Part shown: positions 1 through 24,447 of the stretch, one piece after another | Position numbering within the stretch: the first letter of the stretch is position 1 | Layout of the letters: each line of letters opens with the position of its first letter | DNA from: a virus | Length of the DNA stretch: 24,447 nucleotides | IMG/VR virus record: IMGVR_UViG_3300010885_030499 | Span: 1 to 24,447 of that record | Reading direction: 5' to 3' (one strand) | Made by a program: the position numbers and the translations under genes | Notes under the pieces: generated by a model | What the model was told of the DNA's origin: nothing | Database searches by the model: none | What the model saw: the letters and a program-made list of their open reading frames with translations, nothing else

Positions 1-183
1 CATATGGGATTGCTTTAACAAAAAAAGCATATCATAGTCATTATCTATTTTCTGTGCCTGTTTAACCGATATAATCACACCTAGCGTATCACCATCTTTT
101 ATATAAAATGATGGATATTTCAACTGTGCCTTTAAGGATGACATAGATATAATTGTAATTAATGTAATTAGTAGTTTCTTCAT
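1..183 (-). CDS. Secreted small protein, 3' end outside window; possible outer spanin partner
   Basis: The visible 61 codons begin MKKLLITLITIISMSSLKAQ, a clear Sec signal peptide: positive start, hydrophobic core and a KAQ cleavage site of the kind common in Bacteroidota. The mature part begins LKYPSF and carries GDTLGVIISVKQAQKIDNDY. The reading frame runs off the left edge. The start lies one base after the stop of the membrane-anchored coiled-coil gene at 185-649, so the two are probably translationally coupled. A membrane-anchored coiled coil followed by an exported small protein is the arrangement of inner and outer spanins (Rz/Rz1, T4 PseT.2/PseT.3). However, I see no lipobox cysteine, so it is not a typical outer-spanin lipoprotein. 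The export signal is certain; the lysis role is inference. Confidence 0.75.
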   Translation of the reverse strand, partial: MKKLLITLITIISMSSLKAQLKYPSFYIKDGDTLGVIISVKQAQKIDNDYDMLFLLKQSHM

Positions 184-184
184 A

Positions 185-649
185 TTATTTATTTATTTTT
201 TCACCTAATGATGACAACAAACTATCACCTGTTCTTTTAACAGGATTTTGTTGTATTTTTAGCATTTGTGAATTGATGGTATTAACACTATTCTTAATCT
301 GACTTAATTGAGTATTTGACTTTGATAAATTAGACTCAATCTGAGTTATTCTACTATCAATAGCTTCTAACTCAGCCACCCTTGCCGCAGTGTTCTTTTC
401 AAGTACCACATATTTAGTTGACATACTATCCAGACTATATTTAATAGCATTTCTATCTTTTTTAATATCCTCTATATCAGCTTTTAACTTATCATTTTCT
501 TTCTTATATTTATCACCAGAGAAAAAGTGTAGATATACAAATATCATGATTACAATACAAGCGCCTATGATGTATAGTGGGTTTAAAGACTTTAACACCG
601 ACTTAACAGCCGACATCAAACTTTTTATTATATTAAGTATATTTTCCAT
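185..649 (-). CDS. Membrane-anchored coiled-coil protein, possible inner spanin
   Basis: This 154-aa protein has an amphipathic N-terminus, one transmembrane segment at about residues 25-43 (LYIIGACIVIMIFVYLHFF) and then a long charged coiled coil at about 47-135 rich in K, E, S and N, with no catalytic motif. That topology (short cytoplasmic end, one membrane span, long periplasmic coiled coil) fits an inner-membrane spanin subunit, which fuses the inner and outer membranes at lysis. The next gene on this strand encodes an exported small protein one base downstream, which supports a two-gene lysis module. I cannot identify the family by sequence, and a tail or membrane-structure role is also possible. 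The start at 649 faces the promoter of the divergent gene at 738. Confidence 0.75.
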   Translation of the reverse strand: MENILNIIKSLMSAVKSVLKSLNPLYIIGACIVIMIFVYLHFFSGDKYKKENDKLKADIEDIKKDRNAIKYSLDSMSTKYVVLEKNTAARVAELEAIDSRITQIESNLSKSNTQLSQIKNSVNTINSQMLKIQQNPVKRTGDSLLSSLGEKINK

Positions 650-653
650 AAAA

Positions 654-685
654 TTTGGTTTTTTTTAAAAACTTGACTATATTTG
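654..685 (+). promoter_or_regulatory. Bacteroidota vegetative promoter
   Basis: TTTG at 654-657 and TATATTTG at 678-685 are separated by exactly 20 nt, matching the Bacteroidota primary-sigma consensus TTTG-N19-21-TAnnTTTG. Transcription would start near 692 and leave a leader of about 45 nt before the ATG at 738. This gene is therefore probably read by unmodified host polymerase, i.e. early. Confidence 0.75.
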
Positions 686-737
686 TATTATATATATCAA
701 AAAGTATTTACTACCTTTCACAAAAAAATTTAATAAA

Positions 738-1247
738 ATGATAGACAAAATTATATCCTTTGACTTCGATGGTACATTAATAATGACACCAACGCCAGAA
801 ATAGGTGAGCCACAATGGGAAAAAGCCACAGGGTTATCCTTTCAAGGAAGAGGATGGTGGGGAAATCCAGAGTCATTAAATACTAAAGTATTTTATCCAC
901 CAGTAAACGGATGGGTGTACAAGTTTTTTGATAAATATATCAATGATAAAACAGCATATACATTTATAGCAACTGGTAGACTTGCGAGATTAGAAACTCA
1001 GGTTAAAAAGGTTTTAAGATTGCATGATATAGATTGTGATGTTTATTGTAATACTGGCGGTGAAACATTCAATTTTAAATGTCGTTTATTCGAGAGACTT
1101 ATGAGAGAGAATCCAACAGCAAAAGAACTCATCATGTTTGATGACCGGGAATCACACCTGATACAGTTTGAAGTTTGGGCCAAGAAACAATCTATAAAAG
1201 TAACTATTATCGATGTTATTCGCAAGACAACCAAAATAATTAATTAG
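738..1247 (+). CDS. HAD-superfamily phosphatase-like protein, Swiss-Army-Knife RNA-repair type
   Basis: This 169-aa protein has all four HAD motifs: DFDGT with the nucleophile D9 and acid D11, T79 in IATGR (motif II), K114 (motif III) and FDDRE with D135/D136 (motif IV). The insertion just after motif I, with TPTP at 17-20, GRGWWGNP at 37-44 and GWVYKFF at 58-64, matches what I recall of the HAD domain found in Swiss-Army-Knife RNA repair proteins (HAD_SAK_1). Such domains are thought to act on phosphorylated nucleic-acid ends, so a 3'-phosphatase or tRNA-repair role is plausible, comparable in idea to T4 PseT. The family call comes from memory and the substrate is inference. It is the first gene of the plus-strand cluster and is expressed from a host-type promoter, which suggests early function. 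Confidence 0.85.
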   Translation: MIDKIISFDFDGTLIMTPTPEIGEPQWEKATGLSFQGRGWWGNPESLNTKVFYPPVNGWVYKFFDKYINDKTAYTFIATGRLARLETQVKKVLRLHDIDCDVYCNTGGETFNFKCRLFERLMRENPTAKELIMFDDRESHLIQFEVWAKKQSIKVTIIDVIRKTTKIIN

Positions 1248-1264
1248 ATGATAGAGAGGAGCAC

Positions 1265-1280
1265 TTTTTCAATATATACT
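1265..1280 (+). promoter_or_regulatory. Late-promoter-like motif before the HNH gene
   Basis: TTTTTCAATATATACT lies 14 nt before the ATG at 1295. It differs from the window consensus TTTTTAATATATACT by one inserted C. Confidence 0.5.
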
Positions 1281-1294
1281 AAAAAAGTTTTATT

Positions 1295-1942
1295 ATGTCT
1301 GATGATGAAAGAAAGGAAAAGAAAAGATTGTATGATAAGGAGTATAGAAAGAAAAATAAAGAAAAGTTAAATAAGCTAAAGAGAAGGTGGGCTATTGAAA
1401 ATCCCGATAGAGTTAAAGAGAGTAGATTGAAAGGTATAGATGCTAAAAAAGTAACTGACCGGAAATATGCTACTGAAAATGTTGAGAAGTTAAATGAGAT
1501 AAAAAGGAAATGGGCTAAAAATAATCCAGATAAAGTAAAAGCATCAAGTCTGAAATACCATAAGAGTAAAATGTCAAATGATAAACTTTATAGGCTTAAA
1601 CATATAATAAGTAATATTATTAGAGATGCAATAAAAAGAAAAGGATATTCGAAGAGGTATAAAAGTGCTGATATATTAGGATGCACTATAAGTGAGTTTA
1701 AGATATATCTAGAGTCTAAATTTGAGGACTGGATGACATGGGAAAATTATGGAAATCCATTAGACGGTATTTATGAAGTAAATAAGACTTGGGATATTGA
1801 TCATATCATACCACTAAATAACGCACTAACAGAGGAGGATATTATTAAGTTAAGTAACTATACAAATTTACAACCATTGTGTAGCTATTACAATAGATTT
1901 ATTAAAAAAGATAGAATTTGTATAGATGAAAAAGACAATTAA
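1295..1942 (+). CDS. HNH endonuclease, probably a free-standing homing endonuclease
   Basis: The C-terminal third of this 215-aa protein is an HNH nuclease fold: WDIDHIIPL with D169-H170, N191 in the NLQPLC segment and N200 in the last helix (the HNN variant). The DNA-binding N-terminus has two degenerate lysine-rich repeats at about residues 12-45 and 56-85, each with KLN(K/E)(L/I)KR(R/K)WA followed by (E/N)NPD(R/K)VK. Such repeats are common in phage HNH proteins. It lies between a HAD gene and ClpS with no visible interrupted gene or intron, so it looks like a free-standing mobile endonuclease. It overlaps the next gene by 17 nt in another frame. It could instead act as a nicking enzyme in DNA metabolism or packaging, but the repeats favour the mobile type. 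Confidence 0.88.
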   Translation: MSDDERKEKKRLYDKEYRKKNKEKLNKLKRRWAIENPDRVKESRLKGIDAKKVTDRKYATENVEKLNEIKRKWAKNNPDKVKASSLKYHKSKMSNDKLYRLKHIISNIIRDAIKRKGYSKRYKSADILGCTISEFKIYLESKFEDWMTWENYGNPLDGIYEVNKTWDIDHIIPLNNALTEEDIIKLSNYTNLQPLCSYYNRFIKKDRICIDEKDN

Positions 1943-2129
1943 GGCTAGCATAAAAATAAATGAAGATAACTCAATTAATTTATCTCTGATATGTAGAGAG
2001 TGTGGATCAACAATTGAAATCAACAATGAATCATTAGTATGTGAGAGCGATTGTCAACATGATAGTACACCTATTAGCGAAATTATAAACATATTCGATA
2101 AATCAAGAATCACTGAAAATAATATATAG
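1926..2129 (+). CDS. Small predicted zinc-binding protein
   Basis: This 67-aa protein of no family I recognise has four cysteines spaced like a zinc ribbon: C23-x2-C26 (CREC) and C39-x3-C43 (CESDC), followed by H45. The start ATG lies inside the end of the HNH gene (17-nt overlap), and the stop comes three bases before the ClpS start. It therefore sits in a tight plus-strand run HNH, zinc protein, ClpS. Small phage zinc-ribbon proteins often bind nucleic acid or host proteins, but nothing here points to a target. Confidence 0.65.
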   Translation: MKKTIKASIKINEDNSINLSLICRECGSTIEINNESLVCESDCQHDSTPISEIINIFDKSRITENNI

Positions 2130-2132
2130 AAA

Positions 2133-2414
2133 ATGGCAACAATTACTAAAGAACAAACATCAACGAAATTAAAAGAATTATTAAGTGAACCATATATTCT
2201 ATGGCTACATAACGATGACTATAATTCATTTGATTGGGTTATTCAATGTCTAATGAAAATATGCGGACATGAGCAAAGTCAGGCGGAGCAATGCGCACAT
2301 CTCGTTCACTTTACAGGTAAATGTGATGTGAAGAGAGGGGATAAGGAGAAAATTACAGAAATGTATAATAAACTAAAAGCCGCCAGACTAACAGTAACTA
2401 TGGATGTTGCTTAA
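2133..2414 (+). CDS. clpS: ClpS-like N-degron adaptor for the Clp protease
   Basis: This 93-aa protein is close to the usual ClpS length and aligns along its whole core. LHNDDYNSFDWVIQCLMKIC (residues 25-44) carries the N-degron pocket residues N27 and D28, and H59 (LVHFTGKC) corresponds to the pocket histidine H66 of E. coli ClpS. The EQAEQCAHLVH-type helix and the GKCDVK turn resemble cellular Bacteroidota ClpS. The position of the E. coli gatekeeper M40 is F33 here. ClpS docks on the ClpA/ClpC N-domain and delivers proteins with destabilising N-termini. A phage copy could redirect the host N-end rule, or bind and protect substrates. It ends 2 nt before a bidirectional terminator. The upstream sequence AATAATATATAG may be a weak late promoter. 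Family assignment is firm; the purpose is inference. Confidence 0.9.
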   Translation: MATITKEQTSTKLKELLSEPYILWLHNDDYNSFDWVIQCLMKICGHEQSQAEQCAHLVHFTGKCDVKRGDKEKITEMYNKLKAARLTVTMDVA

Positions 2415-2416
2415 AT

Positions 2417-2449
2417 AAAAAATGTGATCAATTGATCACATTTTTTTTA
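2417..2449. terminator. Bidirectional hairpin terminator
   Basis: The perfect palindrome TGTGATCAATTGATCACA (2423-2440) is flanked by A6 on the left and T8 on the right. It lies between the convergent clpS gene and the minus-strand gene ending at 2447, so it should stop transcription from both sides. Confidence 0.88.
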
Positions 2450-2896
2450 TAACCTAAACCAATTAAAGTCTTTCAATAATTGTTCTAACCCCTCTATTGA
2501 ATCACATTTAAAAAAGATATCTTCCTCTTCGGAGCCTGGTACAAATTGGGTCAAGCTATAATTATCCTCAATATAGGCACCAACAGTAACAAAGAACCAG
2601 TCATCTATTATCTTTACAATAGATAAGTATATGTTTGGTTTACTAGACTTTATTTCTATAAAATGTTTATCAGTTTGTCCTATCGGGCAAACTATATGTT
2701 TCCTAACGTTTAGTGGTGTGTACTTTTTAATAATATCTAATTCCTTTCGAGTGAAATCCGCCCATATCTTACTTATTGTTTCTAGTCTTGCCGGTTCATC
2801 TTTATATAGGTAAATACCAATCACGCTTAAATCGTCCTCATCTATCTCCTTATATAGTTTCTCAGTAGATTCATTAAACTTCCTTATATGTTTCAT
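2447..2896 (-). CDS. Putative capsid-targeted late protein, member of the three-paralog CD(Q/S)-GL family
   Basis: This 149-aa protein begins MKHIRKFNE|S, the N-terminal signature shared by nine proteins here and resembling the T4 capsid-targeting sequence. The bar marks the predicted prohead-protease cut. Next comes LYKEIDEDDL (14-23), then a mixed alpha/beta domain ending in DDWFFV (98-103) and FFKCDSIEGLEQLL (128-141). The same order of elements appears in the genes at 19193 and 21180, so the three are paralogs. No catalytic residues are evident. It is led by a strong late-promoter-like motif three bases from the ATG, and that motif overlaps the terminase stop. If the signal reading is right, this is a head-internal protein; otherwise it is an unknown late protein. 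Confidence 0.85.
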   Translation of the reverse strand: MKHIRKFNESTEKLYKEIDEDDLSVIGIYLYKDEPARLETISKIWADFTRKELDIIKKYTPLNVRKHIVCPIGQTDKHFIEIKSSKPNIYLSIVKIIDDWFFVTVGAYIEDNYSLTQFVPGSEEEDIFFKCDSIEGLEQLLKDFNWFRL

Positions 2897-2897
2897 A

Positions 2898-2913
2898 AAC
2901 TATATATTAAATT
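2898..2913 (-). promoter_or_regulatory. Late-promoter-like motif for the gene at 2447-2896
   Basis: On the minus strand this reads AATTTAATATATAGTT and is followed at once by the ATG at 2896. It overlaps the stop codon of the terminase gene upstream. Confidence 0.5.
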
Positions 2914-5048
2914 CCAAACCATGTATTTCCGTAGCTATTATTCTTATATTGACTCATAAATTTTCTTTGTCTATTTATATTAATAATGGAAGAGTAATCA
3001 GCAGCCTCTCTATAATCAATTGACTTCAAAATAGAATTAAAGTAATTTAATTTGTCTTTAGGAATATAACTATTCGCATAATCTTCAACCATCTCTCGAT
3101 AATCATTCTTAGCAAATACACTTGAGGCATCAACCAGTGTCATCGTTGTATCATCATTACCAATATCTGCCGCATATCTTACATTACCTGCCGTAGTTAT
3201 ATGTTTAACAAACGTTGTTATCTCTCGAATATTATCCTCATTATTAATGATAAAGTTTTTCTTATCCATTGCTTCCTGATATTCCTTTACTAATAAGTTT
3301 TTGTTATCATTTACCTTTAATCCCAATTTTTCCTCAATCGCATCAGATCTATGCTTATACTTAAAGAATATACTGGATCCATAATTGTTGTTACCATCAA
3401 ATATATTAGGTAGATGAGCAAGAAACTCATTACCATAACTATTAATTTCTAAAACCGCCTTAAAGTTATCAAAATTAAAATACTCAAACATCAATAGATA
3501 GAATATTTCAGCCAATTGCTTAACCGATACCAAGTTTGATCTAAACATACCTATTTGTGTTAGACAGAAGAAATCACTCATATGTGTATAGGTATGCTTC
3601 TGTGATTCAATAACATCATCAGGCTTCTTACCTAACCTAAATATATTAATAACCGAGAAATCTTGCCCCAATCCTTCTGATATATCGATTGATACAATTC
3701 CCTTTATTGAATTTCTTTGTATAGGCATAAATAGCTCATCATCATCAACCCATTTTAAATCTGAATAAGAGAACTTTAATTTTCTATCAAATTCATATAT
3801 CTGTTCAAATTTATAAGGTTTTTTATTTTTCAGCAGATTCTCAATAATACTCTCGTTTAAAAGTGATCTACTTGAGTTTATGAAACGCAATTCATACTCT
3901 TGGTTAAAGGCATCTTCACCACCAATGTTTCTAACCGCATCCTCTTTCCAAGTTGTTGTTTCTGAAACCGCTTGTATTGGTACCTCTAATCCTTCTTTAT
4001 CTATAAACTGAAATGATTTAGATAATACCTCTGTACAGACATCATTATTATAAACTAATATAACATCCTTTTCAAGATCACTATACCATTTCATTTCCAA
4101 CTTTGTCAATCCCCCAAATGTTTCTTTAACTTGCTCAAATATTTCCTCTTTTGTCATATTATAAGCATGTAGCTTATTAGCATATAATCTATAATAAGTA
4201 ACAAATCTACCTTCAACTTGATACCAATATACTCTCATCGCTTTAAAGTTATTCTTTAAAACATCACCATCAACCCTTTCCGCATCAGTAAGTAGCTTAT
4301 GGAATAAGTTCATACCATTTGGTGTTGATGTTATTATTATTTTAGAGTTCTCAACCGCCGAAACAACCGGATAAACAGCCGTGTAGTACGGCTCAATTAT
4401 ATTAGAAGGGATATGTGCAAACTCATCCAGATATAAAAAGTCAATAGTAAAACCAATTGCTGGTGTTTTACTTCTAGCAGCAGATTTAATTCTACATCCA
4501 TTCTCAAATATCATTGTTCTTTGACTCCAGTTCTTAATACCTGCTTTTAAAAAGAAAGGTAGATTAACATATATTGATTTAATCTTATCTATGATCTCAA
4601 TTGTTGTACCAGCTACGTTAGCAACAATCATAATATTTTTATCATTATTAAATGTGATAAAGTGTAGCATGGTAATCGCAGCATTAACTGTTTTACCTGC
4701 TTGCCTACTAGCACATAATATACTAAACCTATTCTTTGTATATAAATCTAATATATCTTTCTGATAGTCACGTAATCTGATATTACCAATGCTACCATCT
4801 TCTCTCTTTACTTTACAGTATTTCTCAGCAAAATAATGTATATCTAATTTACATCTAATATATTCTTGAATTTCATCTTCTGATAATGCGAATGTTATAC
4901 CACTTCTCCTAACACCGACTTCATTTTTAAACCACGGGTTCTGATAACGTTTGATTATATATCCATCCGATATTTGTTGTGTTATATCCACAATATTCTT
5001 ACTTGTGAATATAAATTTCTTCTCTGATTCTTTTTTAGCAACTGCCAT
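2907..5048 (-). CDS. terL: Terminase large subunit (T4 gp17-like)
   Basis: This 713-aa protein is the DNA-packaging motor ATPase and headful nuclease. The ATPase domain shows RDYQKDIL (93-100), Walker A SRQAGKT (114-120), Walker B FLYLDE (204-209) and the coupling motif STPNG (241-245). The C-terminal RNase-H-like nuclease shows its acidic residues in IVSIDISEG, AVLEINSYG and DDTTMTLVDASS, matching the D/E/D triad of gp17. T4 gp17 is 610 aa, so this one is about 100 aa longer, with an extended region between the domains. It would dock on the portal and pump DNA into the prohead. It lies on the minus strand, opposite sheath and tube, whereas T4 genes 16 to 19 are codirectional. The 55-nt gap to the divergent gene holds an AT motif usable on both strands. 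Confidence 0.95.
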   Translation of the reverse strand: MAVAKKESEKKFIFTSKNIVDITQQISDGYIIKRYQNPWFKNEVGVRRSGITFALSEDEIQEYIRCKLDIHYFAEKYCKVKREDGSIGNIRLRDYQKDILDLYTKNRFSILCASRQAGKTVNAAITMLHFITFNNDKNIMIVANVAGTTIEIIDKIKSIYVNLPFFLKAGIKNWSQRTMIFENGCRIKSAARSKTPAIGFTIDFLYLDEFAHIPSNIIEPYYTAVYPVVSAVENSKIIITSTPNGMNLFHKLLTDAERVDGDVLKNNFKAMRVYWYQVEGRFVTYYRLYANKLHAYNMTKEEIFEQVKETFGGLTKLEMKWYSDLEKDVILVYNNDVCTEVLSKSFQFIDKEGLEVPIQAVSETTTWKEDAVRNIGGEDAFNQEYELRFINSSRSLLNESIIENLLKNKKPYKFEQIYEFDRKLKFSYSDLKWVDDDELFMPIQRNSIKGIVSIDISEGLGQDFSVINIFRLGKKPDDVIESQKHTYTHMSDFFCLTQIGMFRSNLVSVKQLAEIFYLLMFEYFNFDNFKAVLEINSYGNEFLAHLPNIFDGNNNYGSSIFFKYKHRSDAIEEKLGLKVNDNKNLLVKEYQEAMDKKNFIINNEDNIREITTFVKHITTAGNVRYAADIGNDDTTMTLVDASSVFAKNDYREMVEDYANSYIPKDKLNYFNSILKSIDYREAADYSSIININRQRKFMSQYKNNSYGNTWFGI

Positions 5049-5069
5049 AATTAAAAGGGATAACCATTT

Positions 5070-5085
5070 TTTAAATATATATAGA
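5070..5085. promoter_or_regulatory. Divergent late-promoter-like element between terL and the helical gene
   Basis: TTTAAATATATATAG reads as a late-like motif toward the ATG at 5104, and its complement CTATATATATTTAAA points toward terL at 5048. The element is nearly self-complementary, so one site may serve both genes. Confidence 0.4.
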
Positions 5086-5103
5086 AAAATAACGTATTCC
5101 TTT

Positions 5104-5715
5104 ATGAATAAGGATAAAAAGATTAATGAATTACAGAATGAATTCGAGAGAATTCAAGAAAGTACTGAGATAGATGTTTCAAGGTACCTAGCAAAAAAAG
5201 ATGACCTACCTGATTTAGGTGAGATTCAGATATATGATTATGATCAAGATTTAACAGAATCAACAGACCAAGCTCTTAAATTATTAGAAAGCTTAGTTGA
5301 TTTATATTTAGGTGATTCTAAAAGAATTGCTGAACACAATTATATTAAAAATAAGATGAGAGAGGATGCTGCGATATATGCAGAAACTATATTCTTATCA
5401 AGAATGACTAGAAAAAATTTCCTTACCCAACTTAGACAGGTGGATAACGGAGATAACTCTGCTAGAATGCACGAGGTGGTTAACCAAACTATTGGACAAA
5501 TAAGAGAGAATTCTAAGTTCTCATCAAACCAAAGGACTGAATTAGAAAAATTTTACAAAGAAATTAGAAAGGATATGGGTCTGAATGAGATGGCAGAATC
5601 CGCACCTCCAGTTGAATTAGATGAAGATGAAATAGACAATAAGGAAAAGACTAAAATAATGGATGCGAGAAATCTAAATGATATGATCGATAATTATCTT
5701 AAAAAGAAGGACTAG
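5104..5715 (+). CDS. Helical protein divergent from terL, candidate small terminase
   Basis: This 203-aa protein, MNKDKKINELQNEFERIQES..., is predicted almost entirely helical and is charged, with an acidic stretch at about 176-187 (ELDEDEIDNKEK-like) and a basic C-terminal tail. I chose the ATG at 5104, just after the AT promoter motif. The open frame extends further upstream, but only as antisense of terL. The small terminase subunit usually lies next to terL and is a helical oligomer that recognises DNA and regulates gp17. Position and composition fit, but I see no clear DNA-binding motif, so this is only a candidate. Its stop overlaps the convergent HAD-like gene by 4 nt. Confidence 0.85.
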   Translation: MNKDKKINELQNEFERIQESTEIDVSRYLAKKDDLPDLGEIQIYDYDQDLTESTDQALKLLESLVDLYLGDSKRIAEHNYIKNKMREDAAIYAETIFLSRMTRKNFLTQLRQVDNGDNSARMHEVVNQTIGQIRENSKFSSNQRTELEKFYKEIRKDMGLNEMAESAPPVELDEDEIDNKEKTKIMDARNLNDMIDNYLKKKD

Positions 5716-6962
5716 CCTATAAATACATCAAATGAGATGTAACCTCTTTCTTTAAAGTCTTGTGTCGTGAAATTATCTCCGAATTCATTTTCAACTTTAG
5801 ACATCATATCTAACTTTATATCAGATGGTATCATACCTGGTTCTGTATTATATATAGTACTACCATCAGTATCAGCTAGTCTGAACCTCAACCAAACTCC
5901 TTTATTATCATAAAGATTATATAACTGGGCGGAGTTTAGTATTAACTTATAATAATTAGATATCTTAACTAATTTAGCCAATATATTATCTATCTCCTTA
6001 TTTATATAAGGTGTTGATTTAAAATTTGGAGAAACCTTTATAGTTAAAATGTCACCTTTATAGTCAACCCATGAACTAGACTTATTACTGAGTGTTCTTT
6101 TGAATTTTATATATTTACCCATATTAAACCCCTCAAATGTTTTAATAATATTATTAGGACTTATATTTAACTTATTAGTTATCTTCTTATTCATATAGTT
6201 ATCAGTTATCTGATTAACAATTAGTGTCGGACAATACTCCGATATATCTTCTTTAATAACCGACTTTAAACCATCTTCTGTTTTATTTAGTAAATATCGC
6301 AATACAGTATTACCTTCATTCATAATACACATTGTATCAGAATGCGTATCAAAATAATTTACAACATCATATCTTGTTATTTCTTCATCGATGAATTTAT
6401 CATCTTTGGTTTTATAACCAACTAAATGTTGTAAAAGAAGTCTAATTACTTTAAATCTAATCTCATCTCTATCCTGATTATAGAATGTATCAGTTATATA
6501 ATAGAAATTCTTTATTTGTAATCCATCATCTTTAAGTTTATCTTCTAACTTCTTTACAAGGTTGGTATAGTTCCTAACAGTTTGCTTTGAACATATGACA
6601 TAAATATCATCATTCGTGTTTTTAAGATGTGATATAGCATCAATCTTTATATCAAATTTCATGTTATCTATAACATCCTTATTTAGAAATTCTTGCATAG
6701 ATATACCAATATTTGCTAAACTGGTATCAGTTACCTTCAACTTAACCTTAAGTTTATTAGATAACTCATTCGGTAGCCAATATGTATGACCATTGAACTC
6801 TATTTTATTTCCCTGTTTTTTAAAAATACCATTTCTAATCAGATTGAAATCTGATTTAGATATTTTCATGATAGGAATATTTGGATTTAATTTACTTACT
6901 ATCCAAACTTTACTATCAATATCAATTAATGTATCTAAATCAAAAAAACTCGCCTTTATCAT
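5712..6962 (-). CDS. HAD-like protein with an extra C-terminal domain
   Basis: The N-terminal half of this 416-aa protein has degenerate HAD motifs: FFDLDTL with D8 and D10, S125 in YVICSKQT (motif II) and NYFDTHSDT with D205 and D209 (motif IV). A long cap-like insertion lies between motifs I and II (about 13-115). The C-terminal portion (about 275-416) has mixed beta content and is not recognised. Together with the gene at 738 it gives this window two HAD-type proteins, both possibly acting on phosphorylated nucleic acid. The ATG overlaps the stop of the upstream zinc protein as ATGA, indicating translational coupling. The HAD assignment rests on motif order and hydrophobic context. Whether it is catalytically active is not certain. 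Confidence 0.75.
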   Translation of the reverse strand: MIKASFFDLDTLIDIDSKVWIVSKLNPNIPIMKISKSDFNLIRNGIFKKQGNKIEFNGHTYWLPNELSNKLKVKLKVTDTSLANIGISMQEFLNKDVIDNMKFDIKIDAISHLKNTNDDIYVICSKQTVRNYTNLVKKLEDKLKDDGLQIKNFYYITDTFYNQDRDEIRFKVIRLLLQHLVGYKTKDDKFIDEEITRYDVVNYFDTHSDTMCIMNEGNTVLRYLLNKTEDGLKSVIKEDISEYCPTLIVNQITDNYMNKKITNKLNISPNNIIKTFEGFNMGKYIKFKRTLSNKSSSWVDYKGDILTIKVSPNFKSTPYINKEIDNILAKLVKISNYYKLILNSAQLYNLYDNKGVWLRFRLADTDGSTIYNTEPGMIPSDIKLDMMSKVENEFGDNFTTQDFKERGYISFDVFIG

Positions 6963-7180
6963 TTGTAATATTTTTTTATATTAATAGCTATTCTATGAGG
7001 CATTCCATCAAATCTACTACCTTCATATGTCTTATCTGTCCAGGATACACCACCAGATAATTCCTCATCAAATGATTTACACTTAGGACATTGTTTTGGT
7101 CTTTCTTCACCTTCTTCGATATCAACATCGAAATAACATTTACACCAAAGGTTCTTACATATTAAATTTAAAACTGCCAT
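6959..7180 (-). CDS. Small zinc-ribbon protein
   Basis: This 73-aa protein has cysteines C8, C13 and C15 at the N-terminus and C31-x2-C34 (CPKC), the pattern of a small zinc ribbon or rubredoxin-like knuckle, with an acidic linker between them. It has no further domain and a basic C-terminus (INIKKYYK). It is the first gene of a two-gene unit with the HAD-like protein (ATGA overlap), suggesting a joint role. It has one of the best late-promoter-like motifs, two bases before the ATG. Confidence 0.75.
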   Translation of the reverse strand: MAVLNLICKNLWCKCYFDVDIEEGEERPKQCPKCKSFDEELSGGVSWTDKTYEGSRFDGMPHRIAINIKKYYK

Positions 7181-7182
7181 AA

Positions 7183-7197
7183 AGTATATATTAAAAA
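7183..7197 (-). promoter_or_regulatory. Late-promoter-like motif (consensus copy)
   Basis: The minus strand reads TTTTTAATATATACT, the exact consensus of this window, ending two bases before the ATG at 7180. A leader this short implies a nearly leaderless transcript. Confidence 0.55.
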
Positions 7198-7203
7198 ATA
7201 AAT

Positions 7204-7638
7204 CTACTTTATTAGATTTCTGCTTATAGCAAAGTCGTATAGTATTGGTAGGTTTAGATATTTGATAAATCCACTGCGTACATCACCTAATGTTTTTGAC
7301 TTTCTGATAATATCAACAACCATGAATCCAAACTCTTCTTGGAACTCTAAATAGCAGTTTGACCATATTGTGTTATAGTGTTCAGGCATGAACCATTCTT
7401 TTTGACCGCCGCTCAACCAGTATAGGCATCTTTCTGGATCCACCTCCACGGTGTTATCAATCAAAACATCCCATATTCCACTTGACCCCTTAACAATCAT
7501 TATTGCTACGGCCTCTGCGACATCGGTTGTTACGATATCCCCTATTTCGAAAAATAATTCCTGATTTGTTTCTTTTGTAATTGTAACAAAATTATTATCA
7601 TATACAATAGTTTTGCTCTCTACATTTCGTTTCTTCAT
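7204..7638 (-). CDS. Hypothetical late-region protein, 144 aa
   Basis: I do not recognise this protein. It is soluble and mixed alpha/beta, with an aromatic central region (LYWLSGGQKEWFMPEHYN, about 92-109), and it has no signal peptide, membrane segment or metal motif. The upstream sequence on this strand (AAAGTATAAAAAATAATT) is only a weak variant of the late motif. It stands between the W-x-x-G-x-F repeat protein and the zinc-ribbon protein with short gaps on both sides, so it could be cotranscribed with either. Confidence 0.7.
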   Translation of the reverse strand: MKKRNVESKTIVYDNNFVTITKETNQELFFEIGDIVTTDVAEAVAIMIVKGSSGIWDVLIDNTVEVDPERCLYWLSGGQKEWFMPEHYNTIWSNCYLEFQEEFGFMVVDIIRKSKTLGDVRSGFIKYLNLPILYDFAISRNLIK

Positions 7639-7662
7639 ACTGGTGAATTATTTTTTATACTT

Positions 7663-7953
7663 TCACGAGTCGGGTTTTATACCACTTATAAATTTACCTT
7701 TAAAATTCACATCTTCAAAAATACCATTTTCCCATATCCCGTGAAAATTACCTGATTTCCATATACCATAATGCCAATGTCCCGCGAAGAAGTCGCCAGA
7801 TTTCCATATTATAGTATTATTAATTATTTCAATAGAAGCATTTTCTATTTCGGCATCGATAAGCCAATAGAACTTTTCATTCTCCAATATTTTAGTTATC
7901 TTACTATCTCCGATGATTGTATTACCCTTATAGATAAGCTCTTTAAATTTCAT
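7663..7953 (-). CDS. Small protein with W/F-x-x-G repeats, probable beta-solenoid
   Basis: The first half of this 96-aa protein is ordinary. From about residue 48 it has a short-period repeat built from (I/G)IWKSG(D/N)F and GxWxxGIW units (IIWKSGDF, HWHYGIWKSGNF, GIWENGIF, NFKGKF), with Gly and an aromatic residue every few positions. Such repeats, common in phage structural and adhesin-like proteins, usually form small beta-solenoids. I cannot say whether it decorates a virion or binds another protein. Upstream on this strand is AAAATATATAAAAT, a weaker late-type element. Confidence 0.72.
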   Translation of the reverse strand: MKFKELIYKGNTIIGDSKITKILENEKFYWLIDAEIENASIEIINNTIIWKSGDFFAGHWHYGIWKSGNFHGIWENGIFEDVNFKGKFISGIKPDS

Positions 7954-8020
7954 AATGTTATTTTATATATTTTACCCTAAATCGGATTAAAATCACAAAC
8001 CCATTTTTCTCTAAAAAAGG

Positions 8021-8491
8021 TTAGATCTTACCAATTTTAAAGTTAGGGTTAATAGATTTTCCAGAATTTGTGCTTCTTGACCACCACTTTATTAAATGTT
8101 CAACTGCCAATAATGTATATTCAAAATCTAAAGACCCTTTAGAATAGGGCTTCTCTTTTTGTTTATCAAACTGAGTATCAGTTAATATAGGTTTATTATT
8201 AGTATTTTCTTTTTCACTAGCATAGAAATATATTGTTAGTCTAAATTTATTACTACCAACTACTTTTAATTCTGCTATGATTCTATCCTCATGAATAAAC
8301 TTGTATTCAGTATCAGATATCTTCTTAGCAGAGATATTATATTTACCCAATTCTTTAGCCTCTTTAGTTCCAGTAAGTGATGAGAAAGCTCCTTTAACAC
8401 TATTTGAAACACTCTTAATACTATTTGATAATGATGTTATAATCCCTTCATTAAACTCATTAAAACTTTTTAACTTCATATTATTATCCAT
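8021..8491 (-). CDS. Putative capsid-targeted late protein, 156 aa
   Basis: The frame opens MDNN and then MKLKSFNEFNE|G, which is the shared capsid-targeting-like signature if translation begins at the internal ATG at 8479. The start at 8491 adds four residues and lies 6 nt from the late motif, so both starts are possible. After the signal comes an amphipathic S/N-rich helix (IITSLSNSIKSVSNSVKGAF) and then a beta-rich domain (YNISAKKISDTEYKF..., KFRLTIYFYA) that ends near GKI. No catalytic motif is visible. It would be a head-internal protein if the signal is functional. Confidence 0.8.
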   Translation of the reverse strand: MDNNMKLKSFNEFNEGIITSLSNSIKSVSNSVKGAFSSLTGTKEAKELGKYNISAKKISDTEYKFIHEDRIIAELKVVGSNKFRLTIYFYASEKENTNNKPILTDTQFDKQKEKPYSKGSLDFEYTLLAVEHLIKWWSRSTNSGKSINPNFKIGKI

Positions 8492-8496
8492 TTTTA

Positions 8497-8511
8497 TTAT
8501 ATATTAATTTT
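8497..8511 (-). promoter_or_regulatory. Late-promoter-like motif for the gene at 8021-8491
   Basis: The minus strand reads AAATTAATATATAAT, 6 nt before the ATG at 8491. Confidence 0.5.
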
Positions 8512-8523
8512 TTGATTTAGAAA

Positions 8524-8536
8524 AATTATATATATT
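8524..8536 (+). promoter_or_regulatory. Possible late-promoter variant before the ankyrin-like gene
   Basis: AATTATATATATT lies about 24 nt before the ATG at 8560, back to back with the minus-strand motif at 8497-8511. It is a weaker match than most copies. Confidence 0.3.
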
Positions 8537-8559
8537 GTGTAAAGAAAAAAATAAAGACT

Positions 8560-8910
8560 ATGAAAAAAATTACAACATTTAAACTATTTGAAAGTTTATC
8601 AGAACCTTCCTACGAAGAAAGAGCAAAATTTAGGTTGGCAATTAGAGAAGATAGAGAAGATGATGCAATAGATATGATTAAAAAAAATCCCGAGTTTGCA
8701 CATTATAGAAGACAAATATTTGTGAAGACAGCAGCCGAGTTTGGAAAAGTAAAATTACTTAAATATATGCTTGATAATTGTGATGTTAATATTCCAGAAA
8801 TTAAGAATTGGATGAGCCCTACGATATTTCATGTTGATGGTGAATACAGCGGCGCAACTCTAACAGAGGAAGAATATGAAAAAGTTCTTGATTTATTAGC
8901 TAAATACTAA
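8560..8910 (+). CDS. Putative capsid-targeted ankyrin-like protein
   Basis: This 116-aa protein begins MKKITTFKLFE|S, the capsid-targeting-like signature. Residues 24-72 (FRLAIREDREDDAIDMIKKN ... KLLKYMLD) look like a pair of ankyrin-type helical repeats, and LTEEEYEKVLDLLA closes the protein. The same block, with the matching pieces DNPDI..CRR, LKYLLS and LTEKEIDEIISFIS, occurs at residues 95-168 of the zinc peptidase at 17279. The two therefore share a domain, although here it stands alone. Ankyrin repeats bind proteins, so it may be an adaptor or host-interaction module carried in the head; that is inference. Confidence 0.8.
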   Translation: MKKITTFKLFESLSEPSYEERAKFRLAIREDREDDAIDMIKKNPEFAHYRRQIFVKTAAEFGKVKLLKYMLDNCDVNIPEIKNWMSPTIFHVDGEYSGATLTEEEYEKVLDLLAKY

Positions 8911-8911
8911 G

Positions 8912-8926
8912 TTAACAACTTGTTAA
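8912..8926. repeat. Short palindrome upstream of the 8988 promoter
   Basis: TTAACAA-C-TTGTTAA is a perfect 7-bp inverted repeat lying just after the stop of the ankyrin-like gene and 15 nt before the TTTG box at 8942. It could be an operator for the promoter or a minor hairpin. No T-run follows, so it is not a normal terminator. Confidence 0.35.
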
Positions 8927-8941
8927 AACGACTTAAAAACA

Positions 8942-8973
8942 TTTGGTAAATCAGTGTTTATGTCGTATATTTG
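8942..8973 (+). promoter_or_regulatory. Bacteroidota vegetative promoter
   Basis: TTTG at 8942-8945 and TATATTTG at 8966-8973 are separated by exactly 20 nt, the same geometry as the promoter at 654-685. The start site would be near 8980, leaving a leader of about 8 nt before the ATG at 8988. This marks the gene as host-polymerase driven within a late region. Confidence 0.78.
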
Positions 8974-8987
8974 TATAAATAAAACGT

Positions 8988-9764
8988 ATGAAAAATTCTA
9001 AGTTTAGAGTTGGTGAAACAGTTATATATACTGGTAAGACTAGAATCTTTAATCAAGATCCTAACAACGGTATAGCAGTTTTCCCAAATTTAATTAATGG
9101 AAATGAATATGTTGTCTCAGAAATTAGAGTTGACTTAACAGGTATTGCTACTATTGCAGTTGATGGATTTTCAATATTCGATGCTAGTATTTTCAGTCTT
9201 TATGAAAGCTCATTTAAAAGCATAGGTGAAAGTTACCTTACAATGGTATTTGGTACAGAAGTTCCAAAAACTTTAACAGCAGATGAAATATTAGCAAAGA
9301 AATATAATAGTAAGGCACTAACGCCAGATGAAGAAACTATTTTAATAAAAACTTATTCAAGATTTACAACAGGCGAAACCGTTAGATACATCGGTGAGAA
9401 TCAAACACTATCTAGTAGAACGGTAGGTGGATGTGGTACTAAGAAACACAAAGACAAGAAAGTGAGACTTATAAATGGAAATGAGTATGTTGTTTCTGAT
9501 GTTATCATAAATAATGACAAATCTGTATATTTATCTGTTAATGGTAAAATAGATATGTTAGATAGTAACCTATTTGAAAAGAGTGTATCTGATGTTTTTC
9601 TCTCAGAGAACGGTATTTTTTTAGATGCAGAAGTTGTTAAAGAAGCTAATAAAAATGAGAAGAAACTATCTAAGTTAAATAAGAGATTAGAATACTACCT
9701 ATCAATCGAGGATTATGAAAATTGTAGTGTAGTTACTAAGGAAATTGAAAGGTTGAAAGGCTAA
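8988..9764 (+). CDS. Duplicated beta-domain protein with a C-terminal UVR-like motif
   Basis: This 258-aa protein contains two copies of one domain. Residues about 5-45 have FRVGETVIYTG ... LINGNEYVVSEI and residues about 126-170 have FTTGETVRYIG ... LINGNEYVVSDV. These look like small SH3-like barrels. The last 30 residues (KLNKRLEYYLSIEDYENCSV, then VTKEIERLKG) match the UVR motif, a helical hairpin known from UvrB/UvrC and from Clp-ATPase regulators such as McsA. No catalytic site is visible. A protein-protein adaptor function is likely; a link to Clp (and to the phage ClpS) or to DNA repair is speculative. It has a host-type promoter and its own terminator, so it is an isolated, probably early, gene. 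Confidence 0.82.
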   Translation: MKNSKFRVGETVIYTGKTRIFNQDPNNGIAVFPNLINGNEYVVSEIRVDLTGIATIAVDGFSIFDASIFSLYESSFKSIGESYLTMVFGTEVPKTLTADEILAKKYNSKALTPDEETILIKTYSRFTTGETVRYIGENQTLSSRTVGGCGTKKHKDKKVRLINGNEYVVSDVIINNDKSVYLSVNGKIDMLDSNLFEKSVSDVFLSENGIFLDAEVVKEANKNEKKLSKLNKRLEYYLSIEDYENCSVVTKEIERLKG

Positions 9765-9790
9765 TCAATTTATAAACTAAAAGCTAAAGA

Positions 9791-9819
9791 TGTAGAATTA
9801 ATTTTCTACACCTTTTTTT
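9791..9819 (+). terminator. Hairpin terminator after the 8988 gene
   Basis: The stem TGTAGAA (9791-9797) and TTCTACA (9804-9810) encloses a 6-nt loop and is followed by CC and a T7 run. Confidence 0.85.
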
Positions 9820-9834
9820 ATTTTACGGTTTATA

Positions 9835-9848
9835 TTTTTAATATATAG
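9835..9848 (+). promoter_or_regulatory. Late-promoter-like motif for the 1017-aa gene
   Basis: TTTTTAATATATAG lies directly after the preceding terminator and 23 nt before the ATG at 9872. Confidence 0.55.
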
Positions 9849-9871
9849 ATTTAGAAAAAATAATCGTAAAA

Positions 9872-12800
9872 ATGAAGTATTTAAAATACAGAGAAGATTT
9901 TCTTGTAAGAAAGTTTGAGGAGGTTAAGATTAATAACGAAATACACTTACCAATAAATGAGGAATATGCCTTTGAGAACGACATTACGTGGGGCGGATCC
10001 TTACTTGGTAGACTTATTAACTCAACACTAAGAAAGTCTAAACTCTATCTTAAGGTGACTAAGGTAAGTGGAATAGTTAATGAAGTTGAAGCTCGTTTAG
10101 CTGAACTACTAACACGTTCTATACCTGGTGCTAAGAATATAACTGCACTTGTTGCCTTATATGAGGTATATTGTGCTGCAAATGCGATAAATACACAAAG
10201 GGCATTATACTCAAATCTATCGGTTAATGAAAGAATTGACCAATTATTAGATGGCTTGATAGACAATGCTATTGACCTAACTAAGAAGTCCGAAATTGAG
10301 GGTAAAGATACAATAGTAAGTAGCTTAGAGAAGTTTAGAGATGATCTGAAAAAAGAGGAAGGTGATACAAATGAGGAAGATAATGATGAGGAAGAAGACA
10401 ACGAGTCAGATAAAGTATTCTATGACAACACAGTATCTTTAATACAATCAATAACCAGACTACATCTAGATATAAAGAATAATACTGTTAAGTTTGGGGG
10501 TACAGGTACCAATTTTGATGAAGTAAAATATAACAGACTTAAAGGAATGGCTAAGCCAAGCAATGATGCCGCATATTTAGGTATGCTCAATAATAGATTA
10601 GGTATGGCAAAAAGTGCAGTAGAAATCTATACTAAGAAGAATGATACTGAAAAGGTTAATTTTTATAAAAACGAGGAGGCTGAAATAGGTAAGTTAATTA
10701 AAGAGATTAAAGACAAAAAACAAACAACAACCGTACCTGCGGCAGAAGAAGAGCCAGTAGATAAAGAAGCTCATGAGAATGCAGTTAGGTTAAGTAAGAA
10801 AGGTACAATCGGACAGATAAACGGAGTTACCGCATCAGAAGCATTTAGTTACTATGATGAGTTTTATGTAATGCTTAACGAAGAGATAGATGCAAACCTA
10901 CAGGAAGATGAAGCTTCGAAAAGTGCAAAGATTGCTTGGAATAAAGTTATTAAAGCTTATAGTGCATCAGGCATCGCGACACACATCCAAGATTTGGAAT
11001 CTCTTTTAAATTCCAATGCTGAGAATAAAAAGACAAATATGAAAAATATTGTGGACTTGGGTAGAAAGATTGTTCTAAACTATGATTCATATAAGCCAGA
11101 TGGATTGGAGGCTCTTATAAAAGAGGCAATCGTAGTTGAAGACGTTGCTAAGTCAATATCTTCACTTAGCAAAGTACTATTATCATTTACTGATCAAGAA
11201 ACCAAGGGTGAGTCCACAAATAACCAGGACATATCATGGAAGCATCTTATATTATGGTCACTTGGTGATGATGGTAAAGGTGGTGGTGCAGGCGCACATA
11301 TCAAACAGTTTATCAAATCTTTTAACAAAATAAAAGAAGTATATCCTGATACCGTTAAAAATCAAGATACCAATAAGACAGAAGTTAAATCTGAGACACA
11401 AGAGGAAGTTAAAACCGAAAGATTGATATCAAGCTTCAATAAGTTCATGCTTATAAGAGAGCAGGATGAGGACATATCAGTAAATGATGAAGGGGAAAAT
11501 AAACCTGAGTCACCGGAACAAACAAAAGTGGAAAATAAACCAGATGCCCAAACAAAACAAGAAGAAGAAAATAAGCCAGAAGCTCAGGGACAAGAAACAG
11601 AGACTGAACAGCAGTCTGATAGTATTAAAACATCATGGTTCAAGTTCTTCAAGAAAGGTGATGAGTCTAAATGGAAGGTTGATAAGGCAGCAGCAGATGA
11701 GGCTAATAAGCAACTAGAGAATAGTAAAGGTGAGGATATCTCTACCGAGGCTTTAGATAAAGAAGATAAGGATACTAGGAAGAAAGACCCTATTATTCAA
11801 ATAATTAATCTATTTGGTAGAGCTTATGATTTATATGCTTCTGATTATATTCCATCGGGAAGACCTGGTGGTAGAGTTTCTCAAAAGACGTTGAGAGAAT
11901 ATGAATACATTGGTAAGGCAAGCCCTGGTACAATGGATAATCCTGGGTTTGGACCTTGGGCGGCTAAAGCAGTCTATGATAAATGGCAAACTGGTATAAC
12001 CAAGATACTCGAACAAGAGAGATTCAGAATGATATTGGCTAAGTATAAATTTGTCTCTCAAGCTGAGAAGGATACGGGTACCGAACAAGCAAACTTTGAT
12101 AAGAAAAATCAAGGGTCAGGTAGAACACTTATGACTTTCATCAACGATATGTTAGATAACAAAGAAGGAAGTTTTAAAAAGCATAGAAGTAAAATACTAA
12201 CTAGATACTTTGGAACAGAGGACATTGCAGAAGCTAAAGAGACTGGTGATGGTATACCAAATGGTGGTACAATTAATGCTGATGATAAAGGACCTACTGA
12301 CTCTCCGTTCTTCGATCAAACAGGTCGTACGAACAGTCTCATTGGACTGAAATCAATGGGTAAGAAAATGCTTAAGGTTACTGATAAAGATAATATTAAT
12401 ATTATGTATTTCTATCCATTCGGTGAGCAAAATGGAACAAAGGGTGGTAACTGTGTGATGTTTAAGTATCAATTCTGTCCTAAGGTTAATAAGAAACAAT
12501 CTATTGTATCCAACTATCTAAAAAATCAAGTTAGTAGTGATACATCACCAACCCCATATAAAATGGACCTAATCTCTGGCTCTGGTGCTAGTGATAATGC
12601 TAGACTACCATTCGCGGATAACTACCCAATTTATATTGGATATATTGATTTGGATACACACAATAATAGTTTTTCAATTTCAAATAATCTGAAGATTAAA
12701 TATGTTGAAATAAATGATAGTTTAAAGAATGGCAACTATGATATAAAGTCAAAGGAAATTAAAATTAATAATATTGAGATTCTTAAAGTTCCGGTAGATA

Positions 12801-12925
12801 AGGCTAATGGAAAACAGATTAAAGAAGATATTACATTTAAGCAAGACAAGATAGTCGAAAAGAGTAATGATATGAAAATCGATAATAGAAAGATGAATGA
12901 GATAATTGCTAAATTTAAAGCATAA
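9872..12925 (+). CDS. Large putative head-internal protein of unknown function, 1017 aa
   Basis: I do not recognise this protein family. It begins MKYLKYRE|D, the shared capsid-targeting-like signature. The N-terminal half is helical, with an acidic tract at about 168-185. A low-complexity P/E/K/Q linker at about 530-590 (repeated ENKPE/QT elements) joins it to a C-terminal half containing G/P-rich loops (YIPSGRPGGRVSQKTLREYE and following) and beta segments near the end. Just before the linker, residues 519-529 (ISSFNKFMLIRE) resemble a second copy of the N-terminal signal, ending in the I-x-E cleavage type. The protein may therefore be cut into two chains. Transcription starts at its own late motif and ends at its own strong terminator. 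It could be an internal core or scaffold protein or an injected protein. Confidence 0.88.
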   Translation: MKYLKYREDFLVRKFEEVKINNEIHLPINEEYAFENDITWGGSLLGRLINSTLRKSKLYLKVTKVSGIVNEVEARLAELLTRSIPGAKNITALVALYEVYCAANAINTQRALYSNLSVNERIDQLLDGLIDNAIDLTKKSEIEGKDTIVSSLEKFRDDLKKEEGDTNEEDNDEEEDNESDKVFYDNTVSLIQSITRLHLDIKNNTVKFGGTGTNFDEVKYNRLKGMAKPSNDAAYLGMLNNRLGMAKSAVEIYTKKNDTEKVNFYKNEEAEIGKLIKEIKDKKQTTTVPAAEEEPVDKEAHENAVRLSKKGTIGQINGVTASEAFSYYDEFYVMLNEEIDANLQEDEASKSAKIAWNKVIKAYSASGIATHIQDLESLLNSNAENKKTNMKNIVDLGRKIVLNYDSYKPDGLEALIKEAIVVEDVAKSISSLSKVLLSFTDQETKGESTNNQDISWKHLILWSLGDDGKGGGAGAHIKQFIKSFNKIKEVYPDTVKNQDTNKTEVKSETQEEVKTERLISSFNKFMLIREQDEDISVNDEGENKPESPEQTKVENKPDAQTKQEEENKPEAQGQETETEQQSDSIKTSWFKFFKKGDESKWKVDKAAADEANKQLENSKGEDISTEALDKEDKDTRKKDPIIQIINLFGRAYDLYASDYIPSGRPGGRVSQKTLREYEYIGKASPGTMDNPGFGPWAAKAVYDKWQTGITKILEQERFRMILAKYKFVSQAEKDTGTEQANFDKKNQGSGRTLMTFINDMLDNKEGSFKKHRSKILTRYFGTEDIAEAKETGDGIPNGGTINADDKGPTDSPFFDQTGRTNSLIGLKSMGKKMLKVTDKDNINIMYFYPFGEQNGTKGGNCVMFKYQFCPKVNKKQSIVSNYLKNQVSSDTSPTPYKMDLISGSGASDNARLPFADNYPIYIGYIDLDTHNNSFSISNNLKIKYVEINDSLKNGNYDIKSKEIKINNIEILKVPVDKANGKQIKEDITFKQDKIVEKSNDMKIDNRKMNEIIAKFKA

Positions 12926-12957
12926 AAAAAGAGAGATTGTTACAATCTCTCTTTTTT
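12924..12957 (+). terminator. Strong hairpin terminator after the 1017-aa gene
   Basis: The stem GAGAGATTG (12931-12939) and CAATCTCTC (12943-12951) has a 3-nt loop, preceded by A7 and followed by T6. It overlaps the stop codon of the gene by two bases. Confidence 0.92.
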
Positions 12958-12958
12958 A

Positions 12959-12972
12959 TTTTAATATATACT
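12959..12972 (+). promoter_or_regulatory. Late-promoter-like motif for the coiled-coil gene
   Basis: TTTTAATATATACT begins 2 nt after the terminator T-run and ends 2 nt before the ATG at 12975. If it is a -10-type element, the transcript starts at or just past the start codon. Confidence 0.55.
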
Positions 12973-12974
12973 GT

Positions 12975-13538
12975 ATGATTAAGAAGTATAAGGAATTTAG
13001 AGAAGCTTTCAACATTTATCAAACTGATGAACCAGAGATTGCTGCTGATAAGAATCAATCTAATGATGCTGAGAAAGATATTAAGGAGTTTTTAACCAAA
13101 AAGGTTACCATAGATAATATCTATAATACATATAAAGATGAGAAGGATTTAATATCTAAACTATTTGCACAAAAGTTTATTGAGGCTAATACGTCGGATA
13201 AGAAAAGAATTAAGTTTAACAATCCACTAATAGCTCTATACGCAATGGCAGCGGATAAAAAAAGAGAGCTAAAGTCGCTACAAGATGACTTACAGACTAA
13301 GACAGATACATTAAGCAATGTGAAATCTAGTATGAGTGATAATCCTGATAATAAGGATTCATTGACTAATGATATAAACTATAATCAGGATAAGATAACA
13401 GAACTAAATGATAAGATAAAAAAACTAAACACAGAGATTATGACACTTAGCAGAAATGCTGATCAAAAACTCAAACAAATGAAAGCAGATATACTCAACA
13501 ATAAAAAACGATTGGATTATTTCATAAAGAATAAATAA
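12975..13538 (+). CDS. Putative capsid-targeted coiled-coil protein
   Basis: This 187-aa protein starts at the ATG at 12975. An upstream in-frame ATG at 12906 is rejected because it would lie inside the preceding gene and terminator, and because the promoter motif ends at 12972. From 12975 the protein begins MIKKYKEFRE|A, a very close match to the T4 targeting sequence. The middle is helical, and residues about 95-180 form a long coiled coil (ELKSLQDDLQTKTDTLSNV, KITELNDKIKKLNTEIMTL), K-rich toward the end. Composition and position directly before the sheath gene would suit a prohead core or internal protein. There is no enzymatic motif. Confidence 0.85.
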   Translation: MIKKYKEFREAFNIYQTDEPEIAADKNQSNDAEKDIKEFLTKKVTIDNIYNTYKDEKDLISKLFAQKFIEANTSDKKRIKFNNPLIALYAMAADKKRELKSLQDDLQTKTDTLSNVKSSMSDNPDNKDSLTNDINYNQDKITELNDKIKKLNTEIMTLSRNADQKLKQMKADILNNKKRLDYFIKNK

Positions 13539-13560
13539 ATAGAAAAAATTGGTTTTTTTA

Positions 13561-13574
13561 TTTTTATATATAAG
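13561..13574 (+). promoter_or_regulatory. Late-promoter-like variant before the sheath gene
   Basis: TTTTTATATATAAG lies 23 nt before the ATG at 13598. An A6-TTGG-T7 stretch just before it (about 13545-13559) could be a weak A/T-only terminator, which I do not call. Confidence 0.4.
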
Positions 13575-13597
13575 TTAATAAAAAATAATATTTTAAT

Positions 13598-16500
13598 ATG
13601 GCAGCAATTCAAATTGGTAAATACAAAAGACCTGGCATCTTCATCGAAGAGTATGATTTATCACAAATAGCTAATCCAACAGTTATCGAGGGAATAACTA
13701 ACATGGTTATTGGTTTCTCTAAGAAGGGACCGGTAAACACACCAATTCGTTTAACCAATGTGAGTGACCTGGAAGCTATCTTTGGTACAATAGATAGAAG
13801 TTTAGAAAGAAAAGGTTCTTACTTCCACAGAACAGTAACTAAAATGCTGGAGTCTAGTCCTGTATATGCACTTAACCTATTGAAGACCGATGATACATTA
13901 GATAAAATACAATTTAAATCTTTATCTGGTTCCTCATACATATTCAATGCGGCAGAATCTTTAGATTCTTATAGAAAATTCTTTAATACAACTGGATTTT
14001 GGAAGAGAGATACTCAAGCATTTCTTGATCAGGTTAGTCTAGATCCGATTGCTGAGCCATTAGAGCCAATAAGTGGATTAAATACCTTAATCAACCTTAC
14101 TAACGTTTCTGATAGAGCAATAACTGTATTTACATTTAAGTCTTCTATGACTGGATTTGATGTACAATTACAACAATGGTACGGCTCAGCCGATAAGGTT
14201 CCTACTTACTTATATCCAACAGACTTCGCATCTGACTACTTAGTTGATGTTGTTGTTGTTGCTGGTGACTGGACTAACTATAGCACTTTATCAACCGATT
14301 CAAAATGGTCAAAATACTTTGATGCAACTGGTTTACTAAAGGGACAGGTTAGTAGCTTTATACACGATAGAAATATTAATTTATTAGGATATTATCAAGG
14401 TTTATCTTTAATCCCTTACTTCAAAGATTTATCTGGTAGAAACATATTCATTGAAACATTAATCAATAATGATACAGATAAAACAGGATTATTCTGTGCA
14501 TTTAACGTTGATCGTTATGAAACTGATTATCCAAACGGTATGCTAGATTTAATTGGTAATACTCTAGTTGGAACAACACAATCAACAATTGATTTCTTAT
14601 CATATAATGATACTATAATCGATAGTAATACATACGACTTCACTGATTTAGATAGACCAGGTAATACATGGGCAATTATCCCAAGTGGATATGATAGCAT
14701 ATTTAGAGGTGCTGGTGCAACTGGTGTTGCAGAAGGTTACAGATCTGCTTTATACTCAGAAGGATATGTTTATGGTGTATATACTGACTATTCATATGCT
14801 ACCGCATCCTATACGGTTACTGGTACTGTATATGTTACTGATACTCCATATGTAATCATAGGTGGTAAAAAGCTTACTTTAGTTAATAACACCGGCGCAA
14901 CATTATCTACTACATCATTCACAAGTTCTTACACACCAGTCTCTGGAACAAATAGTTTCTATTCAACACTTAAAGTTGATAATACTGGTAAGGTTAGTAT
15001 GATAGGAACAGGCACTGCATCACCTGCGGTTAATGTTACAGATGTTGTATTTGGTTATACCGTAACAACTATCAACCCATCTACATCTTCTTACACATTT
15101 GTTACAAATGATGTAAGTGTTAATGATGGTGGATTTAATGAGTTGGTTTCTGGTGTTGATTTCAATTATCAATATTTATCAAACCCAGTTACAAATGTAA
15201 ATATAGATACAGCTCTTAAACTACAACTTGTATTTGAGTTAGCATCAACTGATAAAGCATCTAGTTTGGCTGCAAGTGGATCTTATGAGAAGTTAAGAAG
15301 AATGGTATATTATAATAGTCTTACAAGCTTCTTCACATCTGAATCAGTTTGGTCAACCGAGAATAAAACTATCGTGACAACTTCTAATGTGAAATTAACA
15401 AAAGTTACAATAACTGGTAAGCTTGGAGTTGAGATTACAAATCTACAAGATACTGATGGTGTATTCTTATATTATAAAACAGATGATGAATTCATTATTG
15501 GATCATCTATATCATTCGGTATTGCTTATAGTGACTATTGGAATACCTCTGGGGCAGCTAATGCTACTGTCGGTGTTTTTGGACAATACTCAAAATTTTA
15601 TATGGATTATGTAAACGGTATAGTACAAACAGATGATTATATAACTGGACCTTCTGGTAATAAATACTATATAAATATAACTGAATTTGGAACAAACACC
15701 GGAGTTTATATATTTGCATTCTTTGATCTACCAACATATGAAGGTGGTGTGGTTTTAGATATTGAGACATATGATCCAGTTGATTACGCAGCTATCTTCA
15801 ATGAGTTTACTGTTATATCAAGAAAATCTAACTTTAGTCAATCTCTTGATGTTGAGTATCCAGATAGCTGGACACCAGTATCAACTAAGATTTTAGTTAA
15901 TGCTGCGAGATATACTGAGGTTAAAGTTGGTGATTATCTAGAAGCATCTTACGACCCATCAACATTAGGCGTAAATACAATAGGTGGACTTACATATTCA
16001 GAAGTTCCTAAACAACTAACAAGAATCATTGCTAAGAAAGCATATGCTTCGGTTTACTCTGAGTTAACCTGTGATGCACCAATTGCATTAACCCCTTATA
16101 ACTATGGTGGTATAACTGCTCAAACAACTAGATATGCTAGTCTTGATAATTATGTATCAACATATAAGGGTACAGCATTAACTGGATTTAAGATGAGAAA
16201 TGAATCAATGCCTAATGGTACTGAAACTAGACAAAACGATATTCTTAACTTAGTTAAATCTGGAACACCATTATTCAAGGCACTAACAAACAAAGAAGCA
16301 ATTGATTTTAGATATTTAATCGATTCATTTGGTTTAGGTTTAATCGAATTCTCTAAGCAACAATTAATGGACATTTGTGGTGCAAGATTAGACTGCTTTG
16401 GTTTCTTAAACATGCCTTCTATGAAGAACTTTAAACATAATACTGATCCACAATTTGTTGATAACGATGGTGTATTTGATACAGCTTATGTAGCAGCAGG

Positions 16501-17200
16501 TGCGAACCAAGATTTAAATCCTTCTACCATATACTCATTCGGTACTGGTGCTGGTACAACTTGTGTTGGTTACTTCGGACCTTACTTAACAGTAAGTGAT
16601 GGTAGACCTTTAGACCTACCACCAGCAATGTTCGTAGCTACAACCTATATGAGAAAGCATAATACAAACTTCACATCTATTGTTCCTTGGACAATCGCCG
16701 CGGGTGTTACTAACGGTAAAGTTACTGGGTTCAATAAAGTTGAAATGGATTTCACACCAACTGATATCGAAAATCTAAATGGTGCTCAAATGAATCCAAT
16801 TGTGTACAAACGTAATAGAGGATTTGTAATTGAAACAGAGAATACCGCTCAAACAGAGTATAAATCAGCATTATCTTACATTCACGTTAGAGAAGTGTTA
16901 ATCGAACTTGAGAGAGAACTTTCTAGAATGCTATTGGACTTCCAGTGGAAATTTAATACTCCAGAAGTAAGATCTGAGATTAAACTAAGAGCAGATGTTA
17001 TCTGTGAGCAATATGTAAACAAAAATGGTTTATATAACTACTTCAACAAGTGTGACTCAGAAAACAACACCTCTGACTTAATTGATAGACAAATCGGTGT
17101 CCTTGATACTTATGTTGAACCAATTAAGGGTATGGGTATCATTGTAAATAATGTTACAATCCTTAGAACAGGAGCTATTCAAAGTGGTGGATTTGCATAA
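13598..17200 (+). CDS. Contractile tail sheath protein (T4 gp18-like) with a large insertion
   Basis: This 1200-aa protein has recognisable sheath ends. The N-terminus (KRPGIFIEEYDLSQIANPTV, then a GFSKKGPVNTPIRLTNVSDL stretch with FGTIDRSLERKGSYFHRTV) matches phage sheath subunits. The C-terminal 200 residues (FVIETENTAQTEYKSALSYI, LERELSRMLLDFQWKFN, then VEPIKGMGIIVNNVTILRTG) form the conserved contractile core. T4 gp18 is 659 aa; the extra length lies mainly between about residues 375 and 845. That region is rich in T, S, Y, G and V and looks like several beta-sandwich or Ig-like surface domains (TASYTVTGTVYVTDTPYVII). The protein polymerises around the tail tube and contracts at infection. 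It has its own promoter and terminator. Confidence 0.95.
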   Translation: MAAIQIGKYKRPGIFIEEYDLSQIANPTVIEGITNMVIGFSKKGPVNTPIRLTNVSDLEAIFGTIDRSLERKGSYFHRTVTKMLESSPVYALNLLKTDDTLDKIQFKSLSGSSYIFNAAESLDSYRKFFNTTGFWKRDTQAFLDQVSLDPIAEPLEPISGLNTLINLTNVSDRAITVFTFKSSMTGFDVQLQQWYGSADKVPTYLYPTDFASDYLVDVVVVAGDWTNYSTLSTDSKWSKYFDATGLLKGQVSSFIHDRNINLLGYYQGLSLIPYFKDLSGRNIFIETLINNDTDKTGLFCAFNVDRYETDYPNGMLDLIGNTLVGTTQSTIDFLSYNDTIIDSNTYDFTDLDRPGNTWAIIPSGYDSIFRGAGATGVAEGYRSALYSEGYVYGVYTDYSYATASYTVTGTVYVTDTPYVIIGGKKLTLVNNTGATLSTTSFTSSYTPVSGTNSFYSTLKVDNTGKVSMIGTGTASPAVNVTDVVFGYTVTTINPSTSSYTFVTNDVSVNDGGFNELVSGVDFNYQYLSNPVTNVNIDTALKLQLVFELASTDKASSLAASGSYEKLRRMVYYNSLTSFFTSESVWSTENKTIVTTSNVKLTKVTITGKLGVEITNLQDTDGVFLYYKTDDEFIIGSSISFGIAYSDYWNTSGAANATVGVFGQYSKFYMDYVNGIVQTDDYITGPSGNKYYINITEFGTNTGVYIFAFFDLPTYEGGVVLDIETYDPVDYAAIFNEFTVISRKSNFSQSLDVEYPDSWTPVSTKILVNAARYTEVKVGDYLEASYDPSTLGVNTIGGLTYSEVPKQLTRIIAKKAYASVYSELTCDAPIALTPYNYGGITAQTTRYASLDNYVSTYKGTALTGFKMRNESMPNGTETRQNDILNLVKSGTPLFKALTNKEAIDFRYLIDSFGLGLIEFSKQQLMDICGARLDCFGFLNMPSMKNFKHNTDPQFVDNDGVFDTAYVAAGANQDLNPSTIYSFGTGAGTTCVGYFGPYLTVSDGRPLDLPPAMFVATTYMRKHNTNFTSIVPWTIAAGVTNGKVTGFNKVEMDFTPTDIENLNGAQMNPIVYKRNRGFVIETENTAQTEYKSALSYIHVREVLIELERELSRMLLDFQWKFNTPEVRSEIKLRADVICEQYVNKNGLYNYFNKCDSENNTSDLIDRQIGVLDTYVEPIKGMGIIVNNVTILRTGAIQSGGFA

Positions 17201-17214
17201 TCTCTAGAATAAAT

Positions 17215-17247
17215 AAAAAAACCAGATAGAAATATCTGGTTTTTTTA
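17215..17247 (+). terminator. Hairpin terminator after the sheath gene
   Basis: The stem ACCAGATA (17221-17228) and TATCTGGT (17233-17240) is closed by a GAAA tetraloop, extended by A6/T7 on the flanks. Confidence 0.92.
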
Positions 17248-17260
17248 TTTAATATATACT
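17248..17260 (+). promoter_or_regulatory. Late-promoter-like motif for the zinc-peptidase gene
   Basis: TTTAATATATACT directly follows the T-run of the sheath terminator. The ATG is 18 nt downstream behind an A-rich leader. Confidence 0.55.
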
Positions 17261-17278
17261 ATATAAAAAAAAACAAAC

Positions 17279-19135
17279 ATGAAACACGTAAACAATTGGG
17301 AAATTTTTAACGAAGATGTGGATAATAAATCTCCAAAAAGTCACGTTGGCTTTTTAGAGGAAGTAATAAATACACTGTCCAAAATTCACTCAAATATCAT
17401 TCAATTTGGATCAGCATCCAAAGATCAACAACTATTTATAGAGGACCTTAACAAACTAGTATCCAAGTATGGTACAAAAAATTTGGGAAAGGTTAATGAG
17501 TCACTTAGTGATACAGAGCATCATAAATACTATGACTGGGATAAAAAAAATCAAGATTTAGCAATTGAGTTTAGAAGATCAGTAAAGGATAATAATATTA
17601 CTAAGACCCGTCAAATAGTTAAAGATAACCCAGACATTATCTACTGTAGAAGAAATCATGCGTTTAAACAAGCTGTTGAGAACGAGTCTAGTGACATGTT
17701 AAAGTATCTATTATCAGTTGATAAAGAACTTGGTGGTAATTTAACCGAAAAAGAAATTGATGAAATCATATCTTTCATTTCAGTTCGAAAAGACAATTCA
17801 AGAACTGAGTTATCTAACATAATAGATAATTATAAGAAATTAATGATAAACGAAGGCAAATCATCAAGAGTTAAAGCTAGATCAACTGATCCTTTCAAGC
17901 AGACTTTTCTTAACTTAACCGAATATACTATTCCATACGGAAATGAAACTGATTTGGAAAAGTATCTACCAAGTGGGTATAAAAAAGACTCAATTGGTAA
18001 CTACTATATCGAAGTAGGAAAATCAGAAACATTATTCACTACACACTTAGATACATATTGTGAAAAGAAAGAGAAGGTTAAGCACGTAATATCCGGTGAT
18101 ATTATCAAAACCGATGGTACAACTATATTAGGGGGTGATAATAAATTGGGTATGACTATACTTCTTTACATGATTGAAAAAGGAGTACCTGGTACTTATT
18201 TTTTCTTCTTAGGGGAAGAACCAATATTAAGTGGTGGTTTGTGGGGATCGCAGAATACACTTAAAAGTAATCCTGATTTCTTCAAGAAGTTTAAAAGAGC
18301 AGTTGCCTTTGATAGAAAAGAAAAGGGTTCTGTTGTAAGAAGACAAAAGGGAAGATACTGTTGCTCAGAAGAATTTGCTGAGGCATTAAGTAATGAACTA
18401 ACAAACTTAGGAGTAGATTCCGCACCAGATCCTAATGCTTATTATACCGATACCGCGACATTCTTAGATATAATTCCTGAATGTACTAATATAAGTGCTG
18501 GTGGGTGGAAAGAACACTTTAAAGAAGAGTGGGTTGATTTAGGTTACACAAAACAAGTTGCAGAGGCGGCTTGTAAAGTCGATTGGGAAAATCTTCCAAC
18601 TGAAAGAAAGGTTAACTACTTTCAACCAAAGTATAAAGTTGAACCAAGACACAGATTTGTTAATAGAGAAGTTATTAAGGGTGTTAAAGAAGTATTGAAT
18701 AGATATGATCTACTACACACCAATAACTTAGAATTTGATACTTATAATACAGATACATTAGTATTTAATACCTGGTTCGAAGAAAAGAACATTAAAGTAA
18801 CAATACTAGATGATATTTTACTTCAAATAGAAGGTTATGATGACGTTAAATTTGGATTGAATGAACTTAAAAAGCTAAATCTATATTTAGGCAATATATT
18901 TGGAGTGGATATAAATCCGAATGATTATAAAATGTTATCTTATAAAGATGGTAGAGTAAGTATCTTAGGTAGTGTATTTAATGATATAGATGAATATCTT
19001 GAGCATTTTGATAAAATAAACTCCGATGACACATCATTTGTAATTAAGAAGGGTGGTGATCAGTATAAAGAATACTATGGTAGTGTGGTCCCAAAAGAAC
19101 TTGTTCTAAAATGGTTTCATGATAATATAGCATAA
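17279..19135 (+). CDS. Putative capsid-targeted M20/M28/M42-type zinc peptidase with an ankyrin-like domain
   Basis: This 618-aa protein has three parts. The N-terminus MKHVNNWEIFNE|D is the capsid-targeting-like signature. Residues about 95-168 repeat the ankyrin-like block of the gene at 8560. From about 205 on there is a dinuclear zinc peptidase core: THLDT with H256 and D258, GGDNKLG with D287, GEEP with E313/E314, AFDRK with D345 and KEHF with H413. This is the H-x-D, D, E-E, D, H ligand order of M20/M28/M42 enzymes. The last 150 residues are not recognised. It follows the sheath gene as a single-gene late unit. Family-level enzyme type is likely; substrate and virion location are inference. 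It differs from T4 gp21, which is a serine protease. Confidence 0.88.
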   Translation: MKHVNNWEIFNEDVDNKSPKSHVGFLEEVINTLSKIHSNIIQFGSASKDQQLFIEDLNKLVSKYGTKNLGKVNESLSDTEHHKYYDWDKKNQDLAIEFRRSVKDNNITKTRQIVKDNPDIIYCRRNHAFKQAVENESSDMLKYLLSVDKELGGNLTEKEIDEIISFISVRKDNSRTELSNIIDNYKKLMINEGKSSRVKARSTDPFKQTFLNLTEYTIPYGNETDLEKYLPSGYKKDSIGNYYIEVGKSETLFTTHLDTYCEKKEKVKHVISGDIIKTDGTTILGGDNKLGMTILLYMIEKGVPGTYFFFLGEEPILSGGLWGSQNTLKSNPDFFKKFKRAVAFDRKEKGSVVRRQKGRYCCSEEFAEALSNELTNLGVDSAPDPNAYYTDTATFLDIIPECTNISAGGWKEHFKEEWVDLGYTKQVAEAACKVDWENLPTERKVNYFQPKYKVEPRHRFVNREVIKGVKEVLNRYDLLHTNNLEFDTYNTDTLVFNTWFEEKNIKVTILDDILLQIEGYDDVKFGLNELKKLNLYLGNIFGVDINPNDYKMLSYKDGRVSILGSVFNDIDEYLEHFDKINSDDTSFVIKKGGDQYKEYYGSVVPKELVLKWFHDNIA

Positions 19136-19138
19136 CTT

Positions 19139-19167
19139 AAAGTCGCATAGAAATATGCGACTTTTTT
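19139..19167 (+). terminator. Hairpin terminator after the peptidase gene
   Basis: The stem AAGTCGCATA (19140-19149) and TATGCGACTT (19154-19163) is closed by a GAAA tetraloop and runs into T6. Confidence 0.92.
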
Positions 19168-19176
19168 ATTATGATA

Positions 19177-19189
19177 TTTTATATATACT
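19177..19189 (+). promoter_or_regulatory. Late-promoter-like motif for the HExxH gene
   Basis: TTTTATATATACT lies 10 nt after the previous terminator and 3 nt before the ATG at 19193. Confidence 0.5.
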
Positions 19190-19192
19190 ACA

Positions 19193-20359
19193 ATGAAGTA
19201 TATGAAAATATTTGAGGCGTATAATGATTTCTATCAAGAGATAAGTAATGGTGAATATAATAGGCTACGTGCAACTGACTTTGATGATAGGTATATAGAT
19301 GATATAAGTAAAGCACTTGGTGCTAATTTTATAGTTGAGTCATCAGGTCAGTCAAACACATTTTATTCACATTGTATAATAAGAAGCAACAAAAGTAAGA
19401 TAAAAAAAGTAAGCATACAAGTGTATCAACTATATGATGAATACTTTAAAGTAAAATCAAATTCAGTTATTATCGGTGGTGTCATGATAGATAGATGGTT
19501 CAAATGTGATCAAATTGATGGTCTAATAGAATGTCTTACTAACCTAACAACCTATAACCGAAAGAAATCTAAAAGCATAACTGAGAAAAGAGGTATACTA
19601 ACAGAGTTAGAATATATAGCCGATGATATAATTGAGAAAATGATTGGTAAGTCGAGCATACGATATAAATTTAACTTTAAAGATAGTAATATAGATGTAA
19701 AAATAAAGATAGACCCTACAAATAAAGATATAGGTACTATGAGAAATGGCATTATATCAAATTCGATAATATTATCCAGTTTAGACAAAAGTGTTTTAAT
19801 ACATGAGTTGAAGCACCTATTATATATTAATCAAAATCCAAACAGTAGTGGGTTCAAAAACTCAATAAGCAGATCGTTTAATTGGATAGAAAGCAAATAC
19901 GGAAAAGAATTTAATGAAGGTCATAAGGAAATAATAACAGCACTCTTCTACCTAATCGAACCTGATGAGTTTGAAGCTCAATACAATGGGTTATATCATA
20001 TGATAAAGAGTCAAGTAGAAAAGGACCCAAGTAACAAAAAGGAGATAGTAGATCGACTAATTAAACAGGATGATCTATATAAATTATATACATCGTTTAT
20101 CAAGTGGGACTTTGATATTAGAAATTGGTTTAAAGATGAAAAGTATGTAAAGCCTTTTTTTAATGACTTATACCACACTATTAATATTTTGAAGAAATCT
20201 ACCATCAAAGCAACAATTTTACTAAGCATAGATTATTATTTTAGTTTCAAGAGAAAGAACATAAATACAGAAAAGGCAGTGAAGAATTTTAACCGATTAG
20301 TAAATACACAAGTTCACAAGAACTATAGAAAGTTAATGAGACTATATTCTCTATTTTAA
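19193..20359 (+). CDS. Putative capsid-targeted protein: CDQ-GL domain fused to an HExxH zincin-like domain
   Basis: This 388-aa protein begins MKYMKIFE|A, the capsid-targeting-like signature, followed by FYQEISNGEY (13-22). The first 120 residues end in YDEYFKV (81-87) and WFKCDQIDGLIECL (102-115). They are paralogous to the proteins at 2447 and 21180. The rest is a separate domain with H204-E-L-K-H208, a zinc metalloprotease HExxH motif, followed by EPDEFEAQ (256-263), which could supply the third, glutamate ligand as in gluzincin-like peptidases. The C-terminus is basic and helical. It is a family member that gained a protease-like domain. Activity is predicted from motifs only. Confidence 0.85.
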   Translation: MKYMKIFEAYNDFYQEISNGEYNRLRATDFDDRYIDDISKALGANFIVESSGQSNTFYSHCIIRSNKSKIKKVSIQVYQLYDEYFKVKSNSVIIGGVMIDRWFKCDQIDGLIECLTNLTTYNRKKSKSITEKRGILTELEYIADDIIEKMIGKSSIRYKFNFKDSNIDVKIKIDPTNKDIGTMRNGIISNSIILSSLDKSVLIHELKHLLYINQNPNSSGFKNSISRSFNWIESKYGKEFNEGHKEIITALFYLIEPDEFEAQYNGLYHMIKSQVEKDPSNKKEIVDRLIKQDDLYKLYTSFIKWDFDIRNWFKDEKYVKPFFNDLYHTINILKKSTIKATILLSIDYYFSFKRKNINTEKAVKNFNRLVNTQVHKNYRKLMRLYSLF

Positions 20360-20397
20360 TTCAGTCCAGCTACAATAGAAAAAAATGATTTTTTAAT

Positions 20398-20410
20398 TAT
20401 AATATATACA
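20398..20410 (+). promoter_or_regulatory. Upstream late-promoter-like motif of the tail tube gene
   Basis: TATAATATATACA is the first of two late-like motifs in the 142-nt gap between the HExxH gene and the tail tube gene. Confidence 0.45.
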
Positions 20411-20447
20411 TTAATTAAGAATATTAAATAACTGGAGACAAAAAGAT

Positions 20448-20460
20448 ATTTAATATATAA
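20448..20460 (+). promoter_or_regulatory. Downstream late-promoter-like motif of the tail tube gene
   Basis: ATTTAATATATAA is the second motif, 41 nt before the ATG at 20502. Two tandem promoters would fit the high demand for tail tube protein. Confidence 0.45.
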
Positions 20461-20501
20461 ATTATAACTAAACAAGTTAAAATAAAAATAATATAAAGAA
20501 A

Positions 20502-21116
20502 ATGCCATTACCGCACTTCACACAATTATTAATGACAGGTAGTCCCGGAGGCCCAGGTACCAAGCCACAAGAACCAGTATATTTAAACCTATTTGAGGTA
20601 ACTTTTATCTTACCTACAATTTTACAGGCACAAGGTAGAGACCCAATGTTATTATTAGAACAAGCAACTAACGTTACTTTAGATCTAACTAAGGACATTG
20701 AGGTTAAGACACAAAACTTCAAATACTCAAGCAGAGCATTCGTAACTATGCCAAGTTCAACACACGTTGAATTTGATATTAAGTTCAATGTGAATGTTAA
20801 TGAGCATGGATCTATGGAAACATGGAATACTCTTAAAGCATGGTACGACTTAGTATGGAACTCACAAAATGGTTCACTACATTATAAGAGTGATATCATC
20901 GGAACTATCATTGTTAACCAACATGACAAGAAGGGGGTTATTCTAAGAAGAGTAACATTCCAAAACGTTCAAATGAAAGGTGTTGATTCAGCAGCTTTAG
21001 AATGGAGTTCAAGTGAAATATGGGGTGCCGCTGCTAAATTTGTAGCAGATTACTGGATTGATGAATACATCGATGGAAACTTTACGATTCAACCGCCATT
21101 GGTTCAAGGTTATTAA
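20502..21116 (+). CDS. Tail tube protein (T4 gp19-like)
   Basis: This 204-aa protein is recognised as a T4-type tail tube subunit: LFEVTFILPT near the N-terminus, a central beta-rich region (FVTMPSSTHVEFDIKFNVNV), WNTLKAWYDLVWNSQNG, the strand IIGTIIVNQHDKKG and the ending W-SSSEIWGAAAKFVADYW. T4 gp19 is 163 aa, so this copy is about 40 aa longer, mostly at the ends. Hexameric rings of this protein stack to form the inner tube through which DNA passes. It is a single-gene unit with two candidate late promoters and a strong bidirectional terminator, as expected for an abundant structural protein. The N-terminal segment GSPGGPGTKPQEP is glycine/proline-rich. Confidence 0.93.
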   Translation: MPLPHFTQLLMTGSPGGPGTKPQEPVYLNLFEVTFILPTILQAQGRDPMLLLEQATNVTLDLTKDIEVKTQNFKYSSRAFVTMPSSTHVEFDIKFNVNVNEHGSMETWNTLKAWYDLVWNSQNGSLHYKSDIIGTIIVNQHDKKGVILRRVTFQNVQMKGVDSAALEWSSSEIWGAAAKFVADYWIDEYIDGNFTIQPPLVQGY

Positions 21117-21130
21117 TAACAAACATAATA

Positions 21131-21169
21131 AAAAAAAAATTCGGATTTTTCAATCCGAATTTTTTTTTA
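21131..21169. terminator. Bidirectional hairpin terminator
   Basis: AATTCGGATT and AATCCGAATT form the stem around a TTTC loop, with long A and T runs on the two sides. It separates the convergent tail tube gene and the minus-strand gene ending at 21180. Confidence 0.92.
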
Positions 21170-21179
21170 TTATAAATTT

Positions 21180-21587
21180 TTAATATTCATCACTCTCATT
21201 AACACCAACTATGTAATCAATTGTATATTTAATAAACTTTAATAATCCCACAAACTGATCACACATATAGAATTTTACAGCAATATATTTTTCTGGTCGA
21301 CATGTCCATCTTACGAGATACCATTCATCCTTTAACTTAACTACTTGCATAGATGATGCACCCTTACCAACACCAGCTTTACCAAACTGTATTTCAACTA
21401 CTTCAGATATAGTCTGTGGTAATATGACAACTCCCTTAATTGCACGTATTTCTTTCAACTCATCTAAGGTAAAGTCAATACTATCGTCGCACCTATCAAT
21501 GTAATCATCACCAGATACTTCATTAAAGTACTGATTATAGTCTTCAAATATCTTGATATAATTCAAAACAGATTGTTTATTTTTCAT
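21180..21587 (-). CDS. Putative capsid-targeted late protein, CD(Q/S)-GL family
   Basis: This 135-aa protein starts MKNKQSVLNYIKIFE|D, an extended version of the shared signature, followed by YFNEVSGDDY (20-29). The domain that follows ends with DEWYLVRW (87-94) and FYMCDQFVGLLKF (106-118), the hallmark positions of the family also found at 2447 and 19193. No catalytic residues are obvious. It is transcribed divergently from the GIY-YIG endonuclease and has a near-perfect late motif. It is probably a head-internal or injected protein; the function of the domain is unknown. Confidence 0.85.
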   Translation of the reverse strand: MKNKQSVLNYIKIFEDYNQYFNEVSGDDYIDRCDDSIDFTLDELKEIRAIKGVVILPQTISEVVEIQFGKAGVGKGASSMQVVKLKDEWYLVRWTCRPEKYIAVKFYMCDQFVGLLKFIKYTIDYIVGVNESDEY

Positions 21588-21591
21588 ATAA

Positions 21592-21606
21592 TGTATATAT
21601 TAAAAA
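21592..21606 (-). promoter_or_regulatory. Late-promoter-like motif for the gene at 21180-21587
   Basis: The minus strand reads TTTTTAATATATACA, 4 nt before the ATG at 21587, one base off the consensus. Confidence 0.55.
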
Positions 21607-21625
21607 TAATTATAAAATAAATTAG

Positions 21626-21669
21626 GGTAAGCAAGATATATTAATATATAATTAAATATCTTGCTTACC
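21626..21669. repeat. Perfect 14-bp inverted repeat at the start of the GIY-YIG gene
   Basis: GGTAAGCAAGATAT (21626-21639) and ATATCTTGCTTACC (21656-21669) are exact reverse complements around a 16-nt AT spacer. The right arm ends immediately before the ATG at 21670. In RNA this hairpin would bury the ribosome landing region. In DNA it could be an operator for a dimeric protein. Confidence 0.9.
21640..21652 (+). promoter_or_regulatory. Late-promoter-like motif inside the inverted repeat
   Basis: ATTAATATATAAT lies in the spacer of the inverted repeat. A transcript starting here would lack the left arm and could not form the hairpin. Confidence 0.5.
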
Positions 21670-22410
21670 ATGAATGATTACTATGTTTATATATTCCTGA
21701 ATTCACTAAAACCCGGACACTTCAAATATGCGGATGATTTAACTTTCACACATCAACCATTTTATGTCGGAAGAGGAATCAATAATAGAATTGAATGTAG
21801 CGAGAAATATGACAAGAATAATAAGATAAAAACATCAATAATAGATTATATACATAAGAATGATATGAATGTGATATCTCTAAAAATAAAAGAGTGTATG
21901 ACTTTAGAAGAATCTTACGATTATGAGATATATACGATAAATAAAATAGGTAGAATTATACATAAGAGTGGACCTCTATCTAATATAGAGGATGGTGGAA
22001 ACACATTTCAAAATAGAATAAGACCTGTTTTACAATATGATATAAAAGGTAATTTTATTAAGGAATATAAATCTATTGGTGAGGCGGTCGCCAGCACAAA
22101 TATTAAAAATATTAGTTATTGTTGCTCTGGTGTTAGAAATTTAGCAGGTAAATATATATGGCGCTATAAACAAAGCAGTGATTTCCCAACTATTATACCA
22201 GTGGACTTTCTAGATAGAATGGTGCACTATGGTAATTATGAAACTCCGGTGTTACAATTTGATATAAACAAAAACTTTATATGTAGATTTGAGTCAATTA
22301 AGGAGGCATCTGATAGCACCGGGTGCTCGAGTCCAAGAATAGTCGATGTATGTAAAGGTAACAGAAAGCATACCAAAAATTTTATTTGGATTTATGCAGA
22401 TAAAAAATAA
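21670..22410 (+). CDS. GIY-YIG homing endonuclease with NUMOD1-like repeats
   Basis: This 246-aa protein starts at ATG 21670. A TTG at 21661 is in frame but lies inside the right arm of the inverted repeat. The GIY-YIG nuclease domain occupies the first 95 residues or so: YYVYIFLNS (4-12), FYVGRG with NR (31-40) and a later Glu-rich helix (EESYDYEIYTINKIG). Two NUMOD1-like DNA-binding repeats follow, each with VLQ(Y/F)DI..NFI.....SI.EA and ending with (Y/F)IW.Y (about 115-160 and 195-246). It sits 6 nt upstream of the gp47 gene, a typical location for a free-standing mobile endonuclease next to a conserved phage gene. The promoter and hairpin arrangement suggests delayed expression. Confidence 0.92.
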   Translation: MNDYYVYIFLNSLKPGHFKYADDLTFTHQPFYVGRGINNRIECSEKYDKNNKIKTSIIDYIHKNDMNVISLKIKECMTLEESYDYEIYTINKIGRIIHKSGPLSNIEDGGNTFQNRIRPVLQYDIKGNFIKEYKSIGEAVASTNIKNISYCCSGVRNLAGKYIWRYKQSSDFPTIIPVDFLDRMVHYGNYETPVLQFDINKNFICRFESIKEASDSTGCSSPRIVDVCKGNRKHTKNFIWIYADKK

Positions 22411-22416
22411 TTTTCT

Positions 22417-23553
22417 ATGAGTAAAATATTACTAGTTGGTGACGTACACTTGGGAATGTCATACCCAAATAACTATCAAAAATGGCTAAATGTTGCACAG
22501 GAATATTTTAGTAAGTTTCTAATACCACTAATCAAATCTGAATTATGTGAGGATGATATCGTTGTATTTCTAGGTGACTTATTTGACAATCGTAACTTTA
22601 TACCAATTGACATACTTGATTATGCAAGAGTTTTGATGGAAGATATATCAGGTGTCTGTCCAATACATATATTGGTTGGTAATCACGATCAGTTTCACAA
22701 GAGTACTGGGGATGTTAATAGTATTAATATGTTTAAATATATGAGAAATGTTTTTATCTATGAAAAGACAAGACTCATAGAGTACAATAACAATAAAATA
22801 CTTATGATGCCATTCATTGATAAAAAAGTTGAGCAAATTAAGGAATTAAAAAGATACTCAGGGTGTGACTATTTATTCTGTCACTCAGATTTAAATGGCG
22901 CAAAGATGCACTTAACATCAGTAGCAAATAAGAATCTTGACAAAATTGATGTTGATGAATTTTCTGGATATAATGATGTCAGAACTGGACATATTCATAT
23001 ACGACAAAAAATAGGCAATATAACTTTTGTCGGTTCTGTATTCGAAATGGATAGAAATGATATGGATAATACCAAAGGTATATTCATATTAGATACTAAT
23101 ACAGGAGAAGAAACATTTGTTGAGAATAAAATATCACCTAAGTTTAAGAAGGTATATGTTAGAGTTGAAGAAGATATTTCATCACTAGATAAAATATCTA
23201 CCAGAGATTATATTGACTTATATATATCGAACTCACTTCTAATAAATAATAGAAAACTTAGAAGAAAGTTAGAAATAATACTAGAGACAGGTAACTTTGC
23301 ATCGGTTGAATATCTTGATGATATCAATAAGACAGAATCAACTGATGATGATGATATAAAGGAATCTATTGTTAATGAGGCATTGGATAATAATCAAATA
23401 CATGATGTTAAATTGGAGTATAAAGAAGTTATACGTGATTATATATCATCACTAAAATATAGCAGTGATAAAACCAAGTCAGGTATATTAAACGAATACG
23501 ATGAGATTGTAAAGATATATGATGACGGTTATGATAAAAAGAAAAGAAAATAA
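22417..23553 (+). CDS. Mre11/SbcD-type recombination nuclease subunit (T4 gp47-like)
   Basis: This 378-aa protein has all metallophosphoesterase motifs of the Mre11/SbcD family: GDVHLG (D9, H11), GDLFDNR (D54), GNHD (N89, H90, D91), CHSDLNG (H156) and TGHIH (H192, H194). T4 gp47 is 339 aa. It should pair with an SbcC/Rad50-like ATPase (gp46), which is not in this window. In T4 the pair resects DNA ends for recombination-dependent replication and helps degrade host DNA. The C-terminal part is charged (TESTDDDDIKES) and ends in basic residues (DKKKRK). The gene follows the GIY-YIG gene by 6 nt and overlaps the next small gene by one base, so these three are probably one operon. Confidence 0.95.
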   Translation: MSKILLVGDVHLGMSYPNNYQKWLNVAQEYFSKFLIPLIKSELCEDDIVVFLGDLFDNRNFIPIDILDYARVLMEDISGVCPIHILVGNHDQFHKSTGDVNSINMFKYMRNVFIYEKTRLIEYNNNKILMMPFIDKKVEQIKELKRYSGCDYLFCHSDLNGAKMHLTSVANKNLDKIDVDEFSGYNDVRTGHIHIRQKIGNITFVGSVFEMDRNDMDNTKGIFILDTNTGEETFVENKISPKFKKVYVRVEEDISSLDKISTRDYIDLYISNSLLINNRKLRRKLEIILETGNFASVEYLDDINKTESTDDDDIKESIVNEALDNNQIHDVKLEYKEVIRDYISSLKYSSDKTKSGILNEYDEIVKIYDDGYDKKKRK

Positions 23554-23732
23554 TGTTAGATTTGAGCAAACACCCTGAGTTAAGTGAGATACTTGATGAA
23601 CTAAGAGAACAGTGGCGTTATGAGTTTGATACTGAGTATAATAGAGATATGATGAATCATCAGATGCGTGAGATAGTTAATGACTATATAAAAAGATACA
23701 GAGATGGTAAAATTGATGAGATAATTAATTAG
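23553..23732 (+). CDS. Small hypothetical protein after gp47, 59 aa
   Basis: The ATG at 23553 shares its A with the stop codon of gp47 (TAATG), a typical coupled start. The product, MLDLSKHPELSEILDELREQ and onward, is highly charged and helical, with a MNHQMREIVNDYIKRYRDGK core and the end IDEIIN. I do not recognise it. Its reading frame and tight coupling make it a likely real gene. It may be an accessory subunit or regulator of gp47. Its end overlaps the convergent gene at 23725 by 8 nt, and I see no terminator between them. Confidence 0.7.
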   Translation: MLDLSKHPELSEILDELREQWRYEFDTEYNRDMMNHQMREIVNDYIKRYRDGKIDEIIN

Positions 23733-24255
23733 TCTCACCACCCTCCCAGTTAAACTCCAACTCTGGTATATAATCACCCATTGATAAATCAGAAATCATT
23801 TTATGATACTCATCATAGTTATATTTACCCCAGTCATTCTTTACAGTAATAAAAAAATCATAACTCGTCGTTGGTACAACACGACTACCTCTTCCACTAT
23901 AATCAAAAGAACCACACTCTTTACTAATTATAGAGAAACCTAGTGTCACATATGACCCATCCACGAAAGTTAACTTTAATTTAATTTCTGGCTTCCAATC
24001 TCTATATGCGGTTTTCAACCCAAAGAACTTATACCATTTATTTGCCCATTTTGAATTTAGAGTACCACCAATCCATTGGTTTGTTTCCCTAGCAGTATCA
24101 ATATATTCTCTTATGAATCCTTGTATATCATCAAACTCATCAACTGGTTTTAGTACTTTACCGTATTCAAAATACACATCTACGCTTTCTAACTCAGCAT
24201 ATAATATATCAAGTGCTGTATCACCAAATGACTCGAATAGTTTGATATATCGCAT
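23725..24255 (-). CDS. Putative capsid-targeted late protein, 176 aa
   Basis: It starts MRYIKLFE|S, a clear version of the shared capsid-targeting-like signature. The rest has an amphipathic helix (GDTALDILYAELESVDVYF), an aromatic stretch with WIGGTLNSKWANKWYKFFG (about 61-79) and a beta-rich end. It lacks the CD(Q/S)-GL element, so it is not a member of that paralog family. The start lies 2 nt after the stop of the next minus-strand gene, whose end contains AAATAAATACT. That sequence resembles the T4 late box and the local motif and may serve as promoter. Function unknown. Confidence 0.85.
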   Translation of the reverse strand: MRYIKLFESFGDTALDILYAELESVDVYFEYGKVLKPVDEFDDIQGFIREYIDTARETNQWIGGTLNSKWANKWYKFFGLKTAYRDWKPEIKLKLTFVDGSYVTLGFSIISKECGSFDYSGRGSRVVPTTSYDFFITVKNDWGKYNYDEYHKMISDLSMGDYIPELEFNWEGGETN

Positions 24256-24257
24256 TA

Positions 24258-24447
24258 TTAGTATTTATTTTTAGGATCATGAGGTTTCACATAGTAGTCT
24301 AACCAACTCTCTCTTTCCTCATTATAGATTTCCTCGGCCTCTTCTTCGTCAACACCATCTTCATCCATAATATCGCTATGTGATCTTATACCGTGCATAC
24401 CAGCATAATTCTCATATTCATCACACGCGTCTTCGTACGCACATGTC
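24258..24447 (-). CDS. Acidic protein, 5' end outside window
   Basis: An open frame on the minus strand enters at the right edge and ends with TAA at 24258-24260. The visible 62 residues are very acidic (DIMDEDGVDEEEAEEIYNEE) and end WLDYYVKPHDPKNKY. It lies two bases upstream of the next gene on the same strand, so the two are probably cotranscribed. The start and overall length cannot be seen and no family is recognised. The lack of stops, sensible composition and tight spacing support a real gene. Confidence 0.65.
   Translation of the reverse strand, partial: TCAYEDACDEYENYAGMHGIRSHSDIMDEDGVDEEEAEEIYNEERESWLDYYVKPHDPKNKY

Follow-up and report, generated by a model that had tools for sequence, protein, structure and literature searches.

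Among the systems closest to the one described here are the E. coli ClpS-ClpA-ClpP and the mycobacterial ClpS-ClpC1 machineries, whose adaptor, double-ring unfoldase and peptidase belong to the same families as the phage set. Canonical docking of ClpS takes place on the N-domain of ClpA, as described in sections of PMC9663308 and PMC12493166, and the former also reports, in the part available, that the N-terminal tail of E. coli ClpS docks in the ClpA channel. ClpS is known from jumbo phages as well, AMM43882.1 and gp708 of Agrobacterium phage Atu_ph07 being likewise phage-encoded. A proposal on such proteins comes from Iyer et al. (2021). There (PMC7824862, in the portion of the text available), a role for jumbo-phage ClpS together with host ClpAP was already put forward, and an excerpt of PMC6102473 reports ClpS, Clp ATPases and ClpP in Atu_ph07.

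The window, meaning the whole stretch of DNA analyzed, is a virus fragment of 24,447 bases (IMG/VR record IMGVR_UViG_3300010885_030499). Its clpS gene occupies positions 2133 to 2414 of the plus strand as an intact ATG open reading frame of 93 codons encoding an N-degron adaptor of 93 amino acids. The single Pfam match of this frame is ClpS (PF02617; E = 4.3e-17, with 62.1 bits where the cut-off is 23), and a search of PHROGs gave a weaker match (3.4e-7) to a phage family that carries the annotation ATP-dependent protease. The NCBIfam ClpS equivalog cut-offs were missed (best 35.6 versus 117 bits), so the protein is divergent by that library and is filed under the broad PF02617. An AlphaFold2 model built from an alignment of 37 sequences (mean pLDDT 85.8) had as its top structural match 9ayo_A, a PheAla-bound ClpS of Mycolicibacterium (E = 1.6e-7, rmsd 0.8 Å, target TM 0.94); the next matches were ClpS from E. 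coli and Caulobacter, several of them with N-end peptides. Because the gene is present in hundreds of related viral contigs, a chance match is excluded, and the frame is a genuine ClpS.

Residues N27-D28 (2211–2216, plus strand) and H59 (2307–2309, plus strand), at the positions that contact the amino group of an N-degron, are the same in all 86 phage loci and all 80 host loci, and the gatekeeper position is taken by F33 (2229–2231, plus strand). These four residues align with N34, D35, H66 and M40, respectively, of E. coli ClpS. Met40 is the E. coli gatekeeper in the part of PMC12493166 available. The initial annotation had recognized a phage ClpS with an N27, D28 and H59 pocket, and it named the residues correctly; it had also suggested that F33 might shift specificity, which does not hold. 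ClpS is present in 195 of 198 Bacteroidota genomes taken as an even draw, so the host pathway exists. Among the best 30 ClpS loci of that draw, one of which (L218) did not align and was left out, 28 of the 29 alignable copies carry N, D, F and H at the four key positions, and the remaining one carries D, D, Y and D. The 80 host loci had been retrieved with two patterns, one of which included the gatekeeper Phe, and the draw is therefore the fairer test of this position. Phe is the Bacteroidota norm, and F33 was rejected as a phage-specific gatekeeper shift. Phage and host majority residues are the same at positions 25, 26, 27, 28, 31, 33, 36, 55, 58 and 59, the ten pocket positions that we mapped from the Caulobacter list given in a section of PMC12493166; the two groups differ near the C-terminal edge of the pocket, where position 88 is Val in phages and Ala in hosts. 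Judged from these residues, the specificity of phage ClpS would most simply be that of host ClpS. In our mapping, the E. coli docking residue Lys84 becomes Met77 in the window protein, as in most Bacteroidota copies, so the canonical ClpA docking interface is not transferable to it.

A profile scan of IMG/VR yielded 346 confirmed viral contigs with ClpS relatives, and the loci of the best 80 were inspected; a second contig among them (L104) bears a 100% identical ClpS. A protein search of an annotated phage collection with the window ClpS returned three records, all of huge uncultured phages, and recovered neither AMM43882.1 nor Atu_ph07 gp708. The terminase gene lies tail-to-tail with clpS in 79 of the 80 best viral loci, at a median gap of 24 bases, and the single exception is a locus that stops 302 bases past clpS. 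In the window, the large terminase subunit (2907–5048, minus strand; Pfam and PHROG terminase matches) shares 61–63% identity with its counterparts in LR756502 (642 kb) and LR745206 (635 kb) and 41% with the one in LR756504 (636 kb). The window clpS shows synteny across a large clade of huge phages, relatives of the complete 635 and 642 kb genomes. The available part of PMC7162821 assigns the largest huge-phage genomes to the Mahaphage clade and predicts Bacteroidetes as their hosts; together with the type of ClpS and ClpC, this leads us to predict a Bacteroidota host for the window phage.

Between the convergent clpS and orf149 lies a hairpin with a T-run on both strands (2417–2446; RNA fold z −6.3 on the plus and −5.8 on the minus strand, with 0 of 200 shuffles as stable), which is likely a two-way terminator. 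The consensus scan did not pick it up, and a consensus promoter scan gave no signal (12 found versus 15.3 expected). Upstream, the usual neighbor of clpS is a gene for a HAD-family protein (738–1247, plus strand; Pfam HAD_SAK_1, 5.2e-9), present in 60 of the 80 viral loci; 18 of the 20 loci lacking a HAD match have at least 600 bases upstream with no detectable match. An HNH-type endonuclease gene with weak HNH matches (1295–1942, plus strand) is inserted between the HAD gene and clpS, an arrangement found only in L104, L131 and L171 among the 80 loci. Beside it, a gene for a 67-amino-acid protein with two Cys pairs (1926–2129, plus strand), to which the matches assign no function, recurs among these loci only in the identical contig L104. 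None of 80 bacterial ClpS loci contains the other window genes.

The HNH gene is one of two mobile-type insertions in the window. The other (21670–22410) encodes a GIY-YIG endonuclease-like N-terminus followed by NUMOD1 domains and is likely a homing endonuclease. Many otherwise unrelated window proteins share a start resembling MKxxxxFExFNE, namely those at 8021–8491 (minus strand), 8560–8910, 17279–19135, 19193–20359 and 21180–21587 (minus strand), as well as at 2447–2896 and 23725–24255 (both minus strand). A crude version of this pattern fits 6 of the 26 window genes, against a mean of 0.85 in shuffles, none of 2000 reaching 6; the endonuclease at 21670–22410 is among the six fits, probably by chance. 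The shared start might serve as a leader that targets proteins to the virion and is cleaved by a head protease, a cleavage that would also create new N-termini. The initial annotation had further connected ClpS to new N-termini made by two predicted peptidases of the window. This special link found no support: one (17279–19135, 618 amino acids) matches PHROG 4191 'peptidase' in its middle (4e-55), and the other has a HELKH motif alone, with no Pfam or PHROG match.

To follow the gene through the phages, we compared 86 phage loci, that is, the best 80 of the 346 relatives plus L003, L004, L006, L009, L010 and L011. Because L003, L004 and L006 are the contigs of L105, L106 and L115 again, these amount to 83 contigs or records with 50 distinct cores. 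All 86 are full length (93–94 amino acids) and keep N27, D28, F33 and H59. Of 531 pairs, 28 had a dS between 0.05 and 1; over these, dN/dS had a median of 0.11 and a maximum of 0.46. Among close pairs, phage clpS is under purifying selection. The pocket loss and decay in related phages that the initial annotation had named as evidence against its reading were not found. That clpS is a passenger or decaying host gene, as its host ancestry in the ClpS tree might suggest, is refuted by the full-length loci, the kept pocket, the low dN/dS and the 346 confirmed relatives.

Phage ClpS is up to 53% identical to Bacteroidota ClpS, the best match being the bacterial copy L024, and shares with it the PF02617 fold family, the pocket including the Phe gatekeeper and a conserved Cys. 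The ClpS tree (129 rows, 94 columns) is weakly resolved, with many forks left without resolution, and contains one row (L027), probably a bad translation, that has an odd composition and a branch of length 10. All but one of the 50 distinct phage rows fall in one clade (100/99), whose single bacterial row is L024. The clpS of L024 is flanked by genes that we named by eye as an ABC transporter and an acyl-CoA dehydrogenase-like gene, and on the strength of these flanks it is taken as chromosomal. The ClpS of LR756504 (L011) stands apart from the main phage clade and groups with a Bacteroidota row (99/96), which indicates at least two origins of phage ClpS; its gene lies about 27 kb from the terminase gene. 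By this tree, phages took clpS from hosts on at least two occasions, and the acquisition is old in the main clade, in line with the Bacteroidota-type host origin suggested in the initial annotation. A recent pick-up from a host was rejected for the main clade, given the 49 of 50 phage rows in one clade.

What sets the phage proteins apart from Bacteroidota ClpS, besides forming their own clade with L024, is the N-terminal extension (residues 1–19; 2133–2189, plus strand), which begins MATITK in the window and, across most of the phage clade, M[AS]TITK. The mean entropy of residues 1–6 was 0.61 bits over 49 distinct phage rows versus 3.16 over 78 host rows, a comparison in which the phage rows are more closely related than the host rows and the host value is partly an alignment effect of differing tail lengths. 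For the ClpS core, the mean was 0.79 in phages and 1.52 in hosts, and H56, D65, D70 and K80 are nearly fixed in phage ClpS and variable in hosts. In the AlphaFold2 model, the approximately 19 N-terminal residues have low pLDDT (55–65) and are drawn as a helix.

The three complete relatives, LR745206, LR756502 and LR756504, each encode one ClpC-type double-ring unfoldase; the numbers of ClpP homologs in the three are 2, 3 and 3, and LR756504 has a ClpX-like gene in addition; ClpC and ClpP are thus both encoded in 3/3. Among 20 partial ClpS-bearing records, ClpP was present in 10 and ClpC in 5, and neither was found in two further records (G001 and G002) or among the scanned proteins of the 24 kb window. 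By analogy with the complete genomes, we infer that the window phage itself would encode ClpC and ClpP. LR745206 ClpC retains both ATPase modules, the UVR middle domain and the VGF loop, which has a ClpP-docking role. Over the ATPase rings, it is 62–73% identical to the ClpC of all 12 of the ClpS-bearing host genomes compared. The UVR middle domain (Pfam UVR) is kept in LR745206, LR756502 and G005; in LR756504 ClpC the middle-domain motif is degenerate, with no UVR among the best 25 Pfam families listed.

The ClpC N-domain is missing from these phage proteins. The start codon of LR745206 ClpC lies shortly upstream of the first ATPase domain, and the distance from the start to the first Walker A is 57–97 residues in short viral ClpC versus 171–249 in viral ClpC with an N-domain. 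Host ClpC matches Pfam Clp_N at 6.5e-29; for four phage ClpC proteins, Clp_N was not among the best 25 of the 36–38 Pfam families listed, and a genome search of 20 phage records detected it in none, with a threshold as loose as E ≤ 1. A profile of eight host N-domains likewise gave no match in any of the seven phage ClpC aligned, the domain being present in all eight host ClpC of the alignment. In total, the N-domain is absent in 11/11 records holding both ClpS and ClpC, a count that takes in G003 as well as G233, G235 and G244 (loci L262, L265 and L288). The relatives' ClpC is in this respect unlike E. coli ClpA, and the mycobacterial ClpC1 without N-domain is an engineered protein (PMC6274998, in the part available). 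The best 80 IMG/VR ClpC relatives divide into 34 with the N-domain, 44 without it and 2 whose frames are truncated by a contig end (L330 and L334, left out of the 46 scored as lacking it); the weak upstream N-domain matches at L280, L270, L268 and L272 reach E = 0.009 at best. The second set, which keeps the domain, comprises 34 loci between L298 and L340. By these loci, N-domain loss is not a general trait of phage ClpC. From the best 80 ClpC loci, 36 records were searched for ClpS: three of the 22 that have a short ClpC yielded one, and none of the 14 whose ClpC is full length did; a statistical association is not claimed because the contigs are fragments and related. The Aat transferase was detected in 0 of 8 phage records and 6 of 12 host genomes, and ATE_C in 0 of 8 and 0 of 12.

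The 464 kb phage contig G003, which also bears ClpS, has its clpC in two pieces, separate genes lying about 48 kb from each other (L432:4688–6181 and L447:2081 down to 939, at contig positions of approximately 169,688–171,181 and 122,081–120,939). The first half, which was outside the best 80 matches of the N-terminal-half scan and was located on its contig, ends with GPTGVGK followed by CVTKDTS..., and the second opens with an intein-like stretch ending in SHN before TQLAK. This is apparently a split intein, recognized by eye, that sits within the second ATPase domain's Walker A motif.

From its family, fold and constraint, we propose that phage ClpS is a working N-degron adaptor whose partner is most likely the full-length ClpC of the host, a reading we hold tentatively, at just short of an even chance. 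During infection, ClpS would bind proteins starting with a bulky hydrophobic residue and bring them to a ClpC-type unfoldase, from which ClpP would destroy them. Host ClpC is named as the partner because the phage ClpC lacks the N-domain, the usual dock of ClpS; it would act in host ClpCP or in mixed rings with phage ClpC, whose identity to host ClpC and VGF loop make such co-assembly conceivable. The retention of ClpS, ClpC and ClpP together in the phages speaks against host docking and suggests that the three may work with each other. ClpS would then feed an N-degron protease of the phage's own, handing substrates to N-domain-less phage ClpC and phage ClpP through a non-canonical contact made by the ClpC middle domain, by the ClpS tail inserted into the ClpC pore, or by both. 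All 11 records with both genes fit this arrangement, as do the UVR domain kept in LR745206, LR756502 and G005 and the unusually conserved tail, although common descent could account for the latter and the degenerate LR756504 motif, with no UVR among its best 25 families listed, does not fit. The known systems also cut both ways. In the portion of PMC6274998 available, mycobacterial ClpS still binds N-domain-deleted ClpC1 via the middle domain, a double mutation of which abolishes the binding, and the E. coli tail enters the ClpA channel (PMC9663308, excerpt); the same portion of PMC6274998, however, describes the middle-domain contact as weaker and inhibitory, does not show delivery through it, and reports an intact ClpA N-domain as necessary for ClpS control of ClpAP in E. 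coli. On balance, we regard a phage-own protease as possible but doubtful. A fully self-contained ClpS/ClpC/ClpP system, in which a new ClpS route via tail and middle domain would be insulated from host adaptors acting on the ClpC N-domain and would keep the N-end choice, we consider unlikely.

Phage ClpS could instead be mainly a blocker that occupies host ClpC N-domains and diverts host ClpCP away from phage proteins, other adaptors or C-terminal degrons. Such a blocker might leave the phage ClpC, having no N-domain, unaffected, and in other bacteria ClpS inhibits the proteolysis of SsrA-tagged substrates (PMC6274998 and PMC12493166, in the sections available). Yet a pure blocker would not need the N-degron pocket, whose residues are invariant in 86/86 loci, and the host already has a ClpS, which makes this reading quite improbable. 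We give very little credence to a new role in DNA packaging or another non-proteolytic process: the place of clpS tail-to-tail with the terminase gene in 79/80 loci invites the idea, but the two genes are convergent with a likely terminator between them and hence not co-transcribed, LR756504 carries its clpS about 27 kb from the terminase gene, and the N-degron pocket is intact. Docking on host full-length ClpC accordingly remains the reading we prefer.

Phage-encoded ClpS was known already; its pairing with an N-domain-less ClpC, the terminase synteny and the tail motif did not turn up in searches of open PMC papers, supplements excluded. The word 'Clp' does not occur in the main text of PMC8297831, and a supplement of PMC7162821 may hold an annotation. 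The initial annotation had mentioned none of the terminase synteny, the ClpP and N-domain-less ClpC of the relatives or the conserved phage tail. Jumbo phages are suspected of steering the host proteome through targeted degradation, but a selector has rarely been identified. A syntenic ClpS present across the clade, its pocket intact, together with a ClpC that lacks the standard dock, raises the sharp question of whose unfoldase is used and whether ClpS may dock without an N-domain. The phage ClpC proteins are natural N-domain-less proteins to compare with the engineered mycobacterial ClpC1.

Follow-up and report, generated by a model that had tools for sequence, protein, structure and literature searches.

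A candidate T4-type capsid-targeting leader on a greatly expanded set of megaphage proteins

Gene content and lineage of the window

The window, a complete viral contig of 24,447 bases, is a fragment of the genome of a T4-like megaphage. Its T4-type genes encode the terminase large subunit (2907..5048, minus strand; phrog_5989, E 8e-42), the tail sheath (13598..17200, plus strand; phrog_34521, E 5e-88), the tail tube (20502..21116, plus strand; phrog_45, E 4e-8) and an SbcD/gp47-like nuclease subunit (22417..23553, plus strand; phrog_100, E 3e-55). The terminase serves as the lineage marker, with 62.5% identity to that of LR756502 (642 kb) and 61.4% to that of LR745206 (635 kb), two metagenomic phages that are by this comparison the closest complete relatives of the window. 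Identity to LR756504 (636 kb) and LR756501/3 (735 kb) is 41%. All of these relatives we take to be Mahaphage-type genomes of Al-Shayeb et al. 2020.

Nine other window proteins begin with a short leader, or tag, that ends in phi-x-E; the four T4-type proteins are untagged. The first-pass annotation had interpreted the nine N-termini as T4-like capsid-targeting sequences, cut after a marked Glu, on a set of packaged and injected proteins, and all nine are found in the window sequence. In six of the nine, the first ATG of the ORF is the start, with no competing start. The leaders comprise 8–15 residues, or about 30 in the protein at 9872.

The nine N-termini

Tags were scored with a gapped position model covering the five positions after Met and the P3, P2 and P1' positions around Glu, trained on LR756502 ORFs only and with Met residues inside the same proteins as the control. 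A second, T4-like form, K-Y/F-x-x-F-(I)-x-E, lies near the T4 leader MKTYQEFIAE|A (the bar marks the cut). On the minus strand, the 149-residue protein at 2447-2896 starts with MKHIRKFNE|S (2870..2896; tag model score 22.0) and the 176-residue protein at 23725-24255 with MRYIKLFE|S (24232..24255; 17.4). On the plus strand, the tags are MKKITTFKLFE|S in the 116-residue protein at 8560-8910 (8560..8592; 12.3), MKHVNNWEIFNE|D in the 618-residue protein at 17279-19135 (17279..17314; 9.0) and MKYMKIFE|A in the 388-residue protein at 19193-20359 (19193..19216; 14.8). The related-loci search returned almost no homologues of the 2447, 17279, 19193 and 23725 proteins and, since no informative tagged orthologues were found for these four or for the 8560 protein, the five tags are read from the tag model itself.

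Two proteins carry the T4-like form. In the protein at 8021-8491 (minus strand), the tag MKLKSFNEFNE|G (8447..8479) begins at the second Met, residue 5; five of eight homologous ORFs in relatives are tagged by the automatic call, and the other three have a similar F-x-x-FNE start by eye. The tag of the 187-residue protein at 12975-13538 (plus strand), MIKKYKEFRE|A (12975..13004), begins at an ATG within a longer ORF initiated by TTG, and is present in 19 of 24 homologous ORFs by the automatic call and in the remaining five by eye. The leader of the protein at 21180-21587 (21543..21587, minus strand) reads MKNKQSVLNYIKIFE|D from the ATG, or MNYIKIFE|D from an in-frame TTG, from which it scores 12.8. 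The N-terminal region of this protein, tag included, aligns with that of the 19193 protein, and one of its homologues begins MKGFYQFISE|S.

The leader of the 1,017-residue protein at 9872-12925 (9872..9961, plus strand) scores 11.6. Several top matches among its 51 homologous ORFs begin M[KR]YLxxRxxFL, and two close homologues have LNE|A immediately ahead of the conserved mature region. Because the homologues conserve this longer leader, two of them with LNE|A at that position, the cut probably falls at LPINE|E, at residue 30, rather than at YRE|D, at residue 8. The site originally marked in this protein is thus probably wrong.

Pfam and PHROG scans of the nine proteins gave a clear domain in the 17279 protein only, a peptidase domain at residues 208-446 (phrog_4191, E 4e-55). 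An HExxH motif was spotted by eye in the 19193 protein, for which single-sequence structure prediction gave a mean pLDDT of 35.5. The tagged enzymes of the window are this peptidase and the HExxH protein. The mature parts had also been described as largely unrelated, which is true only in part, as five of the nine fall into two groups: a domain of approximately 100 residues is common to the 2447, 19193 and 21180 proteins (pairwise E 8e-7 to 3e-4), and the 8560 protein is similar to the N-terminal part of the 17279 protein (E 1e-5).

Tagged proteins in the closest relatives

At a threshold of 8, six of the 24 window ORFs are tagged against 0.04 expected from the internal-Met control rate of LR756502 and LR745206 (P about 4e-12). 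At the same threshold the model marks 129 of 937 ORFs in LR756502, the training genome, and 109 of 905 in the held-out LR745206, with 1.6 expected in each. The T4-like form adds 30 ORFs in LR756502 (2.7 expected), 31 in LR745206 (3.2 expected) and two in the window, those at 8021 and 12975 (0.07 expected); it recovers two known internal proteins in T4 and is found in 41 ORFs of the whole 735-kb phage, against 3.2 expected. Both forms together give about 140-160 tagged ORFs per closest complete relative, totals that are approximate, as ORFs and starts were called by a simple script. The first-pass annotation thus underestimated the scale of the set. A short conserved N-terminal leader on otherwise diverse proteins, as in a T4-type system, is what these genomes contain.

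In an AT-rich phage, N-termini rich in K, I and F might hold phi-x-E by coincidence. A loose criterion, any phi-x-E near the start, is compatible with this, with only 10 of 24 window ORFs against 4.4 expected, a much weaker signal; because of this weakness, the case rests on the whole tag and not on the cut motif alone. However, internal-Met controls and held-out genomes lead to an expectation of 0-3 tags where 109-129 were found, and the tag model yields one ORF in PTm1 and none in phiKZ, both AT-rich, and none in T4. Coincidence is already refuted for the set and has next to no probability as a general account, although single weak members, such as the 9872 protein at its originally marked site, could be due to it.

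Protease, capsid cut site and scaffold

Neither protease nor capsid genes are present on the window; both are seen in relatives whose terminase is about 60% identical. The S77 protease profile (T4 gp21) matches all four megaphages searched (LR756502, LR745206, LR756504 and LR756501) and four of eight IMG/VR relatives, with some matches under the curated cut-off and T4, the positive control, at 372 bits. In these four megaphages and in LR756500, it forms the N-terminal part of an ORF of approximately 630-810 residues adjoining a gp23-like capsid gene. Its GExxHP and SSR motifs, which we take to hold the catalytic His and Ser of the S77 family, align with those of T4 gp21. The remainder of the ORF in LR756502, LR745206 and LR756501 is a scaffold-like repeat (...YSEYIAENLDKNI...).

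The capsid protein leaders of the relatives end in HQINE|N, HSINE|N, HQIHE|N, HQMNE|N and HELYE|N, and line up, with the position placed by eye, with SFLTE|A of T4, NFLSE|A of P-SSM2 and LTINE|N of PTm1. Since these leaders end in phi-x-E|N and align with the LTE|A of T4, the capsid protein is most likely cut at a site of the kind found in the tags.

Comparison with known systems

The T4 leader is well documented, as is the use made of it (PMC3012670, PMC5694885). T4 itself has three internal proteins, which gp21 processes; related phages together have at least ten known ones, recognized by their leader (PMC12373910). The megaphage tags resemble those of T4 IPI-IPIII and Alt in being short, in ending in phi-x-E and in the family of the accompanying protease (PMC3012670, PMC12373910), and in sitting as a conserved leader on diverse, fast-changing proteins. 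They differ in number, with approximately 140-160 tagged ORFs in each of two megaphages against three internal proteins in T4, in the leader consensus, MK[HY]LKxY..FE|S, and in the fusion of the protease to a scaffold-like part.

The ejection proteins of phiKZ and SPN3US offer a second comparison, being head proteins that are cleaved by the prohead protease and delivered with the DNA (PMC5694885, PMC7411985). Their propeptides are mostly longer than 100 residues, with other cut motifs, unlike the short megaphage leaders, although SPN3US has one propeptide of a length comparable to the T4 leader (PMC5694885). Long propeptides of this type are not what the tagged megaphage proteins carry.

The genome of the cyanophage S-SM1 encodes one clear T4-type leader, MKKFSAFLNE|A, on a cytidylyltransferase (T4-GC190). 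Mass spectrometry of purified virions found this protein among the 41 detected of about 235 (PMC3037559). At that rate of detection, a tagged protein would turn up by chance about one time in six, which is not negligible. T4-GC190 of T4-like cyanophages is similar to the megaphage case in placing a T4-type leader on an enzyme, one that has been seen in S-SM1 virions. It differs in that S-SM1 has a single clearly tagged protein rather than a genome-wide set.

The cultured Sphingomonas phage PAU has approximately 20 genes with MK[TS][LI]xxL[YF]E|S/A leaders, many of them between or beside the portal, protease and capsid genes; in the depositors' annotation, two are named 'internal capsid protein' and one 'scaffolding'. 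Unlike the megaphages, PAU has its own leader consensus and fewer tagged genes. The publication text for MA9V-1, a PAU relative, contains a virion gel only and no protein list. One narrow DNA pattern found no obvious tag in the genome of Klebsiella phage RaK2, for which virion mass spectrometry exists. No paper on the leader in megaphages, or on its expansion, was found in a literature search whose coverage excluded most subscription papers.

The phi-x-E footprint in mature parts

A protein that shares a compartment with the protease should avoid exposed cut sites. After removal of the first 40 residues, the observed/expected ratio of phi-x-E in LR756502 and LR745206 is 0.95 in tagged and 1.11 in untagged proteins. 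Among 20 third-position residues and Glu spacings of 1-6, only Glu at +2 deviates (z -5 to -6). The avoidance is present within the largest paralogue family (z -3.0) and outside it (z -4.6, bootstrap over families), and the two tag forms show it separately (z -4.4 and -3.4). In the scaffold part, phi-x-E is enriched about 2.1-fold. No avoidance was seen in LR756501 (735 kb; 44 tagged proteins) or in the nine window proteins alone (59 observed, 52.6 expected). The order from scaffold, which is high, through bystanders to cargo, which is low, is predicted by prohead proteolysis and not by other models of targeting.

Conserved N-terminal labels on unrelated proteins would fit other targeting systems too, and the tag might be an address for a phage nucleus, a replication compartment or a membrane site in the infected cell instead of the capsid. 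Such a destination fails to explain why the tags share their phi-x-E ending with the capsid cut site, why the mature parts avoid phi-x-E, why the leaders resemble that of T4 and why tagged PAU genes lie where they do, and we regard it as quite unlikely. A comparison of the phiKZ proteome with LR756502 gave six matches; the chimallin shell gene was not picked out by name among the queries.

Evolution and layout of the tagged genes

Among 428 reciprocal-best pairs between LR756502 and LR745206, the tag is common to 26, against 2.7 expected. Such partners exist for 33 of 129 tagged LR756502 genes versus 395 of 808 untagged genes. The repertoire is replaced while its label persists, as in T-even internal proteins (PMC12373910).

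Labels are interchangeable among homologues. An 84%-identical primase-like pair begins with MKYLRTYE in one phage and MIIKKYIKFINE in the other; a homologue of the window peptidase (17279) begins at the peptidase domain and is untagged; and RNA ligase 1 and lysozyme have leaders in their LR756502 homologues and none in T4. Consensus sequences are lineage-specific (MKYIKEYEEFI-E in LR756500, MKTLSKLYE in PAU), as expected if leaders co-evolve with a receptor in the core of their own phage. Tagged genes cluster in LR756502, with 80 adjacent pairs versus 27 in shuffles, and one 35-kb stretch of this genome has 39 of 71 ORFs tagged. Codon choice in the tag matches that of the genome apart from a modest bias towards AAA, CAC and TTA, and many different DNA sequences encode one and the same tag peptide. 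The tag is therefore not a DNA repeat, and an RNA- or codon-level explanation was rejected.

The arrays of tagged genes, a 100-member family that connects many tagged proteins of LR756502 and LR745206, and the two domain groups among the nine window proteins would also suit a paralogous family that grew by duplication from one ancestor, with the tag as a relic devoid of any targeting role. This account we consider highly improbable: 140 of 329 tagged proteins are singletons in an iterative profile search, unrelated enzymes bear the tag, it is swapped or missing between homologues, and many different DNA sequences encode it.

Cargo

Approximately 26 LR756502 proteins are similar to T4 proteins, and three of them are tagged (RNA ligase 1, a P-loop protein and a lysozyme). 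The others, among them polymerase, helicase, clamp-loader, ribonucleotide reductase, terminase, sheath, portal and capsid homologues, are untagged; their names are partly presumed from the T4 map. Unlike the internal proteins of T4, the megaphage cargo includes identifiable enzymes. Tagged LR756502 proteins include RNA ligase 1, a tRNA nucleotidyltransferase, a 2H phosphoesterase, a SET protein and a DHH-type protein, with tagged RNA ligase, tRNA nucleotidyltransferase, 2H and DHH counterparts in LR745206, and peptidases are also among the tagged cargo. A tRNA-repair kit delivered with the DNA would be expected to counter tRNA-cutting defences.

An anti-CBASS (Acb1) assignment for one tagged protein was rejected; it scored 28.4 against a 27-bit cut-off, and the general 2'-5' RNA ligase family matches better. 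Separately, a lysozyme and a primase-like protein would be odd things to package, and the tags on these two count against packaging.

The leaders might bind the scaffold and be cut on proteins that are structural or assembly components of the head, without delivery to the host. PAU, in which scaffolding and internal capsid proteins are tagged, and the 12975 and 9872 proteins, which are conserved beside the sheath in relatives, would agree with this, but most tagged genes are lineage-specific and many have enzyme domains, unlike head parts. Such a role for the set is in our view unlikely.

Discussion

The shared N-terminus is, with good probability, a T4-type capsid-targeting sequence whose bearers would be trimmed, packaged and injected, and which has expanded to approximately 150 tagged genes per genome in the closest complete relatives. 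Capsid targeting is favoured because of the protease in relatives, the phi-x-E site of the capsid protein, the avoidance of phi-x-E in mature parts, the tag swaps and the untagged replication and tail genes. The original interpretation of the window is only partly supported, because the fragment lacks the protease, the 9872 site is probably wrong and injection is drawn from T4 precedent; comparative tests uphold its core, a capsid-targeting leader cut after phi-x-E, with a protease that is seen only in relatives.

In the proposed mechanism, a removable leader of approximately 8-15 residues, with a basic start, an aromatic or hydrophobic middle and a phi-x-E end, would dock the protein in the scaffold core during prohead assembly. 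A gp21-like S77 protease, which in these phages forms one ORF with a scaffold-like part, would then cleave behind the Glu, just as in the major capsid protein, and the trimmed protein would remain in the head with the DNA and enter the host on infection. We infer core binding, cleavage, packaging and a counter-defence role for the tagged proteins and, by analogy with T4, their injection. The system would have grown to this number from the few internal proteins of T4, the tag being a transplantable label on fast-changing, lineage-specific proteins. The cargo, including tRNA-repair and nucleotide-acting enzymes, would likely act early in infection against host defence.

A broader proposal, which we are as ready to doubt as to accept, is that megaphages package and inject at least approximately 100 different proteins, that a short leader can enrol any gene, and that the payload includes a tRNA-repair kit (RNA ligase 1, tRNA nucleotidyltransferase and 2H phosphoesterase) and further enzymes that act on nucleic acids, all of which might act before phage transcription.

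The injected internal proteins of T4 are known as a small and hypervariable group with anti-restriction function. If the capsid-targeting interpretation is correct, some of the largest known phages would have extended this device to the whole genome, labelling about one gene in six for delivery. It would then be possible to predict from sequence which of the hundreds of uncharacterized megaphage genes act at the start of infection. Such predictions would yield a list of candidate anti-defence proteins, and the leaders themselves could serve in protein packaging.

Terminase region and candidate endonucleases

The product of the plus-strand gene at window positions 2133–2414, a protein of 93 residues with an HNDDYN motif recognized by eye, resembles the ClpS protease adaptor, and a similar gene lies close to the terminase in the relative LR756502 (positions 205052–205333). 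The terminase match spans approximately 2.8–3.0 kb, rather than approximately 2.1 kb, in several relatives (L048, L049, L054, L057–L060 and L074), a length that suggests introns or inteins. Inspection by eye also identified HNH-like and GIY-YIG-like endonuclease genes on the plus strand of the window (1295–1942 and 21661–22410, respectively), which are possibly homing endonucleases inside the structural module.

Prohead protease fusion and tagged proteins

In LR756502, a single ORF (225272–227371; L122) fuses the prohead protease to a long repeat array, an arrangement also present in relatives. The repeat units comprise approximately 13 residues, YSEYIAENLDKNI, and the array looks like a scaffold made of reiterated cleavage sites.

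Across LR756502 and LR745206, 100 proteins bearing the N-terminal tag form one loosely connected family, most of whose members have no Pfam or PHROG name; in many, an ILxDLxDDGF-like stretch follows downstream of the tag. LR756502 also encodes a tagged SET-domain protein of 147 residues (208299–208742; Pfam E-value of 2e-11); SET is a methyltransferase fold, and its presence in a phage is surprising. A tagged phage lysozyme similar to T4 e (489926–490687) would, if packaged, be an unexpected cargo.

Follow-up and report, generated by a model that had tools for sequence, protein, structure and literature searches.

The tail gene block of the phage fragment analysed here raises the question of why two predicted metallopeptidases, placed back to back and sharing a short N-terminus, should lie between structural genes, and where in the infection they would act. 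The window, meaning the whole 24.4 kb stretch of DNA, is a fragment of a relative of 635-735 kb megaphages. It is syntenic with the megaphages LR756502 (642 kb) and LR745206 (635 kb) across the terminase, sheath, tube, SbcD-like and several small genes. Members of the LR756502/LR745206 group were described from a lake and from a sub-surface sample, and the marine Mar_Mega_1 belongs to a sister group (PMC9723777).

The locus and its neighbourhood

The locus is bounded on the left by the tail sheath gene (13598..17200, + strand; phrog_34521, E 5e-88; Pfam Phage_sheath_1, 1e-6), which has 51-52% identity to the sheaths of LR756502 and LR745206. On the right is the tail tube gene (20502..21116, +; phrog_45, E 4e-8), with 77% identity to the LR756502 tube. 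Between them, on the same strand, lie gene 1 (17279-19135), of 618 residues with a PepT-like peptidase domain, and gene 2 (19193-20359), of 388 residues and a zincin-like family. The coordinates and reading frames of the initial annotation were exact. Its placement of the pair between sheath and tube is correct for the window but is not general, the pair being particular to the window phage: no such peptidases lie between sheath and tube in five other megaphages inspected. The closest relative found by tail tube (L149, 87% identity) has a gene 2 homolog between sheath and tube, and gene 1 is absent.

Other genes of the window are also of interest. A ClpS adaptor (2133-2414; Pfam E 4e-17) adjoins the terminase, as it does in LR756502 and LR745206 (63-67% identity); from this conserved position, the window phage may also steer host Clp proteolysis. 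A HAD-family protein (738-1247; HAD_SAK_1, E 5e-9) adjoins ClpS, in an order kept in the same relatives. A probable HNH nuclease, recognised by eye and with no Pfam match (1295-1942), has homologs elsewhere in the relatives' genomes, and a GIY-YIG/NUMOD homing-type endonuclease (21661-22410) adjoins the tube gene.

A shared N-terminal signal

The motif at the start of both peptidases was derived from seven window N-termini as seeds, iterated on 1037 ORFs (the window and 400 kb from each of two megaphages). It converged on MK[HY][LI]Kx[YF][EKN]xF, and the score threshold of 6.2 is the 99th percentile of shuffled N-termini. Residues 1-12 of gene 1 (MKHVNNWEIFNE; 17279..17314, +) score 15.4 and residues 1-12 of gene 2 (MKYMKIFEAYND; 19193..19228, +) score 9.9, which bears out the shared N-terminus first reported for the pair and marks both as capsid-targeting-like signals. 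The motif stands at the first Met of 193 of the 1037 megaphage ORFs (about 19%), against 13 of 2972 internal Met. In 80 non-training contigs, some of them perhaps closely related to the training genomes, the counts are 168/896 ORF starts and 25/3806 internal Met. The automatic carrier call accepts any Met in the first 40 residues and yields false positives (MVRRSTQ... is an example), so M1-anchored counts are quoted where possible.

The signal occurs on otherwise unrelated proteins. Its carriers, about a fifth of the genes, include methyltransferases, NUDIX, SET and M15 proteins, the HExxH family of gene 2 and the PepT-like peptidase. A Pfam survey of 140 carriers turned up no family of major capsid, replication or translation proteins, whereas such families did occur among 140 non-carriers. 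The distant myophages PAU (34 CDS) and PTm1 (35 CDS) are essentially without the signal. A nucleotide signal was considered and rejected, since the choice of synonymous codons at these positions is about as variable as elsewhere in the genome, so selection acts on the protein. Following the motif there is a mild excess of ES, NE and EA, with no fixed or conserved cleavage site found there, and relatives encode an S77-like protease. No description of the signal in megaphages was found in a literature search that reached few subscription journals or preprints.

Likeness to the capsid targeting sequence of T4

The initial annotation spoke of a packaging-like signal, and the closest known counterpart is the capsid targeting sequence (CTS) of phage T4, which brings both internal proteins and foreign fusion proteins into the head and is removed by gp21 (PMC5694885, PMC3012670). 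The CTS of T4 (IPI, IPII, IPIII; Alt) and the megaphage signal are both short and N-terminal, have a basic-aromatic core Kx[YF]xxF and are borne by otherwise unrelated proteins. The megaphage signal differs in an extra leading [KR][HY][LI] and in its abundance, on about 19% of ORFs against a handful of T4 proteins.

A signal core derived from the megaphages ranks T4 ipI, ipIII and ipII first to third among 259 T4 ORFs, over a core range chosen after the T4 N-termini had been seen. The first 11 residues of ipII and ipIII are identical, so the test amounts to about two independent successes. The ranking is kept, or nearly so, when the core begins at any of motif positions 2-5. A likeness extending over the full motif was rejected, because the T4 proteins drop out of the ranking once positions 0-1, which T4 lacks, are included. 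The T4 internal-protein ranking, conservation at the protein rather than the codon level, and a promoter-like element common with structural genes together give the signal the look of a T4 CTS.

The promoter-like element and its company

This element, TWATATATA (T[AT]ATATATA), precedes the sheath, tube, gene 1 and gene 2 in the window, as well as the genes starting at 9872 and 12975. It takes the form TTATATATA 34 nt upstream of the sheath gene and TAATATATA 51 nt upstream of the tube gene. Ahead of gene 1 (17216..17260, +), a hairpin and T run, read by eye and not listed by the terminator scan, are followed by TAATATATA; the block AGAAATATCTGGTTTTTTTATTTAATATATA found here recurs ahead of the L149 homolog of gene 2. 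Ahead of gene 2 (19139..19192, +), an intrinsic-terminator-like hairpin (19139-19164) that the scan does list is followed by TTATATATA, 14 nt upstream of the gene.

The element is upstream of 104/208 carriers and 158/763 non-carriers (p 8e-16); with the intergenic gap restricted to 20-150 nt, the figures are 80/97 and 131/348. Among relatives it precedes 37/46 sheath and 34/78 tube genes and only 4 of 66 SbcD-like genes. From this distribution we infer that TWATATATA is a late promoter. The two window genes upstream of the sheath (9872-12925 and 12975-13538) have signal-like N-termini, the second just below threshold, along with the element; their pre-sheath order is conserved in LR756502 and LR745206, and both may encode abundant components of the virion or core.

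A motif carried by roughly one gene in five would mean a great many proteins as head cargo, and it might instead sort proteins elsewhere, to a phage compartment or membrane, or affect their stability. Such a destination outside the capsid is unlikely in view of the specific ranking of the T4 internal proteins and the co-occurrence of the motif with the promoter-like element of structural genes. Within the sample, no major capsid, polymerase or tRNA-synthetase gene has the motif, and it is hydrophilic, unlike a membrane signal.

The peptidase domain of gene 1

Residues 189-450 of gene 1 (17843..18628, +) are confidently predicted, from ligands and modelled fold, to form a PepT-like M20/M42 dimetal peptidase domain. 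The ligand set first proposed for it (H256, D258, D287, E313, E314, D345, H413) is complete, and loss in relatives, named at the outset as grounds for rejecting the site, was not seen: the seven residues are invariant in seven megaphage homologs and 55 relatives. Their order is the HxD...D...EE...D/E...H of the MH clan (M20/M28/M42), which comprises five metal ligands and a catalytic Asp and Glu. An AF2 model built with 55 aligned relatives has a pLDDT of about 97 over the domain, and its structural matches include the tripeptidase 3rza (VIA Z 25.7; 2.3 A over 227 residues) and 3gb0 (VIA Z 25.4). The C-terminal region, residues 451-618 (18629..19135, +), is modelled with a pLDDT of about 50-80 and is kept in relatives of 72-77% identity.

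At the profile level, residues 208-446 match phrog_4191 'peptidase' (E 4e-55), the same domain being known from Klebsiella and Pectobacterium podophages and from megaphages. The match to TIGR01883 (PepT-like, NCBIfam) is weak (E 3e-6) and, at 26.6 bits against a cut-off of 274, makes gene 1 a relative by fold rather than a member of PepT proper. The fold (Z 24-26) and the dimetal pattern HxD...D...EE...D...H are shared with Peptidase T/TIGR01883, M20 and M42 aminopeptidases. Unlike these, gene 1 has only about 68 residues from D345 to H413 and hence no large lid or dimerisation insert.

The structural relatives of gene 1 (PepT, TET/M42, DapE and carnosinase) have short peptides or small amides as substrates. 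The earlier suggestion that the enzyme disarms host proteins does not suit such a relationship; this is a family of exopeptidases, and broad cleavage of host proteins by gene 1 is therefore unlikely. By this comparison, peptide clean-up or peptide use would be more likely than the cutting of folded host proteins.

The N-terminal fusion and the loci of gene 1 relatives

Between signal and peptidase, residues 13-188 of gene 1 (17315..17842, +) form a helical, partly ankyrin-like stretch (AF2 helices, pLDDT about 50-80). It is weakly similar to the window gene 8560-8910 (E 9e-4) and absent from all relatives found. Relatives of 72-83% identity (L014-L023) begin at the peptidase and have no counterpart of residues 1-189, the homology starting about at 'MINEG', near their own 'NINEG' start. 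Judged by these alignments, the first ~190 residues are a lineage-specific fusion; known members of PHROG 4191 start at the peptidase domain, whereas gene 1 has the extra signal and helical stretch.

Only 3 of 103 gene 1 homolog ORFs exceed the signal threshold, and these come from two lineages. In the second (L033/L034) the signal is joined directly to the peptidase (MKYYHKYENFFKES), and one further peptidase (L058) has a partial signal. Most homologs are without it, so being cargo is no requirement for the enzyme. Phages, podophages included, commonly encode standalone homologs, and a megaphage peptidase has already been listed as an auxiliary metabolic gene (PMC9723777). Gene 1 could accordingly be an ordinary auxiliary metabolic peptidase of the infected cell with a neutral N-terminal fusion, but this is quite improbable given the signal and late-type promoter element of the window gene and the direct joining of signal to peptidase in the second lineage.

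The peptidases of L014-L023 are located just downstream of S77-like protease/scaffold and Gp23 capsid genes, in tandem with a paralog bearing another N-terminal domain. Of 79 relatives, 20 show this order, several of these 20 being near-copies; because the iterated profile for the capsid protein drifted, only loci with both protease and capsid matches were counted. Other relatives adjoin sheath or tube (L058, L070, L072, L025-L027). Although relatives of gene 1 adjoin the S77-like gene, neither window gene resembles the T4 prohead protease (gp21/Pfam S77), as noted from the start: both are without a Pfam or PHROG match to S77 and differ from it in chemistry.

Since the closest relatives of gene 1 sit in a head operon, a role in virion maturation has to be weighed. 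The peptidases would then act in the producing cell or prohead, the signal serving only to bring them into the core and delivery to the next host being incidental. Gene 1 would clear short peptides left by S77-like digestion of scaffold and targeting peptides, while gene 2 would make a specific cut. The head-operon order in the 20 relatives favours such a role, as does the position of others next to sheath or tube, and small peptides are fitting substrates for PepT-type exopeptidases. In T4, short fragments stay behind in the head after gp21 has acted (PMC5694885), and maturation roles for virion-linked peptidases have been proposed by jumbo-phage authors (PMC7824862). Against it, most gene 1 homologs are without the signal and so would not enter the core by that route, and some lie far from structural genes (LR745206, LR756504, LR756501). 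The rest of the signal-bearing set consists of unrelated proteins with a patchy distribution. On balance, a role confined to maturation is considered rather unlikely.

Three side observations concern the relatives. In these megaphages the S77-like prohead protease and the scaffold are apparently fused in one protein of 730 aa (L015, 1187-3379). An NFACT RNA-binding domain protein with a signal-like N-terminus lies between capsid gene and peptidase in L016 (3534-3965). Peptidase homologs of 54-57% identity are present in Rufibacter and Pontibacter contigs (L093, L094) and point to Bacteroidota hosts or prophage-like remains.

Gene 2 and its HExxH family

Gene 2 is also composite. Residues 13-124 (19229..19564, +) are a small domain fused in the window phage only. 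The domain is a free signal-bearing gene in L149 (9088-9486; 33% identity, E 2e-9) and has a signal-bearing paralog in the window (21180..21587, - strand; E 5e-6). Residues 125-388 (19565..20359, +) represent the zincin-like family, whose other members are ~285 residues long; the internal KSITEKRG of gene 2 aligns with their N-terminal FINEKLG.

A tblastn search of the phage collection with gene 2 itself returned no match. Homologs were reached through a scan for HExxH, which returned one in LR745206 (27% identical; E 4e-7, slightly flattered by the choice of pair), and then through tail-tube neighbours, where independent homologs were found, the best in L149 (48% identity). Most members exceed the signal threshold at their start, and one (L234, MKRISDFNTFITE) scores 5.8, just under 6.2. 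The HELKH (204-208) and downstream EPDEFEAQ of the initial annotation are both present, with E259-F260-E261 inside the latter, and H204, E205, H208, E259 and E261 are invariant in six homologs. HELKH and [DN]EFE recur in two further loci of the last scan and are kept in every distinct member found.

The family matches no profile in Pfam, PHROGs, NCBIfam or PDB sequences, and the single-sequence AF2 model (pLDDT 35.5) was not used for a fold search. HELKH and EFE could on that account belong to an unrelated helical fold with no peptidase activity. This is doubtful, as the two motifs stand ~50 residues apart in every distinct member at 25-49% identity and fit a gluzincin-type ligand set. Conservation of that zincin-type set across the family supports the prediction that gene 2 is a peptidase, within what appears to be a previously undescribed conserved HExxH family. 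The SprT-like, ArdC-like and group 1 zincins of jumbo phages are likewise HExxH metallopeptidases, with host or virion proteins as proposed targets (PMC7824862); the gene 2 family differs in having no known profile and in bearing the N-terminal signal. Gene 2 would be a better candidate than gene 1 for a targeted protease.

An enrichment of HExxH-plus-E proteins among carriers was seen in LR756502/LR745206 (6/216 against 1/794 non-carriers, p 5e-4). The tail-tube contigs did not repeat it (5/264 against 15/632), and no conclusion is based on it; the non-carrier matches there have a HEYGH...IEYDGEH pattern that by eye is nuclease-like rather than zincin.

Proposed role as head cargo

The explanation that we consider probable is that genes 1 and 2 are late genes for cargo loaded into the prohead by a signal of the T4 CTS type and delivered to the host with the DNA. 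The gene 1 peptidase would have been taken from a family encoded beside the major capsid gene in relatives and, in the window lineage, fused in frame with a helical protein that bore the signal. Gene 2 would have arisen when a signal-bearing member of the HExxH family was joined to a second signal-bearing domain. The short N-terminal signal would load both peptidases into the prohead, the S77-like protease would remove it, and the head-loaded enzymes would be ejected into the host along with the DNA. Within the head or a new host, gene 1 may trim short peptides, whether left by prohead proteolysis or derived from the host or from peptidoglycan, and gene 2 may cut one or a few specific proteins.

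In a wider sense, there is an even chance that megaphages of this clade load their heads with ~100-200 different proteins through a T4-like CTS for injection at infection, in which case much of the huge genome would encode delivered cargo. The gene 2 family offers an undescribed conserved HExxH family to test. A readable signal, if true, would bear on what giant phage genomes are for and turn several hundred unknown genes into a testable list of head cargo. The internal-protein system of T4 would then extend to the largest known phages, with two peptidases on the cargo list.

Follow-up and report, generated by a model that had tools for sequence, protein, structure and literature searches.

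The endonuclease gene at positions 21670..22410 (+ strand) of the window, the whole 24,447-nt stretch analyzed here, is immediately preceded by a perfect inverted repeat that carries a late-type promoter core in its loop. The best reading of this arrangement, which we consider fairly probable, is a start-site lock similar to that of the I-TevI gene of phage T4, with the gene's own late promoter inside the lock. The left arm, GGTAAGCAAGATAT (21626-21639, + strand), is the exact reverse complement of the right arm, ATATCTTGCTTACC (21656-21669, + strand), which abuts the ATG at 21670; the two 14-bp arms are separated by a 16-nt spacer, ATTAATATATAATTAA (21640-21655, + strand). In the RNA fold, five additional pairs form within the spacer (21641-21645 with 21651-21655, including one bulged base), leaving a 5-nt loop. 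Within the window there is a single instance of perfect 14-bp arms with at least five G/C and a spacer of no more than 30 nt, and none of 60 dinucleotide shuffles contains one. The initial annotation, which described 14-bp perfect arms, a 16-nt spacer with a late-like motif and an ATG adjoining the right arm, is confirmed on the sequence; of the span that it gave, 21626-21672, the left end stands, and the right end moves to 21669, since 21672 takes in the start codon.

The gene encodes a free-standing 246-aa protein of the GIY-YIG/NUMOD1 homing endonuclease type. Comparison with domain profiles identifies NUMOD1 (PF07453) in two stretches, over the cut-off, with an E-value of 1e-14, and LEM-3_GIY-YIG (PF22945) with an E-value of 8.2e-6 and 26.3 bits, just under the cut-off of 27. 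The closest clade relative of the enzyme (L312, 38% identity) exceeds the latter cut-off, and residues Y5, Y7, Y32, G34, R40, E86 and N105 are invariant in three relatives. These results support the assignment of the product to the GIY-YIG type, with predicted NUMOD1 DNA-binding modules, as originally proposed for the gene that follows the dyad. A search of PDB sequences with the enzyme yields no match, and the AlphaFold model has a mean pLDDT of 55.6, with low confidence in the GIY-YIG domain.

The window carries genes of the T4 type, namely, those for the large terminase, tail sheath, tail tube and SbcD/gp47, and contains no Rfam families or tRNAs. The closest named genomes are those of uncultured phages of 642 and 634 kb (62.5% and 61.4%, respectively, for the terminase; the tail tube was compared as well), and by these sequence comparisons the window phage belongs with a clade of 634-642 kb Mahaphage-like phages. 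Al-Shayeb et al. 2020 describe complete genomes of 634, 636, 642 and 735 kb, assign their largest genomes to the Mahaphage clade, and predict that the five above 634 kb infect Bacteroidetes (PMC7162821).

The promoter core in the dyad loop, AATATATA (21643-21650, + strand), recurs across the clade. It is found in 44 of the 52 distinct regions upstream of tail-tube genes, and the remaining eight retain an ATATATA core. Across 226 clade loci (3.5 Mb, 3424 distinct ORFs), the late core lies within 70 nt upstream of 903 ORFs; TTAATATATA alone is present at this distance from 506 of the 3424 ORFs, versus 80 for the reversed string. In the window itself, a TTTAATATATA-like element precedes many of the 27 listed starts, several times at 4 nt before the ATG. 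The box TAnnTTTG, characteristic of Bacteroidota hosts, is commoner where the late motif is absent: it precedes 452 of the 2521 genes without the late motif (190 for the reversed string) versus 94 of the 903 genes with this motif (90 for the reversed string). Two clade loci encode a late sigma factor similar to gp55 (phrog_234, E-values of 8.7e-8 and 1.5e-7). Thus, the late-like motif noted at the outset is, as judged from its distribution, a clade-wide late-type promoter, and we infer that it fires late at the endonuclease gene.

The transcription start can be predicted from the spacing between the motif and the ATG. Among 596 nonredundant motif genes, obtained from the 903 by dropping those with similar promoters or proteins, this distance has two peaks, with 147 genes at exactly 4 nt, 262 at 4-7 nt and 243 at 16-27 nt, and a sharp edge at 4 nt, below which there are only five genes. 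The distance from TAnnTTTG to the ATG likewise peaks at 4 nt (71 genes). In Flavobacterium psychrophilum, the -7 box has the form TAnnTTTG, and the last base of the SM5 variant, TAnnTTGY, is at -5 (PMC9723704), so that a 4-nt gap places +1 at the A of the ATG. The same spacing rule puts the late start of the endonuclease gene at 21655 (+ strand), the fifth base after the motif and one base before the right arm; hence the predicted late mRNA has a 15-nt leader that consists of the right arm plus one base and contains no Shine-Dalgarno sequence. With this predicted start site, the late promoter produces a transcript that omits the left arm, as in control of the I-TevI type.

Late promoters with the start at the AUG predict many leaderless late mRNAs in the clade; for comparison, 5.5% leaderless is reported for F. 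psychrophilum (PMC9723704). The string TAATATATANNNNATG, for which the predicted start is at the AUG, is present in the window at 2120-2135 (+), 2894-2909 (-), 7178-7193 (-) and 12962-12977 (+). It occurs 50, 45 and 20 times in LR756502, LR745206 and LR756504 (control, 0, 2 and 0) and 41, 31, 33 and 15 times in G026, G044, G034 and G018 (control, 1, 1, 1 and 0), and at most twice in the 735-kb phage, Lak-B5, LR756500, PAU, PTm1, MaF61 and T4. Many of the tail-tube leaders (L003-L082) possess a small hairpin just past the predicted start, for example in AATTGTTT...AAACAATT or AACT...AGTT versions; the arms seem, by eye, to covary, and this element might be a 5'-end stabilizer.

Given that the left arm lies upstream of the predicted late start, it is present only in longer, read-through RNA, the existence of which across the dyad we infer. 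The RNA 21610-21710 folds at -23.9 kcal/mol, compared to -11.1 +/- 2.6 for shuffled sequences (z = -4.89; 0 of 200 as stable), whereas the predicted late RNA starting at 21655 folds at -2.2 kcal/mol. The mean unpaired probability of positions -10 to +12 changes accordingly, from 0.26 in the read-through RNA to 0.73 in the predicted late RNA; the AUG itself, which abuts the stem, is predicted to be only half paired in the former. Thus, according to the fold predictions, RNA started upstream contains a stable helix that hides the initiation region, as in the I-TevI type of control. In Flavobacterium, translation is reduced by structure close to the start codon (PMC6847099). On the strength of the modeled folds, the hairpin probably blocks the gene start in any longer transcript.

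The mechanism would then be as follows. A transcript entering from upstream would contain both arms, and the left arm would pair with the 14 nt immediately before the start codon, which would keep ribosomes from loading. RNA polymerase carrying the late sigma factor of the phage would read AATATATA in the loop and start at approximately 21655, past the left arm, and the resulting late mRNA, with its 15-nt leader and no Shine-Dalgarno sequence, would be open and translated. With the longer RNA locked and the late RNA open, production of the endonuclease would depend solely on the gene's own late promoter.

The position of this gene within the clade was assessed among the 596 motif genes using two measures: ddG, the pairing energy between the RNA segments on either side of the predicted start, and a duplex measure, that is, pairing obliged to enclose the motif, with the expectation derived from re-paired left and right halves. 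Base-pair counts across the promoter in minimum-energy folds had been tried and rejected, as they do not separate real from permuted pairs in A+T-rich DNA; the duplex measure is used instead. The endonuclease gene ranks first of 596 by ddG (-20.5), first of 596 by the motif-enclosing duplex (-22.0), and first also by the longest perfect helix. For the class as a whole, eight duplexes at or below -16 are found at the start site versus 2.35 expected. In the shifted controls, there are 10 versus 2.9 expected 15 nt upstream, and one each at +15 and +30, versus 1.9 and 0.5 expected; the excess in ddG is likewise present at the upstream controls at -15, -30 and -60. The class-wide excess of strong pairings thus extends beyond the start site, and because ddG also captures upstream terminator-like hairpins, class-wide statements are based here on the duplex measure.

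Endonuclease genes are enriched among the strongest duplexes. Duplexes at or below -12 are found in four of the 13 endonuclease genes defined at the Pfam level versus 27 of the 560 other genes (p = 0.0036), and in six of the 36 genes of a wider endonuclease set (p = 0.011), or five of 35 without the window gene (p = 0.033); ddG values at or below -8 are found in eight of the 36 versus 46 of the 560 (p = 0.011). The whole duplex distributions of endonuclease and other genes do not differ (p = 0.07 for the 13 and 0.45 for the 36), that is, the enrichment is confined to the tail. Three conserved HNH proteins of 157-162 aa, the 111-115 aa 'NYRYC' proteins and five proteins that looked PhoH-like on visual inspection, which had been drawn in through an intein, were left out of the endonuclease set before counting; five Pfam places matched no called ORF. 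The 'NYRYC' protein is a conserved, zinc-finger-like protein encoded on the - strand beside the tail tube (e.g., L051 and L067), and a long form of 275-282 aa with a homing endonuclease-like extension is present in L021, L243, L026 and L075.

Several other homing endonuclease genes in related phages are preceded by unrelated hairpins of the same design. The second rank by duplex (-20.5) belongs to another GIY-YIG gene (G047, locus L238), with the arms AGCCTTTACTTT and AAAGTAAAGGCT around the motif and the ATG; these arms are unrelated to those in the window, and the right one is within the coding sequence, past the ATG. Seven clade cases, picked from the strongest genes and from relatives of the enzyme, were folded. 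In all of these, namely, G012 (DUF723-type, L021), G036 (L228), G013 (L243), L007, G034 (L344), G044 (HNH, L294) and G047 (L238), the start region is paired in the read-through RNA and open in the predicted late RNA; in L243 and L007, the core is the variant TATATATA. The hairpin switch is not universal among the endonuclease genes of the clade: L312 has the late motif but no hairpin of this kind, and the same is true of a second endonuclease-like gene in the window, an HNH-type ORF at 1295-1942 (+ strand; sub-threshold match to PF01844) whose late motif lies 16 nt upstream of the ATG.

Nor are such hairpins limited to endonucleases. In the MGIFNF genes (L289, L320 and L357), which are not endonuclease genes and for which a scan of L289 detects no Pfam or PHROG match, the start codon and the codons at the beginning of the gene pair with a stretch that lies upstream of the late motif. 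The hairpin is retained in three of three close homologs, with a compensatory change, GGG to GGT in the right (coding) arm and C to A in the left arm; a fourth, distant homolog lacks it. A hairpin was also considered as a feature of the MSDQNK family, which we take to be gp26-like, and was rejected, being clear in only two of the 26 homologs displayed out of the 53 found.

The other hairpins bear on an alternative that we regard as unlikely, namely, that the dyad is a DNA operator, with the endonuclease or another dimeric protein binding both arms so as to repress the promoter between them, in the manner of I-TevI at its own late promoter. The placement of the arms about the promoter is symmetrical, and in T4 I-TevI and, by sequence, in I-TevII and I-TevIII, promoter and operator overlap (PMC2988022); moreover, such a role would be compatible with a lock at the RNA level. 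However, the arms at the other endonuclease genes are unrelated, and the constant feature is pairing across the start site, which in G047 extends into the coding sequence after the ATG. The clade loci also contain no significant copies of the arms: there are no exact 14-mers elsewhere, one match with a single mismatch, and 44 matches with up to two mismatches versus 27 for the reversed string. The I-TevI operator resembles the homing site of its enzyme. Matches to the arm 14-mers in viral contigs (at least 119 stretches) were dismissed as chance, and a partner arm within 60 nt is found in none of the 207 loci examined. Persistence of the dyad in relatives without the endonuclease gene, which the initial annotation named as a sign against its proposal, is not seen, no other clade locus examined having an exact arm.

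Like the genes for T4 I-TevI, I-TevII and I-TevIII, the start-site lock proposed for the window gene combines a strong hairpin in the longer RNA, as recomputed here on T4, with a promoter so placed that the late transcript alone loses the left arm (PMC2988022); I-TevI and I-TevII are, in addition, GIY-YIG endonucleases. Unlike these three, the window gene is free-standing rather than intronic, is unrelated in sequence, uses the motif AATATATA instead of the T4 motif TATAAATA, and has a leader made of the right arm plus one base, with no Shine-Dalgarno sequence. In being free-standing, with the start region predicted to be hidden in longer transcripts, it is similar to T4 segB (GIY-YIG) and Aeh1 mobE (HNH) (PMC2988022, PMC3014915) but belongs to another clade, with another promoter and another host translation system. 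The T4 late genes e and 49 share the placement of the promoter in the upstream side of the hairpin although they are not mobile genes; together with the MGIFNF genes of the clade, they show that the lock is not limited to endonucleases. As a control, 65 hand-picked T4 genes were analyzed, 31 of which have the motif when one mismatch in TATAAATA is allowed. I-TevI, e, 49, I-TevIII, I-TevII and segB, all described as hairpin-controlled in reviews (PMC2988022, PMC3014915), are the six lowest of the 31; soc, a known case, was missed.

Of the original proposal that this phage reached the I-TevI switch with different sequences, the promoter, the placement of the start, the restriction of the hairpin to the longer RNA, the unrelated hairpins at other endonuclease genes and the recovery of the T4 cases speak in favor. 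The associated timing, silenced early and on late, may or may not follow: no early or middle promoter was found nearby, and a terminator-like hairpin lies upstream. This perfect 17-bp hairpin (21131..21168), scored on the - strand, with A/T tracts on both sides, is located between the tail-tube gene and a convergent ORF. The latter encodes a 135-aa protein (21180..21587, - strand), is divergent from the endonuclease gene and has its own late motif (21594-21601, -); the protein matches no family, and the clade loci examined contain no relative. On the + strand, no host-type promoter box was found between the 21131-21168 hairpin and the dyad, so that the lock may be insulation rather than an early/late timer. 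A TTTG...TAGATTTG pair inside the endonuclease ORF, at 22258-22291, could serve the SbcD/gp47-like nuclease gene (22417..23553, + strand; phrog_100, E-value 3.4e-55), which follows the endonuclease gene at a distance of 6 nt, but a single chance match of this kind is not unlikely.

General insulation, with the mobile gene shielded from the transcripts of any neighbor, late ones included, in place of a time switch, is nevertheless quite unlikely in our estimate. It is in line with the late-type motif of the adjoining tail-tube gene, with the lack of a detected early promoter feeding the locus, and with the strong promoter-spanning hairpins at non-endonuclease genes, whereas the strong terminator-like hairpin already sets the tail-tube gene apart and the T4 precedents are timing switches. 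The locus itself is rearranged: in the window (20502-23553), the tail-tube and SbcD genes are co-directional and separated by two ORFs, whereas in the relatives L004, L366 and L367, SbcD is head-to-head with the tail-tube gene, so that the window junction is without a counterpart there. No clean empty-site allele was found among the relatives inspected; the SbcD start codon was located by a simple pattern in only seven of the 23 SbcD loci besides the window. That the dyad is unrelated to expression, being a product of chance, a mobility scar, or a recombination or cruciform site, would fit this rearrangement, in which the junctions could be recent, but is highly improbable given the rarity of such dyads in shuffled sequence and the coincidence, within one base, of the promoter core, the predicted start and the arm boundary.

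The device itself is known from T4, and the version in the window differs in the promoter, the arms, the absence of a Shine-Dalgarno sequence, and a leader that equals one arm plus one base. A literature search, largely without subscription papers, turned up no account of huge phages with promoter hairpins or with leaderless late mRNA, and the leaderless late mRNAs predicted throughout the clade may be more novel than the hairpin. A broader view, plausible if somewhat doubtful, is that in the 634-642 kb Mahaphage-like phages, late transcription starts at or just before the AUG, yielding leaderless or almost leaderless mRNAs from a large share of the late genes, and that mobile endonuclease genes repeatedly evolved unrelated promoter-spanning hairpins, a general 'own start only' lock that would suit a translation system independent of Shine-Dalgarno sequences. 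For a clade known here from metagenomes alone, the analysis provides a testable promoter map, with AATATATA as the late-type and TAnnTTTG as the host-type element, along with the prediction of leaderless mRNAs. If the proposed lock is real, the expression device familiar from T4 endonucleases also operates in phages that are among the largest known, where it uses a different promoter, serves in a different host phylum and dispenses with Shine-Dalgarno pairing; that mobile genes gained it repeatedly would suggest selection for keeping a DNA-cutting enzyme off the transcripts of its neighbors.
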